Shown here: positions 1 through 64,000 of the stretch, piece after piece
Position numbering within the stretch: position 1 is the first letter of the stretch
Layout of the letters: every line of letters starts with the position of its first letter
Origin: Stenotrophomonas rhizophila
Lineage (GTDB): Bacteria; Pseudomonadota; Gammaproteobacteria; Xanthomonadales; Xanthomonadaceae
Direction of reading: 5' to 3'
DNA length: 64,000 bases
Assembly: GCF_000661955.1 (NCBI RefSeq)
Contig: NZ_CP007597.1
Location: 186,001 to 250,000, forward strand
The notes under the pieces: model-generated
Told to the model about the DNA's origin: nothing
Databases searched by the model: none
The model's input: the letters and a program-made list of their open reading frames with translations, nothing else
Position numbers and translations under genes: made by a program

Positions 1-683
1 TGCACCAGCCGGTTGATCGGCACCGAATCGGGGTGGGCCGGCAGGTTGGCCAGCGCCAGCAGCAGCCCGGCGCGGTGCTCGCGGGTCTCGCCCATGCCCA
101 CGATGCCGCCGCAGCAGGTCTTCAACCCGGCGTCGCGCACGTGGCCCAGGGTGTCCAGGCGGTCCTGGTACTGGCGGGTGTGGATGATCGAGTCGTAATA
201 GTCCGGCGCGGTGTCCAGGTTGTGGTTGTAGTAGTCCAACCCGGCCTCGCGCAGGGCCACGGCCTGGTCGCCGCTGAGCATGCCCAGCGTGGCGCAGGTT
301 TCCAGGCCCAGCGCCTTCACCTCGCGGATCATCGCCGCCACCTTGGGGATGTCGCGTTCCTTGGGCGAACGCCAGGCCGCGCCCATGCAGAACCGCGACG
401 CGCCGGCCGCCTTGGCCTGCCGCGCCTTGGCCACCACGTCCTCGGTGGCCATCAGCTTCTGCGCATCCACCCCGGTGCTGTAGCGCTGGGCCTGCGGGCA
501 ATACGCGCAGTCTTCGGGGCAGCCGCCGGTCTTGACCGACAGCAGCGTGGACACCTGCACCTCGGCCGGGTCGAACTGCTCACGATGCACGCTGGCGGCG
601 CGGTGCAGCAGTGCAGGCAACGGCAGCGCGAACAGGGCCAGCAGCTCCTCGCTGCGCCAGTCGTGGCGGATGTCGCTTGGCAT
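1..683 (-). CDS. bioB: Biotin synthase, N-terminal part (runs off the left edge)
   Basis: This radical-SAM enzyme inserts sulfur into dethiobiotin, the last step of biotin synthesis in the cytoplasm. The visible 227 residues start at the ATG read from 683 and contain the radical-SAM cluster motif CPEDCAYC (the CxxxCxxC ligands of the 4Fe-4S cluster). Family segments such as [21 protein letters not shown] and [11 protein letters not shown] follow. The C-terminal third lies outside the window. It is divergent from the genes to its right, and comF lies close by, an arrangement I know from Xanthomonadaceae. Nothing suggests decay. Confidence 0.97.
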
Positions 684-778
684 GGAGCAGCCCTCGGCGT
701 GCAGGAACGGGGGCGGAAGTGTGGTCGCCGATCCAACCCTCTGTCAACCAACAGCCTATGATTAAGGTTTACAGCCCG

Positions 779-801
779 GTAGTGCCGGCCGCCGGCCGGC
801 A
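779..801 (+). repeat. REP-like palindrome (GTAG type)
   Basis: GTAG is followed by T-GCCGGCC, a 3-base loop and GGCCGGC-A, a perfect 8-bp stem. The layout matches the GTAG-headed REP (SMAG) elements of Stenotrophomonas. It lies in the divergent gap between bioB and the CbrC-family gene. Apart from this I see no gene in 684-879. Confidence 0.75.
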
Positions 802-879
802 ACCCAGCCAACCCGATGCCCTGCAACCCCCCAACCCAAAGCCACTACAGTCTCCACCCAAGCACCAGAAGGAGACCGC

Positions 880-1425
880 ATGACCCTGCCCCGTTTCACC
901 TACCACCCCGACCCGATCGCCACCGGCAGCGTCATCGCCTCCCCCACGGTCTGCGTCAGCTGCCATCAGGCGCGCGGCTACGTCTACACCGGCCCGGTGT
1001 ATGCCGAAGAGGAGTACGACGCGGAGATCTGCCCGTGGTGCATTGCCGACGGGTCGGCCAGCGCGCGGCTTGATGCCAGCTTCACCGATGACGAAGGCAT
1101 TGGCGGCGGCGGTGAATGGGACGAAGTGCCGGAGGCGGTGGTCGAGGAAGTCGCGCGGCGCACCCCTGGCTTCAGCGCCTGGCAGCAGGAAAAGTGGTGG
1201 ACCCATTGCGGGGACGCGGGCCAGTTCATTGGCCGTGCCGGGCAGGCGGAACTGCAGGCATTGGGTGCGGGCGCGATCGCGGCGATCCAGGACAGCACCG
1301 GGCTGGATGATGGCCCGCAGTGGGACCATTTCTTCGGTGCGCTGCGCAAGGACGGCTCGCCCACCGCGTATATGTTCCGCTGCACGCACTGTGGCGAACT
1401 GGGTGGCTACCAGGACTGCGATTGA
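880..1425 (+). CDS. CbrC-family (UPF0167) protein
   Basis: The 181-residue product has two cysteine pairs in its first half (CVSCHQ and CPWC) and a further CTHC near the end, so a metal-binding fold is likely. The opening (FxYHPDPIATGSV) and the WWTHCGDAGQFIG block fit the CbrC/UPF0167 family, named for an E. coli gene in the CreBC regulon. Its biochemical role is unknown. The ATG at 880 has a strong ribosome site (AGAAGGAGA) 7 bases upstream. It is probably cytoplasmic, since there is no signal peptide or membrane segment. Confidence 0.85.
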   Translation: MTLPRFTYHPDPIATGSVIASPTVCVSCHQARGYVYTGPVYAEEEYDAEICPWCIADGSASARLDASFTDDEGIGGGGEWDEVPEAVVEEVARRTPGFSAWQQEKWWTHCGDAGQFIGRAGQAELQALGAGAIAAIQDSTGLDDGPQWDHFFGALRKDGSPTAYMFRCTHCGELGGYQDCD

Positions 1426-1534
1426 TCGGCGGGTGCGTCCGGTAGACGGCTGACCGCACGCACCGGCAAGCACCGACAGACACGCCTGGGGCGGGCCGCC
1501 ACGCTGGGGGCCGGCCTCTTCAAACGGTGATTGC

Positions 1535-2233
1535 GTGCTTGCCCGGTTGTCTGCTGCGCTGACCTGGCTGGACCGGCAGGCCCTGCCCCTGCGCTGCCTG
1601 GTCTGCGAAGAACCCGGCAGCGCCGGGCTGGACCTGTGCGTGGCCTGCCATGCCGCCCTGCCCTGGAACGACCACGCCTGCCCGCTGTGCGCGCTGCCGC
1701 TGCCGGAGGGCACGCCTGCACGGTGCTGTGGTGCCTGCCTGCATGACCCGCCCCGGCAGGCTGCCGCTGCCGCGGCGTTCCTGTACGCCGCACCGGTGGA
1801 CCAGCTGCTGCGTCGCTTCAAGTTCCACCACGACCTGGCCGCCGGGCGTCTGCTGTCGCAGTTGATGCTGCAGCGGGTGCCCGCGTTCGTCATCGGCCCG
1901 CTGGCCCCGGTGCCGCTGCACCGCCAACGGTTGCGCACGCGCGGCTACGACCAGGCGTTGGAACTCACCCGGCCGTTGGCGCGCGCGCTGCGGCAGCCGT
2001 TGTGGTGCGGGCTGCAGCGGGATCGGTTGACGGCCGCACAGTCGGCGCTGGATGCCGATGCGCGGCGGCGCAACCTGCACGACGCCTTTGCGATCACCAC
2101 CCCACCGCCGGCGCGGCTGACCGTGGTGGATGACGTGATGACCACCGGCGCCACGCTCGACGCGGCCGTGCACGCCCTGCAGCGCGTCGGCCTGCCCGAT
2201 CCCGCCGTGTGGGTCTGCGCACGGGTGCCGTGA
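1535..2233 (+). CDS. comF: ComF-family phosphoribosyltransferase-like protein
   Basis: This 232-residue protein has an N-terminal zinc-ribbon-like region with CxxC pairs (CLVC, CVAC, CPLC, CGAC within the first 75 residues). A C-terminal PRTase-type domain follows, with the PRPP-binding motif VVDDVMTTGAT and the family segments FKFHHD, PVPLHRQRLRTRGYDQA. ComF proteins assist DNA uptake in naturally competent bacteria and are otherwise linked to DNA metabolism. The GTG start at 1535 gives the family's usual N-terminus. It points away from bioB, as in related genomes. Confidence 0.93.
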   Translation: MLARLSAALTWLDRQALPLRCLVCEEPGSAGLDLCVACHAALPWNDHACPLCALPLPEGTPARCCGACLHDPPRQAAAAAAFLYAAPVDQLLRRFKFHHDLAAGRLLSQLMLQRVPAFVIGPLAPVPLHRQRLRTRGYDQALELTRPLARALRQPLWCGLQRDRLTAAQSALDADARRRNLHDAFAITTPPPARLTVVDDVMTTGATLDAAVHALQRVGLPDPAVWVCARVP

Positions 2234-2280
2234 GTGGCCGCTCTATACTCGGGGGCTGTCATAGGGAAAGACCGCCGCCG

Positions 2281-3309
2281 ATGGATCCGTTCGCCACGTT
2301 CGACTTCGCCGATTTCTGGGACGACTGCGAGTACTCGCAGCAGAACTACCAGGAACCGCCGCCCAGCGACGCGCTCATTGCCGAGCTGCAGGCCGAGCTG
2401 GGCTATCGCATCCCCGATGCGTACATCGCACTGGCCCGCCGCCACAACGGCGGCCTGCTGCAGCGCAGTTGCCACCCGATGGACGAGGCCACCAGCTGGG
2501 CCGAGGATCACGTGCAGGTCTGCGGCCTGTACGCGCTTGGGCGACAGAAGCCCTACGCGCTGGGCGGCGAATTCGGTTCGCGCTTCATGCAGGAGGAGTG
2601 GGGCTACCCGGATATCGGTATCGTCATCGCCGACTGCCCCAGCGCCGGGCACGACCTGGTGATGCTCGACTACCGCCAGTGCGGCCCGCAGGGCGAACCC
2701 CAGGTGGTGCACGTGGACCAGGAGGCGGACTACGCGATCACGGTGGTCGCACCGGACTTCGCCACGTTCATCCACGGACTGGTGGATGAAGATGCGTTCG
2801 ACGATGCAGCCGAAACCCTGGAGATCGATCTGGTCACGGTGGACCGCGGCACGCTGTCGCCGATCGTGCAGCGTGCGCTGGAGGCATCGGCCGGTGTGCT
2901 GCCCGACGGTGAGCGCGCGCTGCGTGCGCTGGCGCGCTGGATCACCGAAGAAAAGGGCTTCTTCGCGCTGCATGCCGATCCCGACTCGCACCGGATGTAC
3001 GACCTGATGTTCTGGTTGTACTCGCAGCTGACCACGGCCACCTCGTTCACGCATTTCCTCAAGCTCCCCGCCGAGCAGGACGACTACGCAACGCCGTGCT
3101 ACGAACTCATGGTGCCGTTCGACCTGGTCGTGGCGCCCTTCGGCTTCAAGACCGGTGGGTTCGCGCCCGGCTTCGTCGAAGAGTGGTGGGATACGCGGGT
3201 GGCCGAGGGGGCGATCGTGCCGGTGGGCGGAGGCTGGCGCTTCAGCGCGGCGGCCGAACAGGCGCTGCTGGACGAACTGAAGGCAATACCCGGCGGCGCT
3301 GCGGTGTGA
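2281..3309 (+). CDS. SMI1/KNR4-family protein
   Basis: The 342-residue acidic protein begins at ATG 2281, downstream of TAGGGAAAG. Its first 190 residues carry the SMI1/KNR4 (SUKH) hallmark: an amphipathic start, then a LGYRIPDAYIALARRHNGG block, and an aromatic, acid-rich core (GYPDIGIVIADCPSAGHDLVMLDYR). The remaining ~150 residues have no domain I recognise. SUKH proteins often act as immunity proteins against contact-dependent or polymorphic toxins, but no toxin gene is adjacent, so the role here is open. Confidence 0.85.
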   Translation: MDPFATFDFADFWDDCEYSQQNYQEPPPSDALIAELQAELGYRIPDAYIALARRHNGGLLQRSCHPMDEATSWAEDHVQVCGLYALGRQKPYALGGEFGSRFMQEEWGYPDIGIVIADCPSAGHDLVMLDYRQCGPQGEPQVVHVDQEADYAITVVAPDFATFIHGLVDEDAFDDAAETLEIDLVTVDRGTLSPIVQRALEASAGVLPDGERALRALARWITEEKGFFALHADPDSHRMYDLMFWLYSQLTTATSFTHFLKLPAEQDDYATPCYELMVPFDLVVAPFGFKTGGFAPGFVEEWWDTRVAEGAIVPVGGGWRFSAAAEQALLDELKAIPGGAAV

Positions 3310-3372
3310 CTGCGGCTTTCATGCGCGGGCGCTAGCATGGGCCGGTCCCCCTCCCTGCATGGAGAGCTGCCC

Positions 3373-3924
3373 ATGAACATTCCGGTATCGCCTGTGGTGT
3401 CGCTGGTTGCCCGTAGCTGGTGGGTGCTGCTGCTGTACGGCCTGGTCGCGCTGGTGTTTGGCGCGGTGGCCATCCTGCAGCCGCTCGCGGCCGCCACCGC
3501 GCTGGCATGGGCGATCGGCGTGATGGCCGTGGTGGAGGGCGTGATCAGTCTGGTTGCACTGTTCGGCGGCAACAGCGGGGTATCGCGCGGTTGGCTGGCG
3601 GTGTACGCGCTGGCATCGCTGGTGTTCGGCGTGCTGGCGGTGATCAATCCGTTGGCCACGGCCAGCGTGCTGGTGTTGCTGCTGGCGGTGTGGCTGATCG
3701 TGGCCGGCATCCACCGCATCGTGTTCGCGGTGCGTGTGCGCCGCCACATCCAGGGCGAATGGCTGCTGATTCTCAGCGGCGTGCTGGCGATCGTGCTGGG
3801 CGCATTGCTGGTGGCCAACCCGCTGGCCGGTGTCGCCGTCACCACCTTGTGGATCGGAATCGGCAGCCTCATCTATGGCGTACTGCAGGTGGTGGTGGCG
3901 TTCCGCCTTCGCCGCCTGCGCTGA
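3373..3924 (+). CDS. HdeD-family membrane protein
   Basis: This 183-residue protein is almost entirely hydrophobic, with about six membrane segments arranged as repeated pairs. Short motifs such as GALLVANPLAG and VLAVINPLATASV recur, as in the HdeD (DUF308) family. E. coli HdeD helps acid tolerance at high cell density; the mechanism is unknown. I chose ATG 3373 over an upstream in-frame ATG at 3337 because GGAGAG lies 7 bases before it. It precedes a lipoprotein and a ChaN-like gene on the same strand, possibly co-transcribed. Confidence 0.87.
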   Translation: MNIPVSPVVSLVARSWWVLLLYGLVALVFGAVAILQPLAAATALAWAIGVMAVVEGVISLVALFGGNSGVSRGWLAVYALASLVFGVLAVINPLATASVLVLLLAVWLIVAGIHRIVFAVRVRRHIQGEWLLILSGVLAIVLGALLVANPLAGVAVTTLWIGIGSLIYGVLQVVVAFRLRRLR

Positions 3925-3969
3925 CCGGTGCCGGGCCAGGCCCGCACCCCCCAACAAGGAGGAGGGCGT

Positions 3970-4461
3970 ATGCGCAGGATGTTTCTTGCCGTGATGTTGC
4001 TGGCCGGCACGGTGGGCCTGGCCGGTTGCCAGAAGATCCACCAGGTGTTCGATCCCCCCTCCTCGGCGGCACCGTTGCCGCAGGCCCGCATCCAGATGCG
4101 CGAAGTGGACGAGCACGGCAGTGCCGCTGCCACCCTGTTGAAAGACGAGAATGGACGCCCGCTGGCCGTGCTGGAACCGGCGTTCATCACCACCGCCGAT
4201 ATCGCATCGGTCGCGCTGGACCGCAACACGCAGGGCGGCGAGCCGCTGCTGAGTCTGACCATGACCGACGCCGCCGCGCCGCGCATCCAGGCTGCCACCG
4301 AGGCCCGCATTGGCCGCCGGGTGGCCTTCAGCGTTGGCGAGAAGGTGCTGTCGGTGGCCACCATCCAGGGACCATTCGGCAAGGGCATGCAGGTGTCCGG
4401 CCTGGGCGATGCCACCCAGGCACAGCGCATGTACACCGAAATCACCGGGAAAACGCCCTGA
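3970..4461 (+). CDS. Lipoprotein with SecDF-P1-head-like C-terminal region
   Basis: The 163-residue product starts MRRMFLAVMLLAGTVGLAGC, a clear lipoprotein signal with the lipobox LAGC, so the mature protein is probably membrane-anchored in the periplasm. The rest is a small beta-rich domain. The segment from LSLTMTDAAAPRIQAATEARIGRRVAFSVG to GLGDATQAQRMYTEI resembles the substrate-facing head subdomain found in SecD and in some stand-alone lipoproteins. AAGGAGGAGGG immediately upstream supports ATG 3970. The function is unknown. Confidence 0.82.
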   Translation: MRRMFLAVMLLAGTVGLAGCQKIHQVFDPPSSAAPLPQARIQMREVDEHGSAAATLLKDENGRPLAVLEPAFITTADIASVALDRNTQGGEPLLSLTMTDAAAPRIQAATEARIGRRVAFSVGEKVLSVATIQGPFGKGMQVSGLGDATQAQRMYTEITGKTP

Positions 4462-4495
4462 GCGGAGAGCACTGCCGCGGAAAGGAGTCTGCTCA

Positions 4496-5356
4496 ATGCG
4501 CACATCAACGTGGTGGGTCGGCCTGGTAATAATCATGGCGGCGCTATCGGCACGCGCCAGCGAACCGTGCCGCTGGCCGGCGGCGATGCCGTCGCCCGCC
4601 GTGGTGCTGGTGGGTGAGATACATGGCACCGACCAGGCGCCGGCCTTCGTGGGCCAGTTGGCCTGCGCCGCCTCGGCCGACGGCACGGCGGTGACCGTTG
4701 CGCTGGAAATCAGCGCCCGGGAACAGCCGCGGCTGGACGCCTACCTGGCGTCGGCGGGCACCCCGGCCGCGCGGGCGGCGGTGCTGGCCGGCCCGTTCTG
4801 GACCCGATCCACCCAGGACGGGCGGTCCAGCACCGCGATGCTGGCGTTGCTGGAACGGCTGCGCCGATTGAATGCCGACGGCCGCCGCGTCGCGGTGATT
4901 GCAGTGGACGAGGAACGCATCGGTGCCCGCGATGTGGACATGGCCGAGCAGATCACGCGTGCGGTGCAACCCGGCCGGCGCGTGATTGCGCTGCTGGGCA
5001 ACGTGCATGCCAGCCAGCGGTTGGGGCGGCCGAACCTGCCCGGCTACGCGCCGGCGGGCTATCTGCTGCGTGGGCTCGCCCCGCTGGGCGTACGCGTGGG
5101 TGCCCACGGCGGTGAGGCGTGGGTATGCGCGCCGGTGTGTGGGGTACGCGCGTTTGGCCAGCAGCGCGTGAGCGGCGCGCCGATCGGGTATGCCGCTGGC
5201 GACCGTGCGCAGTCGGGGTATGACGGTGATTACACCGTGCCTGTGTATACCGCGTCGCTGCCCGCCGTTGGGGTGGTCGGGCAGGCGGCCGGGCAGAGCC
5301 CGGCGCTACGCTGGGGCGGGGCAGAGGCGGCCGGGCAGAGCCCGGCGCTACGGTAG
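4496..5356 (+). CDS. ChaN-family (haem-binding-uptake-like) protein with REP-derived C-terminus
   Basis: The 286-residue product starts at ATG 4496 after AAAGGAG. It has a signal peptide (cleavage near ALSARASE) and the ChaN/Tiki-like fold motifs VVLVGEIHGTDQ near the N-terminus, TVALEIS, AGPFW, AVDEERIG and ALLGNVHASQ. ChaN-type proteins bind haem or act as Tiki-like hydrolases; which applies here is unclear. The last ~25 codons and the stop are encoded by REP palindromes: AAGQSPALR occurs twice, at 5281-5309 and 5326-5352. The native C-terminus has therefore been replaced or extended. Confidence 0.8.
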   Translation: MRTSTWWVGLVIIMAALSARASEPCRWPAAMPSPAVVLVGEIHGTDQAPAFVGQLACAASADGTAVTVALEISAREQPRLDAYLASAGTPAARAAVLAGPFWTRSTQDGRSSTAMLALLERLRRLNADGRRVAVIAVDEERIGARDVDMAEQITRAVQPGRRVIALLGNVHASQRLGRPNLPGYAPAGYLLRGLAPLGVRVGAHGGEAWVCAPVCGVRAFGQQRVSGAPIGYAAGDRAQSGYDGDYTVPVYTASLPAVGVVGQAAGQSPALRWGGAEAAGQSPALR

Positions 5357-5383
5357 GGCGGGCAGAGTCGGAGCCCGGCAGTA
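5287..5383. repeat. Cluster of REP-like palindromes at the chaN-like 3' end
   Basis: Two identical units, GGCCGGGCAGAGCCCGGCGCTAC, lie at 5287-5309 and 5329-5351, read as GTAGCGCCGGGC on the minus strand. A third, degenerate unit follows at 5353-5383, starting GTAG and ending AGTAC. The first two are translated as the tail of the chaN-like gene. The third supplies its TAG stop and fills the gap to the convergent transporter gene. Confidence 0.8.
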
Positions 5384-5387
5384 CGCG

Positions 5388-7187
5388 TCAGCGGAAGTTG
5401 GCTTCGATCTGTTCCAGCGACTTGCCCTTGGTTTCCGGCAGCCAGAACGCGGCGATCAGGAAGTACAGCAGCGTGCACGCTGCCCAGAAGAAGAACATGC
5501 TGGCGTAGCCGTGGTGGCCTACGGTGGGCAGGAAGATCGCGGCGATCACGGTGGACACGAACTGGTTGATCAGCAGGGCGATGCTCATGCCGTTGGAGCG
5601 GATGCGGGTGGGCATCAGTTCGGACAGCGCCAGCCACACGCACACGCCCGGACCCACCGCGAAGAACGCCACGAACAGCAGGATGCAGCCGGCCACCAGC
5701 CAGCCGTGGGTGGGCGAGGGCACCGGGCCGATCATCGCGCGCTCGATCACCAGCGGCGCCTGTGCGGCGTGGGCGGGATCGGGGAAGGGGTTGAGGTGCA
5801 GCCGGCGGAAGAACGCGCCGATCACGCTGTCGGCCGACACCGCGTCTTCGCGGCGGATCTGCAGCGAGGCATCGATCGGGTTGTCGCTGCGCAGCGACCG
5901 CACGTTGCTGAAACCGCCGTACGCATACGACACGGTGAGCTGCTGCGGGGCGTCGCCGGCGTTGCGGTCCAGGCGGTGCCACTGGGCCGCATCCAGCGGC
6001 AACGACAGGCTGCTGCCGGCCACCTGCTGCTGCAGCTGCGCGTGCACGTCCAGCCGCCCGTGCTCGCTTTTGACGAACAGCAGCGCGGCGGCCAGCAGGG
6101 CCACGGTGATGCCACCGGTGCCCAGCATCAGCAGGAACTTGCGGCCCTTGCGGTCCACCAATACCAGCGCCACCACGGTCATCACCGCGTTGAGCAGCTT
6201 GATGGCCACGTCGGCGCCATTGGCCACCGACCCGGGCAGGCCGGCCTGGTTGAGGATGTTGACCGCATAGGCCAGCACCGAGTTGATGCCGGTGGCCTGG
6301 GTGAAGGCCAGCACCAGGCAGGCCAGCACGAACGGCCATACATAGCGACGGCTCAGCAGCGGGTCACGCTTTCCGCTGGCGCCGGTCTGCACGGCATCGG
6401 GTGCCTGGATGCGCTGCAGGGTGGGTTCCACATCGCGGGGCGCCACCGTGCGTTGCAGGGCAGCCCGCGCCTTATCGATACGGCCACGGCGTACCAGCCA
6501 GCGCGGCGATTCGCTGATCAGCAGCACGCCGCCGGTGAACACCAGCCCCGGCAGCAGGCAGGTCCAGAAGATGGTGCGCCAAGCGTGGTCCTTGACGTCG
6601 AACAGCAGGCGCTGCTGTTCGGCAACGGGCAGCTGGCGCACCGCCTCGGTGGCCGCGTCCACCGCATGGGCGTGGTACAGGCCGATCAACGCAGCCAGCA
6701 CCAGCCCGATGGTCAGCAGCAGCTGGAACATCGCCGCGCCACGGCCGCGTCGTTCGGGACTGAGCACTTCGGCCAGGTACAGCGGCACCACCACGCCGAT
6801 CAGGCCGCCGCTGATGCCCTGCAGCAGCCGCCCCATCAGCAGCGCGGCGTAGCCGTCGGACAGCGCCATGATCGGAATGCTGGCGGTGAACAGCACGCCG
6901 GCCACGAACATGGCGCCACGTCGGCCGATCAGGTCGGCCACCATGCCGGCGAACAGCGACGACAGCACGCTGCCCAGCAGTACCGCGGCCACCACGAAGC
7001 CCAGTTGCTGGCTGGTGAGGTGCCAGCTGGCGGTGGCGGTGGCCTCCAGGTAGGGCAGGGCGCCGGCGATGATGCCGATGTCGATGCCGTAGAGCAGGCC
7101 GCCCATGCCCCCCATGAACAGCAGGTAGCGGATTGGCCAGCGCGGGGCGTCGGCGGTGGGAACGGCAGTGGCGGCGGCGGTGGTCAT
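5388..7187 (-). CDS. MFS sugar porter with a large periplasmic insertion
   Basis: This 599-residue permease carries sugar-porter-family signatures: GMVADLIGRRG in loop 2-3, PLYLAEVLSPERRGRG after TM4, SESPRWLVRRG at the end of TM6, DRKGRK in loop 8-9 and LSELMPTRIR plus PETKGKSLEQIE near the C-terminus. Usual length is 450-500. The excess is a ~120-residue hydrophilic stretch (about 373-494) between TM9 and TM10, plus a ~35-residue loop between TM5 and TM6; both should face the periplasm. As the last gene of the amino-sugar operon it probably imports the N-acetylhexosamine released by the divergent hydrolases. Confidence 0.9.
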   Translation of the reverse strand: MTTAAATAVPTADAPRWPIRYLLFMGGMGGLLYGIDIGIIAGALPYLEATATASWHLTSQQLGFVVAAVLLGSVLSSLFAGMVADLIGRRGAMFVAGVLFTASIPIMALSDGYAALLMGRLLQGISGGLIGVVVPLYLAEVLSPERRGRGAAMFQLLLTIGLVLAALIGLYHAHAVDAATEAVRQLPVAEQQRLLFDVKDHAWRTIFWTCLLPGLVFTGGVLLISESPRWLVRRGRIDKARAALQRTVAPRDVEPTLQRIQAPDAVQTGASGKRDPLLSRRYVWPFVLACLVLAFTQATGINSVLAYAVNILNQAGLPGSVANGADVAIKLLNAVMTVVALVLVDRKGRKFLLMLGTGGITVALLAAALLFVKSEHGRLDVHAQLQQQVAGSSLSLPLDAAQWHRLDRNAGDAPQQLTVSYAYGGFSNVRSLRSDNPIDASLQIRREDAVSADSVIGAFFRRLHLNPFPDPAHAAQAPLVIERAMIGPVPSPTHGWLVAGCILLFVAFFAVGPGVCVWLALSELMPTRIRSNGMSIALLINQFVSTVIAAIFLPTVGHHGYASMFFFWAACTLLYFLIAAFWLPETKGKSLEQIEANFR

Positions 7188-7255
7188 CTACGCGTTCCTG
7201 GAAAGACGGGAAGAGGGGGCGGTGCCAGCAGCCGGGCCTGGCGAAGGTGGGCTGC

Positions 7256-7279
7256 TGGCCGGGCAGCGCCCGGCATTAC
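7256..7279 (-). repeat. REP-like palindrome touching the nagA stop codon
   Basis: Read on the minus strand this is GTAATGCCGGGCGCTGCCCGGC, a GTAA-headed variant of the local REP. The TAA of its head is the stop codon of the deacetylase gene (7276-7278). It fills the 88-bp gap before the transporter gene, where it could modulate the downstream part of the operon mRNA. Confidence 0.7.
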
Positions 7280-8388
7280 AGGGGGATCGGGTGGCCGGTG
7301 ACGAAGACCTGCTGCAACTGCAGTGCGGCATCCAGTACCACCAGGTCCGCGCGCGCGGCCGGGGCGATGCTGCCGCGATCGTCCAGGCCCAGGTACTGGG
7401 CCGGGAAGGTGGACACGCGCTGCGATGCATCGGCCAGCTCCAGCCCCACCTGCACCAGGTTGCGCAGGGCCTGGTCCATGGTCAGCGCGCTGCCGGCCAG
7501 TGAACCGGTGGCCAGGCGCACGCAGCCGCCGCACTTGTGCACGCGCTGCTCGCCGAGCGCGTACTCGCCGTCGGGCATGCCGGTGGCGGCGGTGGCGTCG
7601 GTCACCGCATACAGGCGCGGAATCGCGCGTGCGGCCAGCCGGATCACGCCCGGGTGCAGGTGCTGCAGGTCCGGGATGATCTCGGCGTATTGCGCATGCG
7701 CCAGGGCGGCGGCGGCAATGCCGGGGCGGTAGTGGTCCACGCCGGTCATGCCGTTGAACAGGTGGGTGAAGCCGGAGGCACCGGCCTGCAACGCGGCCAC
7801 ACCGTCTTCGTAGGTGCCGGCGCTGTGGCCCAGCTGCACGCGGATGCCCAGTGCGCACAGCGCGGGAATCAGGACGGTGTGCGCGCCGATCTCCGGGGCC
7901 AGTGTCATCACCCGGATCGGTGCCAGCGCCTGCAGCTGCTGGACCAGCGCCAGCGTCGCCTCCAGCGTGCGGTTGGGCTGCGCGCCCAGCCGCTGCGGGC
8001 TGATGAACGGGCCTTCCAGGTGCACGCCGGCGATGCAGGCGGCCGCGGCGTCGGGGGCGGCCATGGTGGCGGCAACGCCCTGCAGCGCATGGGCGATCTC
8101 GTCCAGGCCGGCGGTCATGGTGGTGGCCAGCAGCGTGGTGGTGCCGAAGCGCGCGTGGGTGCGGGCGATGGTGCGGGCCACGTCGCCGCCCTGCATCAGG
8201 TCCACGCCGGCCGCGCCATGCACATGCAGGTCGATGAAGCCGGGCAGGATCACCGGCAGCTGCGGATCATCGGCGCCGCTGTGGTCGTCCACCTGCAGCT
8301 GCCGGATATGGGTGTCGAAGTGCACGTGGCCGCGGCGCCACCCCAGCGGGGTGAGGATGCGGCCGTAAAGGGAGCGGGTCTGGGTCAC
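7276..8388 (-). CDS. nagA: N-acetylhexosamine-6-phosphate deacetylase (NagA/AgaA type)
   Basis: The cytoplasmic amidohydrolase removes acetate from GlcNAc-6-P or GalNAc-6-P. The 370-residue product shows the family metal and catalytic motifs in order: GFIDLHVHGAAG, the metal-binding Glu in HLEGPFISP, LGHS, THLFNGM and the catalytic Asp in YAVTDAT. The GTG start at 8388 overlaps the TGA of the DeoR gene (GTGA), so translation is coupled. Family and context do not fix whether GlcNAc-6-P or GalNAc-6-P is preferred. The adjacent AgaS, AgaZ-like and GH109-type genes favour GalNAc-6-P. Confidence 0.92.
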   Translation of the reverse strand: MTQTRSLYGRILTPLGWRRGHVHFDTHIRQLQVDDHSGADDPQLPVILPGFIDLHVHGAAGVDLMQGGDVARTIARTHARFGTTTLLATTMTAGLDEIAHALQGVAATMAAPDAAAACIAGVHLEGPFISPQRLGAQPNRTLEATLALVQQLQALAPIRVMTLAPEIGAHTVLIPALCALGIRVQLGHSAGTYEDGVAALQAGASGFTHLFNGMTGVDHYRPGIAAAALAHAQYAEIIPDLQHLHPGVIRLAARAIPRLYAVTDATAATGMPDGEYALGEQRVHKCGGCVRLATGSLAGSALTMDQALRNLVQVGLELADASQRVSTFPAQYLGLDDRGSIAPAARADLVVLDAALQLQQVFVTGHPIPL

Positions 8389-9161
8389 GCGGGGGACTCG
8401 GCGATGATCACTTCGATGCCCAGCCGCTGCAGCCCTTCCAGGTACTCGGCGTCGATGCTGGCGTCGGTGATGACGGTGTGGACCTGGTCCAGCCGCGCGA
8501 TGCGGTGCAGGCTGACCCGGCCGAACTTGGAGGCATCGGTGAGCACCACGATGCGGCGTGCGCGCTCGACCATGCGGTGGTTGAGGCTGGCTTCGGCCTC
8601 GTGGTGGGTGGTGAGGCCGAACTGCAGGTCCAGGCCGTCCACGCCCAGGAACAGGGTGTCGAAACTGTAGGTGTTGAGGCTGGCCTCGGCCTGGCTGCCC
8701 TGCAGCGACAGCGACTGCTTGCGCAGCAGGCCGCCGGTGAGCAGCAGTTCCACGCCCGGCGCGTTGGCCAGTTCCCAGGCGATGTTCAGACCGTTGGTCA
8801 TCACCGTCACATCGCGATGCGCGCGCAGGTGCCGGGCCAGGGTCATCGTGGTGGAGCCGGAGTCGATGATGATGTTGTCGCCGGCCTTGACCAGCCCGGC
8901 CGCGTGCGTGCCGATGCTGTCCTTCACCGGCAGGTTCAGGGCGTCCTTCTCGTGGATGTCCTGTTCCTGCGGCGGGGTGCGCACCAGGGTGGCGCCGCCA
9001 TGGGTACGCGTGGCCAGGCCCTGCGATTCGATGTGGGTCAGGTCGGCGCGGATGGTCACCGCCGACACGCCGAAACGCGCGACCAGCTCGCTGACCTGCA
9101 CGTTGCCGTGCTCGACCAGCAACTGCAGGATCTGTTGGCGACGCTGGCGTGTATTGCGCAT
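8385..9161 (-). CDS. DeoR-family transcriptional regulator (AgaR-like)
   Basis: The 258-residue regulator has the DeoR winged-helix at residues 1-57 (RQQILQLLVEHGNVQVSELVARFGVS followed by TIRADL) and the DeoR sensor domain with IDSGSTTMTLARHL and VLTDASKFGR, which binds a phosphosugar. It sits inside the operon, overlapping the deacetylase gene by 4 bases. It very likely represses both arms of the locus, acting at the CTTTCG repeats at 12696-12924, with an amino-sugar phosphate as inducer. AgaR of the GalNAc regulon is the closest functional analogue; NagR-type control is the alternative. Confidence 0.92.
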   Translation of the reverse strand: MRNTRQRRQQILQLLVEHGNVQVSELVARFGVSAVTIRADLTHIESQGLATRTHGGATLVRTPPQEQDIHEKDALNLPVKDSIGTHAAGLVKAGDNIIIDSGSTTMTLARHLRAHRDVTVMTNGLNIAWELANAPGVELLLTGGLLRKQSLSLQGSQAEASLNTYSFDTLFLGVDGLDLQFGLTTHHEAEASLNHRMVERARRIVVLTDASKFGRVSLHRIARLDQVHTVITDASIDAEYLEGLQRLGIEVIIAESPA

Positions 9162-9194
9162 GGGGGCGATTCCGTTCGGAAGGAAAGCCGAAGC

Positions 9195-10523
9195 TTACCG
9201 TTCCGAAAGCTCCGTGGCCCGGGAAGTTTCGTTATCGGCCCCGGCGCGGTTGCGATTGCAGGCGCGGGCGTAATCGCCCAGCCGTTCGGCCACCTTGTGC
9301 TGGATCAGCGCCAACGGCTCGGCCGTCAACTCGCCGGCTTCGATGGCCAACTGCTGGTTGGGCAGGAACTGGCTGAGCAGGATCTGCGGCGGCGCGTGCT
9401 GGCGCAGGTTGGCCACCAGCGTCTGCAGTGCCGCCACCACGGCCGGCTCGCCCCAGTAGTAGCGGCTGCGGTCGCTCAGCGAATAGGCGCGCAGCAACCG
9501 CAGTTCGCGTTCGTCGCCCTGGTAGTAGCTGCGCCAGCTGCCCGGCTTGTCGCGCATGCACTGGTCCAGCACGGCGATCACGTTGGAACACTGCGCCGCC
9601 GGCAGCAGCTCGGCTTCGATCATGGCCAGGGCGAACACCGCTTCGCGGAAGGCATAGGTGGCGGCCGGGCCAACCTTGAGGATGGCGAAGTGGTCGCGCA
9701 CCAGCGCGTGCAGGCCGGCTTCGGTCTGGTAGTCGGTGGAGTGCGCCTCGAACACGATGCGCGGCTGCGCGTCAACAAACGCCGACAACGCGCGCGCTGC
9801 GGACGGGTCGTAGTAGTGCACGCTGCTGTGGTCGAAATCGACGCCGGGCTGCACCACCATCGCAATCACGCGCTCCCATGCCGGCAGGAGGTCCGGGGCG
9901 GAAAACGCCTCGCGGTGGATGGCCAGGGTGGTGGCTGCCGCCGCCGGCGTGGTGACCTGCAGGCCACCGGCCAGCGAGGCTTCGCCGCCGGGGATCGGGA
10001 CTTCAGTGCCGATCACGTACACCGGCGGCGGCAGGCCGTGCGCGGCGGCGGTGCGCTCGGCGATGCGGGCCAGCTCGGCCGAGCGTGCCGCCACCACCGC
10101 ATCGGGCAGCGGGGTGGGGTCATCGACGCAGGACATGCTGCAGTCCAGGTGGATCTTGTGGAAGCCGGCGGCCACGTACGCTTCGATCAGCGTGCGCGCG
10201 TTGGCCATCGCCACCTCGGCCGGGCCCTTCTGCCACGCATTGGGGCCCAGGTGGTCGCCGCCGAGCACCAGCCGCTCGGCCGGGAAGCCTGCATCGCGCG
10301 CCAGTTGGAGCACGTAGTCGCGGTACTGCGGCGGGGTCATGCCGGTGTAGCCACCGAACTGGTCCACCTGGTTGGAGGTGGCCTCGATCAGCAGCAGGGT
10401 GTCGTAGCGCTGGGCGACCTGCATGGCCGCCAGCAGCACCTGTTCATTGCTGCAGCACACGCTGTACAGGCCCACGGGGTGGCCCTGGCGATGGGCGGCG
10501 ATCAGCGATTGGATGGCAGACAT
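9195..10523 (-). CDS. D-tagatose-bisphosphate aldolase accessory-type protein (GatZ/KbaZ/AgaZ)
   Basis: The 442-residue product aligns by eye throughout with the GatZ/KbaZ/AgaZ family: HRQGHPVGLYSVCCSN at the start, LLIEATSNQVDQFGGYTGM, LGGDHLGPN, HLDCSMSC, IGTEVPIPGG, QPGVDFDH and FEAHSTDYQT. In enterobacteria these proteins stabilise the class II tagatose-1,6-bisphosphate aldolase. In other proteobacteria a tagatose-6-phosphate kinase role has been proposed for AgaZ. No catalytic aldolase (KbaY/GatY) or PfkB-type kinase lies in this window. The start has GGAG 5 bases upstream. The gene ties the operon to the tagatose-6-P (GalNAc/galactitol) route rather than to GlcNAc. Confidence 0.92.
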   Translation of the reverse strand: MSAIQSLIAAHRQGHPVGLYSVCCSNEQVLLAAMQVAQRYDTLLLIEATSNQVDQFGGYTGMTPPQYRDYVLQLARDAGFPAERLVLGGDHLGPNAWQKGPAEVAMANARTLIEAYVAAGFHKIHLDCSMSCVDDPTPLPDAVVAARSAELARIAERTAAAHGLPPPVYVIGTEVPIPGGEASLAGGLQVTTPAAAATTLAIHREAFSAPDLLPAWERVIAMVVQPGVDFDHSSVHYYDPSAARALSAFVDAQPRIVFEAHSTDYQTEAGLHALVRDHFAILKVGPAATYAFREAVFALAMIEAELLPAAQCSNVIAVLDQCMRDKPGSWRSYYQGDERELRLLRAYSLSDRSRYYWGEPAVVAALQTLVANLRQHAPPQILLSQFLPNQQLAIEAGELTAEPLALIQHKVAERLGDYARACNRNRAGADNETSRATELSER

Positions 10524-10559
10524 GGCAACTCCGGAAACAAGCGGTGCAACAAAGGGGTA

Positions 10560-11507
10560 TCAGCAGGCAGGGTGGTGCTGGCGGGCCAGCAGCGCCGCGC
10601 CACGCGCACCGCCGGCATCGCCGAAGGTGGGCGGCAGGATCGGCGGCACGCGCACCCCCTGGAACAGGTAGGGAACGATCGCGGCGGGCAGGTCGTGGTA
10701 CAGCTGCTCCAGCTTGGACAGGCCGCCGCCCAGCACGATCACGTGCGGGTCGATGGCCAGGATCAGGTTGGCAAAGCTGTAGCCGAGCAGGTCGCGGTGG
10801 ATCGCCAGCGCCCGCGTGGCGACGGCATCGCCGGCGTGGGCCAGCGCCACCACGGCGGTGGCGTCCACCGCGTCACCGCCGCGGCCTTCGTGGATCAGGG
10901 CCAAGCCATTGCCGGACACGTAACGCTCCAGGCAACCGCGCAGGCCGCACGCGCAGGGCAGCACCGGCAGCGCGTGGCGTTGCAGCAGGGTGGCCGGAAT
11001 GCTCCAGTGCCCCCACTCGCCGGCGATGCCGTTGGCACCGGTGAGCAGCTGGCCACCCACACAGAAACCGCCGCCGGCGCCGGTGCCGAGGATCGCGCCG
11101 AACATGCTCGGGTACCCCGCGCCCGCGCCGCCGTGGGCCTCGCTCAGGGCGAAGCACTGCAGGTCGTTGCCGAACTGCAACGGCCGTTGCAGCCGGGCCT
11201 GCAGGTCCTCGCCCACCAGGCGGCCGGTGAGGCTGGGCACGTTCGCACTCAGCTGCCGCCCGGTGCTGCGGTCGCGCACGCCCGGCAGGCCGATACCGAT
11301 GGCACGGCACGCGCCGCCCAGCGTGCGGTCGGCGCTGTGCACCAGCCCGGTGATCGCCTGCAGGAAGGTGTCGTAGTCCTGCGTGGGCGTGGTCACCCGC
11401 TCACGGTGCAGTTCGCGCAGGGTGGCGTCGTAGGCCACCAGCTCGATCTTGGTGCCACCAACGTCGATGCCGTACCAGCACTGCATGGGCATGCCCTGCT
11501 CAGCCAT
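10560..11507 (-). CDS. ROK-family sugar kinase (N-acetylhexosamine kinase)
   Basis: This 315-residue cytoplasmic kinase has the ATP-binding motif GIDVGGTKIE at residue ~14, the sugar-binding GIGLPGVRD, FGNDLQCFALSEA and EWGHW, and the ROK zinc motif CACGLRGCLERYVSG. It should phosphorylate the imported amino sugar at C6 before deacetylation. The family covers GlcNAc, glucose and fructose kinases; the operon suggests GalNAc or GlcNAc. The start at 11507 overlaps the end of agaS by 8 bases; MPMQCW at 11492 is an alternative start. Confidence 0.9.
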   Translation of the reverse strand: MAEQGMPMQCWYGIDVGGTKIELVAYDATLRELHRERVTTPTQDYDTFLQAITGLVHSADRTLGGACRAIGIGLPGVRDRSTGRQLSANVPSLTGRLVGEDLQARLQRPLQFGNDLQCFALSEAHGGAGAGYPSMFGAILGTGAGGGFCVGGQLLTGANGIAGEWGHWSIPATLLQRHALPVLPCACGLRGCLERYVSGNGLALIHEGRGGDAVDATAVVALAHAGDAVATRALAIHRDLLGYSFANLILAIDPHVIVLGGGLSKLEQLYHDLPAAIVPYLFQGVRVPPILPPTFGDAGGARGAALLARQHHPAC

Positions 11508-12657
11508 GGGAATGGATGGTCACGCCCTGCACGACCCGGTTCACGGTGCCGTCGGGGAAGGGGTTGTCCGGGGTCATGCCCAACGCCGCCGAACGCTGCA
11601 GCGCATAGCACTGCGGCATCAGCAGCCACAGCGGGGCCAGCCAGCTGTCGTCCAGCGCGGGTGCGTCGAGCACGAAGTCGCCGTCGGCGCGGTCATCGCC
11701 ATCTGGACCCACCGAGATCACCCGTGCGGCGATGCCATCGCCACGCAGTTCGTCCAGCAGGTCCTGTTCGTAGCGGCGCGACAGCGGCTGCGCGCTGCGC
11801 AGCATCACCACCAGGGTGTCGCCATTGAGCGTGGACTTGGGACCGTGGCGGAAGCCGAGCGGGGTGTTGGCCAGCGCCAGCACCTGGCCGGCGGTGAGCT
11901 CGAGCACCTTCAGCGCCGCTTCGCGGGCCAGTGCTTCCAGCGGGCCGCTGCCCAGGTAGATGACGCGCGAATACGCGGCCTGGGCCAGCGTGCCCACGGC
12001 ACCGTCCCACGCCTGCAGGGCACGCTCGCCGTGGCTGGCCAGGCTGCGCAGGCGCTGCACGCGCTGCGGCCACGGCGCGCTGTCGAACACGCTCAGCGCG
12101 GCCAGCAGCATGCTGCTCAGGCTGCTGGTCATGGCAAAGGCGCGGTCGCAGCTGGGCGGCGGCATCAGCAACGACAGCGTGTCGCTGCGGCCATGGCCAC
12201 GCCGGGCCAGTTCGCCGTCGGCATTGCAGGTGATGTCCAGGAAGCGCGCGTCGTCGACCTGGTCGCGCACCAGTTCCACCGCCGCCACGCTTTCCGGGCT
12301 GGAGCCACTGCGCCCGAACGACACCAGCAGGGTCGGGCGGTCGCGGCGCAGGTACAGCGCCGGGTGGGTGAGCAGGCTGGTGGTGTGGAGCGCGCGGACC
12401 TCGGCGGGCCACTGCGCATTGATGTGGTCGGCCACCATTTCGGCGATGAAGCCCGAGCTGCCGGCACCGGTGAAGATCACCAACTGGCCGGGCTGGCGCA
12501 GTGCCTCCCCAAGGAAGCGGTCGATGCGCGCCTGCGCGTCATCGAGGAGGTCGGCCAGGGCAGTCCACATGCGCGGCTGCTGGGCGATTTCTTCGGCGGT
12601 ATAGGCGCCGCCAAGGCGCTGCCACGCGGGCAAGTCGGTAAGCACAGAAGCGTCCAT
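11500..12657 (-). CDS. agaS: AgaS-family SIS-domain galactosamine-6-phosphate deaminase/isomerase
   Basis: The 385-residue protein has two SIS domains. The first carries IFTGAGSSGFIAEM and SFGRSGSSPESVAAV; the second carries VIYLGSGPLEALAREAALKVLELT and GFRHGPKS. The C-terminal signature TPDNPFPDGTVNRVVQGVTIH is that of AgaS, which converts galactosamine-6-P to tagatose-6-P plus ammonia. GlmS- or NagB-II-like glucosamine-6-P deamination is less likely. I start it at ATG 12657 because the upstream in-frame codons run through the promoter/operator region. First gene of the minus operon. Confidence 0.93.
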   Translation of the reverse strand: MDASVLTDLPAWQRLGGAYTAEEIAQQPRMWTALADLLDDAQARIDRFLGEALRQPGQLVIFTGAGSSGFIAEMVADHINAQWPAEVRALHTTSLLTHPALYLRRDRPTLLVSFGRSGSSPESVAAVELVRDQVDDARFLDITCNADGELARRGHGRSDTLSLLMPPPSCDRAFAMTSSLSSMLLAALSVFDSAPWPQRVQRLRSLASHGERALQAWDGAVGTLAQAAYSRVIYLGSGPLEALAREAALKVLELTAGQVLALANTPLGFRHGPKSTLNGDTLVVMLRSAQPLSRRYEQDLLDELRGDGIAARVISVGPDGDDRADGDFVLDAPALDDSWLAPLWLLMPQCYALQRSAALGMTPDNPFPDGTVNRVVQGVTIHSHG

Positions 12658-12695
12658 TCGCAATTCCTGTTGGGCGACCGCACCTTCTGCGTTTT

Positions 12696-12720
12696 CTTTC
12701 GAAATGTCAAATATCGAAAG
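12696..12720. promoter_or_regulatory. Inverted repeat CTTTCGA-N11-TCGAAAG, candidate DeoR operator for the agaS operon
   Basis: Two perfect 7-base half sites (12696-12702 and 12714-12720) face each other 39 bases upstream of the agaS ATG, and a further AAAGAAAAG follows. The CTTTCG core recurs at 12868 and 12919 on the other side of the divergent region. AgaR of enterobacteria is known to bind CTTTC-containing repeats. That the DeoR-type protein at 8385-9161 binds here is inference. A weak -10-like TATCTT on the minus strand overlaps the site. Confidence 0.55.
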
Positions 12721-12769
12721 ATAAAGAAAAGCTAGGGCGGTCACAGTTTTTACGAATCGATCGGGTCGA

Positions 12770-12790
12770 CCGCAGGGCGCTCCCCTGCGG
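12770..12790. repeat. GC-rich hairpin in the divergent control region
   Basis: CCGCAGGG and CCCTGCGG form an 8-bp stem with a 5-base loop between the two operator clusters. There is no T-tract on either side, so it is not a convincing terminator. It may be a REP remnant or simply separate the two divergent promoters. Confidence 0.45.
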
Positions 12791-12867
12791 ATGCCGCACC
12801 GCAGCAAGGTTTCAGGCGGCAACAATCGCGTATTCAGCCGCCATATAGAAAGCAGCTCCCGTCATAT

Positions 12868-12941
12868 CTTTCGTTTTAAAGAAAATATCCTTCCTTTTTC
12901 TTTGCAATTTGTTGACATCTTTCGAGACCCTGCCCTAGAGT
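12868..12941 (+). promoter_or_regulatory. Sigma-70-like promoter with CTTTCG operator repeats, driving the GH31/TBDR/GH109 genes
   Basis: TTGACA (12912-12917) and TAGAGT (12936-12941) are separated by 18 bases, a good vegetative promoter 49 bases before the GH31 start. CTTTCG occurs inside the spacer (12919-12924) and again at 12868-12873. The 51-bp distance is about five helical turns, so a repressor bound to both could sit on one face. The stretch is strikingly AT-rich (TTTTAAAGAAAATAT) against the 66% GC background. The element assignment is by eye. Confidence 0.55.
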
Positions 12942-12989
12942 CGGCCGCACTGGTTTCAGATTCCCGCTGACCGCGGGCTTGGGGGCAAG

Positions 12990-15900
12990 GTGGAATCCCG
13001 GTTTCGACGTACTGGCCTGATGGTGGCCCTGCTGTCCGCGTTGGCGGCGGCACCGGCCGTGGCCGAGCCCTTGGGCAACCTGGCCCGTATCAGCGCTGCT
13101 CCCAACAAGGACGGCAGCCCCGGCTGGGATATCCGCACCGACAACGGCATGCTGCTGCGCGTGGACCTGCTGGGCGAGGACATGCTGCGCGTGCAGGCCG
13201 GACGCAACGGCACGCTCAGCGGCGCCGGCGACAAGGCCGCACCGATCGTGGTGCCGCAGCCGGCCGCGAAGGTGGCCGCCCAGCTGGAAGAAGACGGCAC
13301 CGAAGTCCGCATCCGCACCGCTGCGCTGGTGTTGCACATCCAGCGCCAACCGCTACGCCTGGCGCTGGACCGCCGCGACGCAGGCGGCGCGGTACCGCTG
13401 TGGCGCGAGCTGCAGCCACTGGACCTGGGCAAGGACCAGAGCGTGCAGGTGCTGTCCAGCGACGCCGACGAACACTTCTTCGGTGGCGGCCAGCAGAACG
13501 GCCGCTTCGCCTTCAAGGGCCGCGAACTGGAGGTGTCCTATTCCGGTGGCTGGGAAGAGGGCGACCGCCCCAACCCCGCGCCCATGCTGCTGAGCGCACG
13601 CGGCTGGGGCATGCTGCGCAACACCTGGAGCGATGGCACCTACGATCTGCGCCAGGCCGACCAGGCCACGCTGCTGCACCGCGAAGACCGCTTTGATGCG
13701 TACTACTTCGTCGGCCCCAGCCTGCACACGTTGCTGGATCGCTACACCGCACTGACCGGCCGCGCCGGCCTGCTGCCACGCTGGGCGTTTTCCTATGGCG
13801 ACGCCGACTGCTACAACGATGGCGACAACATCAAGAAGCCCGGCAGCGTGCCCGATGGCTGGAGCGACGGTCCCACCGGCACCACCCCCGACGTGGTGGA
13901 CAGCGTGGCCAAACAGTACCGCGACCACGACATGCCCGGTGGCTGGATCCTGCCCAACGATGGCTACGGCTGCGGCTACAAGAAGCTGCCCGAGACCGTG
14001 CAGGGCCTGGCGAAGTACGGCTTCAAGACCGGGCTGTGGACCGAGAACGGCGTGGACAAGATTGCCTGGGAAGTGGGCACCGCCGGCAGCCGCGTGCAGA
14101 AGCTGGACGTGGCCTGGACCGGCAAGGGCTACCAGTTCGCGATGGACGCCAACCAGTCCGCGTTCAACGGCATCCTGCACAACTCCGATTCGCGCCCGTT
14201 CCTGTGGACGGTGATGGGCTGGGGCGGCATTCAGCGCTACGCGGTGGCGTGGACCGGCGACCAGAGCAGCAGCTGGGATTACATCCGCTGGCACATTCCC
14301 ACCCTGGTCGGCTCGGGGCTCTCAGGCATGGCCTACGCCAGTGGCGATGTGGATGCGATCTTCGGCGGCAGCGCTGAAACCTTCACCCGCGACCTGCAGT
14401 GGAAGAGCTTCACCCCGGTGCTGATGGGCATGTCCGGCTGGTCGGGCAACGCCCGTAAGCACCCGTGGTGGTTCGACGAGCCTTACCGCAGCGTCAACCG
14501 CGACTACCTCAAGCTGAAGATGCGCATGACCCCGTACATGTACGGGCTGGCGCATGACGCGGCCACCACCGGCGCGCCGCTGCTGCGCGCGCTGATGTGG
14601 GACTACCCGCAGGACCCGCAGGCCTACACTGAAGCCTACAAATACCAGTTCCTGCTCGGCCGCGAACTGTTGATCGCGCCGGTGTACCGCAGCCAGGCGG
14701 CCAGCCGTGGCTGGCGCCGTGACATCCACCTGCCGCAGGGCCGCTGGATCGACTACTGGGATGGCCGCCAGCTGCAGGCCGGTGCCGACGGCCGCACCCT
14801 GGACCGCGCCGTGGACCTGGCCACGATCCCGGTGTTCGTGCGGGCCGGCGCGATCATTCCGATGTACCCGGACATGCTCTACGACGGGCAGAAGCCGCTG
14901 GATGAAGTCACCTTCGACCTGTACCCGCAGGGCGATGCGCAGTACACCCTGTACGAAGACGACGGCAACACCCGGCGCTACGAGAAGGGCGAATCCAGCA
15001 CCCAACAGGTGACCGTCAAAGCTCCCACGCAGGGCACTGGCCCGGTGCAGGTCACCATCGGTGCGGTGCAGGGCCAGTACGCCGGCCAGCTTCCGCAACG
15101 CCGCTACGCCTTGCGCGTGCTCAGCCGCCAGCGCCCCACCGCGGTCACCCTGGGCGAGCGCGCGCTGCCGATGCTGGCCGACAAGGCGGCGTGGCAGGCG
15201 GCCAGCGAAGGCTGGTACTTCGATGCCGCCGAGCGTCGCGGCACGCTGCATGTACGCACCGCGCCCACCGACATCCGCCAGCCGCTGGCGCTGCAGCTGG
15301 CCCTGCCGGTAGCCGCCGCCGTTGCGGACGACGCGTACCCCGCCGCGCCGGAACTGGGCCGCGCACTGCCGTCGGACAGCCTGCTGGTGGTCAACCGCCC
15401 GGCCGAAGAGCAGGGCTACGAACTGGAAAAAGCCTTCGATGACGACCCGGCCACGTGGTTCCGCACGGTGCGCAACCAGGCGGTGAAGACCGGCGCGCAC
15501 GAATGGGTGCTCGGCTTCGGCGAACGCAAGCTGATCGACGGCATCGAGCTGGCGCCGCGCAACGACCAGCACTGGAAGAACGGCCAGATCCGCGACTACG
15601 AGATCTACCTGGCCGACAGCAATGGCGAGTGGGGCGAACCGGTCAAGCGTGGCCGCCTCACCCTGCAGCAGGGCACGCAGCGGATCGACTTCCCCGCCCA
15701 CGCCGGCCGCCTGCTGCGCTTCCGCGTGCTGAGCACGCAGAACCCCGACGGCGACGGCGCCGGCGCCAGTGATCCGATGGTGACCGCCGCGCAGGGCAGC
15801 GTGGCCCGTGCGGTGGATGCGCTGCAGCCGCGCGACGTTGGCCCCATCGTGCTGTCCAGCTTCCATGTACTGGAACATCCGCAGCCCACCACGCCCGCCC

Positions 15901-16346
15901 AGCAGCTGTACCTGTCTGCGCTGACGCTGCCGGCCGCGTTGCAGGCAAGCGTGGCCAGCGACCACGCCTTTGGCGGCCAGGCGGCATTGCGCATGAACGG
16001 CCTGCTGTTCCGCCGCGGCCTGGGGGTGAATGCCAACAGCCGCATCGACCTGAAGCTAACCGGCAGCTGGCGCCTGCTGCGCGCCGATCTCGGCATCGAT
16101 GACCAGTGCCGCGCCGCCGGTGGCATGCAGTTCCAGGTGTGGGGCGACAACCGGCTGCTGTATGACAGCGGCCTGGTCAAGGCGCCCGGCGTGGTCAAAC
16201 CGGAGCTGGACGTGCGCGGCCTGCATACCTTGAGCCTGCGCACGCTGGGCGCGCAGGGCGACCACCCCGCGCAGGTCTGCGGCAACTGGGCCAACGCCGC
16301 GCTGATCGGACAGGAGGGCGATACCGCCAGCATCGTGTCGCCGTAA
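12990..16346 (+). CDS. Exported GH31 glycoside hydrolase with C-terminal F5/8-type and NPCBM-like modules (probable alpha-N-acetylgalactosaminidase)
   Basis: The 1118-residue protein has a signal peptide (residues 1-25, cleaved after AVA). A GH31 beta-sandwich is followed by the (beta/alpha)8 catalytic domain from ~265 to 570 (FSYGDADCYNDGDN, GWILPNDGYGCGYKKLP). The likely nucleophile is Asp386 in QFAMDANQ, and the likely acid/base is in SGDVDAIFGG (Asp453/Asp455). Beta domains follow to ~760, then a discoidin-like module (AFDDDPATWFRT to ~920) and an NPCBM-like end (GLGVNANSRIDLKL). GH31 enzymes act on alpha-linked glycans. The unusual nucleophile context, NPCBM/F5-8 modules and GalNAc genes suggest the alpha-GalNAcase subgroup, but alpha-galactosidase or alpha-glucosidase activity is possible. 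GTG start chosen because it restores the signal peptide; MVALL at 13020 is the alternative. Confidence 0.88.
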   Translation: MESRFRRTGLMVALLSALAAAPAVAEPLGNLARISAAPNKDGSPGWDIRTDNGMLLRVDLLGEDMLRVQAGRNGTLSGAGDKAAPIVVPQPAAKVAAQLEEDGTEVRIRTAALVLHIQRQPLRLALDRRDAGGAVPLWRELQPLDLGKDQSVQVLSSDADEHFFGGGQQNGRFAFKGRELEVSYSGGWEEGDRPNPAPMLLSARGWGMLRNTWSDGTYDLRQADQATLLHREDRFDAYYFVGPSLHTLLDRYTALTGRAGLLPRWAFSYGDADCYNDGDNIKKPGSVPDGWSDGPTGTTPDVVDSVAKQYRDHDMPGGWILPNDGYGCGYKKLPETVQGLAKYGFKTGLWTENGVDKIAWEVGTAGSRVQKLDVAWTGKGYQFAMDANQSAFNGILHNSDSRPFLWTVMGWGGIQRYAVAWTGDQSSSWDYIRWHIPTLVGSGLSGMAYASGDVDAIFGGSAETFTRDLQWKSFTPVLMGMSGWSGNARKHPWWFDEPYRSVNRDYLKLKMRMTPYMYGLAHDAATTGAPLLRALMWDYPQDPQAYTEAYKYQFLLGRELLIAPVYRSQAASRGWRRDIHLPQGRWIDYWDGRQLQAGADGRTLDRAVDLATIPVFVRAGAIIPMYPDMLYDGQKPLDEVTFDLYPQGDAQYTLYEDDGNTRRYEKGESSTQQVTVKAPTQGTGPVQVTIGAVQGQYAGQLPQRRYALRVLSRQRPTAVTLGERALPMLADKAAWQAASEGWYFDAAERRGTLHVRTAPTDIRQPLALQLALPVAAAVADDAYPAAPELGRALPSDSLLVVNRPAEEQGYELEKAFDDDPATWFRTVRNQAVKTGAHEWVLGFGERKLIDGIELAPRNDQHWKNGQIRDYEIYLADSNGEWGEPVKRGRLTLQQGTQRIDFPAHAGRLLRFRVLSTQNPDGDGAGASDPMVTAAQGSVARAVDALQPRDVGPIVLSSFHVLEHPQPTTPAQQLYLSALTLPAALQASVASDHAFGGQAALRMNGLLFRRGLGVNANSRIDLKLTGSWRLLRADLGIDDQCRAAGGMQFQVWGDNRLLYDSGLVKAPGVVKPELDVRGLHTLSLRTLGAQGDHPAQVCGNWANAALIGQEGDTASIVSP

Positions 16347-16483
16347 CCAACGCAACACGCTTTCAGAAAAACAGCTCTCTCCGTTTCCCGTCTGCGGCCG
16401 TGTGGCCGCGGCACGGGGGACGTTTGCCCGAAAACACCCATCCACCGCCAGCCCCACGCTGCGGATCGAACAAGGAGACACAG

Positions 16484-19456
16484 ATGTTGACCGAACGCCA
16501 TCGCCATCGCTGCATCCCCGCTACCCCCTTGTCCATCGCACTGGGCCTGGCCCTTGCCGTGGTCGGCAACGCCGGTGCGCAGGAGGCCGCGCCCGCTGCC
16601 AAGGCCACCGAGCTGCAGCGCATTGAAGTGACCGGCTCCAACATCCGCCGCAGCGACGTGGAAACCGCCTCGCCGGTGCAGGTGATCAGCAAGCAGGACA
16701 TCGAGAACATGGGCGCGCGCACGCTGCTGCAGGTGCTCGACAACCTGCCCGCCGCGCGGCCGGCCCAGCAGGATTCCCGTTCGCTGTTCACCGGTTCCGA
16801 CGGCGCCTCGCAGGCCAACCTGCGCGGCCTCGGCGCGCAGGGCACGCTGGTGCTGCTGAACGGCCGTCGCCTGTCGTACTACGGCGCGCCCGCCGGTTTC
16901 CAGACTCAGTTCGTCAACATCGATGCGATTCCCGCCGCGGCGATCGAACGCATGGAAGTGCTCACCGACGGCGCCTCGGCGGTGTACGGTACCGACGCGG
17001 TGGCCGGCGTGATCAACGTGATCACCAAGCGCTCCTACCAGGGCGCGGAGATCAACCTCACCACCGACAAATCGTCGCGCATCAGCTCCTACGGCGAACA
17101 CCAGGGCAGCATCACCGCCGGCTTCGGCGACCTGGATGAAGACCGCTACAACGTGTACGCCTCGGTCAACCTGTACCGGCGTGATGCGATTCCGCTGAGC
17201 GACTTCTACGACAAGCGCCCGTCCCAGTACTACGTCAACAACCCCAACTACCTGCCCAACCTGCGCCTGGGCACCGGCAGCAAGCCGGGCGAGTTCAACC
17301 CGGGCAGCTACTTCGCCTTCGACCCGGTCACCGGCCGCCGCGTGCAGGAAGCCGCGCCCGGCTGCAACAACGTGCTCACCAGTGAAGCGGCCGGCCCGCG
17401 CTGTATCTGGGAGACGTGGATGAACAACGAGATCGACGCCGGTGCCAAGTCCGAGCGCAACACCGCCTACGTCAACGCCCACTTCCTGATCGGCGACAGC
17501 ACCGAAGCCTTCGCCGAAGCGACCTACACCGATATCGACCTGACCGCCAATGGCGGCACCCCGCGTGCCTACGGCACCACCACCGGCAACCCCACCAGCT
17601 GGTTCTCGCGCAACACCGGCACCACGGTCAACCAGTTCCTGTACCCGTACCTGGGCCCGAACAACGAGTACAACCACGCCTCGCCCGAACTGAAAGCCCT
17701 GATGGGCGGCGTGGTGGGCCTGCAATACCTGCTGCAGGACGTGGGCGCCAACCACTTCGGCCAGCGCAACACCGACCAGAGCTACCGCGTGGTGGCCGGC
17801 CTGCGGGGCGACGTGGGCGACTGGAACTGGGAAACCGCCTTTGCCACCGCCGGCAGCCACTCGGTCACCTACCAGACCACCAACGTCAACCTGGCCGGCT
17901 TCGAGAAGGCGTTTGGCCCGTACAGCGTCGACCCGGGCACCGGGCGGGTGATCATCTCCGACCACCCGGCCTATAAATTCGGCGAATACAGCGAAGCCAA
18001 CGCGGCGCTGATCCGCGAAGCATTCCCCACCTTCGACATCCAGTCCTGGACCCGCCTGCACACCCTGGACGGCAAGATCGAAGGCCCGCTGTTCCAGATG
18101 CCCGCCGGTGAAGTGCGCGCGGCCTTCGGCTTCAATGCCAGCCGCGAAACCTTCTACACCCCCGGCAACCCGGACGCGGCCAACGGCCTGATCACCCAGC
18201 AGGGCGGCTCCTGGTTCGACGGCAAGCGCAACACCTACGCGCTGTTCGCCGAAACCGTGGCCCCGCTCACCGAGAAGCTGGAACTGGACGCGGCGCTGCG
18301 CGTGGACAAGTACCCCGACTTCAGCGCCAACCTGGCCCCGAAGGTGGGCCTGAAGTACCAGATGTTCGACCAGCTGATGCTGCGCGGCACCTATTCCACC
18401 GGCTTCCGTGCGCCCAGCCTGGCCGAATCCGGCAACGGCGGTGTGTTCGCCCAGCTTGGCGGCTACCGTGACGAAGTGCGCTGCAACGAGACCAACGCCA
18501 TTGCCAACCTGCTGCTGCAATCCCAGCGCGGCGGTGACGTGGACCTGGGCAAGACCCTGCTCAACAGCGACTGCAGCCGTACCGTGGCGCGCATGACCCA
18601 GCCCAACCCGGAGCTGAAGCCGGAGAAGGCCAAGATCACCACGCTGGGCTTCGTCTACGAACCCACCGCGTGGCTGTCGGTGTCGGCCGATTACTGGTTC
18701 ATCTACCGCACGAACGAAATCGTCGCACCCGATTACACCCGCGACGAAGACATCATCTCCTCCACCCGCTCGCCGATCACCGAGGCCGACCGCGCCAACC
18801 AGGCGGCGCTGGCGGCCATGTGCGCCGACCCGGCCAGCGGCGTCAGCTGCCCCGGCACGCTGCCCGGTTACAGCACCGGCAACGTGGCCAGCGTGGTGGG
18901 GCAGTACAAGAACCGCGGCAAGACCCTGATCGACGGCTTCGACATCGACGCGCGCAGCCGCTTCTCGCTGGGCGAGTGGGGCAACCTGAACATCGGCGTG
19001 GCCGCCACCATCGCCAACCGCAACCGCTCCTACCTGGACGACGAAAGCGGCTGGTACTACGGTGACCTGGTGGGGTATTACAACAACCCGCGCCTGCGGG
19101 CCACGTTGAACGCCGACTGGAGCTACAAGCAGGTCACCACCAGCATGTTCATCAACTACGTGGGCGGCACCAAGTGGGCGCTCCAGCAGATCGATGAAGA
19201 AGACAACAACCCGCAGACCTGCACCGCCGGCTACCTGCCGGTGGAGCAGAGCAAGTGCGACGGCGCCCCGTCGTGGTGGACGGCCAACCTGAGCGTGGCC
19301 TGGCGCCCGGACGACCACTGGAACGTGGGCTTCACCATCAAGAACCTGTTCGACCGCCTGCCGTTCTACGATCCGAACAGCTTCCTGGGCGATTCCAGCG
19401 ATTACGCGACCATCTTCGGTCGTGGTTACAGTCTGACCGTCGGCTACAAGTTCTGA
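16484..19456 (+). CDS. TonB-dependent outer-membrane receptor
   Basis: The 990-residue protein has a signal peptide (cleavage near NAGAQE) and a TonB-box-like segment RIEVTGSNIRR. The plug domain follows (PVQVISKQDIENMGARTLLQVLDNLP, NLRGLG, VLLNGRR, ERMEVLTDGASAVYGTDAVAGVINVIT), then a 22-strand barrel with the NPELKPEK segment. It ends in the outer-membrane C-terminal aromatic (YSLTVGYKF). AAGGAGACAC precedes ATG 16484. Lying between the GH31 and GH109-type genes, it probably imports the glycan fragment or amino sugar those enzymes release. It is of the oligosaccharide/peptide class rather than a siderophore receptor. Confidence 0.93.
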   Translation: MLTERHRHRCIPATPLSIALGLALAVVGNAGAQEAAPAAKATELQRIEVTGSNIRRSDVETASPVQVISKQDIENMGARTLLQVLDNLPAARPAQQDSRSLFTGSDGASQANLRGLGAQGTLVLLNGRRLSYYGAPAGFQTQFVNIDAIPAAAIERMEVLTDGASAVYGTDAVAGVINVITKRSYQGAEINLTTDKSSRISSYGEHQGSITAGFGDLDEDRYNVYASVNLYRRDAIPLSDFYDKRPSQYYVNNPNYLPNLRLGTGSKPGEFNPGSYFAFDPVTGRRVQEAAPGCNNVLTSEAAGPRCIWETWMNNEIDAGAKSERNTAYVNAHFLIGDSTEAFAEATYTDIDLTANGGTPRAYGTTTGNPTSWFSRNTGTTVNQFLYPYLGPNNEYNHASPELKALMGGVVGLQYLLQDVGANHFGQRNTDQSYRVVAGLRGDVGDWNWETAFATAGSHSVTYQTTNVNLAGFEKAFGPYSVDPGTGRVIISDHPAYKFGEYSEANAALIREAFPTFDIQSWTRLHTLDGKIEGPLFQMPAGEVRAAFGFNASRETFYTPGNPDAANGLITQQGGSWFDGKRNTYALFAETVAPLTEKLELDAALRVDKYPDFSANLAPKVGLKYQMFDQLMLRGTYSTGFRAPSLAESGNGGVFAQLGGYRDEVRCNETNAIANLLLQSQRGGDVDLGKTLLNSDCSRTVARMTQPNPELKPEKAKITTLGFVYEPTAWLSVSADYWFIYRTNEIVAPDYTRDEDIISSTRSPITEADRANQAALAAMCADPASGVSCPGTLPGYSTGNVASVVGQYKNRGKTLIDGFDIDARSRFSLGEWGNLNIGVAATIANRNRSYLDDESGWYYGDLVGYYNNPRLRATLNADWSYKQVTTSMFINYVGGTKWALQQIDEEDNNPQTCTAGYLPVEQSKCDGAPSWWTANLSVAWRPDDHWNVGFTIKNLFDRLPFYDPNSFLGDSSDYATIFGRGYSLTVGYKF

Positions 19457-19509
19457 CGGTTCCACCGCGCCGGCCCCCGCCGGCGCGGTCTCAAGAGGAG
19501 GAGTGTTCC

Positions 19510-20865
19510 ATGCAACGTAGGGAATTCATCGCGGCCAGCGCCGCCGTCGCCGCCAGCAGCCTGCTGCCGCAGGTACCGGCCTGGGCGCGCGGGCGCAAGG
19601 TGCGGCTGGGCCTGATCGGCACGGGTATGCGCGGCCAGGTGCTGCTGAAGGAACTGGTGCGCCGCGACGACGTGGAAGTGGTGGCGCTGTGCGACATCGA
19701 ACCGATCATGCTCGGCCGCGCCGTGGAGATGGTGGCCAAGGCCGGCAAGCCGGCGCCGAAAACCTACGGCCAGGACCGCGACGTCAATGCCTGGAAGCGC
19801 CTGCTGGAACAGCGCGGGCTGGACGGCGTGGTCATCGCCACCCCGTGGGAGTACCACGCCCCGATGGCCATCGCGGCCATGCAGGCCAGGATCGCGGTTG
19901 GCTGTGAAGTGGTGGCCGGCATCACCCTGCAGGACCATTGGGACGTGCTCAAGACCCAGCTGTCCACCGGCACCCCGTACATGCTGCTGGAGAACGTCTG
20001 CTACCGGCGCGATGTGATGGCCGCGCTGCAGATGGTGCGCCAGGGCCTGTTCGGCGAGCTGGTGCACCTGCAGGCCGGCTACCAGCACGACCTGCGCGGG
20101 GTGAAGTTCAACTCCGGCGACCCCAACCAGCCCTATGACAGTGGCGTGGAGTTCGGCGCCAAGGGCTGGTCCGAGGCGCGCTGGCGCACCGAGCACTCGG
20201 TCAAGCGCAACGGCGAGCTGTACCCCAGCCACGGCATCGGCCCGTGCGCCATGTACACCGGCATCAACCGCGGCAACCGCTTCACCCACATCAACGCCTT
20301 CGCCAGCAAGGCGCGTGGCCTGCACGATTACACCGTGGCCAAGAGCGGCGGCACCACCCACCCCAGCACCAAGGTGGCGTTCAAGCTCGGCGACGTGGTG
20401 ACCACCACGCTGGCCTGCGAGAACGGCGAAACGATCATCCTGCAGCACGACACCTCGCTGCCGCGCCCGTACTCGATGGGCTTCCGCGTGCAGGGCACCA
20501 AGGGCCTGTGGATGGACGTCAACCAGTCCATCCACATCGAAGGCCGCAGCCCGCCGCACAAGTGGGAAGACTTCAAGGCCTACCAGGACCAGTACGAGCA
20601 CCCGCTGTGGAAGCAGCACGCCGACACCGCCGCCAGCGCCGGCCACGGTGGCATGGACTGGTTCGTGATCCATGCGTTCGTTGAGGCCTTGAAGGCCCGC
20701 GCGCCGATGCCGATCGACATCTACGACGCCATCACCTGGAGTGCGATCACCCCGCTGTCGGAGCAGTCCATCGCCAACAGCTTCCAGACGCTGGAATTCC
20801 CGGACTTCACCGCCGGGCTGTGGAAGCAGCGCAAGCCGATCTTTGCGTTCGACGGGACGTATTGA
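19510..20865 (+). CDS. Tat-exported GH109-type protein (NAD-dependent alpha-N-acetylgalactosaminidase family)
   Basis: The 451-residue protein starts with a twin-arginine signal (MQRREFIAAS, then a hydrophobic stretch to AWARG), fitting export of a folded cofactor protein. A Gfo/Idh/MocA Rossmann domain follows (GLIGTGMRGQ). The middle carries GH109 hallmarks: PWEYHAPMA, MLLENVCYRRDVMA, QAGYQHDLR, GWSEARWRTEHS, YPSHGIGP, GHGGMDWFV and ITPLSEQSIA. GH109 enzymes cleave terminal alpha-GalNAc (blood-group A, mucin) through an NAD redox cycle. GAGGAGGA precedes the ATG. Length and motif order fit the Elizabethkingia-type enzymes. Confidence 0.9.
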   Translation: MQRREFIAASAAVAASSLLPQVPAWARGRKVRLGLIGTGMRGQVLLKELVRRDDVEVVALCDIEPIMLGRAVEMVAKAGKPAPKTYGQDRDVNAWKRLLEQRGLDGVVIATPWEYHAPMAIAAMQARIAVGCEVVAGITLQDHWDVLKTQLSTGTPYMLLENVCYRRDVMAALQMVRQGLFGELVHLQAGYQHDLRGVKFNSGDPNQPYDSGVEFGAKGWSEARWRTEHSVKRNGELYPSHGIGPCAMYTGINRGNRFTHINAFASKARGLHDYTVAKSGGTTHPSTKVAFKLGDVVTTTLACENGETIILQHDTSLPRPYSMGFRVQGTKGLWMDVNQSIHIEGRSPPHKWEDFKAYQDQYEHPLWKQHADTAASAGHGGMDWFVIHAFVEALKARAPMPIDIYDAITWSAITPLSEQSIANSFQTLEFPDFTAGLWKQRKPIFAFDGTY

Positions 20866-20873
20866 GCAACGGC

Positions 20874-20930
20874 GCACCGACCAACGGTCGGTGCCTACCG
20901 GCGGGGTGCACCGGGCCAGGGCCGGTGCAC
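20874..20930. repeat. REP palindrome plus second hairpin downstream of the GH109-type gene
   Basis: GCACCGACC-AAC-GGTCGGTGC-CTAC (20874-20898) is a minus-oriented GTAG REP. GTGCACCGG and CCGGTGCAC (20906-20930) form a second strong stem. They follow the GH109-type stop by a few bases and could act as the 3' stabiliser or terminator of the plus-strand arm, though no U-tract is visible. The rest of 20866-21060 shows no gene. Confidence 0.7.
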
Positions 20931-21060
20931 ACCCGACGCCGTTCGCCATCGCACTGTCACGCAGGCTGCGCACAGTACATGCCCACCCGGCCACCGTCGG
21001 GCCCCGCGGTGCGCGGCGGCGCGCGGTCCGGGTTCATGACACGGTGACGGAGCAAGCGCG

Positions 21061-21495
21061 ATGGGTGTGTGGCAATGGCGGGGCGGCGCCCGCATACGGG
21101 GCTGGCTGGTACTGGCGGGGCTGGCTGCGGCCGGCACCGGCAGCAGCGCCGAACCTGCGGTGCCCGCCACATGGCAGGCCTATGCCGACAGCGCCAGTAG
21201 CGCGCTGGCCGAACGGCTTGCGCGCACCGACGACCCGCGCGTGGTTCGCCTGCAGGCGTTCCTGGAGCAGCACCCCACGACTGCACCGGCCACCCCGCTG
21301 GTGGTGAGCCTGTGGATCGACGCGGGCGGCACGGTGATCCGCAGCCAGTTCGCCTCGCTGGGGGATGCGCAGGCCGACGCCGACCTGCGCGCCGTGCTGG
21401 ACCATGCGCCCCTGCCCGGACCCCCGCCGCCCGGCATGCGCCAGCCGCTGCGCCTGGGGCTGGGGATGCAACCGGCCGAACCCACCGTTCCTTAG
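21061..21495 (+). CDS. Small exported protein with TonB-C-like domain
   Basis: The 144-residue product has a signal peptide or N-terminal anchor (GWLVLAGLAAAGTGSSAE). Its second half (PLVVSLWIDAGGTVIRSQFASLGDAQADADLRAVLDHAPL) follows the alternating pattern of TonB C-terminal domains. It lacks the Pro-rich linker of true TonB. The same fold signature appears in the STN protein at 21934 and the TonB-like protein at 42108, so these probably belong to one system. Convergent with the next gene, 4 bases apart. Function unknown. Confidence 0.72.
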   Translation: MGVWQWRGGARIRGWLVLAGLAAAGTGSSAEPAVPATWQAYADSASSALAERLARTDDPRVVRLQAFLEQHPTTAPATPLVVSLWIDAGGTVIRSQFASLGDAQADADLRAVLDHAPLPGPPPPGMRQPLRLGLGMQPAEPTVP

Positions 21496-21499
21496 TCGC

Positions 21500-21862
21500 T
21501 CACGGACGCACCGGTGCGGGCGGCGGGGCAGGCCGTTGTGGCTGGGTGGACACCCCGAAACTGGTGCCCATGCGCTGCTGGGTGGCGGCCCGGTTGGCCA
21601 GCCCCAGCGCACTGGGCGGTTGGCGCACGCGCTGCTCGGCGGCCATCGGGGCCGTGGATGCCGGTGTCGCCGTCGCCGCCGGCGGTGCCAACATCCGGCT
21701 CATGCAGGCGTAATCGCGGATCCGCTCGCCATTGACCTCCAGCTCGATGCAGCCGGTGCCATCGGCCGCGTCGCCTGCCCGTGCGGCCGGGCCGTACAGG
21801 CCCAGCCACAGCGCGGCACAGGCCAGCACCGCGCACCCCCTGCGTGAAATGTTCTGCATCAT
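21500..21862 (-). CDS. Small exported hypothetical protein
   Basis: The 120-residue product starts MMQNISRRGC with a signal peptide ending near ARAGDA (start at 21862 or 21859). The mature protein has one conserved-looking segment, CIELEVNGERIRDYACMSRML, whose two cysteines could form a disulfide. The remainder is Pro/Ala-rich and low in complexity. I recognise no family. It is divergent from the STN/sigma/FecR genes and ends 4 bases from the convergent TonB-C-like gene. Confidence 0.68.
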   Translation of the reverse strand: MMQNISRRGCAVLACAALWLGLYGPAARAGDAADGTGCIELEVNGERIRDYACMSRMLAPPAATATPASTAPMAAEQRVRQPPSALGLANRAATQQRMGTSFGVSTQPQRPAPPPAPVRP

Positions 21863-21933
21863 GTCTGTCACCGCGTTGCAATGAAGCCGCTCTAACGTGA
21901 CCGGCTTGGCGTTCTGATGCTGGCGTGTCTTGC

Positions 21934-22647
21934 ATGCAGTTTGATGACACCGGGGCGCGGACCCGCCCGCGACCGCTGCTGGGGCTGGCGCTGGGGGCGA
22001 TGTGCAGTGCCGCGCTGGGCTTGTGGCTGCCGTGCGCGGCAGCCGCCGGTGTCGACGACAGCGGCACGCCACGTCGCTTCGACATACCGGCACAACCGTT
22101 GCCGCACGCCTTGCAGTCGTATGGGGAGATCACCGGGGTGGCGGTACTGATCGATGCGCATCTGCTGGGTGGGCTGCGCTCCACGCCGGTCCAGGGCACC
22201 TTTGCGCCGCTGCCTGCGTTGCAGACCCTGCTGGAAGGCACCGGGTTGGCGCCGCGCTTCGTCGACGGCGCGGCCTTCACCCTGGTTCCCGCCGATGCGG
22301 TTGCCGCGGCCGCGCCGTCGGACGCGCCCGCCGCTTCGGCAGGCACGGTGCCGGCACACGCCGCGCGGATCATCCAGCGCTCGCTTGAGCAGGCGCTGTG
22401 CGGCACCCGCGCCACGCGCCCGGGCAGCTACCGTGCCGTGCTGCAACTCTGGTTGAATGCCGACCACCGCGTTGAAAAAAGCACCCTGCTGCAGGGCAGC
22501 GGCGACACCGCGCGCGACGATGCGCTGCTGGCCCGCGTGCGCGGGCTTGCGCTGCCGGGCCTGCCCAGTGGCCTGCCGCAGCCGATCACGCTGCAGCTGC
22601 TGCCGCGCAGCGCGAACGCAACGGTGCCCTGCAAGGGCGCGCCGTGA
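21934..22647 (+). CDS. STN-domain protein with TonB-C-like C-terminus
   Basis: The 237-residue exported protein has a signal peptide ending near AAAAG. A secretin/TonB short N-terminal (STN) domain follows at ~50-115 (RRFDIPAQPLPHALQSYGEITGVAVLI and the GTFAPLPALQTLLEGTGL repeat). After an Ala-rich linker, a TonB-C-like domain at ~155-230 starts YRAVLQLWLNADHRVEKS. STN domains normally signal from TonB-dependent transducers to FecR-type proteins. Here the domain is detached from any receptor and sits directly before the sigma and FecR genes (GTGA overlap), so it likely relays the periplasmic signal. A GTG at 21925 is an alternative start. Confidence 0.82.
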   Translation: MQFDDTGARTRPRPLLGLALGAMCSAALGLWLPCAAAAGVDDSGTPRRFDIPAQPLPHALQSYGEITGVAVLIDAHLLGGLRSTPVQGTFAPLPALQTLLEGTGLAPRFVDGAAFTLVPADAVAAAAPSDAPAASAGTVPAHAARIIQRSLEQALCGTRATRPGSYRAVLQLWLNADHRVEKSTLLQGSGDTARDDALLARVRGLALPGLPSGLPQPITLQLLPRSANATVPCKGAP

Positions 22648-23174
22648 GCAGCCTGGGCAGCGTGCTGCTGGAACACTACGAGGCGTTCCGCAAGCGCCTG
22701 CGGCGGCGGCTCGGCTCGGACGACCTGGCGCTGGATGCGCTGCAGGAAACCTGGCTGCGGGTGGAGCGCATGGGCGGCGCACAGCCGCAGCGCAATCCGG
22801 TGGCCTACCTGTTCCGGATGGCGGTCAACGCCGCCAGCGATCAGCGCAGCGCCCACGCCCGGGTGCTCACCGGCGCCGAGGTGGAGGCGCTGATGGAAGA
22901 GGGCACCGACCACCTGGACCCGGCCACGGTCACCTTTGGCCGTGCGGAGATGAGCGCGCTCACCGATGCACTGCGCGAACTGCCCGCGCGCCAGCGCGCC
23001 ATCCTGATTGCCGCCCGCGTTGAACATCGCCCCATCGAGGCCATTGCTGCCGAACACGGCGTGTCCGCGCGGATGATCGGCAAAGACCTGAAGAAGGCGC
23101 TGCAGCATTGCGCCGCACGGCTGGACCGGCCGCTGGTGCAGCGGTTCGGTCCCGGCGCCGGAAAACCGTCATGA
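22644..23174 (+). CDS. ECF RNA polymerase sigma factor (FecI type)
   Basis: The 176-residue protein has sigma region 2 at ~5-70 (YEAFRKRLRRRLGSDDLALDALQETWLRV, PVAYLFRMAVNAASDQRS) and region 4 at ~110-160 (LRELPARQRAILIAARVEHRPIEAIAAEHGVS). Order and length fit FecI-type sigma factors. The GTG start overlaps the previous stop (GTGA), and the gene overlaps the FecR gene by ATGA, so the three are translated together. The nearest likely target is the giant exoprotein gene that starts at 24430. Confidence 0.92.
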   Translation: MSSLGSVLLEHYEAFRKRLRRRLGSDDLALDALQETWLRVERMGGAQPQRNPVAYLFRMAVNAASDQRSAHARVLTGAEVEALMEEGTDHLDPATVTFGRAEMSALTDALRELPARQRAILIAARVEHRPIEAIAAEHGVSARMIGKDLKKALQHCAARLDRPLVQRFGPGAGKPS

Positions 23175-24163
23175 CTGGTATGAACCCGCTTGCCTCCACC
23201 GTGATTCCGCCCGACCTGCAGCAGCAGGCGCACGACTGGCTGCTGCGCCTGCAGGGCGCGCCCGTCACCCAGGCCGACGCCGATGCCTTCCGGCGCTGGC
23301 GCGCGCTCGACCCGCGGCATGCGGCGGCGTTCGCGCAGGCGCGTGCCCTGTGGAATGCGCTGGGCCCTGCACTGCAGGCCGGCAACGCCGCCGCGGCACC
23401 ACCCGCCGCCGCGTCGCTGCCATTGCCCGTGCCCACCGCCCACGCGCGCCCGCGCAGCCGGGTCAACCGCACGCGCCGCGCGTTCCTCGGCGGTGCCGTG
23501 GCGGCAGCCGCCGGCGGCTGGCTGATGTGGCCGGAGATGGACGCGCTGGGGGCCGACTTCCGCACCGCCACCGGCGAGCAGCGCACGCTGGAGATCCAGG
23601 GTGTCGCGGTGGCCATGGGCACCCGCACCGACCTGCGCCGCGTCGACGGCGGCACCGGCCTGCAACTGGGCCAGGGCGAAGCGCAGTTCAGCGTGCCTGC
23701 GCGCGGCCGCGCCGACTTCGCGATCCATGTCGACGGTGCCCGGGTCACGCCGGCCGCCGGCGCGCGGATCAATGTGCGTTGCGTCGGTGCCGACGCGCGC
23801 GTCACTTGCCTGGCCGGCAGCGCCACGCTGACGCGCGGCACGCGCACAGTGACGCTGCAGCCGGGCTGGCAGGCGCGCCTGGGCGGCGACCGCATCGCCT
23901 CGGTCGCGCAGGTGGCCACCGACCGCATCGACGCGTGGCGTCAAGGGTGGCTGGTGGCCGATGACCAGCCACTGGCCGACGTGGTGGACGAGATCAACCG
24001 CTACCGCCCCGGCCGCATCGTCATCACCGGCACGGCGCTGCAGGCGCGGCGGGTGCAGGCGCGCATTCCCCTGCGTGACCTGGACACCTTCATCGACCTG
24101 GTACGCGACGTGTACGGCGCGCGCGTGGTGCACATGCCCGGCGGCGTGGTCCTGCTCGGCTGA
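23171..24163 (+). CDS. FecR-family sigma regulator
   Basis: This 330-residue inner-membrane protein has an N-terminal cytoplasmic anti-sigma part with the DUF4880 signature (AHDWLLRLQGAPVTQADADAFRRWRALDPRHAAAFAQARALW). A single membrane segment lies near 98-116 after RTRRAF. The periplasmic FecR domain (TATGEQRTLEI through GQGEAQFSV and AGARINVRC) is followed by a C-terminal STN-contacting region (LADVVDEINRYRPGRIVITG). The ATG overlaps the sigma stop (ATGA). It should hold or activate the ECF sigma depending on the signal relayed from outside. Confidence 0.93.
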   Translation: MTGMNPLASTVIPPDLQQQAHDWLLRLQGAPVTQADADAFRRWRALDPRHAAAFAQARALWNALGPALQAGNAAAAPPAAASLPLPVPTAHARPRSRVNRTRRAFLGGAVAAAAGGWLMWPEMDALGADFRTATGEQRTLEIQGVAVAMGTRTDLRRVDGGTGLQLGQGEAQFSVPARGRADFAIHVDGARVTPAAGARINVRCVGADARVTCLAGSATLTRGTRTVTLQPGWQARLGGDRIASVAQVATDRIDAWRQGWLVADDQPLADVVDEINRYRPGRIVITGTALQARRVQARIPLRDLDTFIDLVRDVYGARVVHMPGGVVLLG

Positions 24164-24266
24164 GCAGGCCGCGCATCCGTGCGCGATTGCAGCACACCGC
24201 GATGACAGCGCGATGACGCGCACGGCACAAATCGCAGTGGCGTCATGTGCAGATGAATTTTTTGTT

Positions 24267-24285
24267 GCAACGGTTCAGTCGTTGC
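24267..24285. promoter_or_regulatory. Inverted repeat GCAACG-N7-CGTTGC in the leader of the exoprotein gene
   Basis: The 6-base arms lie in an AT-rich pocket (AATTTTTTGTTGC) about 145 bases before the exoprotein start. The 265-bp gap 24164-24429 contains no gene, so the promoter of the exoprotein operon must lie here if the FecR gene does not read through. I cannot identify a certain ECF-type -35/-10 pair; a CGTCTT at 24295-24300 is a possible -10. Confidence 0.3.
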
Positions 24286-24429
24286 CACCTATCCGCGTCT
24301 TATCCAGCGTAACAAGCGCAACGCATTGCCCTGTCACGCTGTTTCCCGTTGCCAGGGAAAGGCGTGCCGCGTAACGCGGTGACCTGCGCTTGTCCTTATC
24401 AGCGAACGATATTGCGACGGGTGACGGCG

Positions 24430-27400
24430 ATGGTGAAGCAGCAGAACGGTTCGGTTGTCGGTGCATCCCTGCGTACGCCGCAGGTACGTCCGCTGGCGCA
24501 GGCCATCGCAGTGATGCTGGTGGCCGGCGGCGTGGTGGCCAGCGCCACCGCGCAGCAGGCCTTCAGCCCGGCGTGGTTCGCCAACAAGGGCGTGCAGCAG
24601 CAGAACGCGGTGCAGAGCGGCCGCCTGCCCAACGGCATGCCGTCCAACCTGGTGCGCACCGATGCGCAGGCGCAGAAGGCGCGCGACACGCTCAAGACCT
24701 CGCTGGACAATCTCAACACCGCCGCGCAGGCCATCGCCATGCAGCAGCGCATGCAGCAGACCGCGCGTGATGCCGCGCGCCTGCGTGCCGGCAGCGTGCC
24801 CGACGGGTTGGGCGAAGGTGGCCTGAAGGTGGACGACGACGCGCTGACCCGCGGCTGGTCCAACGCCAGTGGCCCGGTGCAGAGCAGCAAGGACGGCACC
24901 ACCACCGTCAGCATCGCGCAGACCGCCGACAAGGCCATCCTCAACTGGGAAACCTTCAACGTCGGCCGCAACACCGTGGTCGACTTCGACCAGCAGGCCG
25001 GCTGGTCGCTGCTCAACCGGGTCAATGACCCCTCCGCGCGACCCTCGCAGATCCTCGGCCGCATCCAGGGCCAGGGCACGGTGATGCTGGTCAACCGCAA
25101 TGGCGTGGTGTTCGACGGCGGCAGCCAGGTCAACGTCAAGAACCTGGCCGCCGCGGCGGTGAACATCAGCGATGCGCAGTTCCGCAAGGGCCTGTACAGC
25201 GACGCGCAGGGCAGCGGCTTCATTCCCACCTTCGGCAACGAGGTGACCACCACCGCCAGCAGCTTCAGCCATGCCGCCGCCAGCGGCGATGTGGTGGTCG
25301 AGCGCGGCGCGCAGATCACCACGCACGTGCCGGGCTCGGTCACCGACGGCGGTGGCTATGTGCTCATGCTGGGCCGCCAGGTGCACAACCACGGCCAGAT
25401 CACCACCGCCAACGGCCAGACCACGCTGGCTGCCGGCGATGCCTTCGTGATCCGCAAGGGCCTGGGCACCGACCAGAACCTGACCTCCACCACCCGTGGC
25501 AACGTGGTCAACACGCTGCGCAGCCCGGTGGCGGCCGCTGCCGATGCAGCCCCCGCCAGCGGCGTGGTCAGCAACACCGGCCTGGTCCAGGCCAGCACCG
25601 GTGACATCACCCTGGCCGGTCACGACGTGCGCCAGCAGGGCACGCTGCTGTCCACCACCTCGGTGCATACGCGCGGCACCGTGCACCTGCAGACCGAGCG
25701 CAGCGACACCACCGGCCGGGTCACGTTCGGCGAGGGCAGCACCACCGCGATCGTGCTCGACCCCAGCGCCACCACCGCGCTGGACGTGCAGCGCGAAACC
25801 CTGGTGCAGGACTCGGACAAGCTGGGTGACGGCATTGCCCACCGCCGTGACCAGTCGCTCGTCCAGGTCAGCAGCGGCGGCGACGTCGGCTTCGAGGCCG
25901 GCAGCCTCACCCTGGCCACCGGCGGCCAGGTGTTCGTGGATGCCGTGGGCAGCAGTACGGTGGGCGAGGGCGCGCGCATCGACGTGGCCGGCTACGTCGG
26001 CGTCAAGATCGCGATGGAAGCCAACAACGTCCAGATCAACGTGCAGGGCAACGAGCAGCGCGACGCGCCGCTCAACCGCGACGATAAATCGCTCAACAGC
26101 AAGAACATCTGGCTGGACCGCCGCGACCTGGTGCTGGTGCCGGCCGGCACCAACGGCTACGAGGCCGACCGCTGGTACACCGCCGGCGGCCTGCTCGAAG
26201 TAGGCGGCTACCTGGGCGTCACCGGGCACGGCATCGGCGAGTGGTCGGCGCAGGGCGGCACCGTGCAGTTCAGCGGTGGCAACGTGGCCACCGCGCGCGG
26301 GTCCAGCATCAACCTGTCCGGCGGCGCGCTGGACGTGCAGACCGGCTACGTCAACCTGACCCACCTCAAGGGCGCCGACGGCACGCTGTACAACGCCTCC
26401 ACCGCCCCCGGCGACCTGCTTTACACCGGCCTGTACCGCGGCTTTGAAGACACCCACGCGCGCTGGGGAAACACCGCGTTCTACTACAACCCGCTGATCG
26501 CGCCGCAGCGCAAGCTGGAGAACGGCTACACCGTGGGCCGCGACGCCGGCCGGCTGATCGTGTCCACCGCCCAGGCGCAGCTGCAGGGCGAGGTGGACAC
26601 CACCACCTTCCAGGGCGAGCGCCAGCAGCGTGCGCGCGACGCCGCGCTGGATGGTTACCAGCAGGCGCAGACCAGCGTGGCCCGCCAGGGCCAGCTGGTG
26701 GTGGGCGGCTACCTGCCGTTCTACGACAAGGACAGCGGCCAGCAGCGCTTCAGCCCTGCGCCGCTGGTCGAGCGGGTCACCGTCGGTGAGGGCACCCACG
26801 CCGACGCCGGCACGATCGCGCTGGACGCGGCGTGGCTCAACGCGCAGGCGTTCGGTGGCGTGGCGGTGTACGCGCACGCCGGCATCAACGTGGACCAGGC
26901 CGTCGAAGTGGCGCACGGCGGCAGCATCGCCCTGCATGCCAGCGACGTGCGCATCAACGCCGACCTGCGCGCCCGTGGCGGCAGCATCGCGCTGGGCGAC
27001 ATGGTGGTGCAGCACACGGCGTCCGGTACGCCGTGGCTCGATCTGCCGATCAGTGCGCGCCCGGGCGACACGCTGCTGCACCAGGTCATGGTGGGCGACA
27101 ACATCACCCTCGATGCGCGCGGCCTGTGGACCAACCAATGGCAGGATCCGGCGTCCATCGCCGGGTTGCCGTTCGTCGACGGCGGCAGCGTGTCGCTGCG
27201 CAGCACCGGCAACGTCAGCCTGGGCAAGGGCAGCCTGATCGATGTGTCTTCCGGCGCGGCGATGGGCGTGGACGGCGACGTGGCGGGCGGCAAGGGCGGC
27301 AACGTCACCCTGGCCGCCGGCCAGAACATGGGCAGCGGCGTGCTGTCGCTGGATGGCAGCATCCGCGCGCACGGGGTCAAGGGCGGCGGCGCGCTCAACA

Positions 27401-30400
27401 TCGAAAACGGCACGCTGGTGAGCATCGGCGGCGACATCCCCGACGCCGTCGAGCACCTGGCCGCCGGGCAGGCCAGCACCCTGCCGGTGCGCCTGGCCGC
27501 CGATGTCATCCTGCAGCCTGGCGACATCATTCCGCTGACCTTCTCCATCACCGTTACCCACGTGTCCGGCGGCAAGCCGATGCCGGTGACGGTGCGGCCG
27601 GAAGTGAGCAGCACCAAGCCGGTCACCACCCAGGCGGCGTGGGTGCTGCCCACCACCGTGCAGCTGGCCAACTACGGCCCCGTGCGCTACGCCGGCGAGA
27701 TCCTGCCGGCCGGCACCACGCTGTGGACCATTGCCGACCTGCAGGCCGGCTACGTGGTGCCGGCCAATGTGTTCCCCGGTGGCCTGCCGATTCCGGCGCA
27801 GACCTCGCGCTACACCGCCGGCAGCGTGGCCACCGCCGCCATCACGGTACCGGCCGGCACACGCCTGCCGGTGGGCACGGTGTGGCAGCGCGAAGTGCCG
27901 GTGCAGTCGTTCCTGGCGCTGGACACCGGCCTGTTCCAGTCCGGCTTCAAGCAGTACAACGTGATCGGCCGCGACGGCGTGTCGGTGGTGGACGGTGCGC
28001 AGCTGGAGGTGGCCATGCCGCTGCTGCAGGTCGACCTCGCCGCCGCGCGTGCACTGGCCAGCGGCGAGGATCCGCACGGGGCGCTGTCGACCTGGCTGCC
28101 GCCGCTGCAGCAGGATGATCCGGCAACGGGCGCGGTGACGCTGCGCAAGGGCGCGGGCCTGTCATTGACGGCCGGTACCGCGCAGAACGCCGCTGACCTG
28201 GAGATCGGCACGGGCAGCCGGATCACGGTGGATCCGGGCCAGGCCATCCAGCTGACCGGCAATGCGCAGATCACCCTCGACGGCACGCTGCAGGCACGCG
28301 GTGGCCGCATCAGCGTTCTCGGCGGCGACCTGGGCGAAGGCCCGCTGCTCAACCGCCCCAACGGCATGCCGAACGCGCGCTCGATCTGGATCGGCGAGCA
28401 CGCCCTGCTGGACGTGTCCGGCGCCGCCTACACCGCGCTGGGTGCCACGGGCGACCGCCAGGGCAAGGTGCTGGACGGCGGCACCATCGAAATCGGCGCG
28501 CGGCATGACCTGGCCTCGCGCGACCTTCCGGCCATCGATGCGTTCGTGGTGGTGCGCGAGGGCGCCCGCCTGGAGGCGTCCGGCGCGCAGGCGGTGCTGG
28601 ACCTGCCCGGCCTCGGCCAGACCCCCGTGGCCAGCCACGGCGGCGTGATCGCGCTGAGCGCCAGCAATGGCTTGTTCGTGGATGGCCGCCTGCATGCCGC
28701 CGCCGGTGGCAGCGGTGCGCGAGGCGGCACGCTGGCGTTGAACCTGGAAACCCCGGTCTACGGCCAGGTTGACCGCTGGACCAGCAAGGGCGCCGAGGTG
28801 GACGATGGCGTGCGCATACCGCGCGAGCTGATCATGGAACAGCAGTACAGCGGCAGCGGCCTGGGGGCCGACGTGGTGGCCGGTGAACGCGACCCGACCC
28901 TGGCCTACGGCAAGGCGCGCTACGGCGTGGATGCCATCCAGGCCGGTGGCTTCGACACCGCCTCGCTGTACGTCAACGGCCTGCTTGATTTCGACGGCAA
29001 CGTGGCGCTCAGCATGCGCCAGGCGCTGTACCTCACCGCCAGCGCGCTGGGCCTGGCCACCGACGCCGCACGCGACAGCCAGGTCCGGTTGGAGGCACCG
29101 TACCTGCGGCTGTCCGGCGCGGCACGTCGCCAGATCGACAACACGATCATGCCCAACCCGGTCACCGGGTCGCGCAATGCCACCCCGGCCACCGGTTCGC
29201 TGGGCGTGGCCACGCTGGCCGACGCCGCGGCGATCACCTTCGCCGGCGACCTGGTCGACGTGGTGGGCGCGGTCGGCTTCGGGGCAAAGGGCGAGATCGT
29301 GCGCAACGCCGTCGATCCGCTGGTGGTCGAACGCGATGCCTTCGGCACGGTGCGCATCCAGAGCCAGGGCGACCTGCGCCTGCGCGCCGCCGACTTGTTC
29401 TCGCCGGGCAACACCACCCTGGCGGCCGCGCAGATCTACGGCAGCGGCAACGTCACCGTGGGCCTGCGCAGCGCGTACAACGAGTGGGGCGCGCTGACCA
29501 CCGAACTGGACCCGGACCGCGTGCTGGACATCCAGCGCGTGGGCACCGCGTTGCCGCCGCAGCCGTACAGCGTGTTCGGCAACATGAGCTTCGGCGCGGC
29601 GGTGATCAACCAGGGCGGCGTGCTGCGCGCGCCGCTGGGCACCATCACCCTGGGTCGCGCCGACGGCACCGGCCACACCGGGGTGGTCAACCTGCTGCCG
29701 GGCAGCGTGACCTCGGTCAGCGCCAAGGGCCTGGTGATGCCCTACGGCGGCACGGTCGATGGGCTGGTCTACAACTACAACGGCGTGGACGTGGCCTACC
29801 AGGGCGTGGGCGGCGAACCGAAGGTGGAGTTCCGCTCGCACGCGGTGAACGCGCAGGAAGGCGCGGTGCTGGACCTGTCCGGCGGCGGCGAACTCACCGG
29901 TGCGGCGTTCCTGTCCGGCCGCGGCGGCTCCACCGACGCGCGCCTGCACCCGCTGGTGCAGATGGGCCGCGACGGCTTCACCCTGCCGGGCCTGGCCACC
30001 AACCCGGTGTATGCCATCGTGCCGGGCGTGCAGGCCGGGCAGGCGCCGCTGGGCAGCGAGCGCGGCGCCGGCGACCCGGCCATCGGCCAGCAGGTCACCA
30101 TCGGCGCCGGTGTGCCGGGCTTGCCGGCCGGCACCTATACCCTGTTGCCGTCCACCTATGCATTGCTGCCCGGCGCGTTCCGGGTGGAACTCAACGGCCT
30201 GGCCGGCAGCGCGGCGGCTTTCGGCACCACCCAGGCCATGCGCAACGGCTCGTGGAGCACCTCGGCACGGCTGGGTATTGCCAACACCGGCAGCAGCGAC
30301 GTGCTGCCCACCCAGCTGGTGGTGACCGCCGCCGATACCCTGCGCAGCTACGCGCAGTACAACGAAACCAGTTACGCAACCTTTGCCCTGCAGCAGGCCG

Positions 30401-33400
30401 CGCGTGAAGGCGCACCGCGCCCGTTGCTGGAGCGCGACGCCAAGGCGATCAGTTTCAACGTGACCCCTCCGGCCGTGGCCGGCGGGCTGGACCTGCCGCC
30501 GCTGCAGTTCAACGCCACCGTGCTGGACGCACCGGCGAGCGGTGGCACCGGTTCGGTGGCCCGCCTGGTCAATGCCACCAACTACGAAATCCTCGCCGAT
30601 GGCGGCCAGGCCAGCGCGGACTTCAACGGCGTGTCGGTGCATGCCAGCGAGCTGAACCGCATCGGCGCGGCACGCCTGGAAATCGGCGGGCAGCTGCGCA
30701 GCACCTATGCCAACGCAGGCACCGGCTCGCTGCAGTCGGCCAACGTGATCACCCTCGAGGGCAGCTCGGGCAGCAACAGCATCGTGCTGCGTGCCGGTGC
30801 ACAGCTGCAGGCCGCCGACGTGTTCCTGATGACCGGCCGCCAGGCCGGCGGCATCGTGCTGGAGCAGGGCGCGGGCATCAACACGCTGGGCCAGGGCGCG
30901 GCCGCCTACGACGCCACCCAGGGCTACATCTACGCCCCCGGCCGCAATGCGCTGCTGGCGGTGTCCAACGGCCAGATCAACCTGCTGGCACCCGACGCGC
31001 CCGACACCCAGGGCAATGGCGCCGGCAGCATCGAGATCGGCGCGTGCGCGGTGGGCGACACCTGCACCGGCCAGACCCGGCTGTACTCCGAAGGCACCAT
31101 CGCCACCGCCACCGACAACCGGTTCGTGCTCGGCGATGCGGTGCGCTACGGCACCCGCAACCTGTCCCTGGCCGTGGGCGGCATCAATGTCGGCAGTGCC
31201 GAGGCCATTGCCGACGCCACGGCGCGCGGTACGTTGCCCTCTGGCATGACCCTCAACCAGGACGTGCTCAGCCGCCTGCTGCTGGGCGACACCAGCGTGG
31301 GGGCACCGGCGCTGGAGGCGCTGTCGCTGACCGCACGCGAGTCGGTGAACTTCTACGGCGACGTGTCGCTGTCCACCTTCGATGCGGTCACCGGAAAATC
31401 TGCGCTGAAGCAGCTGGTGCTGGGCACGCCGGCCATCTACGGATACGGCGATGCCGACGCCGTGGCCCGCATCCAGACCGACACCCTGGTCTGGAGCGGC
31501 GCGCTGGCGCCGGCCGGCAGCATCATTGCCGACGGTCCGGGCACCGGCCACGGCCAATTGGTGGTGGACGCCCGCGAGATCGTGCTGGGCTACGGCCCGC
31601 GCACGCAGCCGGACACCGTGCGTACGCAGGACCGTCTCGCACTGGGCTTTGCCGGTGTGCACCTCAACGCCAGCGAGCGCCTCACCGCCAACCAGAAGGG
31701 CAGCCTGAGCGTGTTCGAGACCCAGGGCGACTGGGACCCGGCCACGCGGTCGTATGCACGCCGTGGCGGCGAATTGTTCATCACCACCCCGCTGCTTACC
31801 GGCGCGGCCGGGTCGGTCAACACCATCACCGCCGGCGGCAACCTGCAGGTCACCGGCAACGGTGCCGCCGCCCGCCCCGACAACGCCACCCTGGCCGGCG
31901 CGCTGGGTGCGGAAATCGCCCTGGACAGCCGCGCCGGCAGTCTGCTGCTGGACACCGCCGTGCTGCTGCCGAGCGGCAAGCTCCGCCTGGCCGCGCAGGG
32001 TGACGTGCGCCTGGCCGACGGTGCGCAGCTGGACCTCGCCGGTCGCCGCATCGCCTTCTTCGACACCGCCAAGTACAGCTGGGGCGGGGACGTGGTGATC
32101 GACAGCCGCAGCGGCAGCGTGCAGCAGGCGGCCGGTGCGCGCATCGACCTGGCCGCGCAGAACAACCGCGCCGGCGCGCTCAGCGTGCGTGCTGCCAGCG
32201 GTGCCATCGACCTGGCCGGCGCGCTCCTGGGCGGCAGCAGCGGCCATTACGACGCCGGCGGCACCGAGGTGCCCTACAGCGCCGGTCGGATCGACCTGCA
32301 TGGCCAGTCCATCGCCGATTTCAGCGGCCTCAACACCCGCCTCACCCGCGATGGCGTGACCGGCGCGCGCAGCTTCCGCATCGGCCAGGGCGACCTGGTG
32401 CTGGGCGACGAGGTGGTGGCGCACGCGGTGGACATCGGCCTGGACAACGGCCAGCTCACCGTCAACGGCACCGTGGATGCCAGCGGCGAACAGGCCGGCA
32501 GCATCCGCCTGTCCGCGCGCCAGGGCGTCAGCCTGGGCAGCACGGCGGTGCTCGACGCCAGCGCCAGCGTGTTGCGCCGTGACAGCTACGGCGTGGCGAT
32601 CGATGCGCCCAACCGCGCCAGCATCGACATCGATGCCGGCAGCGGCACCCTGGCCATTGCCAGCGGCGCCCGCATGGACCTGCGCGTGGCCGGCAGCGAC
32701 CGTAGCTACGGCACGGTGGCGTTGAACGCACCGCGCGTGGGCAGCAACGACGTGGCCATCGATGCCGGCGGCACGATCGGTATCGACGGCGCGCGGGCGA
32801 TCCAGCTCAATGCCTTCATCACCGACAACAGCGCGGCAGCCGGCACCGAACACACCACCACCGGCGAAAGCTACCAGGTCATCGACCAGGCCTACCTCGA
32901 CCGCCTGCACGCGCAAAGCAGCACTTTCATCGACGCCGCGCTGGGCAACAGCGCGCTGGTCAACACCCGCCTGGCCGGCCTGCGCCGCTACGGCGATGCG
33001 TTCCACCTGCGCCCCGGTGTGGAGGTGGTGGCCAACCTGGGCGTCAACGCCGACGGCAACCTGCACGTGGACGGTGACCTGGACCTGTCCGCCCACCGCT
33101 ACGCCAGCCTCAACCCCGCCCTGGCGCGCAGCAGCGTGCGCGGCTCCGGTGAAGCCGGTGCGCTGGTGCTGCGCGCGCAAGGCGACCTGGAGGTGTTCGG
33201 CAGCATCAGCGATGGCTTCGATGGCAGCCGCCTGGGCAGCACCTTCGACGACAACGGCTGGTACCTCACCGCCGGCCGCCAGCTGTTCGGCAGCGACGTG
33301 GTGGTGCCGCACGGCGGGCTGGTCACCCTGGCGGCCGGCAGCGTGTTCAACTCGGGCAAGGTGCTCAACTACGACCTGCCCATCGGCGACATGCAGATGG

Positions 33401-36400
33401 CCGCCGGCACCCTGTTGCCGGCCGATGCGCGCCTGGCGCTGCCGCTGGCCCTGGCCAAGGGAACGGTGCTGGGCGCGGCGGTGCACGATGCCTCCGGCGC
33501 GCTGTTGTACGCAGCCGGTACCGTGCTGGCCGACGCGGTCACGCTGCCGCAGGGCGCGCAGCTGTCCGCCGGCCTGCGCCTGCCGATGGCCGCGCGCATC
33601 GCGGCGATGACCTGGCCGGCAGGCGTGGCCTTGCCCGCCTCGCCGATCGGCAACCTGGTCACCCTGGCCACCGACCTGGGCTTGGCCAAGGGCGCCTTCA
33701 TTCCCAGCGACACCGAGGTCAAGCTGCCCGGCGGTGCCACCACGGTCAACCTGCGCCCCACCGACGCCGACGGCAACCAGGGCCGCATCTGGGCGCTGGC
33801 GCCGATGCTGGCGGCCGGTTCGCAATCGTGGGACATCACCCTGGTGGCCGGCGCCGACCTGGCCGGCGCCGACCGCCTCACCATCGACCGCGCCGGTACC
33901 GGCAGCCTGCGCCTGTCCGACCCGCACTACGGGCAGGGCGGCGCGGTGGTGGAGATTCCTGGCACCGGCTCGCCGGCCACCTATGTCTGGGGCGATGCCG
34001 ACCTGTTCGTCGAAATGATCAACGTGTTCTTCGGTGAGTACATCCTGAGTTTCGTGCCGACCTCCGGGTCTGGCTTCACCGACGACCAGCTCACCGAACT
34101 GATTGGCTTGGGCCTGATCTACAGCGGCCCGGAAAATCTCAACGACCTCGGTTACGAGGGCCTCGCCGCCGTGGATTCGCCGGAGGTCCCACCGGACAAG
34201 GAATTCAAGACGCTGCCGGGCCGCGAGCAGCTGCCCAGCGTGGTGCGTACCGGCACCGGCGACCTGCGCCTGGTGTCCGGCGGCGACATCGCCACCACCT
34301 CGCTGTACGGCGTGTACACCGCCGGTACGCCGTCGGCGGTGTTGCCCGCCCAAGGCCGCGATCCGTACAACCAGCCGCGTGCGCTGGTGACGCCCAATCC
34401 CTCCAACCCGATCGGCAACACCGTGCTCGGCGACAAGGGCAGCGTGTTCGAACACCTGGTCGACGGCGGCAGCCAGAGCCTGTACCAGGCCTGGTATCCC
34501 GAGGCGGGCGGCAACCTGCTGCTTCGCGCCGGCGGCACCATCGTCGGCGACAGCCTGGGGCGACCGAGCAGCAGTTTGCGTCCCGAAGCGCTGGGCATTG
34601 CCACCGATCGGGTGAGTTCCACTGCCGCGGTGGGCAACTGGCTGTGGCGGCAGGGCACGGGCAGCGTGCAGGGCGGGGCCGAGGGCCTGCCCACCGCGTG
34701 GTGGATCAACTTCGGCACCTACGTGGCTGCGGCCAGCGGCGCCAACTACTACAACAACTTCGTGGAGATGCCGCGGCTGATCGGCTTCACCGGGTTCGGC
34801 ACGCTTGGCGGTGGCAACCTGGTGCTGGACGCGGCCGGCGATGCCGGCATGCTCCAGGGCCGGGGTGACCACGGCGGAGTTTTCATCAACCGCAGCGCCG
34901 GTCTCAACCTGGCCGTGGCCAGCACCGGCCGGGTCACCGCCGACGGCACCCTGGTGCAGACCGGCGGCGGCGACCTGGACATCCGCATCGGCGGCGGACT
35001 CAATCCCGACCCTGCGCTGCGTTCGTACACCGGCAGCAACAGCCCGCCGGTGGCCAACCTGGTCACCGTCAACGACCTCCATCACCTGGAGCTCAACGGC
35101 AGCTTCACCAACCTGCGCGGTGCGCTGCGGCTGGAAGCCGGTGCCGTCGGCGGGGTGGAACTGCGCTACGGCAGCCGCCAGGACGCGAAAGAATCGCGCC
35201 CGTACGACATGTACAGCGCGACGGCCGCCACGGCGGCGGGCGGCCCGGTGCTGGTGCTCGGTGATGCCGGTGCACGCCTGGATGCGCGCGGCGACCTGGT
35301 GCTGGGCACCGTTACCGATCCGGGCCGCGTGGCCCAGTTCAACAACGGCACGCCCTTCAGCGTGGACGGCACGGCCTACCAGGACGGTGGCTGGAGCTGG
35401 TTCTCGCTGTGGACGCCGTCCACCGCGGTGGACCTGATGGCCGCCGGTGGCAACCTCACCCCGTCGCTGGCCATGCACGACCGCAACACCCGCACCGACG
35501 CCCAGCCCACCGACGGCAACCATGTGTATCCCTCGGTGCTGCGTGCCACCGCCGCCAGCGGCAGCATCTACTACGGCACCCCGCGCACCGCGCCGACCCA
35601 GGGCACCAACAACGAGTACTTCGTGGCCGGCGTGGTGCTGGCGCCGTCGCCGGTGGACGATGTCTTCACCGCGCACGGTACCGGCCAGCTGGAACTGCTG
35701 GCGGCCGGCTCGATCTATGCCAATGGCATTGGTCTGAACATGTCCGGCGCCGACCCGACCGCGCTGCCCAGCCCGTTCAATCCCGGTTTCGTGGGCCTGG
35801 TCGACACGCTCTGGTACGGCCGCGGGTTCGTGCACAACGTCAGCCCCACCGGCCTGGCACCCAGCGTGCTGCTGTCCGGCGACGAGCCCAGCAGTTCGTC
35901 GCAGGTGTACCCGCTGTTCGCGTTCACCGCACCCAGCGCATCGGGCCATGTGTACGTGGGCCAGACGCCCTCGCGCTACTACGCGGTCAACGGCGACCTG
36001 GTGGGCCTGCGCACCGGCAGCATCGTCACCACCACCAACAACGTGCTCAGCAACGGTGCCATCCGGACCGACACCACCACCTGGTACGACGGCGGCGGCG
36101 CGGTGGCCATTCGTGCCGGGCGCGACATCGTCAATTCAGGCACGCCGTTGGGTGCGTTCGACAACGTGGGCACGGTGTACGGCAACAACAACGGCGCACT
36201 GGGCTGGTTCAACCAGCTCAAGGGCGGCGATCCTTCTGCGCCGCCCAAGCCGGCCGCCATCGCCGCCGGCACCGCGCGCGGCAACCTGATCGTGCACACC
36301 AGCGCCGATGACGTGTCAGTGGTGCAGGCCGGGCGTGACATCCGCTTCAGCACCTTCTACATCGCCGGCCCCGGCCTGCTCGACATCAGCGCCGGCCGTG

Positions 36401-38052
36401 ACCTGTACATGGCCGACAAGGGCGAACTGCGCAGCCTGGGCCCGGTGGCCAACGCAGCCGCCGGTGACCGCAGCAGCGGGGCCGCCATTGCCGTGGCGGC
36501 CGGCGTGGGCCCGCACGGTGCGGATTGGACCGGCTTCGCCGCGCGCTACCTGGACGCGGCCAACCTGGCCGACCCCAACCGCGCGCTGGGCGAACAGGCC
36601 GGCAAGGTGGTGCGCGTGTATGGCGGCGCCACCTCGTTGGCGCAGTGGCTGAAGAGCGAGTTCGGCTACGGCGGTGACGAGGCCGGTGCCAGCGCGTTCC
36701 TGGCCCAACAGCAGCAGACCCTGGACCAGGCGCGCGATGCCGCCACCGCCAGCGGTGCCACCGGCGTGGCCAACCGCGACCTGGCCCGCGAGTTCAAGCA
36801 GGACAGCCAGCTGCATCTGGTCAACTGGCTCACCGCCCGCTTCGGCGGTGCCAACGGCCGTGGCCTGCACTTCGACGCGGCCCGCATGGACGCGCAGGCG
36901 TTCTTCGCGCAGCTGCCGGCCGAACAACAGAGCGCGTTCCTGCGCAACGTGTACTACGCCGAGCTCAAGGCCGGCGGACGCGAGTACACCGACGTGGACG
37001 GCCCGCGCGAGGGCAGCTACCTGCGCGGCCGCGAGGCCATCGCCACGCTGCTGCCGGCAAAGGACGCCACCGGCAGCGAGATCGCCTACCGCGGCGACCT
37101 CACCATGTTCAGCAGCGCCCAGTACTTCGAGAAAACCGGCGACGTGGTGGCCACCCGCCGCCCGCTGCCGGGCAAGCGCTACGTGACCGAGGCCGAGTGG
37201 ATCGCCGCCGGTCGTCCCAGCGAAGGCCTGCCGTTCTACCGGGTCAACGATGCCGGCATCCATACCGATTTCGGCGGCGACATCAGCCTGCTGGTGCCCG
37301 GTGGGCGCGCGCTGGTCGGTGTCGATGGCGGGTTCGTGCCGGGGGCGGGCTCGGGCGTGCTCACCCAGGGCGAGGGCGACATCAACATCTATGCGCGTGG
37401 CAGCCTGCTGCTCGGCCAGAGCCGCATCTTCACCACCTTCGGCGGCAACGTGCTGGCCTGGTCGGCAGAAGGCGACATCAACGCCGGACGCGGCAGCAAG
37501 ACCACCGTGGTCTACACCCCGCAGCGCCGCGTCTACGACAGCGTGGGCAACGTCAGCCTGTCGCCGAACACGCCCACTACCGGTGCCGGCATCGCCACCC
37601 TCAACCCGATCGCCGAAGTGCCGCCGGGCGACATCGACCTGATCGCACCGCTGGGCACCATCGATGCAGGCGAAGCGGGTATCCGTGTCTCCGGCAACGT
37701 CAACCTGGCCGCGCTGCAGGTGCTCAACGCCGACAACATCCAGGTGCAGGGCAAGGCCGTGGGCATCCCGATGGTGGCGGCGGTGAACGTCAACGCGCTG
37801 ACCTCGGCCAGTGCGGCGGCCAACAACGCCGTGCAGGCCGCGCAGGACATGGTCAAGCGGCAAACGCGCCAGGCCCAGCCGTCCACCATCAGCGTGCAGG
37901 TGCTCGGCTTTGGCGAAGAGACCAGCAGCGTCACCCCGGCCAAGGGCGACGACCGCTACGACCCCGACAGCGTGGTGCAGGTGGTGGGCATGGGCGAATT
38001 GAGTGCCGAGCAACGTGCGCGCATGGCGGCCCCGGGCCCGCAACGGCAGTGA
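24430..38052 (+). CDS. Giant filamentous-haemagglutinin-like exoprotein (TpsA) with DUF3739-type C-terminus
   Basis: The 4540-residue protein starts MVKQQNGSVV with an export signal ending near ASATAQQ. The TPS secretion domain lies at ~120-300 (KAILNWETFNVGRNTVVDFDQQ, LLNRVNDPSARPSQILGRIQGQGTVMLVNRNGVVFDGG). Thousands of residues of Gly/Ala/Asp-rich beta-helix repeats follow. The last ~900 residues match the DUF3739 tail of this haemagglutinin family (GDISLLVPGGRALVGVDGG, GEGDINIYARGSLLLGQSRIFTTFGGNVLAWS, GDIDLIAPLGTIDAGEAG). Such proteins are adhesins or surface scaffolds secreted by a partner barrel, encoded next. The frame is open over 13.6 kb. The upstream in-frame ATG at 24349 lacks a signal and was not used. 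Confidence 0.93.
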   Translation: MVKQQNGSVVGASLRTPQVRPLAQAIAVMLVAGGVVASATAQQAFSPAWFANKGVQQQNAVQSGRLPNGMPSNLVRTDAQAQKARDTLKTSLDNLNTAAQAIAMQQRMQQTARDAARLRAGSVPDGLGEGGLKVDDDALTRGWSNASGPVQSSKDGTTTVSIAQTADKAILNWETFNVGRNTVVDFDQQAGWSLLNRVNDPSARPSQILGRIQGQGTVMLVNRNGVVFDGGSQVNVKNLAAAAVNISDAQFRKGLYSDAQGSGFIPTFGNEVTTTASSFSHAAASGDVVVERGAQITTHVPGSVTDGGGYVLMLGRQVHNHGQITTANGQTTLAAGDAFVIRKGLGTDQNLTSTTRGNVVNTLRSPVAAAADAAPASGVVSNTGLVQASTGDITLAGHDVRQQGTLLSTTSVHTRGTVHLQTERSDTTGRVTFGEGSTTAIVLDPSATTALDVQRETLVQDSDKLGDGIAHRRDQSLVQVSSGGDVGFEAGSLTLATGGQVFVDAVGSSTVGEGARIDVAGYVGVKIAMEANNVQINVQGNEQRDAPLNRDDKSLNSKNIWLDRRDLVLVPAGTNGYEADRWYTAGGLLEVGGYLGVTGHGIGEWSAQGGTVQFSGGNVATARGSSINLSGGALDVQTGYVNLTHLKGADGTLYNASTAPGDLLYTGLYRGFEDTHARWGNTAFYYNPLIAPQRKLENGYTVGRDAGRLIVSTAQAQLQGEVDTTTFQGERQQRARDAALDGYQQAQTSVARQGQLVVGGYLPFYDKDSGQQRFSPAPLVERVTVGEGTHADAGTIALDAAWLNAQAFGGVAVYAHAGINVDQAVEVAHGGSIALHASDVRINADLRARGGSIALGDMVVQHTASGTPWLDLPISARPGDTLLHQVMVGDNITLDARGLWTNQWQDPASIAGLPFVDGGSVSLRSTGNVSLGKGSLIDVSSGAAMGVDGDVAGGKGGNVTLAAGQNMGSGVLSLDGSIRAHGVKGGGALNIENGTLVSIGGDIPDAVEHLAAGQASTLPVRLAADVILQPGDIIPLTFSITVTHVSGGKPMPVTVRPEVSSTKPVTTQAAWVLPTTVQLANYGPVRYAGEILPAGTTLWTIADLQAGYVVPANVFPGGLPIPAQTSRYTAGSVATAAITVPAGTRLPVGTVWQREVPVQSFLALDTGLFQSGFKQYNVIGRDGVSVVDGAQLEVAMPLLQVDLAAARALASGEDPHGALSTWLPPLQQDDPATGAVTLRKGAGLSLTAGTAQNAADLEIGTGSRITVDPGQAIQLTGNAQITLDGTLQARGGRISVLGGDLGEGPLLNRPNGMPNARSIWIGEHALLDVSGAAYTALGATGDRQGKVLDGGTIEIGARHDLASRDLPAIDAFVVVREGARLEASGAQAVLDLPGLGQTPVASHGGVIALSASNGLFVDGRLHAAAGGSGARGGTLALNLETPVYGQVDRWTSKGAEVDDGVRIPRELIMEQQYSGSGLGADVVAGERDPTLAYGKARYGVDAIQAGGFDTASLYVNGLLDFDGNVALSMRQALYLTASALGLATDAARDSQVRLEAPYLRLSGAARRQIDNTIMPNPVTGSRNATPATGSLGVATLADAAAITFAGDLVDVVGAVGFGAKGEIVRNAVDPLVVERDAFGTVRIQSQGDLRLRAADLFSPGNTTLAAAQIYGSGNVTVGLRSAYNEWGALTTELDPDRVLDIQRVGTALPPQPYSVFGNMSFGAAVINQGGVLRAPLGTITLGRADGTGHTGVVNLLPGSVTSVSAKGLVMPYGGTVDGLVYNYNGVDVAYQGVGGEPKVEFRSHAVNAQEGAVLDLSGGGELTGAAFLSGRGGSTDARLHPLVQMGRDGFTLPGLATNPVYAIVPGVQAGQAPLGSERGAGDPAIGQQVTIGAGVPGLPAGTYTLLPSTYALLPGAFRVELNGLAGSAAAFGTTQAMRNGSWSTSARLGIANTGSSDVLPTQLVVTAADTLRSYAQYNETSYATFALQQAAREGAPRPLLERDAKAISFNVTPPAVAGGLDLPPLQFNATVLDAPASGGTGSVARLVNATNYEILADGGQASADFNGVSVHASELNRIGAARLEIGGQLRSTYANAGTGSLQSANVITLEGSSGSNSIVLRAGAQLQAADVFLMTGRQAGGIVLEQGAGINTLGQGAAAYDATQGYIYAPGRNALLAVSNGQINLLAPDAPDTQGNGAGSIEIGACAVGDTCTGQTRLYSEGTIATATDNRFVLGDAVRYGTRNLSLAVGGINVGSAEAIADATARGTLPSGMTLNQDVLSRLLLGDTSVGAPALEALSLTARESVNFYGDVSLSTFDAVTGKSALKQLVLGTPAIYGYGDADAVARIQTDTLVWSGALAPAGSIIADGPGTGHGQLVVDAREIVLGYGPRTQPDTVRTQDRLALGFAGVHLNASERLTANQKGSLSVFETQGDWDPATRSYARRGGELFITTPLLTGAAGSVNTITAGGNLQVTGNGAAARPDNATLAGALGAEIALDSRAGSLLLDTAVLLPSGKLRLAAQGDVRLADGAQLDLAGRRIAFFDTAKYSWGGDVVIDSRSGSVQQAAGARIDLAAQNNRAGALSVRAASGAIDLAGALLGGSSGHYDAGGTEVPYSAGRIDLHGQSIADFSGLNTRLTRDGVTGARSFRIGQGDLVLGDEVVAHAVDIGLDNGQLTVNGTVDASGEQAGSIRLSARQGVSLGSTAVLDASASVLRRDSYGVAIDAPNRASIDIDAGSGTLAIASGARMDLRVAGSDRSYGTVALNAPRVGSNDVAIDAGGTIGIDGARAIQLNAFITDNSAAAGTEHTTTGESYQVIDQAYLDRLHAQSSTFIDAALGNSALVNTRLAGLRRYGDAFHLRPGVEVVANLGVNADGNLHVDGDLDLSAHRYASLNPALARSSVRGSGEAGALVLRAQGDLEVFGSISDGFDGSRLGSTFDDNGWYLTAGRQLFGSDVVVPHGGLVTLAAGSVFNSGKVLNYDLPIGDMQMAAGTLLPADARLALPLALAKGTVLGAAVHDASGALLYAAGTVLADAVTLPQGAQLSAGLRLPMAARIAAMTWPAGVALPASPIGNLVTLATDLGLAKGAFIPSDTEVKLPGGATTVNLRPTDADGNQGRIWALAPMLAAGSQSWDITLVAGADLAGADRLTIDRAGTGSLRLSDPHYGQGGAVVEIPGTGSPATYVWGDADLFVEMINVFFGEYILSFVPTSGSGFTDDQLTELIGLGLIYSGPENLNDLGYEGLAAVDSPEVPPDKEFKTLPGREQLPSVVRTGTGDLRLVSGGDIATTSLYGVYTAGTPSAVLPAQGRDPYNQPRALVTPNPSNPIGNTVLGDKGSVFEHLVDGGSQSLYQAWYPEAGGNLLLRAGGTIVGDSLGRPSSSLRPEALGIATDRVSSTAAVGNWLWRQGTGSVQGGAEGLPTAWWINFGTYVAAASGANYYNNFVEMPRLIGFTGFGTLGGGNLVLDAAGDAGMLQGRGDHGGVFINRSAGLNLAVASTGRVTADGTLVQTGGGDLDIRIGGGLNPDPALRSYTGSNSPPVANLVTVNDLHHLELNGSFTNLRGALRLEAGAVGGVELRYGSRQDAKESRPYDMYSATAATAAGGPVLVLGDAGARLDARGDLVLGTVTDPGRVAQFNNGTPFSVDGTAYQDGGWSWFSLWTPSTAVDLMAAGGNLTPSLAMHDRNTRTDAQPTDGNHVYPSVLRATAASGSIYYGTPRTAPTQGTNNEYFVAGVVLAPSPVDDVFTAHGTGQLELLAAGSIYANGIGLNMSGADPTALPSPFNPGFVGLVDTLWYGRGFVHNVSPTGLAPSVLLSGDEPSSSSQVYPLFAFTAPSASGHVYVGQTPSRYYAVNGDLVGLRTGSIVTTTNNVLSNGAIRTDTTTWYDGGGAVAIRAGRDIVNSGTPLGAFDNVGTVYGNNNGALGWFNQLKGGDPSAPPKPAAIAAGTARGNLIVHTSADDVSVVQAGRDIRFSTFYIAGPGLLDISAGRDLYMADKGELRSLGPVANAAAGDRSSGAAIAVAAGVGPHGADWTGFAARYLDAANLADPNRALGEQAGKVVRVYGGATSLAQWLKSEFGYGGDEAGASAFLAQQQQTLDQARDAATASGATGVANRDLAREFKQDSQLHLVNWLTARFGGANGRGLHFDAARMDAQAFFAQLPAEQQSAFLRNVYYAELKAGGREYTDVDGPREGSYLRGREAIATLLPAKDATGSEIAYRGDLTMFSSAQYFEKTGDVVATRRPLPGKRYVTEAEWIAAGRPSEGLPFYRVNDAGIHTDFGGDISLLVPGGRALVGVDGGFVPGAGSGVLTQGEGDINIYARGSLLLGQSRIFTTFGGNVLAWSAEGDINAGRGSKTTVVYTPQRRVYDSVGNVSLSPNTPTTGAGIATLNPIAEVPPGDIDLIAPLGTIDAGEAGIRVSGNVNLAALQVLNADNIQVQGKAVGIPMVAAVNVNALTSASAAANNAVQAAQDMVKRQTRQAQPSTISVQVLGFGEETSSVTPAKGDDRYDPDSVVQVVGMGELSAEQRARMAAPGPQRQ

Positions 38053-38207
38053 GCATGACGCCCGACATTTCCACGGCCACCGCGCGTGGCCACGGCCCGG
38101 TGCGGCCAACGCGCCGCAACTGCCTTGTGCGTGCAACGCCGGTGTTACCCGCGTTGCGCACCATCGCGGCCACCGCAGCGCGTGTTCCTTCCCTCTTCCG
38201 CAGTGAG

Positions 38208-39842
38208 ATGCTCCTGATGTCTTCAACCCCCAAGGCGTTGGCCTGGTCGCCGCTGCCGCTGTGCCTGCTGTGCGTGATGCCGCTGGCCGCCGCCCAGCAG
38301 GCACCGGCGGCCGGCACCCCGGCCACGCCCGCTGCCAACGAAACGCCGGCCGCTGCGCGCGTCACCATCAACGAGTACCTGGTACGCGGCAACAGCGTGC
38401 TGGATGCACGCGACATCGAACGCGCGGTCACCCCGCACCTGGGCCCCGACCGCACCCTGCAGGACGTGGACGCCGCGCGGCTGGCGCTGCAGGCCGCGTA
38501 CCAGCGCAAGGGCTACCAGTCGGTCTACGTCGACCTGCCCGAACAGCAGGTCAGCGGTGGCGTGGTGATCCTGCAGGTGACCGAAACCCGCGTGGGCCAG
38601 GTCAACGTGGTGGGCGCGCGCTACAACGATGCCGCGCGCCTGCGCGAGCGCGTGCCGGCGCTGCAGCCGGGCCAGGTGCCTGATTTCGACGGCGCGCAGC
38701 GCGAACTCACCGAACTCAACCGCGGCGGCAAGCGCCAGGTGGTGCCGCTGGTCAAACAAGGCGCTGCCGACGGCACCATGGACGTGGAGCTGAAGGTCGA
38801 CGACAAGTCGCCTTGGCGCTTCAGCGCCACCGTCAACAACGACCACAGCGTGGACACCGAGCCGCTGCGCAGCATCGTCAGCATCGGCCACGACAACCTG
38901 TGGCAGAAAGACCACACCGCCTCGCTGACCTTCTTCGCCGCCCCGCAGGACCTGGACCAGGCCAACGTGCTGTCGGCGTCCTACGGCTTGCCGCTGGGCA
39001 GCCCGGACTGGATGCTGGAATTCTCCGGCTACCGCTCCGACAGCAACGTGGTCTCCAGCGGCCAGACCAACGTCACCGGCAAGGGCCATGCGCTGGGCAT
39101 CAAGATCAACCACAGCCTGCCGATGACCGGCGCGTGGTGGCACCAGCTGTCGGCCGGCATCGACTTCAAGGACCTGGACGAATCGGTGGCCATGGTGGGC
39201 CAGGCGTCCGACTTCGCACCGCTCAAGTACGCACCGCTGACGCTGGGCTACAGCGGCTTCCGCCAGGGCGACAAGCACCAGCTGAGCGTGGCGCTGCAGG
39301 CCGTGTTCGGCGCGCGCAGCCTGCTGGGCTATGGCAGCAGCGACGACGAGTTCGACTGGAAGCGCGCCTACGCCGATTCCAGCTTCTTCGCGCTCAAGCT
39401 GGACCTCAGCGACACCTACACCCTGGACAGCGGCGCGCAGTGGTTCGCGCGCATCTCCGCGCAGATGACCGACCAGCCGCTGGTCTCCGGCGAGCAGTTC
39501 GCCGCCGGTGGCATGTACACCACGCGCGGCTACCGCTCGGCCGAAGGCATCGGCGATTACGGCGCGCTGGCCACGCTGGAATGGCGCACCCGCCCGTTCG
39601 CGCTGTGGGGCCTGCAGGACTGGCGCCTGTACGCCTTCGTCGATGGCGCCTGGCTGGGCCTGCGCCGGCCGCTACCCGAGCAGGCCGACAGCAGCTGGAT
39701 GTCCGCCGCCGGCCTGGGCAGCAGCCTGCGCATCAGCGACCACTTCAACCTGCGCCTGGACTACGGCCACACGCTCAGCGATGGCCCCACCACCACCAAG
39801 GGCGCGAACCGACTGCACCTGAGCGTCGGCGCCAGTTACTGA
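38208..39842 (+). CDS. ShlB/FhaC/HecB-family two-partner secretion transporter (TpsB)
   Basis: The ~544-residue outer-membrane protein has a signal peptide (LCLLCVMPLAAAQQ). POTRA domains follow (EYLVRGNSVLDARDIERAVTPHLG; AYQRKGYQSVYVDLPEQQVSGGVVILQVTE; QVNVVGARYNDAARLRERVPALQPGQ), then a 16-strand barrel with VNNDHSVDTEP, TRGYRSAEGIGDYGALATLEWR and the terminal LHLSVGASY. It secretes the exoprotein encoded 155 bases upstream, whose TPS domain its POTRAs should recognise. The start is uncertain: ATG 38208, ATG 38217 or ATG 38055 are in frame, and only the first two place the signal peptide at the N-terminus. Confidence 0.93.
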   Translation: MLLMSSTPKALAWSPLPLCLLCVMPLAAAQQAPAAGTPATPAANETPAAARVTINEYLVRGNSVLDARDIERAVTPHLGPDRTLQDVDAARLALQAAYQRKGYQSVYVDLPEQQVSGGVVILQVTETRVGQVNVVGARYNDAARLRERVPALQPGQVPDFDGAQRELTELNRGGKRQVVPLVKQGAADGTMDVELKVDDKSPWRFSATVNNDHSVDTEPLRSIVSIGHDNLWQKDHTASLTFFAAPQDLDQANVLSASYGLPLGSPDWMLEFSGYRSDSNVVSSGQTNVTGKGHALGIKINHSLPMTGAWWHQLSAGIDFKDLDESVAMVGQASDFAPLKYAPLTLGYSGFRQGDKHQLSVALQAVFGARSLLGYGSSDDEFDWKRAYADSSFFALKLDLSDTYTLDSGAQWFARISAQMTDQPLVSGEQFAAGGMYTTRGYRSAEGIGDYGALATLEWRTRPFALWGLQDWRLYAFVDGAWLGLRRPLPEQADSSWMSAAGLGSSLRISDHFNLRLDYGHTLSDGPTTTKGANRLHLSVGASY

Positions 39843-39875
39843 GCCCGACCCCCGACTTCCCCGGAGATATTTCCC

Positions 39876-41678
39876 ATGCAACGCCTTCTTGCCCTGTTGT
39901 TGTTCTGCCTGAGCATGTGCACGCTCGGCACCGCCCGTGCCGATACCCCGTGGTGGCAGGCCGACTGGAAGTACCGCAAGCCCATCACCGTGGACGCCGG
40001 CCCCAACGGCGCCGCGCTCGGCGGCAACCTCGGCCGCACCCCCGTGCTGGTGCGCCTGCACACCGGCAACTTCGCCTTCGACGGCGTGGCCGACGGCGGC
40101 AGCGACATCCGCTTCATCGGTGCCGACGGCCGCACCGTGCTCAACCACCAGGTGGAGCAGTACGACGCCAGCCTGGGCATGGCCCTGATCTGGGTGGACG
40201 TGCCGGCCATCAGCGGCACCGCACCGCAGACCCTGTGGATGTACTACGGCAACGCCGGTGCACCGGCGGCCGGCAACGGCCAGCGCGTGTTCGACCCGGA
40301 CTACAGCGCCGTGTACCACTTCGCCGAAGGCAACGAGCCGCGCGACACCACCGCCTACGTCAACCACCCCAGCGGCCCGTTCAAGGCCGCCGACGGCGCC
40401 ATCATCGGGCGCGGTGCGCAGTTGGCCGGCCAGCCGCTGCACCTGCCCGGTTCGCCGTCGCTGGCCATCGCCGCCAACGGCGCGATGACCGTCTCGGCCT
40501 GGATCAAGCCGGCCCAGCTCGGCCCGGACCAGGCCGTCTACAGCCGCCGCGAAGGCGACAACGTGCTGATCATCGGCCTCGACAACGGCGTGCCCTACGT
40601 GCGCGTCAACCAGCAGCGCAGCCAACCGGTGCCGGCGCTGGCGGCGGGGCAGTGGGCGCATCTGGCGGTAACTGCCAGCGATGGCGCGGTGGTGCTGTAC
40701 GTGGGCGGCCGCGAGGCCACCCGTATCGAGGCCAGCCTGCCGGCGCTGGCCGGTGAGGCGCTGCTGGGCGCCGACGTGGCCCCGGCCGCGGGCGCCACCG
40801 CAGCAGTGGCCATGGCCCAGCCGTTCCTGGGCGACATCGACGAAGTGCGCGTGTCCAAGGTGGCCCGCCCGGCCACCCAGCTGCTGGCCGACGCCAGTGC
40901 GCAGGGCGCCGAATCGCGCCTGGTTGCCTTCGGCGAAGACGAACAGTCCGCCGGCGTCAGCCACTTCGGTTTCATCCTCAAGGCGATGCCGGTCGACGCC
41001 TGGGTGGTGGTGGCCATGCTCGGCCTGATGCTGCTGCTGTCGTGGGCCATCATGATCACCAAGAGTCGCTACTTCGGCATCGTCGCCAAGGCCAACGAAG
41101 CCTTCACCGTGCAGTACCGCAAGGTCACCGGCGCACCGGTGGCCTCGCTGCAGGCACTGGAACGCACCGGCACGCTGGCCCCGCAGATCCGCGAGAGCTC
41201 CACCCTGTGGCGCCTGTACCGCATCGCGATGGAAGAAATGGACGGGCGCGGCTCGCACCACCACGGCCTCACCGCGGCGGCCATCACCTCCATCCGCGCC
41301 TCGATGGACGCCGAAGTCACCCGTGAAACCGAGCGCATGTCCAAGCGCATGAACTGGCTGTCCACCACCATCGAAGGTGCGCCGTACATCGGCCTGTTCG
41401 GCACGGTGATCGGCATCATGCTGGTGTTCGTGGTGGCCGCGATGGCCGGTGCGGTGGACATCAACTCCGTTGCGCCCGGCATGGCCGCCGCGCTGCTGTG
41501 TACCGCGGCCGGCCTGGGCGTAGCGATCCCGGCGTTGTTTGGCTACAACTGGCTGGCCTCGCGTGCCGAAGCCATTGCCGCGGACATGTCGGTGTTCGTT
41601 GACGAGTTCACCGCGCGCCTGGCCGAAGAGTTCGACCGCAGCGCACCGGCCGCCGTCGCGCGTCCGGTCCAGGCCTGA
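39876..41678 (+). CDS. DUF2341 and LamG-like sensor region fused to an ExbB/TolQ-type proton channel
   Basis: The 600-residue protein has a signal peptide (ending TARAD). A DUF2341-like domain follows at ~25-130 (WWQADWKYRKPITVDAG, GSDIRFIGADGRTVLNHQVEQYD, LWMYYGNAGA), then a LamG/concanavalin-like domain at ~150-330 (SAWIKPAQLG, GQWAHLAVTASDGAVVLYVGG, IDEVRVSKVARPATQL). The C-terminal 230 residues are an ExbB/MotA-type channel with TM segments near 372-394, 505-528 and 540-562 (IEGAPYIGLFGTVIGIMLVF; AALLCTAAGLGVAIPALFGYN). Ordinary ExbB is ~230-250 residues without this exported front. It is directly followed by ExbD and TonB-like genes. Confidence 0.88.
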   Translation: MQRLLALLLFCLSMCTLGTARADTPWWQADWKYRKPITVDAGPNGAALGGNLGRTPVLVRLHTGNFAFDGVADGGSDIRFIGADGRTVLNHQVEQYDASLGMALIWVDVPAISGTAPQTLWMYYGNAGAPAAGNGQRVFDPDYSAVYHFAEGNEPRDTTAYVNHPSGPFKAADGAIIGRGAQLAGQPLHLPGSPSLAIAANGAMTVSAWIKPAQLGPDQAVYSRREGDNVLIIGLDNGVPYVRVNQQRSQPVPALAAGQWAHLAVTASDGAVVLYVGGREATRIEASLPALAGEALLGADVAPAAGATAAVAMAQPFLGDIDEVRVSKVARPATQLLADASAQGAESRLVAFGEDEQSAGVSHFGFILKAMPVDAWVVVAMLGLMLLLSWAIMITKSRYFGIVAKANEAFTVQYRKVTGAPVASLQALERTGTLAPQIRESSTLWRLYRIAMEEMDGRGSHHHGLTAAAITSIRASMDAEVTRETERMSKRMNWLSTTIEGAPYIGLFGTVIGIMLVFVVAAMAGAVDINSVAPGMAAALLCTAAGLGVAIPALFGYNWLASRAEAIAADMSVFVDEFTARLAEEFDRSAPAAVARPVQA

Positions 41679-41689
41679 GGCGCACGACC

Positions 41690-42103
41690 ATGGCCAGGGC
41701 AAAACGGTTCGGCATCAAGAAGCGCGAAAAGGGCATCAACGTCACCCCGTTCGTCGACGTGCTGCTGGTGGTGCTGGTGATCTTCATCCTCACCAGCAAC
41801 GCCTCCATTCCGGGAATCCAGGTCAACCTGCCCAAGGCCAGTTCCAGCATGGCGCTGGAAAAGCCGAAGACCAAGGCGATCACCGTCGACAACGCCGGGC
41901 AGATCTTCCTCGACGCCTACCCGGTGAGCCTGGCCGAGCTGGAAGACCGCCTGCGCACCGAAAAGGCACTCACCCCCGACTTCCCGGTGATCGTGCGCGG
42001 CGACGCCCAGGTGCAGTACGCACGCGTGGTGGAGGTTCTCGACCTGCTGCGCCGGATCGACCTCAACCAGGTTGGCCTGGTGACCGGCAAACCACAGGGG
42101 TGA
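41690..42103 (+). CDS. exbD: ExbD-family biopolymer transport protein
   Basis: The 137-residue protein has a short cytoplasmic head (FGIKKREKGINVTPFVDVLLVVLVIFI). It carries the family's essential Asp in NVTPFVDVLLV inside the single membrane segment and a periplasmic domain ending in RIDLNQVGLVTGK. It forms the proton channel with the ExbB-type protein encoded 11 bases upstream. The TonB-like gene follows after 4 bases, so the three are co-transcribed. Confidence 0.93.
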   Translation: MARAKRFGIKKREKGINVTPFVDVLLVVLVIFILTSNASIPGIQVNLPKASSSMALEKPKTKAITVDNAGQIFLDAYPVSLAELEDRLRTEKALTPDFPVIVRGDAQVQYARVVEVLDLLRRIDLNQVGLVTGKPQG

Positions 42104-42107
42104 TGGC

Positions 42108-42797
42108 GTGACTGCACTCAATCCCCGTGCGCAGGGCGCGGCCGGTTGGCAGCGCTGGTGGCCGCTGGCCGCGCTGCTGGCCGGCATCGCGCTGCTCGCG
42201 CTGCTGGCATGGCTGCTGCTGTTCAAGGACACCGCCAGTACCCGCCGCCCGCAGGTGGAGGTGCCGATGGTGATGCTGCCCCCACCGCCGCCCCCGCCAC
42301 CGCCGGAACCCGAGCCCGAACCCGAACCCAAGCCCGAAGAGGTCATGCCCGAACCGGAGCCGCTGGACGAGGTGCCCAAGCCCACCGAGGAAGCGCCCAC
42401 CCCGGACACCGCCGACCCGGTGACCATGGACGCCACCGCGCAGGCCGGTACCGACAGTTTCGGCATCCAGTCCGGCAGCGGCGGTGGCCGCAGTGGCACC
42501 GGCGGCGGCGGCGCTGGCAACGGCACGTACGGGCGCTACCTGGGCTACGTGCTGCAGCAGGCCGTCGCACGCGACGAGCAGGTTCGCCGGCTGTCGTTCC
42601 AGCTCACCGTCAACATCTGGCTGGACCCGACCGGTGCGGTCACGCGGGTGGAACTGCTGCGTGGCAGCGGCAATCCCGAGGCCGACGAACGCGTGCTGCA
42701 GGCCATCCGCGCGGTGGGCCGCATCGACGAGCGCCCGCCGGCGTCGCTGGATTTCCCGGCGCGCGTGCTGGTGCAAGGCCGGCGCCCGGCCGGCTAG
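42108..42797 (+). CDS. TonB-like energy transducer
   Basis: The 229-residue protein has a cytoplasmic N-terminus and one membrane anchor at ~17-40 (LAALLAGIALLALLAWLLLF). The periplasmic linker is Pro/Glu/Lys-rich (~58-105, runs of P followed by EPEPEPEPKPEE), and the C-terminal TonB domain (LSFQLTVNIWLDPTGAVTRVELLRGSGNPEADERVLQAI) sits at ~155-225. The conventional TonB YP motif is not evident. The GTG start lies 4 bases after exbD. It should couple the adjacent channel to an outer-membrane partner, possibly the porin-like or FhaC-like product of the same operon. Confidence 0.88.
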   Translation: MTALNPRAQGAAGWQRWWPLAALLAGIALLALLAWLLLFKDTASTRRPQVEVPMVMLPPPPPPPPPEPEPEPEPKPEEVMPEPEPLDEVPKPTEEAPTPDTADPVTMDATAQAGTDSFGIQSGSGGGRSGTGGGGAGNGTYGRYLGYVLQQAVARDEQVRRLSFQLTVNIWLDPTGAVTRVELLRGSGNPEADERVLQAIRAVGRIDERPPASLDFPARVLVQGRRPAG

Positions 42798-42846
42798 GCG
42801 CGGCCGCCTCCTTCTTCCCGACTTTCCTTTTTCTGCGAGCAAGCTG

Positions 42847-44577
42847 ATGACCCGTTCAACCTATTCCGCCGCGCTGCTGGGCCTGCGCCGTTCCGCCCTC
42901 GCCGCCGGTGTCGTGCTGGTGCTGGCCAGCGGCGCCGCCCATGCCCAGGACGGCAGCGGCGAAAGCACGATGATCAAGCTGATCCGTGGCCTGATCGACA
43001 GCGGCGCGCTCAAGCCCGAGGCGGGCCAGGCGCTGCTGCTGGAAGCCCAGCGCGAAGCGGCCGTGGCACGCCCGGCAGCCGCGGCCGGCGCCATCGCCGC
43101 GCAACCCGGCGACGTGCGCGTGCCGTACATCCCGCAGACCGTGCGCGATGAGATCCGCGAGGAGCTCAAGACCAGCGTGATGGCCCAGGCCAAGGCCGAA
43201 GGTTGGGCCGCACCGGACCAGGTGCCCGACTGGACCCAGCGCCTGCGCGTGCAGGGCGACGTGCGCGTGCGCAATGAAAGCCGCCTGTATTCGGACCGCA
43301 ACAGCGACATCGAAGTGGATTGGGCGCGGATCAACGCCGGCAACGGTTACGACGTCAACGGCAACACCAACCTGGGCCTGCCGCCGCTGCGCAACACCCG
43401 CGAAGACCGCAACAATTCCTGGCGCATCCGCGCGCGCCTGGGCGTGGTGGCCGAGCTGGGCGAGCACACCCGTGCCGGCGTGCGCCTGGCCACCGGCAAC
43501 GACAACGGCCCGGTGTCGTCCACCCAGACCCTGGGCGGCGGCCTGGCCAAGAAGGACGCCTGGCTCGACCAGGCCTGGCTGTCCTACACACCGGTGCAGG
43601 GCCTGGACATCATCGGCGGCCGCTTCGGCAACCCGTACTGGTCCACCGACACGCTGTTCTCCAACGACCTCAACTTCGACGGCCTGGCCTTCAAGTACGC
43701 CTACCCGCTGGGTGGCGAGGGGCTGTCGCTGTTCGCCACGCTGGGCCTGACCCCGCTGGAGTACTCGTCCGACGGTTTCCCCAACACCAGCCAGACCAAG
43801 ATGAAGAGCGAGAACAAGTGGCTCAACGGCGTGCAGGTCGGCGCCGACTGGCAGTTCGGCGACCAGCAGAAGCTGCGCGCCGCAGTGGGCTACTTCGACT
43901 TCCGCAACATCGCCGGCGAATACTCCCAGCCCTGCGCGCTGTACGCCGGTGCCGACCACTGCAGCAGCGACTGGTCGCGCCCGACGTTCATGCAGAAGGG
44001 CAACACGCTGATGCTGCTGCGGAACATCGCGCTCGATCCGCTCGACCCGGCCAACACCCCGATGCCGCAGTACGTGGGCCTGGCCTCCGAGTTCGAACTG
44101 CTGGACCTCAACCTGGCCTGGGAAACCCCCACCTTCGCCGGTTACGCGCTGCGCGTGGAAGGCCATGGCATCAAGAACCTCGCCTTCGACCGCAACCGCA
44201 TGTGGTCGCGCGCGCAGGGCGGCGTCGTCACCAACCTGGGCGCGGCTGCCAACGGCGTGGCCGGCCCGCAGGACATCCAGAGCGGTGACATGGCCTACAT
44301 GGCGCAGGCCACCTTCGGCCAGCTGGCGCTCAAGCAGGCCGGCGACTGGAACGTGTGGCTGGGCTACAAGCGCCTGGATGCCGATGCGCTGCCCGACGCC
44401 TACAACGATTCCAACTTCCACCTGGGCGGCACCAATGCCAAGGGCTACTACCTGGGCAGCTCCTACATGTTCGACAAGAACGTGTGGCTGACCGGCCGCT
44501 GGATGGCGGCCAAGGAAGTCACCGGCGCGCCGCAGTCCATCGACGTCTTCCAGCTGGAAGTGAACGCTGGCTTCTGA
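42847..44577 (+). CDS. Putative outer-membrane porin
   Basis: The 576-residue protein has a signal peptide (cleavage after GAAHA). A coiled or amphipathic stretch follows (MIKLIRGLIDSGALKPEAGQALLLEAQREA), then a beta-barrel rich in alternating strands (WRIRARLGVVAELGEHTRAGVRLATGND; WLNGVQVGADWQFG; YYLGSSYMFDKNVWLTGRWM) ending in the aromatic VFQLEVNAGF. It fits the putative porin family seen in xanthomonads beside ExbBD/TonB genes. The substrate is unknown. Position between the TonB-like and SapC genes suggests it is the outer-membrane client of this TonB set. Confidence 0.85.
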   Translation: MTRSTYSAALLGLRRSALAAGVVLVLASGAAHAQDGSGESTMIKLIRGLIDSGALKPEAGQALLLEAQREAAVARPAAAAGAIAAQPGDVRVPYIPQTVRDEIREELKTSVMAQAKAEGWAAPDQVPDWTQRLRVQGDVRVRNESRLYSDRNSDIEVDWARINAGNGYDVNGNTNLGLPPLRNTREDRNNSWRIRARLGVVAELGEHTRAGVRLATGNDNGPVSSTQTLGGGLAKKDAWLDQAWLSYTPVQGLDIIGGRFGNPYWSTDTLFSNDLNFDGLAFKYAYPLGGEGLSLFATLGLTPLEYSSDGFPNTSQTKMKSENKWLNGVQVGADWQFGDQQKLRAAVGYFDFRNIAGEYSQPCALYAGADHCSSDWSRPTFMQKGNTLMLLRNIALDPLDPANTPMPQYVGLASEFELLDLNLAWETPTFAGYALRVEGHGIKNLAFDRNRMWSRAQGGVVTNLGAAANGVAGPQDIQSGDMAYMAQATFGQLALKQAGDWNVWLGYKRLDADALPDAYNDSNFHLGGTNAKGYYLGSSYMFDKNVWLTGRWMAAKEVTGAPQSIDVFQLEVNAGF

Positions 44578-44625
44578 CCTGTTGGCCGGTGCACCCGCGC
44601 CGGCCGTTTCCCTGCTGGATACCCC

Positions 44626-45411
44626 ATGACCACTGACGACACCCTGCACACGCTGCCTGACGCGCCCGACCAGACCGCGCCCGATGCCATCGAAGCCGAC
44701 GCCGCCGCACCGGCCTCCCCGCCGCTGTACCGCACCCCGGTGGTGCTCTCTTCGCACGACCACGCGCACTGGCGCCTGCTGCCCGGCGACGCCGCGTTCG
44801 CCGCCGCCAGCCACGCCGTTCCGCTGGTCATCGGCGAATTCGCCGCGGCCGCCCGCGATTACCCGCTGGTGTTCGTCGGCGCCGACGCCGCCCCGGTGGC
44901 CGTGCTCGGCCTGCAGGCCGAACACAACCGCTTCGTGGTCGCCGACCACTGGCAAACCGGCACCTACGTGCCCGCGTATGTGCGCCGCTACCCGTTCGTG
45001 TTCGCCCGCACCACCGACCCGGACGGCCACGTGCTGGCCATCGACGCCGACGCCCCGATGCTGCGCACCAGTGGCGACGAAGGCCAGCCCCTGTTCGACA
45101 CCGACGGCCAGCCCAGCGCGCTCACCCGCCAGGCCCTGGCGTTCTGCGAGGCGTTCACCCGCGACGCCACCGCCACGGCCGCCTTCAGCGCCGCGCTGGT
45201 CACCGCCGGCGTGCTGGTGGAGCGCCAGGCCGACGTCGTGCATCCCGACGGCCGCCAGTCCAGCCTGCTCGGCTTCCAGCTGATCGACGCCGAACGCTTC
45301 GCCGCACTCCCCGACGCCACCGTGCTGGCCTGGCACCGCCAAGGCTGGTTGGCGCTGGTGCATTTCCACATGGCCTCGCTGGCCCGCTTCAAGGACCTGC
45401 TCACCGCCTGA
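44626..45411 (+). CDS. SapC-family protein
   Basis: The 261-residue protein has no signal peptide. Its core matches SapC-like proteins: HWRLLPGDAAFAAASHAVPLVIGEFAAAARDYPLVFVG, then YVPAYVRRYPFVFA, and a C-terminal LLGFQLIDAERFAALPD. SapC in Campylobacter is linked to the surface-layer export locus, but the biochemical role is unknown. Similar genes often follow exoprotein or S-layer genes, which fits its place as last gene of the two-partner secretion operon. Confidence 0.85.
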   Translation: MTTDDTLHTLPDAPDQTAPDAIEADAAAPASPPLYRTPVVLSSHDHAHWRLLPGDAAFAAASHAVPLVIGEFAAAARDYPLVFVGADAAPVAVLGLQAEHNRFVVADHWQTGTYVPAYVRRYPFVFARTTDPDGHVLAIDADAPMLRTSGDEGQPLFDTDGQPSALTRQALAFCEAFTRDATATAAFSAALVTAGVLVERQADVVHPDGRQSSLLGFQLIDAERFAALPDATVLAWHRQGWLALVHFHMASLARFKDLLTA

Positions 45412-45420
45412 CCGTTTCAA

Positions 45421-45533
45421 CCGGGACACCGGACAGAACAACGACACGGACGTCGTGGACCGCACACGCGGTTCGCCACTGCCAGGCAGGTGGGAAGACC
45501 TCGCCCTGGCCCCGGCAGTCTGTCCGGTACCCG
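45421..45533. repeat. Fold-back intergenic element with 14-15 bp imperfect terminal inverted repeats
   Basis: CGGGACACCGGACAG (45422-45436) and CTGTCCGGTACCCG (45520-45533) are near-perfect inverted arms. A nested ACTGCC...GGCAGT (45478-45519) and a small ACGAC...GTCGT hairpin lie inside. The ~112-bp unit could fold into a branched structure and acts at least as the 3' end of the SapC operon. I see no transposase in it. Confidence 0.45.
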
Positions 45534-45561
45534 ACCCTCGTTCCCTCTACGCGCGCTCCCG

Positions 45562-45624
45562 GTAGAGCCACCCCAAGGGTGGCTGCACGAAATCTCCCCC
45601 AAACTCCAAAACGCACCCACGGCA
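45562..45624. repeat. 65-bp repeat, copy 1 (GTAG hairpin plus conserved tail)
   Basis: GTAG-AGCCACCC-CAA-GGGTGGCT is followed by a tail ending CCAAACTCCAAAACGCACCCACGGCA. A second copy with the same hairpin and tail is at 46224-46286. Both lie just beyond the 3' end of a minus-strand gene, so they may act as transcript-end structures. They belong to the GTAG-headed repeat class of this genome. Confidence 0.65.
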
Positions 45625-45650
45625 TGGCCCAACCGTGGTTTCCCCATTCG

Positions 45651-46169
45651 CTACCTGCCACCCTGGGGTACGGGGGCCGTCCCAGAAGCGCGCGCGGTCG
45701 CGCAGTCTGCTATCACCGACGTCATCACGCCCTTCCCGGCGACATCCACCACATCGAAGCAGCTGCCGAACACGCGCTTCTGTGCCTCCCCCTGCTTGCC
45801 TGGCGTGCCCGGCGTATACCCCGACACAACCACCTCATAGCGCGTCCCCACCCGTAATGCAGGGGCGGACGCGTCCCCGTGACCATAAACAAGGCACTGG
45901 CTGGGCGGCAGCGCAGGTTCGGCAGTTCCCGACCGCAGGAAGATGTGCTCCCACACGGGTACGCCTCCCGCGCCACTGGCTCTTACCGACACTCTTGCAA
46001 TGATCGGCGCGGTGGTGCGTGTTTCCCGCGTGTCAGGCACCCCAAAACAAGGCACGCCATCGCGATCCTGGATCGTCGCGGGCTGGTAGCGCCCCGGTGG
46101 CGATGCACCGCTGGCCATCATCGGCAGAAGAAGGCCCAGCAGGGCCACGGGCAGTTGCATTCGCATCAT
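45651..46169 (-). CDS. Exported hypothetical protein, possible periplasmic immunity-like protein
   Basis: The 172-residue product has a signal peptide (VALLGLLLPMMASGAS) and no clear lipobox. The mature part carries paired cysteines (PCFGVP, SQCLVYG, GSCFDV, DCATA) and an ordered core: IIARVSVRA, VWEHIFLRSG and LRVGTRYEVVVSGYTPGTPGK. The layout resembles small periplasmic proteins annotated as putative T6SS immunity lipoproteins, but this is a weak analogy. No effector gene is adjacent. The C-terminus is less convincing than the core. Confidence 0.68.
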   Translation of the reverse strand: MMRMQLPVALLGLLLPMMASGASPPGRYQPATIQDRDGVPCFGVPDTRETRTTAPIIARVSVRASGAGGVPVWEHIFLRSGTAEPALPPSQCLVYGHGDASAPALRVGTRYEVVVSGYTPGTPGKQGEAQKRVFGSCFDVVDVAGKGVMTSVIADCATARASGTAPVPQGGR

Positions 46170-46223
46170 CGGATCGTCCTCGGAAGATCATCTTTGCTGC
46201 TGTGGTCGGCAAAGAGCGCGGAG

Positions 46224-46286
46224 GTGGAGCCACCCCACGGGTGGCTGCAAGCAACCCCACCCAAACTCCAAAACGCACGCACGGCA
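46224..46286. repeat. 65-bp repeat, copy 2
   Basis: AGCCACCC-CAC-GGGTGGCT (46228-46246) is followed by the same tail as copy 1 (CCAAACTCCAAAACGCAC then GCACGGCA). It lies between the 5' end of the exported hypothetical gene and the 3' end of the next minus-strand gene, 662 bp from copy 1. It has GTGG instead of GTAG at the head. Confidence 0.65.
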
Positions 46287-46302
46287 CATCACTACCGCCG
46301 CC

Positions 46303-46737
46303 TCATCCCCACCAGAACCACAGCGCCTGCGTGCCCTGGCCCAGGCTGTAATCGCCTCGACCCGCGGCAACATCCACCACGCCCTGTCGAAGCGCGCCCG
46401 TCGCGGCCTTTCCCAGCCGCAGCGTGGCGCGCGCGCCGTCCACATCCCACTGCCAGAACGCCACATCCTCATCCACCGTCAGCCGTAACGTTGCCGGTGC
46501 GTCCCACCGCGCATCGCGGTTGTTCGGCACGGCCAGCTGCGCCGGGCTGGGTGGAGAGAGCTGCAGCGTCCGTGTCGCGCCCGTACCGTCCAGCGCCAGC
46601 GCATCCAACAACGCCAGCATCGACGCGCAGCCGGCGGCATCGGCGCCGATATGCCAGCCCGGATAGTTGCGCAGGTTCTCCCGATAACGCCAGAGCGACA
46701 CGGTGCCGTGGTGGTGCCACGCATGGGATCGTTTCAT
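46303..46737 (-). CDS. Hypothetical protein, 144 residues
   Basis: The product starts MKRSHAWHHHGTVSLWRYRENL and shows a beta-rich core (ATLRLTVDEDVAFWQWDVDGARATLRLGKAATGALRQGV) ending in WFWWG. No signal peptide, membrane segment or known motif is visible. The upstream in-frame region to 47214 was excluded because it runs through tRNA-Arg. Coding is supported by high third-position GC and the clean start; function unknown. Confidence 0.62.
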   Translation of the reverse strand: MKRSHAWHHHGTVSLWRYRENLRNYPGWHIGADAAGCASMLALLDALALDGTGATRTLQLSPPSPAQLAVPNNRDARWDAPATLRLTVDEDVAFWQWDVDGARATLRLGKAATGALRQGVVDVAAGRGDYSLGQGTQALWFWWG

Positions 46738-46855
46738 GGCCGAAGTGTCCCAGAAACGCGGGCCGTCCACGCTGGGCTGCAGGTATCGCAATGGCTGCGA
46801 CGCAGGGCAGGGTTCTGGATGTTCAGGGGGGGGGCGATGGGCCACAAGGCAAGGA

Positions 46856-46932
46856 TGGTGCGCCCGGAGGGATTCGAACCCCCGACCAATGGCTTCGGAA
46901 GCCACTACTCTATCCGGCTGAGCTACGAGCGC
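46856..46932 (-). tRNA. tRNA-Arg (anticodon CCG)
   Basis: Read on the minus strand, a 77-base tRNA starts GCGCTCGTAGCTCAGC and ends with an encoded CCA. The acceptor arms GCGCTCG/CGGGCGC pair over 7 bp. The anticodon stem-loop GGCTTCCGAAGCC shows CCG, and the T loop GGTTCGAATCC is canonical. It decodes CGG, a common arginine codon at this GC content. Confidence 0.97.
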
Positions 46933-47087
46933 GTTGTGTCCTGCAGTCCCGGGCGCCGATGCGGGCCGCCGTACGCCTTGATGGCGCGGGACGAGCATTC
47001 TAGCGGTAAACGCGGCGCAGGTCTGCCCCCCGTTCAATTGCCCGGCACGGCAACGCTCGCGGCGGGGCTTGGCGGTATCCTTTGCGC

Positions 47088-47981
47088 ATGGCTTACGAAC
47101 GTTTTGAAGCCCCCGACGGTCCCGCACCGTCGCGTTGGGGCCAGTACTGGAAACTGATGCGCGCCGATCGCCCGATCGGCACCCTGCTGCTGCTGTGGCC
47201 CACCTGGTGGGCATTGTGGCTGGCCGCCGGTGGCCTGCCGCCGCTGTGGACCCTGTTCGTGTTCAGTGCCGGGGTCTGGCTGACGCGTTCGGCCGGCTGC
47301 GTCATCAACGACTACGCCGACCGCTGGCTGGACCCGCACGTCAAGCGCACCAAGGACCGCCCGCTGGCCAGTGGCCGGGTGTCCGGGCGCGAGGCGCTGC
47401 TGCTGTTCGCCGGGCTGATGCTGGTGGCCTTCGCGCTGGTGCTCACCCTGAACCGGCTGACCATTGGCTTGAGCTTCATCGGCATCTTCCTGGCCGCCAG
47501 CTACCCCTACCTCAAGCGCTACACCCACCTGCCGCAGGTGTACCTGGGCATGGCCTTCGGCTGGGGCATCCCGATGGCGTTCGCCGCCGTGCAGGGCGAG
47601 GTGCCGGTGGTGGGCTGGCTGCTGTATGGCGCCAACATCCTGTGGTCCACCGCCTACGACACCTGGTACGCCATGGTGGACCGCGACGACGACCTCAAGA
47701 TGGGCTCCCATTCCACGGCCATCCTGTTCGGCGACCTGGACCTGGTCATCCAGGGCATCCTGTTCACCCTGTTCCTGGGCACCATGAGCCTGGTGGGCCT
47801 GCGCGCCGGCCTGGGCGCGGCGTACTGGATGTCGGTGGGCGTGGCCGCGCTGTTGATCGCCTACCAGTTCATGATCTGCCGCAAACGCGAGCGCGATGCC
47901 TGCTTCAAGGCCTTCCTGCACAACAACTGGGTGGGCGCCACCCTGTTCGCCGGTATCGCCGCGGCCCTGGCGTTCCATTAA
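47088..47981 (+). CDS. ubiA: 4-hydroxybenzoate octaprenyltransferase
   Basis: This 297-residue inner-membrane prenyltransferase attaches the polyprenyl tail to 4-hydroxybenzoate in ubiquinone synthesis. The two Asp-rich motifs are present: [23 protein letters not shown] near residue 75 and [21 protein letters not shown] near 190. About eight membrane segments surround them, and the opening [21 protein letters not shown] is typical. I start at ATG 47088; a TTG at 47082 is in frame. It ends directly at a REP pair. Confidence 0.96.
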
Positions 47982-47984
47982 AGC

Positions 47985-48057
47985 GCCCCGACCAACGGTC
48001 GGGGCCTACCGATCGGTAACGGTGCCCATGCCCCGGTAGTGCCGGCCGCTGGCCGGC
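47985..48057. repeat. Inverted pair of REP palindromes (BIME-like)
   Basis: A minus-oriented copy, GCCCCGACC-AAC-GGTCGGGGC-CTAC (47985-48009), faces a plus-oriented copy, GTAGTGCCGGCC-GCT-GGCCGGC (48036-48057). The pair sits 4 bases after the ubiA stop. The rest of the gap to 48195 has no gene. Confidence 0.8.
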
Positions 48058-48195
48058 TCCCGACCATCCCGAGGAACCGCCCCGCAGCCGTCACCCCGCA
48101 CCGCGCACCTCGCCCCTACGACCAATAGGCGACTGACAGCCCGCCACCCAACCCACACACTGCTCCCCATCTGAATCACCTGGGAGGGTAGGGCG

Positions 48196-49620
48196 ATGGC
48201 CACGTCGACAGCAGCACAAGACGGTTGGATGGCGCGCGCAGCACTGCGCTCGGCCGCGTGGGCGGAAAAATGGTTCCCCGACGCCTACGTGTTCGCCGTG
48301 CTCGGCGTGGTCATCGTGGCGGCGGCCGCCATCGGCTTCGGCGCCACCCCGCAGGCCACCGCCAGCGCCTTCGGCGAAGGCTTCTGGAGCCTCATCCCCT
48401 TCACCATGCAGATGGCCTTCGTGGTCATCGGCGGCTACGCCCTGGCCACCGCGCCCATTGTGGCGCGCTTCATCGACCAGCTGGCGCGGGTGCCGCGCAC
48501 CGGCCGTGGCGCGGTGGTGTACGTAGGCCTGGTGAGCATGCTGGCCTCGCTGCTCAGCTGGGGCTTCTCGCTGGTGTTTGGCGGCTTGCTGGTGCGCGCG
48601 CTGGCGCGACGTGAGGACCTGAAGATGGACTACCGCGCCGCCGGTGCCTCGGCCTACCTGGGCCTGGGCGCGGTGTGGGCGATGGGCCTGAGTTCCTCGG
48701 CCGCCCAGCTGCAGGCCAACCCGGCCAGCATGCCGCCGGGGCTGGTGGAGATCACCGGGGTGCTGCCCTTCACCGAAACCATCTTCCTGTGGCAGTCCAT
48801 CGCGCTGACCGCCGCGTTGATCCTGGTGTCGCTGCTGATCGCCTGGCTCACCGCGCCTGGCCCGGCCACCGCCCGCACCGCACGGGACTTCGACGGCGCC
48901 GCCCAGGCCGAGCCGGAACCGCTGCAGCCGCGCACCCGCCCGGGCGAGTGGCTGGAATACAGCCCGATGCTCACCGTGCTGCTTTCGCTGCTGGCGTTTG
49001 GCTGGTTGTTTGGCGAATTTGCCAACAAGCCGCTGGTGAGCGCCATCGCCAACCTCAACACCTACAACTTCCTGTTCATTTCGCTGGGCCTGCTGCTGCA
49101 CTGGCGCCCGCGCAGCTTCCTCAACGCCGTGGCCAAAGCCGTGCCCAGCACCACCGGCGTGCTGATCCAGTTCCCGCTGTACGGCGGCATCGCCATGATC
49201 CTCACCCACGCGGTGGGCAGCGGCGACGAGACCTTGGCCCACCGGTTGTCCAGCCTGTTCGTGCACATCGCCACTGCCGACACCTTCGCCCTGGTCATGG
49301 GCGTGTACTCGGCGGTGCTGGGCTTCTTCGTGCCCTCTGGCGGCGGCAAGTGGATCATCGAAGCGCCGTATGTGATGCAGGCTGCCAATGAGCTCAAGGC
49401 CCACCTGGGCTGGGCGGTGCAGGTATACAACGCTGCCGAAGCGCTGCCCAACCTGATCAACCCGTTCTGGATGCTGCCGCTGCTGGGCGTACTGGGGTTG
49501 AAGGCGCGTGACATTGTGGGCTTCACCTTCATCCAGCTGCTGGTGCATATCCCGTTGGTGCTGGGGTTGTTGTGGCTGCTGGGCATGACGCTGACTTACG
49601 TGCCGCCGGTCATGCCGTAG
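48196..49620 (+). CDS. atoE: Short-chain fatty acid transporter (AtoE family)
   Basis: The 474-residue permease has about 12 membrane segments and AtoE-family blocks: KWFPDAYVFAVLG near the N-terminus, GFWSLIPFTMQMAFVVIGGYALA, LLSWGFSLVFGGLLVRALARR, QFPLYGGIAMI and the C-terminal FFVPSGGGKWIIEAPYVMQAA. E. coli AtoE imports acetoacetate or short-chain fatty acids. No ato catabolic genes are adjacent. ATG 48196 has GGGAGGGTAGGG upstream. The stop abuts the REP array. Confidence 0.92.
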   Translation: MATSTAAQDGWMARAALRSAAWAEKWFPDAYVFAVLGVVIVAAAAIGFGATPQATASAFGEGFWSLIPFTMQMAFVVIGGYALATAPIVARFIDQLARVPRTGRGAVVYVGLVSMLASLLSWGFSLVFGGLLVRALARREDLKMDYRAAGASAYLGLGAVWAMGLSSSAAQLQANPASMPPGLVEITGVLPFTETIFLWQSIALTAALILVSLLIAWLTAPGPATARTARDFDGAAQAEPEPLQPRTRPGEWLEYSPMLTVLLSLLAFGWLFGEFANKPLVSAIANLNTYNFLFISLGLLLHWRPRSFLNAVAKAVPSTTGVLIQFPLYGGIAMILTHAVGSGDETLAHRLSSLFVHIATADTFALVMGVYSAVLGFFVPSGGGKWIIEAPYVMQAANELKAHLGWAVQVYNAAEALPNLINPFWMLPLLGVLGLKARDIVGFTFIQLLVHIPLVLGLLWLLGMTLTYVPPVMP

Positions 49621-49811
49621 CGGCAGCGGGGCAGAGCCCCGCTCTACGAGGTGGGTGGCCATGCCCGTAGAGCCGGGCTCTGCCCGGCTGCTTTGGATCA
49701 ACGGCAGCGGGGCAGAGCCCCGCTCTACGAGGTGGGTGGGCATGCCCGTAGAGCCGGGCTCTGCCCGGCTGCTTTGGATCAACGGCAGCGGGGCAGAGTC
49801 CCGCTCTACGT
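49621..49811. repeat. 81-bp tandem array of paired REP palindromes
   Basis: Units start at 49621, 49702 and 49783 (third truncated). Each unit has a minus-oriented palindrome AGCGGGG-CAGAG-CCCCGCT-CTAC and a plus-oriented GTAG-AGCCGGGC-TCT-GCCCGGCT joined by short spacers. The copies are nearly identical, differing at GGCC/GGGC and AGCC/AGTC, which indicates recent duplication. The last CTAC contains the stop codon of the convergent HsdR-like gene (49806-49808). Confidence 0.9.
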
Positions 49812-52694
49812 GGGGGCAGGTGCGGTGTCGGCCAGCAGCGTTGGCAACTGTGCCAACACCGCCTCGCAATGCGCGGGCGACAGCACCGCTGCCAGTGCCG
49901 GGGCCAGCCGGCGTTGCAGGTCGGCCAGCGCCAGGTGCGGCGCGCGGGGCTGTGCCGCATGTGCTGCGCCGATGGCGCTGTGCAGCTGTTCGGCCACCGC
50001 ATGATGCAGCTGCCGCTGCGCGGTGTTTTTCGGCGCACCCAAGGTGCGTACCAGTACCCCACGGCAGGCCAGTTGCACCCGTGTCGCACTGCCGGCTGCG
50101 GGAAAATCCAGCGCACGGCCGCGCAGCACCTGCAATGCCTGCAGCGCCTGCAGGCAATGCAACCGCTCGGCAGGCGGACGCGGTGTGGCCAGCAGTCCCC
50201 GCAGCTGCCGTTGCAGTTGCAGCCGTGCGGCGGCCCCCATCGTGCTGGTTTCCAGCTGATGGCGCAGCAGGCTGTGCAACGCATCCGCCTCATGGCGTGG
50301 GTTGGCTGGCAGCGTGTCCATTGCGCCAAGGTAGTCCCACCCCGCATCACGCACCTCCGGCGCCCGTTCGCGCGCCCAATGGCGAATGCGCACATCTTCG
50401 TCCCCACTCAGATGCGCCTCGCACGCCTCGGCAGCCACCGCATCGCGTAGCAGCGAACAGAAATGCAGGTCATACCGGTAACGCTGCTGCGGTGTATCCG
50501 CTTCGGCTCCACTGCCCTCGCCGGGCAGCGCCAGCATTGCGGCCTGCAACTGCTGGCCGAAGCCGGTCACGCGCTGGTGCAGGCAACGCCGACGCAGGCG
50601 GTGCACGTCGCGCTCCTGCCCGTGCGCATCCACGCCCCATCGCGGCCCCACGTGCGCGCGGCAGGCATGGAAATCCGCGCTACCGGTGGGTGGCAGCAAC
50701 GCCCGCAGGCGGCGGTGCTGGCGCGATAGCCCGGCCTGCACTTGCTGCAACGGCAGCGGGGCCCATCCATCTGCCTCGCCGTGTTGCCAAGGTGCTGGCA
50801 CACCCGGCAGATGCACCAGCCACGCGCAGTGCTTGTGCAGGTGCGGGCGGTTGAGCAGGGTCAGTATCCGCGCCAACCCCGCGCTGTCCACTGCCGTGTC
50901 CAGGTAGGCCAGCGCCATCCGCGCATCCAGGTAGGGCAGGGCGTGCGGGTCGCTGGCAATCAGCAGTTGCGCCTGCTGCTGCGCCGCGCTGGCCCGCCCG
51001 CACCCGGGGCCGACCATCGCGCTGTGCACCGCGCCGTCCCTGGCAAAGGCACGCTGGTACCGGCGCATGGTGTCGGCATCGTGCACCAGCAGCACCGCGC
51101 GCAGGTTCCGTTCGGTGTGCTGCAAGGTATCGCGCAGGTGCTGGGCGATGGTGGACGCCCAGCGGCCGCTGGGCGGCGCGGCGGGCTCAACCAGAAGCGT
51201 GGCCCCGCGCTTGGCTTTCTGCCGCCGCGGTGGGGTGGGCTGCAGCGCATGGTGGTACACCGGCGCCAACAGGCCATCGGCGATGGCATCGGCATTGCTG
51301 CACGCAAACAGCAGCGGCTCGCTCGCTACGCTCGTCACCGCTTCCGGCGGCGGGCCGTTGCCCAGCCACAGCCACCCGGCGCGCGGCAGCCGCTCACGCG
51401 CGCGTTCCACCCACGCCGGCTGGCCGGCCTGCAGGTGGGCGTCCACCAGCAGAATCAGGTCGTCACCGTCATGCCCGGCGTCGCGGCGGCGCAGCCAGGC
51501 CTGCAGCGTGCCCGGCGTGGTCTGCAGGGTGCAGCCGCGCCCGTCGGCCATGAAGGCCGCCAGCCGCCGCCCGGGCGACACCGGCAGTTCGCCCCGCCTG
51601 CCCGCCTGGGGTGCAGCGGCAGGGTGCTGTTGCACCCGCAACACCCGGCAGTGGCGTAACCACGGGTCGCGCTGCACCTGCTGCACCAACCAGTGCCACG
51701 TAAGCGCCATGCCGGCGCCCGCTGCCAGCCGCAGGTGTCCACGCCCCCGGCAGCCCTGCGCGTCGATACGCCGCAACTGCGCCAGCCCGGCCTGCACCGC
51801 GAAGAACTGCGCCGCCCGCGCGATACGTGGCTGGCCGTCCGCACCCGTGTGCATGAAACCCCGCAGCAGCGCCAACACCCGCGCCGGCGCCGCCACGCCG
51901 GCCAGCAACGGCGCGTGCACCGCGCGCAGCCAGCGGCCATTGGCCTCGGCAGCGCCGGTCCGGGGCATGGACACGGTATCGCGCAGCTGCTGCACGGCGT
52001 CCGGGTTCCAGCCCTGCTCGCGCCACCGCACCCAGCCGCCAGCGGGTGCGCCGCTGCCCGCATAGCGCCCGCCGCGCCGGTCCAGCGCCAGCAGCAATGG
52101 CGGGCTGCACGCATTGCCGCGGGTGCGCACCTGCCGGTAGTGCAAGGCAATGGCCGCCGCATCCCGGCCCCAGCGCGCCTGCCCATCGCGCTCCACGCAC
52201 AGCAGCCGCAGCAAGGGCAGCCCGTTGACGTAGCCCATCAGCACATCAATCCGTGGCGCCGCATCCAGCAGCGGCTGGCCCTCGTCACGCGCGCTGGCGA
52301 TGTCCCATTGGTTGTTCAGCGGTTCGGCCCAATCCACCAGCGGCACCGTGGCCCGCACAGTGCGGCCATCTGGCAGCCGCTGCGCTACGCATACCCCGTT
52401 GCGCAGCGCGACCAGCAGGGCGTCGTTGCCTGCCTGTGAGCCGCGCCGCAGCGGGCCTTGGGTTACGGCGGCCAGCACCTGCGCAATGCCGTCCGCATCC
52501 AGCGGCCACCTCTCCCCGTGCGCCTCAAAGCGCAGCTGTTGCAGGTACTGCCGCAAACGACCGTCCAGCAGCATGCTGCCGTTATCGCCGCGCAGGGAAC
52601 AACGCCGGTTCGGCGCCAGGTACTGCCAGCCCAGGCGCTGCAACCAGCCCAAGGTGGAGCGGGTTACCACCCCGCGCACCGGTGCGCGGCTCAT
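49806..52694 (-). CDS. HsdR-like protein with degenerate nuclease and helicase motifs
   Basis: The 962-residue protein resembles type I restriction R subunits in plan. The N-terminus TRSTLGWLQRLGWQYL and the nuclease-core segment PRIDVLMGYVNGLPLLRLLCVERDG match HSDR_N, where the usual ExK is missing. The helicase part shows RGHLRLAAGAGMALTWHW in place of the GSGKT Walker A loop and LILLVDAHLQAG in place of DEAH. Later motifs are only vaguely kept (LDTAVDSAGLARILTLLNRPH). Length is close to active HsdR (~1000). The frame is intact, so this looks like a maintained pseudoenzyme rather than debris. An in-frame ATG at 52808 is an alternative start. Confidence 0.72.
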   Translation of the reverse strand: MSRAPVRGVVTRSTLGWLQRLGWQYLAPNRRCSLRGDNGSMLLDGRLRQYLQQLRFEAHGERWPLDADGIAQVLAAVTQGPLRRGSQAGNDALLVALRNGVCVAQRLPDGRTVRATVPLVDWAEPLNNQWDIASARDEGQPLLDAAPRIDVLMGYVNGLPLLRLLCVERDGQARWGRDAAAIALHYRQVRTRGNACSPPLLLALDRRGGRYAGSGAPAGGWVRWREQGWNPDAVQQLRDTVSMPRTGAAEANGRWLRAVHAPLLAGVAAPARVLALLRGFMHTGADGQPRIARAAQFFAVQAGLAQLRRIDAQGCRGRGHLRLAAGAGMALTWHWLVQQVQRDPWLRHCRVLRVQQHPAAAPQAGRRGELPVSPGRRLAAFMADGRGCTLQTTPGTLQAWLRRRDAGHDGDDLILLVDAHLQAGQPAWVERARERLPRAGWLWLGNGPPPEAVTSVASEPLLFACSNADAIADGLLAPVYHHALQPTPPRRQKAKRGATLLVEPAAPPSGRWASTIAQHLRDTLQHTERNLRAVLLVHDADTMRRYQRAFARDGAVHSAMVGPGCGRASAAQQQAQLLIASDPHALPYLDARMALAYLDTAVDSAGLARILTLLNRPHLHKHCAWLVHLPGVPAPWQHGEADGWAPLPLQQVQAGLSRQHRRLRALLPPTGSADFHACRAHVGPRWGVDAHGQERDVHRLRRRCLHQRVTGFGQQLQAAMLALPGEGSGAEADTPQQRYRYDLHFCSLLRDAVAAEACEAHLSGDEDVRIRHWARERAPEVRDAGWDYLGAMDTLPANPRHEADALHSLLRHQLETSTMGAAARLQLQRQLRGLLATPRPPAERLHCLQALQALQVLRGRALDFPAAGSATRVQLACRGVLVRTLGAPKNTAQRQLHHAVAEQLHSAIGAAHAAQPRAPHLALADLQRRLAPALAAVLSPAHCEAVLAQLPTLLADTAPAPT

Positions 52695-52907
52695 GACAGC
52701 GCGCCTTGCAGCGGAAAACGGCACAGCGGCGGCATGGCGAAGCAGAAGGTTCGATAGCGCATGCCCGCAGTCTGGCGCAGCCGCTACGCGCCACGCCGTG
52801 TGCACCATTCCGTTTCCTGCACATCACCTGCACCGCGCGGTGAACAGTTTCAATGCCCCGAAGCATGCACATAGCGTGCGCCGATCAATCCGGCATGCGC
52901 CGCAATG

Positions 52908-54431
52908 TCAGCCCGCTTTCGCTGGCCGCTCTTCCAGCGCTGCCAGATCGCCGTCCAGTGCCTGCTCCAACGCGCCCAAGCGCGAACGCAGCCGCGCACG
53001 CTGCCCACGCAGCGCCTCCAGCGTGGGCATCTGGGTGTGCTCGCCCGGCTGCACATAGCGCGCAATGCTCAGGTTGCTGCCCTGCAAGGCCAGCATCTGC
53101 GGCGTCGCCAGACAGGCCACACCGGCCACATCCTCGCGACGGCGGCACAGCGCCAGCACCTGCTCTGCAGCGTCCTGGTCCAGGCGAGGGCCACGTTTGG
53201 TGGCCGGCTGCAGCTGGCGCGCGTCCACAAACAGCACGTTCTCGTCGTCGCGCATCGCGCGCAGCACCAGCAGGGCGGTCGCCACCGGGCTGCCCGCAAA
53301 CAGCCGATCGGGCAGGCCGACCACGGCCTCAATCAGGTTGGCGTCCAGCAGGCTGCGGCGAATCAACGCTTCCTCGCCATCGCGGAACAGCACCCCGTGC
53401 GGCACCACCATCGCAATGCGCCCGGTGTGCCGGTCCATCGTTCTCACCATGTGCTGCAACAGCGCCAGATGGCCCCACTGGCGTGGCGGCATGCCATGCA
53501 CAAAACGCTGGTGCGTATCGCGGATGCCGCGCTCGGGCGACCACGCCAGCGCAAACGGCGGGCGCGTGAGCTGCACGTGGAACCGCCGCAGCTCCCCGGT
53601 GGCATCCACCAGGGCGTCGTGCAGCAGCGGCATGCCCGCATGCACCGCGTGGTTGTCTTCGCCATGCAACAACAGGCGCAGGCGCGCACACGCCCAGGCG
53701 GCGTCGCTCTCTTCCTGGCCCAGCAACTGGTGCCGGCGTGCGCCGTGGGTGGTGCGCGCCCAGCGGCTGGCCGCCAGCAGCAGGCTGCCGTGGTGGCAGG
53801 CCACATCGCAGATGGTTTCGTCTTCGCGCGGGTCCATCAGCCCGGCCATCAGCCAGCCCAGCGGGTCGGGCACGTGGGCCACGGGCGCGGGGCTGCGGCG
53901 GGGCTGGCTGCGCTCCAGCAGGCGGTCCACCGCTTGCCCGATGTCGGCCCGGTAGGTGCCGCGCAGGGGGCGGAAGTCCAGCGCCGGCACTGTCATGCGG
54001 CCCAGCACGCGGGAGAGCGCCACATCGCGGTGCTCGGCATCGCGCGGCCAGCCATCGTGCAGGCGCAGCACATCGAACACCTCGGCAAGCGTGGCGCGGT
54101 TGGCCTGGGTGAGCTGCTGCAGCGCGGTGGTGATGCGGCGGTCATTGCCGGGGGCGAAACGCTGGCGGAACAGCAGCTCAAAGCGCGCCTCGGGCGGGAC
54201 TACCAGCAGCTGCGCCCCGGGCGCGGTGGGCGGCCAGTGCAGCGGCGCGCCGTAGGTTTGGTCCGGGTCCTGCGCGGCGGCGTCGGTGTCGCTGGCAATC
54301 TTGAGCAGCAACAGCGCCAACAGCAGGTAAGTGGCCGCGTTGGCATCGGCGGCGTCGTTGAGGGGTTCGCGCGCGGTGCTCAGCGCGGCGTGCGTGGCGT
54401 GTGCACCGGGCAGGCCCGCCATCATCTTCAT
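52908..54431 (-). CDS. HsdM-like protein with altered methyltransferase motifs
   Basis: The 507-residue protein follows the HsdM plan: helical N-terminal domain (ATYLLLALLLLKIASD) and an N6-methyltransferase core at ~205-400. Where HsdM has a glycine-rich SAM motif (DPACGSGG) this has CDVACHHGSLLLAASRW. Where it has NPPF this has LTRPPFALAW, so the catalytic Asn is replaced. Downstream structure is kept (RIAMVVPHGVLFRDGEEALIRRSLLDANLIEAVVGLPDRLFAGSPVATALLVLR). The C-terminus is a coiled coil. The ATG overlaps the HsdS-like stop (ATGA). DNA binding without methylation is my inference. Confidence 0.8.
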   Translation of the reverse strand: MKMMAGLPGAHATHAALSTAREPLNDAADANAATYLLLALLLLKIASDTDAAAQDPDQTYGAPLHWPPTAPGAQLLVVPPEARFELLFRQRFAPGNDRRITTALQQLTQANRATLAEVFDVLRLHDGWPRDAEHRDVALSRVLGRMTVPALDFRPLRGTYRADIGQAVDRLLERSQPRRSPAPVAHVPDPLGWLMAGLMDPREDETICDVACHHGSLLLAASRWARTTHGARRHQLLGQEESDAAWACARLRLLLHGEDNHAVHAGMPLLHDALVDATGELRRFHVQLTRPPFALAWSPERGIRDTHQRFVHGMPPRQWGHLALLQHMVRTMDRHTGRIAMVVPHGVLFRDGEEALIRRSLLDANLIEAVVGLPDRLFAGSPVATALLVLRAMRDDENVLFVDARQLQPATKRGPRLDQDAAEQVLALCRRREDVAGVACLATPQMLALQGSNLSIARYVQPGEHTQMPTLEALRGQRARLRSRLGALEQALDGDLAALEERPAKAG

Positions 54432-55024
54432 ACGCCACTCCCTTGCAACACCTGCTCGGCCACCACGGCAATCTCCTGTTGGCGAATGTGGATCAGCGCT
54501 TCCAGGCAGCGCTGTTCGGCCTGCGCTGCGCTGGCAATGCCCACAATGCGCCGCTGCTGCGCCACCGGCGGCACATGCACCGGCAACTGCGCCACCGCTG
54601 TTTTGCGCAGGCTCTGCTGGCGTGACCCGGCCGCCTGCTGGCGCAGGTAGGCTTGCGCCGCGCGCTGGTTCAACTGCCAGGCCAGGAAGGCCGGCAGCAA
54701 ATCGGGCGTGCACACCCGCAGCACATACAGGTGCGGGCTGCACACCGTGGATTCTGGCGGGTTGTGCAGCAGCATCGCCAGCGGGTGATTGCCGCGCCCG
54801 GCGATCAGAACATCCTGATCCTGCACCCAGTCGGGCGGCTTGCGCGCACGCAGCGCGGTGCGCAGCAGGTGGTCGCGTTCCTGCAGCCCATCCTGGGCAA
54901 GATTCTTGAGTTGAATGACCTGCACCGGGCCCTCCGGCACGGCGGCAATGGCACCGCGAAAGGGGTGGCCCTGGCGGATGCTGGCCACGTCGCCAAGCAG
55001 GGCAATGCGCGTGAGAGTGTTCAT
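54428..55024 (-). CDS. HsdS-like specificity protein with a single target-recognition domain
   Basis: The 198-residue protein has one target-recognition domain (LGDVASIRQGHPFRG, VQVIQLKNLAQDG, DWVQDQDVLIAGRGN, AFLAWQLNQRAAQAYLRQQAAGSRQQSL). It ends in the helical spacer (PPVAQQRRIVGIASAAQAEQRCLEALIHIRQQEIAVVAEQ). Full HsdS subunits are ~400 residues with two such halves, so this half-size form would need to dimerise. Unlike its M and R partners it shows no obvious loss of key features. It overlaps both its upstream and downstream neighbours by 4 bases. Confidence 0.83.
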   Translation of the reverse strand: MNTLTRIALLGDVASIRQGHPFRGAIAAVPEGPVQVIQLKNLAQDGLQERDHLLRTALRARKPPDWVQDQDVLIAGRGNHPLAMLLHNPPESTVCSPHLYVLRVCTPDLLPAFLAWQLNQRAAQAYLRQQAAGSRQQSLRKTAVAQLPVHVPPVAQQRRIVGIASAAQAEQRCLEALIHIRQQEIAVVAEQVLQGSGV

Positions 55025-55392
55025 GCGTGCACCATGCGTTCGGGTATGCAGAGGGTCAACCGAACAGGCGGGCAGCATTCGCGATGATGCGAAGTGGAGT
55101 GCGGTGGATGTGCGGAAGTGGGATGAAGCTCGCAGGGGGTCGCAGCTGGTGCGAACGATCGGGTGAACTGGAGTTGGGGGTTTGGAGAGGTGGGGGTGAT
55201 GGTGGGGCGGCGTGTGCGCGAATTGGTGATAGCCGGGACGGTACCGCGCACCGATGCGCTCTTGATGCGAGCTGGCCACTGACCGGGTGCCACCCACGAG
55301 ACGGTGGCCGGGATCACGGTGTTGTCGCAGGTACAGGCGCACACCACTCGGGTAGCTGACAGGACAGCTAAGTCGAAGCTCTTGATAGACAT
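55021..55392 (-). CDS. Short leader ORF of the S-M-R-like operon, uncertain
   Basis: A 123-codon frame starts at 55392 after a near-perfect ribosome site (AAAGGAG 7 bases upstream). Its TGA overlaps the HsdS-like ATG (ATGA). The first ~60 residues (MSIKSFDLAVLSATRVVCACTCDN and onward) could be a small protein. The second half is Pro/Thr/His-rich and looks non-coding. It may be a decayed gene or a translated leader that couples initiation of the HsdS-like gene. No family recognised. Confidence 0.4.
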   Translation of the reverse strand: MSIKSFDLAVLSATRVVCACTCDNTVIPATVSWVAPGQWPARIKSASVRGTVPAITNSRTRRPTITPTSPNPQLQFTRSFAPAATPCELHPTSAHPPHSTSHHRECCPPVRLTLCIPERMVHA

Positions 55393-55656
55393 GAGGGTTC
55401 TCCTTTGCGGAGCAACCGTACTGCGCAGGTTCGGTTATTCAAAATCCCGATATTTCGCGCTGCTGCCAAGGAGAAAAAGGCGTCCACCGCCACTGATTGG
55501 CAGATCTGAAGTCCGCCGTGGCTGCTGGAGAGGCAGTAACGCGACCGAAGTAGACTTCACGTTTCGACCAATGGACTGGTCCGTTTTTCACAGCGCCCGT
55601 TGCGGGAAGCTCGCCAAGCCGCCAATATGCGGAAACTGCCAAGGAAAAGGGGGGCT

Positions 55657-56463
55657 ATGTTGAAGATTCCGAAGAAGGTGATGGATCGCTGGCCGGCTAC
55701 TGTTAAATCACTGGTTGCTGTTGCGATTTCCCACAAGACCAGGGATGTGTCCGAGGCCGACACGGTGACTCTGGTCAAGGATATGCTCGCCGAGGTGTTC
55801 GGCTATGACAAATACAATGAACTGACTAGCGAGCAGCAGATTCGTGGCACGTTCTGCGACCTTGCGGTGAAGATCGACGGAAAGATTCGCGTGCTGATCG
55901 AGGTGAAGGCTGCTGCGATAGCCCTCAACGAGACGCATCTTCGGCAGGCCATCAACTATGGCGCTCACGAGGGTATTGAGTGGATCGTACTCACGAATGC
56001 GTTGGAGTGGCGTCTGTACCGAATCAAGTTCGGACAGCCAATCGAGTATGAGCTTGTCTCTTCATTCTGCATTGCAGACATCAATCTGAAAAATGAAGAG
56101 GACCAGCGACGTCTTTTCCTTCTCTGTAGAGAAGGCATTACCTCCGATGCCATGGGTCTCTACCATCAGCACATCTCCGTACTCAATAAGTTCACTGTGG
56201 CACAGGTCATTCTGGGTGAGCCGGTTGTATCGGTGATACGTCGTGAGCTGCGTCGCTTGTTCCCTGAGCTGAAGATCGAGTCAGAGGCCATCGTTGAGCT
56301 GCTCAACAACGAGATACTCAAGCGGGAGGTGCTTGATGGGGAGAAGGTCAAGGATGCCCAGCAGCGCATACGAAAGGCTCTCTCCAAGAGCGCGAAGAGC
56401 CTAGCTAAGAAGGCTGTAGATAGCATCCAAGCGCAAACTATGGATGAGACATCAGTCACTTGA
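55657..56463 (+). CDS. HSDR_N-like (type I restriction R N-terminal domain) stand-alone protein
   Basis: The 268-residue cytoplasmic protein has a PD-(D/E)xK nuclease-fold core. VKDMLAEVFGYDKYNELTSEQQIRGTFCDLAVKIDGKIRVLIEVKAAA provides the Asp (FCDLAV) and the ExK (IEVK), followed by HLRQAINYGAHEGIEWIVLTNALEWRLYRI. This is the HSDR_N module without a helicase. The C-terminal ~100 residues are helical and Lys-rich. ATG 55657 has AAGGGGGG upstream. Base composition is noticeably poorer in GC than the neighbours, suggesting transfer. Function unknown; a stand-alone nuclease or defence factor is plausible. Confidence 0.83.
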   Translation: MLKIPKKVMDRWPATVKSLVAVAISHKTRDVSEADTVTLVKDMLAEVFGYDKYNELTSEQQIRGTFCDLAVKIDGKIRVLIEVKAAAIALNETHLRQAINYGAHEGIEWIVLTNALEWRLYRIKFGQPIEYELVSSFCIADINLKNEEDQRRLFLLCREGITSDAMGLYHQHISVLNKFTVAQVILGEPVVSVIRRELRRLFPELKIESEAIVELLNNEILKREVLDGEKVKDAQQRIRKALSKSAKSLAKKAVDSIQAQTMDETSVT

Positions 56464-56700
56464 CGACGTGCAAAACGTAGATGGCTCCTCCTATCATAGA
56501 GCAGTTCAACTGCGACGATCCGCTTACGTTTGACGTTGCCGAGCGCCTTCCACAGGCGTTTAGGCAATTCCGGAGAAGCGCAAAAGCACCACCGTGATGC
56601 GTCCTTGTAATTCGAGTGTCCTTGATTGCGTTGCAATCCTCCTTCTCTGGGTCGAATTAAAATCTTGAATCCCATAAAAAATAACTTACTGAATCAGGTC

Positions 56701-57474
56701 ATGATCAAAGAGGCGACACATATAGCACTGAAGGAGGCGAAAGAAAGCAGGGCTGCGCTATCAAAATCCAAGCCTGTTCTGGTTGGTCGAATTGAGTCAG
56801 CACCAGCGTCGGCATACCTTCATAATTTCGCAGCCTGCATTCTGAACCGTCATATTGACATCTATGACGACGCCGTCTTTCTGTTAGAAAATAAGAGATA
56901 TCAAGCGGCGTGTATGGTTAGCCGGTCAATGATAGAGACTTATGCTTTCGCTCAACATTTCTACGGCAAGCTGCGCAAACTACTTTCCGCCGAAAGTTCT
57001 GCATCCATAAAATCGGACGTATTTGATTTGATTTTGAAATTTACAAATAGCTCCAAGTACAAGGTTGGCGAGCAGGTTAAGTTGAATAAGGGTGTGTTTT
57101 CCCTAGACGACTACTCGTTCACGCCACAAGCGATTGAGCGGATGTCCATGGGCTTGTCCGGAAGTGAGCACGTAATGAACGCACTTCGTGAGCTATATAA
57201 CGCAGAAAAGGTGCAGCTTTCATCCGTCGAGAGCCAAATTGAACAAACGTATGACGTGCTCAGTGAATGGGTACACCCGTCCCAAACAAGTTTATTTCAC
57301 CACTACGTTGAGGAGACCCATGAAATCCCAACCTCCTATGGCAATGTAAATTTTTTTGATAATGCCATTTTTCAGTGTGCGGCTGCTATACATTTCATTA
57401 CGGGGGCTGGAAACCATTACGAATGGGCAATGGAGCTTGCCGACGAGATGGATCGCCGTATCGGTGATAGTTGA
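56701..57474 (+). CDS. Hypothetical protein of low GC, helical (DUF5677-like?)
   Basis: The 257-residue product is rich in helices (EATHIALKEAKESRAALSKS; YDDAVFLLENKRYQAACMVSRSMIETYAFAQHFY). A buried Arg/Glu pair in SRSMIETYAF and a YDVLSEWVHPS motif are reminiscent of DUF5677-type or HEPN-like proteins, but I am not certain. No membrane segment is present. GC content (~47%) is far below the genome average, so recent acquisition is likely. The gap 56464-56700 before it holds no gene. Start ATG 56701 chosen; its ribosome site is weak. Confidence 0.65.
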   Translation: MIKEATHIALKEAKESRAALSKSKPVLVGRIESAPASAYLHNFAACILNRHIDIYDDAVFLLENKRYQAACMVSRSMIETYAFAQHFYGKLRKLLSAESSASIKSDVFDLILKFTNSSKYKVGEQVKLNKGVFSLDDYSFTPQAIERMSMGLSGSEHVMNALRELYNAEKVQLSSVESQIEQTYDVLSEWVHPSQTSLFHHYVEETHEIPTSYGNVNFFDNAIFQCAAAIHFITGAGNHYEWAMELADEMDRRIGDS

Positions 57475-57568
57475 GGGTGCCTAGCAGGGAAACCTCGGCG
57501 CCTCTTGGGCAAGACTGCGGGTCCAGGTCAATCCCGGTCAATATTGGCCAGAGATGTAAAGGGTCGCT

Positions 57569-57865
57569 TTAGCGCCGAACTCGTTTAGAAACCCGAAGCC
57601 TGTCTAGTATGTCGTCTGAGAAATAGTATTCAACGCACGATTTGAAGTAGTGCGCGTTCTCAATCGAAGAGAATTCGAGTATGAGCGGGTTGCTGACGGA
57701 GAACTTTGCGTTTGTTAGTCCGCCGATTGAGCCCCATCCTTCAATGGCGCACATCAGACCACGCAACATGCTGGCAATCTCATCCGCGTCGCTAGCCTTC
57801 ACTGTATTCATATATACACTAACTCTCGGCGTATAGTTCGGATCCAGAAGCTCCTGAATTTTCAT
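57569..57865 (-). CDS. Hypothetical protein, 98 residues
   Basis: The product (MKIQELLDPNYTPRVSVYMNT start, YYFSDDILDRLRVSKRVRR end) is a small mixed alpha/beta protein without signal peptide or membrane segment. It shares the low GC of the gene to its left, with which it is convergent. I recognise no family. Possible partner or immunity-type gene of the low-GC patch, without direct evidence. Confidence 0.6.
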   Translation of the reverse strand: MKIQELLDPNYTPRVSVYMNTVKASDADEIASMLRGLMCAIEGWGSIGGLTNAKFSVSNPLILEFSSIENAHYFKSCVEYYFSDDILDRLRVSKRVRR

Positions 57866-58377
57866 TCATCTCTCTTAAATAAGCGGCATGGCTTGACGAA
57901 GCCGGTACCGAGGCCAGGTTTAGGGTTCAGTGTCGATGCTAATCGCAGACGTCCTTTGAGTGGTAGGGCATCCATCTGGTGAACGGGATCCTGCGGTTTT
58001 CGGGGGCATACGCGCTGATCCCCTTTCTTGCCTTATCGGAGCCTCTCCAAATCACACCTAGCGGCTGTCATGCGTCACCTGCAGCGGAGCTGACGAAAGC
58101 CTCGCACTGGCGCTACTGACGCGTAATTGCGCTGCCGGAGCCCGAAAAATCAGGGTTGCGGGTTGGTTTCAGGAAGCGGAGATTTCCCTTTTGGACAGAC
58201 CGCTAGATGGCCAATCTCGGAAGACAGGCAACTCGCTATACAAACGTGAAGCAAATGCTATCGGTGTGCAACTGACTCTCACTTGGAGGTATTGAGAGAA
58301 AGGTCCGCTTCTGTCCGAAAGCGTGGGAGCATGCAACAGCGCGCAGCGGAGTCATGTCCCACGGCTTTGACAAACAA
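57866..58377. other. Gene-free stretch at the right edge of the low-GC patch
   Basis: No open frame with convincing start, ribosome site and codon use is visible. The base composition drifts from low to average GC. No REP palindrome, tRNA fragment or integrase remnant could be recognised. It may be the eroded end of an acquired segment. Confidence 0.5.
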
Positions 58378-58827
58378 TTAACCCTCGCTAACCCGCCCAG
58401 CATCCCCACGCCGCACCAACCGCTCCCGCACCTTGTCATACACCAGGTTGTACACATACGTGTAAGGCAGGAAGAAAGCGATCAGCCCCATCTCCAACAG
58501 GAACGCATCCCAGTAGGAGATGGACAGCCACCACGCGGCCAGCAGCACCACCACCAGCACCAGCCCGCCTTCAAAGCCCACGGCATGCCCAATGCGCACC
58601 GGCACGGAGCGCTTGAACCCGAACTTCTTTTCCACGCGCTCGAACATCGCGTTGTAGAGCATGTTCCACAGCATGGCGCAGGTGGCCAGGGCGATGGTGA
58701 GCACGCCGGTGTCGAACAGCGACTTGCCCAGCACGTACGACATCACCGGTGCGCACAGGCACAGGGCAATGCCTTCAAACAGCACGGCGTGGACAACACG
58801 GTCCCAGAGGGTCTTTTCAGCTTTCAT
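58378..58827 (-). CDS. PACE-family efflux transporter (paired bacterial transmembrane domains)
   Basis: The 149-residue inner-membrane protein has four helices in two similar pairs. It shows the family motifs WDRVVHAVLFEGIAL at the N-terminus, LWNMLYNAMFERVEKKFG after the second helix, RIGHAVGFEGGLVLVV and YTYVYNLVYDKVRERLV near the end. PACE proteins such as AceI export chlorhexidine, acriflavine and polyamine-like cations. The start at 58827 gives the family's N-terminus. The divergent LysR gene with shared palindromes is the likely regulator, as for AceR/AceI. Confidence 0.92.
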   Translation of the reverse strand: MKAEKTLWDRVVHAVLFEGIALCLCAPVMSYVLGKSLFDTGVLTIALATCAMLWNMLYNAMFERVEKKFGFKRSVPVRIGHAVGFEGGLVLVVVLLAAWWLSISYWDAFLLEMGLIAFFLPYTYVYNLVYDKVRERLVRRGDAGRVSEG

Positions 58828-58941
58828 GGTGCAGCACCTGATGGTCGCCGCCGGCAGGGCCGGCAGCGCGGGGAGCGGATCGAAGGAGGGGGAGGGGGCG
58901 GCGATCAACGCTCGTAGCGCGCCCGGGGACCATGGTATAAG

Positions 58942-58997
58942 TTTCAAAAATGGTGAAAAACCCCCAATACCGTAGGCGGCCGTTTCATATATGAAAC
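58942..58997. promoter_or_regulatory. Two TTTCA/TGAAA palindromes between the PACE and LysR genes
   Basis: A perfect 16-base palindrome, GTTTCATATATGAAAC (58982-58997), spans the LysR ATG at 58991. A related TTTCA-N7-TGAAA lies at 58942-58958. They fit LysR-type operator logic: autoregulation at the start codon plus a site toward the divergent efflux gene. Binding by the adjacent LysR protein is inference. Confidence 0.6.
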
Positions 58998-59887
58998 ACT
59001 TTCCGTGGGACAACCTGATGGTGCTGCTGGCGGTGGTGCGCGGCGGCACCCTGCGCGAAGCCGCCAAGGCCGCGCGGATGAGCACGGCCACGCTGTCGCG
59101 CCGGCTGGATGCGCTGGAAGAGCGCCTGGGCGGCAAGGTGGTGGAGCGCACGTCCACCGGCTGCATTCCCACCGAGCTGGGGCAACGGGTGTTCGCGTTG
59201 GCCGAGCAGATGGAAGAGGCCGCCGACGAGATCGCCCGCGAGGCCGATACGCCCAAGGAGCTGGTGGGCACGGTGCGGATCAACGCCGACGAATGGGCCA
59301 GCTTCCTGCTGATCACCCTGCTGCCCGGGCTGAACCGCCTGCACCCCGGCCTGGGCGTGGAGGTGCTTACCTCGCGCGAGCCCTACAACCTGGCCCGCCG
59401 CGAGGCCGACGCGCTGCTGCGCTACGGCCCGCCCGACACCACCGACCTGCGCGGCGACCGCGTGGGGCGGGTGGAGTACGCGCTGTACGCCAACCAGGCC
59501 TACGCCGCGCGGCGGCAGGCGGCTATCGCCAACCAGGCGTGGCATGAACTGGAATTTGTGGGGCTGGACGAACCGCGCGTGGAGTTCGAGGTGGAACGCT
59601 GGCTGCGCACCTTGCCCGGCGCCAACCGCCCGTGGCTGCGCTGCAACTACTCGGTGGGCGTGCTGGACGGCGTGACCGCCGGCGGCGGGCTGGGCGTGAT
59701 TGAACGCACGGTGGCCGAACACGTGGGCGGGCTGGTGCGCGTGCGCGATGCACCGGCGCTCACCCAGGACGTGTGGCTGTGGACGCATCGCTCGCTGTAT
59801 GAAACGCCGCGCTTCCAGGCCGTGCGCGATTTCCTCAAGCACGCCTGGCTCAACGCGGTGGCCGAACGCGCGCCGCCGTCGGCGTAG
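58991..59887 (+). CDS. LysR-family transcriptional regulator
   Basis: The 298-residue regulator has the N-terminal helix-turn-helix (NLMVLLAVVRGGTLREAAKAARMSTATLSRRLDALEERLGGKVVER). A LysR substrate-binding domain follows, with VRINADEWASFLLITLLPGL, GVEVLTSREPYNLARREADALLRYG and a C-terminal GVIERTVAEHVGG. It is divergent from the PACE efflux gene. Palindromes overlapping and preceding its start codon suggest autorepression and inducer-dependent activation of efflux. Confidence 0.92.
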   Translation: MKHFPWDNLMVLLAVVRGGTLREAAKAARMSTATLSRRLDALEERLGGKVVERTSTGCIPTELGQRVFALAEQMEEAADEIAREADTPKELVGTVRINADEWASFLLITLLPGLNRLHPGLGVEVLTSREPYNLARREADALLRYGPPDTTDLRGDRVGRVEYALYANQAYAARRQAAIANQAWHELEFVGLDEPRVEFEVERWLRTLPGANRPWLRCNYSVGVLDGVTAGGGLGVIERTVAEHVGGLVRVRDAPALTQDVWLWTHRSLYETPRFQAVRDFLKHAWLNAVAERAPPSA

Positions 59888-59902
59888 GCGTGCAGGCGGG
59901 GG

Positions 59903-60394
59903 CTACGCCGCGCTGATCAGGAAGAAATGGAAGTCCGAGTCGTCGGGCGGCGCCGGCGTCTCGATGGTCAGGCCCATCTTCGGCAGGTTCCTGCGCCAGA
60001 ACGCATGGGCCACCGTGTCGTTGCGGAACGTGGCCAGCAACCAGCGGCCACTGCCCGGCAGCACCAGGCGCGCAACCACCTCGCGTGCGATGCCCTTGCC
60101 GCGGTGCGTGGGCAGCACGAACAGGTCGGCCAGCTCGGGAATACGCTGGCCCTCGTGCTCCACCTCGTCCACCAGCACGAACCCGCACAGCACGCCGTCC
60201 AGCCACAGCAGCTGCGCCCAGGTGGGCGTCTCGCGCAGGTTGGCTTCCACATCGGCGCGGGCGCAATCGTAGGTGCCGTCGGGGGCGATCTGCTCGCCGC
60301 TCCATGCCGACGCTTCGAAGTAATACAGCTGCAGCAGGCGGTGCAGCACGTCGGTGTCGGCAACCGAGGCGGCGCTGAGCGTGAGTCCTCGCAT
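59903..60394 (-). CDS. GNAT-family N-acetyltransferase
   Basis: The 163-residue protein shows the GNAT acetyl-CoA motif A (ELADLFVLPTHRGKGIAREVVARL, with the RxxGxA-type loop). A preceding strand-turn (LWLDGVLCGFVLVDEVEH) and the terminal FRNDTVAHAFWRRNLPKMGL also fit. The substrate cannot be read from sequence. The ATG at 60394 has GGAAAGGAATG upstream. It ends 15 bases from the convergent LysR gene. Confidence 0.88.
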   Translation of the reverse strand: MRGLTLSAASVADTDVLHRLLQLYYFEASAWSGEQIAPDGTYDCARADVEANLRETPTWAQLLWLDGVLCGFVLVDEVEHEGQRIPELADLFVLPTHRGKGIAREVVARLVLPGSGRWLLATFRNDTVAHAFWRRNLPKMGLTIETPAPPDDSDFHFFLISAA

Positions 60395-60700
60395 GGGGCA
60401 TTCCTTTCCGGGCGGGGCGAGGGTGGCGGCCATCATAGGCGGCTGCCTCGCTGCTGCACAGGTAGCCCATTCACGCAGCTGAGCAGGCACGGCGGGCGGA
60501 GTGGTATGTGGCCATTCCGCACCGCCATATGCACGGCCATTCCCCCGCAAACGCAGCCATTGCAGGCACTACGCGGCATGGGCGCGCGCGGGTGCGGCTG
60601 GCTTGACGATTTTCTGAGGTTTCTCCCACGCGTCCTTAACCCGGCGCTGCACAGCATTGCCCCACCCCGGCATTCCGCCGGTGGGCTCCGGAGACCTTCC
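60395..60700. other. Intergenic region before the Gln-rich microprotein
   Basis: The 306 bases hold a direct repeat GGCCATTCC (60510-60518 and 60535-60543, 25 bases apart). A hairpin CCCACC...GGTGGG (60661-60685) lies directly before the ribosome site of the next small gene. A TTGAC hexamer is at 60603. No longer gene is visible. The hairpin may influence translation of the microprotein. Confidence 0.4.
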
Positions 60701-60817
60701 ATGACCCAGCAGCGCAAGCAGGATTCCCAGAATCAACGCGACCAGCAGCAACAGCAGCAGGAAGAGCAGCAGCGCAACCAGAACCAGCAGCAGGGGTGGC
60801 AGGACGAGGAAGAGTGA
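60701..60817 (+). CDS. Gln-rich acidic microprotein, 38 residues
   Basis: The frame starts MTQQRKQDSQ, continues with a Gln-run core (about half of all residues are Gln) and ends WQDEEE. GGAG lies 8 bases upstream of the ATG, and a strong terminator hairpin follows 26 bases after the stop, so a short dedicated transcript is plausible. Such a composition suggests an unstructured protein. Coding is supported by context, not by homology. Confidence 0.55.
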   Translation: MTQQRKQDSQNQRDQQQQQQEEQQRNQNQQQGWQDEEE

Positions 60818-60842
60818 CGGCCACCGGCACGGCCGCCCCCGG

Positions 60843-60875
60843 AAGCCCCGCGTGATGCGGGGCTTCTTCGTTTGC
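60843..60875 (+). terminator. Rho-independent-like terminator after the microprotein
   Basis: AAGCCCCGC-GTGAT-GCGGGGCTT forms a 9-bp GC-rich stem with a 5-base loop, followed by CTTCGTTTG, a modest T-rich tail. It separates the microprotein gene from the TPM-domain gene at 60930. Confidence 0.75.
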
Positions 60876-60929
60876 GCCGGCCTGCGGCGCATCGCGTAGC
60901 ATGCGGGCATCAAGCAACCGGACGCTGTG

Positions 60930-62246
60930 ATGCACGCCAGGACGACGCAACTGTGGCAGTGGGTGATGGTGCTGTGCCTGCTGCCGGTACTGGCGCTGGC
61001 CGCGCCCACCCCCACCCCCATCCCCGACCTGCACGACCCGGTGGTGGACACCGTGCAGGTGCTGTCGGCCGATGAAGCCCAGCAACTTCGCACCCAGGCG
61101 CTGGAGCTGCAGGCACGGCGCGGTGCGCAGCTGCAGGTGCTGGTGGTCGACAGCGCCGGTGACGAGGGCATCGAAGCCTATTCGCAGCGTGTGTTCGACC
61201 AGTGGCAGATCGGCCGCAAGGGCGTGGACGATGGCGTGTTGCTGCTGCTGGCAATGGGCGACCGCCGCGTGCGCATCCAGACCGGTTACGGGCTGGAAGG
61301 GGCGATCCCCGATGCGTATGCGCAGCGCATCATCGACCAGGCCATCCTTCCGCGCCTGCGCGAGGGCAAACCCGGCCAAGGCATCCTCGATGGCAGCGCG
61401 CTGCTGGTGGGCCTGATCGACGGCGAAGCGCTGCCGCTGCCTGCCGAGACCGACAACGTGGTGCGCCTGCCACAGGACTGGCGCCGTGGCGACAGCATCG
61501 TGGCGCTGGCACTGCTGGCCGGGGCGCTGGTGGGTGCGTGGGCCCGGCGGGCGGGGCAGCGTGGCGTGCCCAGCCGCTGGTGGCGCGTTCCGTCGCTGAT
61601 GGTTGCGGTGGTGTGCGTGGGCGCGCTGGCCTGCGCGTTGATCACCCCCGGTGCAACCGCCGCCCTGGCGATCGCCATGGGCATGCTGGTGCCGGTGGCC
61701 ATGGTGCTGGGCTGGCTGTGGGTAGACAGCCGCCGGGCGCGCTGGGTGCTGTCGTTCCTGCTGGTGGCCGCGGTGGCGGCCAGCGTGGCCAGTGTGGCGA
61801 TGGGCCGGCCGGTTCCCAGCCTGGCGCTGCACTTGCTGCTGGTGTTCGTGCTGTCCATTGCGGTGGGCCTGGCTACCTTGTGGGTGGCTGCGCTACGCAC
61901 CAGCTGGCGCACCGGCAAGCTGGGGTTCTTCGTGCGGCTGGTGTTCCTGTGCGGGGTGTCGGCGGTGTACGCGTGGCTGGTCCACCGCACCTATGCGAAG
62001 TTCGGCGATGACGCGGGCTTGGTGATGGTGATCGCCGGTGGCTTCTTCCTCTACATCACCTGGACCATGGTGATGGGCTTCCACCAGCCCCCGCAGCCGG
62101 GCAGCCGGGGCAAGGGCGGGCGGCGCACACGGCGCAGCGACCGCGATTCGAGCAGCAGCTCGTCCAGCAGTTCGTCCAGCTCGTCCAGCAGCTGGTCCGG
62201 CGGTGGTGGGCGCAGTGGCGGCGGGGGTGCCTCGGGTAGCTGGTAG
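60930..62246 (+). CDS. TPM-domain (YgcG-type) membrane protein with Ser/Gly tail
   Basis: The 438-residue protein has a signal peptide (LCLLPVLALAAP). A TPM domain follows at ~35-165 (VDTVQVLSADEAQQLRTQALELQARRGAQLQVLVVDS, GRKGVDDGVLLLLAMGDRRVRIQTGYGLEGAIPDAYAQRII). Then come several membrane segments (~190-380), and a tail made of a run of ~15 Ser and Gly-rich SGGGGRSGGGG. TPM proteins act in photosystem repair in plants and are of unknown role in bacteria. The low-complexity tail is typical of the family. GTG 60927 is an alternative start. Confidence 0.87.
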   Translation: MHARTTQLWQWVMVLCLLPVLALAAPTPTPIPDLHDPVVDTVQVLSADEAQQLRTQALELQARRGAQLQVLVVDSAGDEGIEAYSQRVFDQWQIGRKGVDDGVLLLLAMGDRRVRIQTGYGLEGAIPDAYAQRIIDQAILPRLREGKPGQGILDGSALLVGLIDGEALPLPAETDNVVRLPQDWRRGDSIVALALLAGALVGAWARRAGQRGVPSRWWRVPSLMVAVVCVGALACALITPGATAALAIAMGMLVPVAMVLGWLWVDSRRARWVLSFLLVAAVAASVASVAMGRPVPSLALHLLLVFVLSIAVGLATLWVAALRTSWRTGKLGFFVRLVFLCGVSAVYAWLVHRTYAKFGDDAGLVMVIAGGFFLYITWTMVMGFHQPPQPGSRGKGGRRTRRSDRDSSSSSSSSSSSSSSSWSGGGGRSGGGGASGSW

Positions 62247-62254
62247 CGCCGGAG

Positions 62255-62935
62255 TTATGCCGACTGCACGCGCCAGTCCAGTGCGGCGTCTTCCAGCACG
62301 GCGTTTGCGGTCACGCCGCTCAGCCGCACCTGCAGGCCCTGCGCATTGGGCAGCCAACGTTGCTCGGGGAACCAGCGGCGGGTGGCGTCCACCACGATGA
62401 GCAGGCCTTCGTCATCACCCATCGGCGCGAAGTAGGGCGTGGGCGTGGACAGCGGCACCAGACCGAATGTGCTTTCAATCTCGGCCTGCAGCGCGGCGAC
62501 GGCGTTGGTCGGTACGCCCACTTCGCTGATGCAGGTCATCTCGCTGCCGTGGAACGCGCCGGTGCGCTCCGACGCGGGCAGGCGACGGCGGGCGATGAGT
62601 TCGAGGATGAGCTCATCGGGGCCGGTGAAGTAGATCGATTCAGAATCCCACCGGCCTTCGAAGGTGAAATGCTCCTGGCCTTCGGCGTTGCGTTGGCGCG
62701 TGGCGCGCGCGTCCAGCCAGGCAGTGGCGGCGGCGAAGCGGTTGTGCGGCACGTTGAAGGCGAGGTGGACACCGCCCACGGGGAGGGTGCCTGCGGGGAT
62801 GAGGTGGATCTGGCTCCAGCCGAGCGTGACCGTTGCGTCATGCACGGGAAGCTGCAGCACGTCGGCGAAATAGGCGGCCGTGGCGGCAACGTCGGCAGTG
62901 GGGAGCGTGAGCTGTTCAATGCGCATGCCTGCCAT
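62255..62935 (-). CDS. VOC-family (glyoxalase-like) protein
   Basis: The 226-residue protein carries two vicinal-oxygen-chelate beta-alpha-beta-beta-beta repeats: MRIEQLTLPTADVAATAAYFADVLQLPV, GGVHLAFNVP and FTGPDELILELI in the first, and ISEVGVPTNAVAALQAEIE to GLLIVVDATRRW in the second. The metal-ligand pattern resembles dioxygenase/glyoxalase homologues, but no specific reaction can be assigned. Start at 62935 or 62926. The TPM gene ends 9 bases away on the opposite strand. Confidence 0.87.
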   Translation of the reverse strand: MAGMRIEQLTLPTADVAATAAYFADVLQLPVHDATVTLGWSQIHLIPAGTLPVGGVHLAFNVPHNRFAAATAWLDARATRQRNAEGQEHFTFEGRWDSESIYFTGPDELILELIARRRLPASERTGAFHGSEMTCISEVGVPTNAVAALQAEIESTFGLVPLSTPTPYFAPMGDDEGLLIVVDATRRWFPEQRWLPNAQGLQVRLSGVTANAVLEDAALDWRVQSA

Positions 62936-63272
62936 GGTGCGACGGTGCGGGGCAGGCGTCCAGTGGTTACGTGGATGCGGGGATTTGCAGCTGTGCGGCC
63001 ATGTGTTTACAAACATCCCGTCGCTAATGGGAGAGAAATCCGCACGCTTGCAAGGATTTTTTCGGGCCGGTCGGTTCCGGCCTGGAAGGATCGCGGGTGC
63101 CGCCAATGACGGCCATCTCCCGTGCCGCAGCCACTTCCCCATCCAACCGCTCCCGCACCACCCACTGTCCAAGAGGGTGGCTCGGGGGCGCCATAGTCGC
63201 TATCGGCCGATGCTGCGCGTACGGGTAGGCGCATCCTGCGCTACGGAGATGGCACTACGCCCACCCTCCGCC
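62936..63272. other. Intergenic region with a REP-like hairpin
   Basis: No gene is visible in these 337 bases. GTAG-GCGCA-TCC-TGCG-CTAC (63225-63244) is a short GTAG-headed palindrome near the end of the aldo/keto reductase gene. The remainder contains the divergent upstream region of the VOC gene, with no clear promoter that I can assign. Confidence 0.5.
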
Positions 63273-64000
63273 TTACCCCGCCTGCGGCAGCGGCGCATCC
63301 ACCGCCACCAACCCACGCGTGCGCAGCGCCTGCCAGAACGCCGCCGGAATCTCCGCATCCACCAGCGCCAGGTTCTCTGCGATGCGGCTCGGCTGGCTGG
63401 CGCCGGGAATCACCGCCGCCACGGCCGGATGCGCCAGCGAGAACTGCAGGGCGGCGGCGCGGATGTCCACGTTGAACTCGGCGCACACCGCACGCAGGGC
63501 GTCCACGCGGGCCAGGATCTCGGGCTTGGCCTGCTGGTATTCGTAGTGCGTGCCGCCGGCCAGGATGCCGGAGTTGTACGGGCCACCCACCACGATGCCC
63601 AGGCCACGCGCGGTGCTGGCCGGCATCAGGGCGCGCAGCGCGTCGGTGTGGTCCAGCAGGGTGTAGCGGCCGGCGATAAGGAAGCCGTCCGGATCGGCCT
63701 GCTGCAACGCCATTTCGCACGGTTCCACGCGGTTGACGCCCAGCCCCCAGGCGCTGATGACGCCTTCCTCGCGCAGCCGGGTCAGGGCCTTGGCGGCACC
63801 GTTCATGGCGATGTCGAACACGTCGCGCCAGCCTTCGCCGTGGAAGTCGCGGGCGGGGTCGTGAATCCACACGATATCCAGGCGGTCGGTCTTCAGGCGC
63901 GCCAGGCTGGCCTCAATGGCGCGCAGCGTGCCGTCGGCGGTGTAGTCGTAGACGATCTTGTTGGGCAGGCCGTGCTCGAACAGGCCGCCCTTCTCGCCCA
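63273..64000 (-). CDS. Aldo/keto reductase, C-terminal part (runs off the right edge)
   Basis: The visible 241 residues hold the AKR (alpha/beta)8-barrel C-terminal two thirds: RLKTDRLDIVWIHDP (the H-x-P-like segment at strand 4), GVISAWGLGVNRVEP, LIAGRYTLLDHT, GIVVGGPYNSG and the cofactor-phosphate motif AVIPGASQPSRIAENLA. The lack of a Lys/Arg-rich subgroup motif and the sequence around GGPYNSGIL suggest the D-threo-aldose/L-fucose dehydrogenase branch. The catalytic Tyr/Lys region begins outside the window. Confidence 0.9.
   Translation of the reverse strand, partial: GEKGGLFEHGLPNKIVYDYTADGTLRAIEASLARLKTDRLDIVWIHDPARDFHGEGWRDVFDIAMNGAAKALTRLREEGVISAWGLGVNRVEPCEMALQQADPDGFLIAGRYTLLDHTDALRALMPASTARGLGIVVGGPYNSGILAGGTHYEYQQAKPEILARVDALRAVCAEFNVDIRAAALQFSLAHPAVAAVIPGASQPSRIAENLALVDAEIPAAFWQALRTRGLVAVDAPLPQAG

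Follow-up and report, generated by a model that had tools for sequence, protein, structure and literature searches.

The locus described here is almost certainly of the PUMA3 type, i.e. the Stenotrophomonas counterpart of vreAIR-pdtA-pdtB-exbB2-exbD2-tonB4-PA0696 of Pseudomonas aeruginosa. As described in excerpts of PMC2729926, PMC4971064 and PMC7035377, the PUMA3 regulon comprises vreA, vreI, vreR, pdtA, pdtB, exbB2, exbD2, tonB4 and PA0696, where VreA combines an STN domain with a TolA/TonB-like end, PA0696 is a putative porin and the TonB set is termed 'still uncharacterized'. The same parts occur here, and the order tpsB-exbB-exbD-tonB-porin is common to both loci (PMC7035377, PMC4971064), as are a bilobal sensor of the STN/TonB type and a 4-nt overlap between sensor and sigma factor genes (PMC2729926). 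The exoprotein TpsA aligns with the 4177-aa TpsA P0345 of P. aeruginosa in two blocks (45% identity over 3471 and 52% over 1029 aligned positions), and the fused ExbB is 51% identical to its P. aeruginosa match over 613 positions; these matches were taken as PdtA and ExbB2 from family and size. The initial annotation had known of no characterised system of this composition. Since the PUMA3 locus has the parts, a composition without precedent is rejected.

Layout of the locus

According to Pfam matches and coordinates, all genes from that of the STN protein to that of the SapC-family protein (21925-45411 of the window, the whole 64,000-nt stretch of S. rhizophila DNA that was analysed) lie on the plus strand. 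The VreA-like sensor (21925..22647) has an STN domain and a TonB-type C-terminal domain, without a barrel. Its STN match (PF07660) reaches 20.8 bits, below the cut-off of 28.4, and hhalign shows its C-terminal domain to be homologous to that of the TonB encoded in the module (99.6%, E 8e-24). Adjoining are the genes of a VreI-like ECF sigma factor (22644..23174; PF08281, PF04542) and a VreR-like FecR-type anti-sigma factor (23171..24163; PF16220 (DUF4880), PF04773 (FecR)). The STN and ECF genes overlap by 4 nt, and so do the ECF and FecR genes.

The giant exoprotein TpsA (24430..38052, 4540 aa; TPS domain PF05860, TIGR01901) carries a DUF3739 domain at 37441..37770 (PF12545, 136 bits). It is followed by the outer-membrane transporter TpsB (38217..39842; POTRA_2, ShlB), a protein composed of DUF2341 (PF10102), a lectin-like domain (PF13385, Laminin_G_3) and an ExbB/TolQ-type motor subunit (39876..41678; PF01618), an ExbD/TolR-type motor subunit (41690..42103; PF02472), a TonB with a TonB_2/TolA-type C-terminal domain (42108..42797; PF13103, 29 bits; TIGR01352), a Porin_5 barrel (42847..44577; PF16930, 614 bits) and the SapC-family protein (44626..45411; PF07277). 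The gaps from FecR onward to SapC measure 266, 164, 33, 11, 4, 49 and 48 nt. Profile matches therefore bear out that all parts named at first are present in one locus. The part of the ExbB fusion initially called sensor-like consists of DUF2341 and a concanavalin-type domain; it sits behind an apparent signal peptide. SapC was rejected as a core part and is treated as accessory, since it follows the porin in only 5 of 17 named loci. Five short low-copy rows make up the tandem repeats found here.

The single gene direction claimed initially holds from 21925 on; ahead of it a small conserved gene (21500..21862, 120 aa, two Cys close together) lies on the minus strand. With tblastn matches in 25 fetched loci, or 22 distinct modules after merging of overlapping stretches, it is a companion of the module. 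A Pfam scan assigned its product to no family, and an apparent signal peptide was noted. The plus-strand ORF at 21061..21495, formerly taken as the start of the locus, does not encode the STN protein; its product is small (144 aa), secreted and has a putative TonB/TolA-like C-terminal fold (PF13103 only at E=0.037). Its relatives in 15 fetched loci (tblastn) are separate small genes in 11 cases and lie inside TonB/STN genes in four; we regard it as accessory. Further upstream, one TonB-dependent receptor gene is found beside glycosidase genes (16400-19456). Weak candidate pho boxes are located 5' of tpsA on the minus strand (24191..24219). Compared with the pho-box consensus they score 12 and 11 of 14, the highest values anywhere in the window; their orientation is reversed, however, and relatives have no consistent site.

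Conserved features and co-occurrence

A conserved peptide in the disordered tail of TpsA, of the pattern PSxISVQVLGFG, emerges from sequence comparison as a new feature. In S. rhizophila it reads PSTISVQVLGFG (TpsA 4484-4495; 37879..37914, plus strand), followed by a second conserved piece, YDPDSVVQVVGMG (37957-37995, plus strand). The pattern is found in 50 of 53 TpsA tails, which are not 50 independent cases since the tails share descent, include near relatives and contain one genome probably entered twice (L015 and L033). The three misses are an artefact ORF (L055 3-911), L072 and L083. No match occurred in 1148 stretches taken from elsewhere in these proteins, nor in 18 TpsA of other classes (two of the initial 20 were dropped because contig ends cut them). 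Column information is 2.0-4.1 bits inside the peptide and 0.9-2.2 on its flanks; the tail is disordered in the predicted model.

At the other end of the protein, the TPS profile begins near residue 147, so that the TPS domain is not at the mature N-terminus, where it is placed in classical two-partner secretion. An extension of about 100 residues ahead of this domain is conserved in most TpsA relatives (N-termini judged by eye). TpsB has a short low-complexity N-terminus ahead of POTRA, and its closest solved sequence is CdiB (6wim). Inspection of the N-termini of relatives suggests little or no room for a plug helix of the FhaC type, the second feature that is new here; the third is the homology between the end domains of the sensor and TonB.

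ExbB, ExbD and TonB are all present, and the motor residues are conserved: TPxxD of ExbD in 54/54 relatives and GTVxG of ExbB in 50/50. L025-L027, which are not ExbB, were excluded from the analysis. A set of homologues consisting of the best 120 of 1749 is mostly from P. aeruginosa and thus resembles one case more than 120. Both motor subunits score nearer to TolQ/TolR than to ExbB/ExbD. A loose pattern for the D-box described for TonB (PMC10907165) matched 2 of 47 sequences, so that a D-box is not claimed here. Excerpts of PMC12505986 list DUF2341 as an additional domain whose function is unknown; those of PMC12204202 mention neither DUF2341 nor two-partner secretion nor TpsB; 'DUF3739' appeared in no paper of the literature searched. 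The exbB2 of PMC8599685 is tolQ and was set aside.

The linkage of this set to DUF3739 TpsA is tighter than a single locus shows. Of the 398 Pseudomonadota genomes compared, 13 contain DUF2341 and 14 contain DUF3739 TpsA; 13 have both, and a contig break explains the one DUF3739 genome lacking DUF2341. TPS domains generally are far more widespread (141/398), and the DUF2341 set accompanies 13 of 14 DUF3739 TpsA genomes versus none of the 127 other TPS genomes, as assessed by Fisher and distance tests that ignore relatedness. Across 149 family genomes the single unexplained exception is G043, where a fragment of DUF3739 stands without the rest of the set. ExbB, ExbD and TonB are adjacent in 21/21 fetched modules. 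Hence, chance neighbourhood is rejected by genome counts and adjacency alike, and the initial assignment of the TonB-ExbBD-porin set to the TPS pair holds: apart from G043, whole genomes revealed no independent occurrence. Plasmid records carry the module as well, including ones from Klebsiella, Burkholderia, Cupriavidus and Variovorax, and the fused ExbB is also listed for the plant-associated Pseudomonas chlororaphis.

Proposed mechanism and its alternatives

Our favoured reading, held tentatively at somewhat less than even confidence and by analogy with SiiAB, is that the proton motive force controls holding, completing or releasing of the exoprotein through the dedicated coupler. TpsA, a giant type Vb exoprotein, would cross the outer membrane via TpsB by folding, as in classical two-partner secretion, while its last ~90 residues would remain periplasmic and bear a short peptide able to form a strand. 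Through TonB, the Tol-like motor of ExbB and ExbD would then work on this peptide or on TpsB and thereby hold, complete or release TpsA, the role proposed for SiiAB with the giant adhesin SiiE. The STN protein, whose end domain is of TonB's kind, would report to FecR and the sigma factor. The genomic co-occurrence, the adjacency and kept TPxxD and GTVxG residues of the motor and the tail pattern argue for this mechanism, as do two genomes with three DUF3739 TpsA yet one DUF2341-ExbB each (G345, G522) and the SiiAB precedent (excerpts of PMC12607715). Against it stand the G043 fragment, the finding that SiiAB is not required for SiiE secretion into the medium (PMC12607715, in part) and wild-type virulence of P. 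aeruginosa in zebrafish after insertion in tpsA, tpsB, the tonB homologue PA0695 or PA0696, as reported in the PUMA3 literature cited above.

The porin also weighs against the favoured mechanism. It is as constant across modules as the motor, so that a role in uptake fits too. In the main rival, TpsA would catch a surface substrate, possibly a source of phosphorus, for import by the TonB set together with the porin, much as in HxuABC; we consider this unlikely. Of 149 family genomes, 12 encode a full-length Porin_5, and each of the 12 has DUF3739 TpsA; the porin is likewise present on 11/11 plasmid records with fused ExbB. That PhoB controls the locus in P. aeruginosa (PMC4971064, in part) points in the same direction, as does the HxuA-HxuB-HxuC precedent (PMC5422565, in part). 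However, the Pfam scan of the module ORFs detected Porin_5 in place of a TonB-dependent receptor, and the porin is predicted with moderate confidence (pLDDT 75.8) to have 16 long strands and N-terminal helices without a plug domain. A TonB-dependent receptor has 22 strands and a plug domain; a plugless 16-strand barrel as modelled would have no evident need for energy. Conserved residues are also found in the porin's N-terminal periplasmic segment. This segment may be a candidate docking site beside the TpsA tail, which would then not be the sole candidate, a further point against the mechanism we favour.

A bolder version of the favoured mechanism, which we regard as rather improbable, takes DUF3739 as the mark of a separate TPS class, tethered and powered. 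On the periplasmic side, TonB would bind the disordered PSxISVQVLGFG peptide by strand addition; driven by the Tol-like motor, which has a lectin-type domain in the periplasm, it would set hold versus release. The STN sensor, with its homologous end domain, may compete for the peptide, the sigma factor would read the number of exoproteins in transit or displayed, and one hub of TpsB, motor and porin would serve several TpsA in some genomes.

TonB is needed when cell-surface signals pass through TonB-dependent receptors. Together with the homologous end domains of sensor and TonB, this would suit a motor and TonB that energise the sensor of the STN-FecR-sigma pathway and not secretion. Such a role is very unlikely, since only 10 of 19 genomes show the full STN-ECF-FecR trio close to the module in the fetched stretches, against 19 of 19 for the motor, and deletion of vreA left regulon expression unchanged under phosphate starvation (PMC4971064, in part). 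Equally doubtful is envelope stabilisation by motor and porin during giant export without contact to TpsA or TpsB, which agrees with the TolQ/TolR-like scores but leaves both the restriction of the set to DUF3739 TpsA genomes and the conserved tail peptide unexplained. The literature searched contained no test of energised secretion or uptake; Faure et al. 2014 (PdtA/PdtB) lies outside that search.

Comparison with known systems

With the classical pairs FhaB/FhaC and CdiA/CdiB the locus shares the TPS domain, POTRA and barrel. It differs in the N-terminal extension, DUF3739, the tail peptide, the dedicated motor and the scant space for a TpsB plug helix. The initial annotation took classical two-partner secretion to need no energy source, and type V secretion is indeed described in print as energy-free (PMC5422565, in part); a TPS class with its own proton-driven motor would, if true, refine this rule. 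HxuABC, the haem uptake system of Haemophilus influenzae, likewise ties a TPS pair to a TonB-dependent function (PMC5422565, in part). There, HxuC is a TonB-dependent receptor, whereas here a Porin_5 barrel is combined with its own TonB-ExbBD set.

Salmonella SiiAB-SiiE resembles the locus in that a proton-driven pair of the Mot/Exb/Tol kind is dedicated to one giant adhesin (PMC12607715, in part). Its exporter is of type I (ABC) instead of TpsB, and the available description includes neither TonB nor porin, so the analogy is one of function only. If our reading is true, the coupler described here would be the second motor devoted to a giant adhesin, after SiiAB.

The PUMA3 locus of P. aeruginosa remains the closest relative. 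In contrast to it, phdA is absent here, and SapC and the small TonB-like gene are present instead. PA0697-, YbjN- and PPIase-like genes were not detected between 15001 and 52000 of the window with HMMs built from relatives; they are missing near other modules too and are therefore treated as accessory. For ExbB2-ExbD2-TonB4 of P. aeruginosa the comparison offers a testable function and names a 12-residue peptide with which to examine it.

Gene content and surroundings of the locus

The window (bases 186001–250000 of a 4.65-Mb single-contig genome) contains all genes listed in the initial annotation, as seen by ORF calling and Pfam searches. Its gene list holds except for the start, since the ORF at 21061–21495 encodes not the STN protein but a short secreted one whose end is TonB-like; relatives of it form a separate small gene in 11 fetched loci. 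The reported common direction applies to 21925–45411, where the plus-strand genes are separated by 4–266 nt or overlap by 4 nt. Upstream of this region a minus-strand gene (21500–21862) encodes a small secreted protein that has two Cys residues and falls into no Pfam family. It is an unannotated companion of the module, with relatives in 25 fetched loci, representing 22 distinct modules.

By its appearance, 12990–20865 is a glycan-use locus (GH31 with carbohydrate-binding domains, a TonB-dependent receptor at 16400–19456 and a GH109-type gene), apparently separate from the module. The region 55600–58000 is low in GC (0.49 in 56001–58000), carries an HSDR_N-type restriction fragment (55600–56463) and is possibly a recent insertion.

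The fused ExbB shares 86–95% identity with proteins from Stenotrophomonas records. The nearest relative of the locus is JAHREJ010000011.1 (ExbB 95% identical), labelled Bacillus subtilis, which is taken to be a mislabel or a contaminated assembly. No SapC gene was found 3' of its porin.

Linkage of the coupler to DUF3739 TpsA

Of the 398 Pseudomonadota genomes searched, 141 encode TPS domains, but the coupler was found in 13 of the 14 with DUF3739 versus none of the remaining 127. Hence, the coupler accompanies one TPS class (Fisher test: 1.7e-23 per genome and 2.7e-16 per genus, kinship not being modelled). All 13 genomes with DUF2341 also contain DUF3739. In the fourteenth DUF3739 genome, G016, a 3.77-kb contig opens within ExbB and continues with ExbD, TonB and the porin. 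Within the family (149 genomes), DUF2341 is present in 11 and DUF3739 in 13, with 11 common to both and G016 and G043 as the remainder. Full-length Porin_5 (>600 bits) is confined to 12 of these 149, namely the 11 DUF2341 genomes and G016; partial, weaker matches (≤90 bits) are found in 12 further ones. G043 has a DUF3739 fragment at the start of a contig, without DUF2341 or Porin_5, and is an exception without explanation. An independent occurrence of the TonB/ExbBD/porin set apart from the TPS pair was not seen in these genomes, G043 having the DUF3739 fragment alone. The motor goes with the DUF3739 TPS class, as does the porin. G345 and G522 each combine three DUF3739 TpsA with a single DUF2341-ExbB.

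At all 21 DUF2341 places outside the own genome (19 genomes), ExbB, ExbD and TonB are contiguous. The porin follows TonB at 20 places and, in G413, lies on a separate contig with TpsB and TpsA. TpsB is located immediately 5' of ExbB at 18 places, with TpsA intervening at two and a separate contig at one. The complete STN-ECF-FecR trio lies within the fetched stretches of 10 of the 19 genomes. Among 17 named loci (L008–L024), ExbD is present in all, TonB in 16, and each of porin, TpsA and TpsB in 14, and every absent part falls past the end of the contig or fetched stretch; SapC follows the porin at five. Tandem ExbD genes were observed in L047 (3220–4062) and L051 (21595–22456, also annotated as such). 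Distances between module members correlate with r of 0.81–0.95 over 29–33 loci (reached by 0 of 999 permutations), which shows shared descent, not function.

Fused ExbB was found on 11 of 24 matched plasmid records, always with ExbD, TonB, TpsB and porin, and with DUF3739 on 10. In the stretch of the eleventh, L054, a TPS-domain end was found but no DUF3739. In L050 about 16 kb separate motor and TpsA. Two Klebsiella plasmids (L048, L057) carry the module. The L048 copy looks decayed, because its TpsB is split over two frames and its TpsA was found only as a fragment.

Protein features and a possible role of the motor

TPxxD is kept in 54/54 ExbD and GTVxG in 50/50 ExbB. Motor profiles score higher for TolQ/TolR than for ExbB/ExbD, all below the equivalog cut-offs. 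In the fused ExbB an apparent signal peptide precedes DUF2341 and the lectin-type domain, and by inference this N-terminal part is periplasmic. The end domain of TonB is homologous to that of the STN protein. Just upstream of the TonB end domain, the linker (42400–42530) contains a conserved VTMDA..AQAG.D.FGI..G.GGG stretch, a loose pattern of which matches 40 of 47 relatives.

FhaC contains a plug helix and a linker, whose length serves as a yardstick for the N-terminal room in TpsB. In 44 untruncated TpsB sequences (of 46 compared), including that of the window, approximately 3–45 low-complexity residues, mostly fewer than 30, separate POTRA from the apparent signal peptide as judged by eye. 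Since this stretch is so short, most TpsB have no space for an FhaC-type plug helix and linker.

TpsA and most of its relatives carry about 100 additional, conserved residues ahead of the TPS domain (missing in L022, L046, L047, L051 and L082). C-terminal to DUF3739, a spacer is followed by a PSxISVQVLGFG peptide. This pattern is present in 50 of 53 TpsA tails versus 0 of 1148 other stretches from the same proteins, and in all of the best 120 of 1749 TpsA homologues, mostly from P. aeruginosa; none of 18 complete TpsA from genomes lacking DUF3739 has it. Column information is 2.0–4.1 bits in the peptide and 0.9–2.2 on both flanks. A 470-residue model that includes the peptide (pLDDT 74.7) shows a beta-helix up to about residue 370 and a helix at 384–408, and the pLDDT drops below 50 at 407–440, including the peptide. 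A docking peptide would be expected to look like this, conserved yet, as predicted, disordered on its own.

We favour a role in which the proton-motive force would control whether TpsA is held or released, because the set goes with DUF3739 TpsA, because the tail varies except for this conserved peptide, and because a precedent exists in SiiAB, proposed to act in such a way for the giant adhesin SiiE (PMC12607715). However, according to the same paper, SiiE gets into the medium without SiiAB. The main rival is energised uptake, for which the porin could be the route. Its favour lies in the constancy of the porin, its weakness in a barrel that looks open: the model (pLDDT 75.8) has 16 long strands and N-terminal helices without a plug domain. 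In P. aeruginosa, insertional disruption of tpsA, of tpsB, of PA0696 or of the homologue of tonB is reported to leave virulence in zebrafish unaffected, which decides nothing on secretion. Why one class of "energy-free" secretion has its own motor is the question raised here, and in it lies the value of the finding.

Comparison with PUMA3

The Stenotrophomonas locus is almost certainly a PUMA3-type locus. The observation in the initial annotation stands, as does its reading that the set belongs with the TPS pair. A composition without characterised precedent, as also supposed there, does not, since the P. aeruginosa PUMA3 locus matches in parts and sensor features. As far as described in sections of PMC2729926, PMC4971064 and PMC7035377, VreI regulates the hxc genes, pdtA, phdA, pdtB, exbB2, exbD2, tonB4 and PA0696 onwards. 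VreA consists of an STN-type and a TolA/TonB-type domain, and vreA overlaps vreI by 4 bp (in part of PMC2729926); both this two-domain build and the 4-bp sensor/sigma overlap recur in the window. DUF2341-lectin-ExbB proteins exist in P. aeruginosa (51% identity to the window's ExbB), as do DUF3739 TpsA proteins of 4177 residues, 45–52% identical to the window's TpsA in two blocks; we infer that these are PA0693 and PA0690, respectively. On a Klebsiella quasipneumoniae plasmid the genes are arranged as in P. aeruginosa, with those for YbjN, PPIase and LysR among them. PUMA3 clusters accompanied by homologues of TPS, ExbBD and PA0696 were already noted elsewhere in the 2009 paper on PUMA3 (PMC2729926), in addition to that of P. 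aeruginosa.
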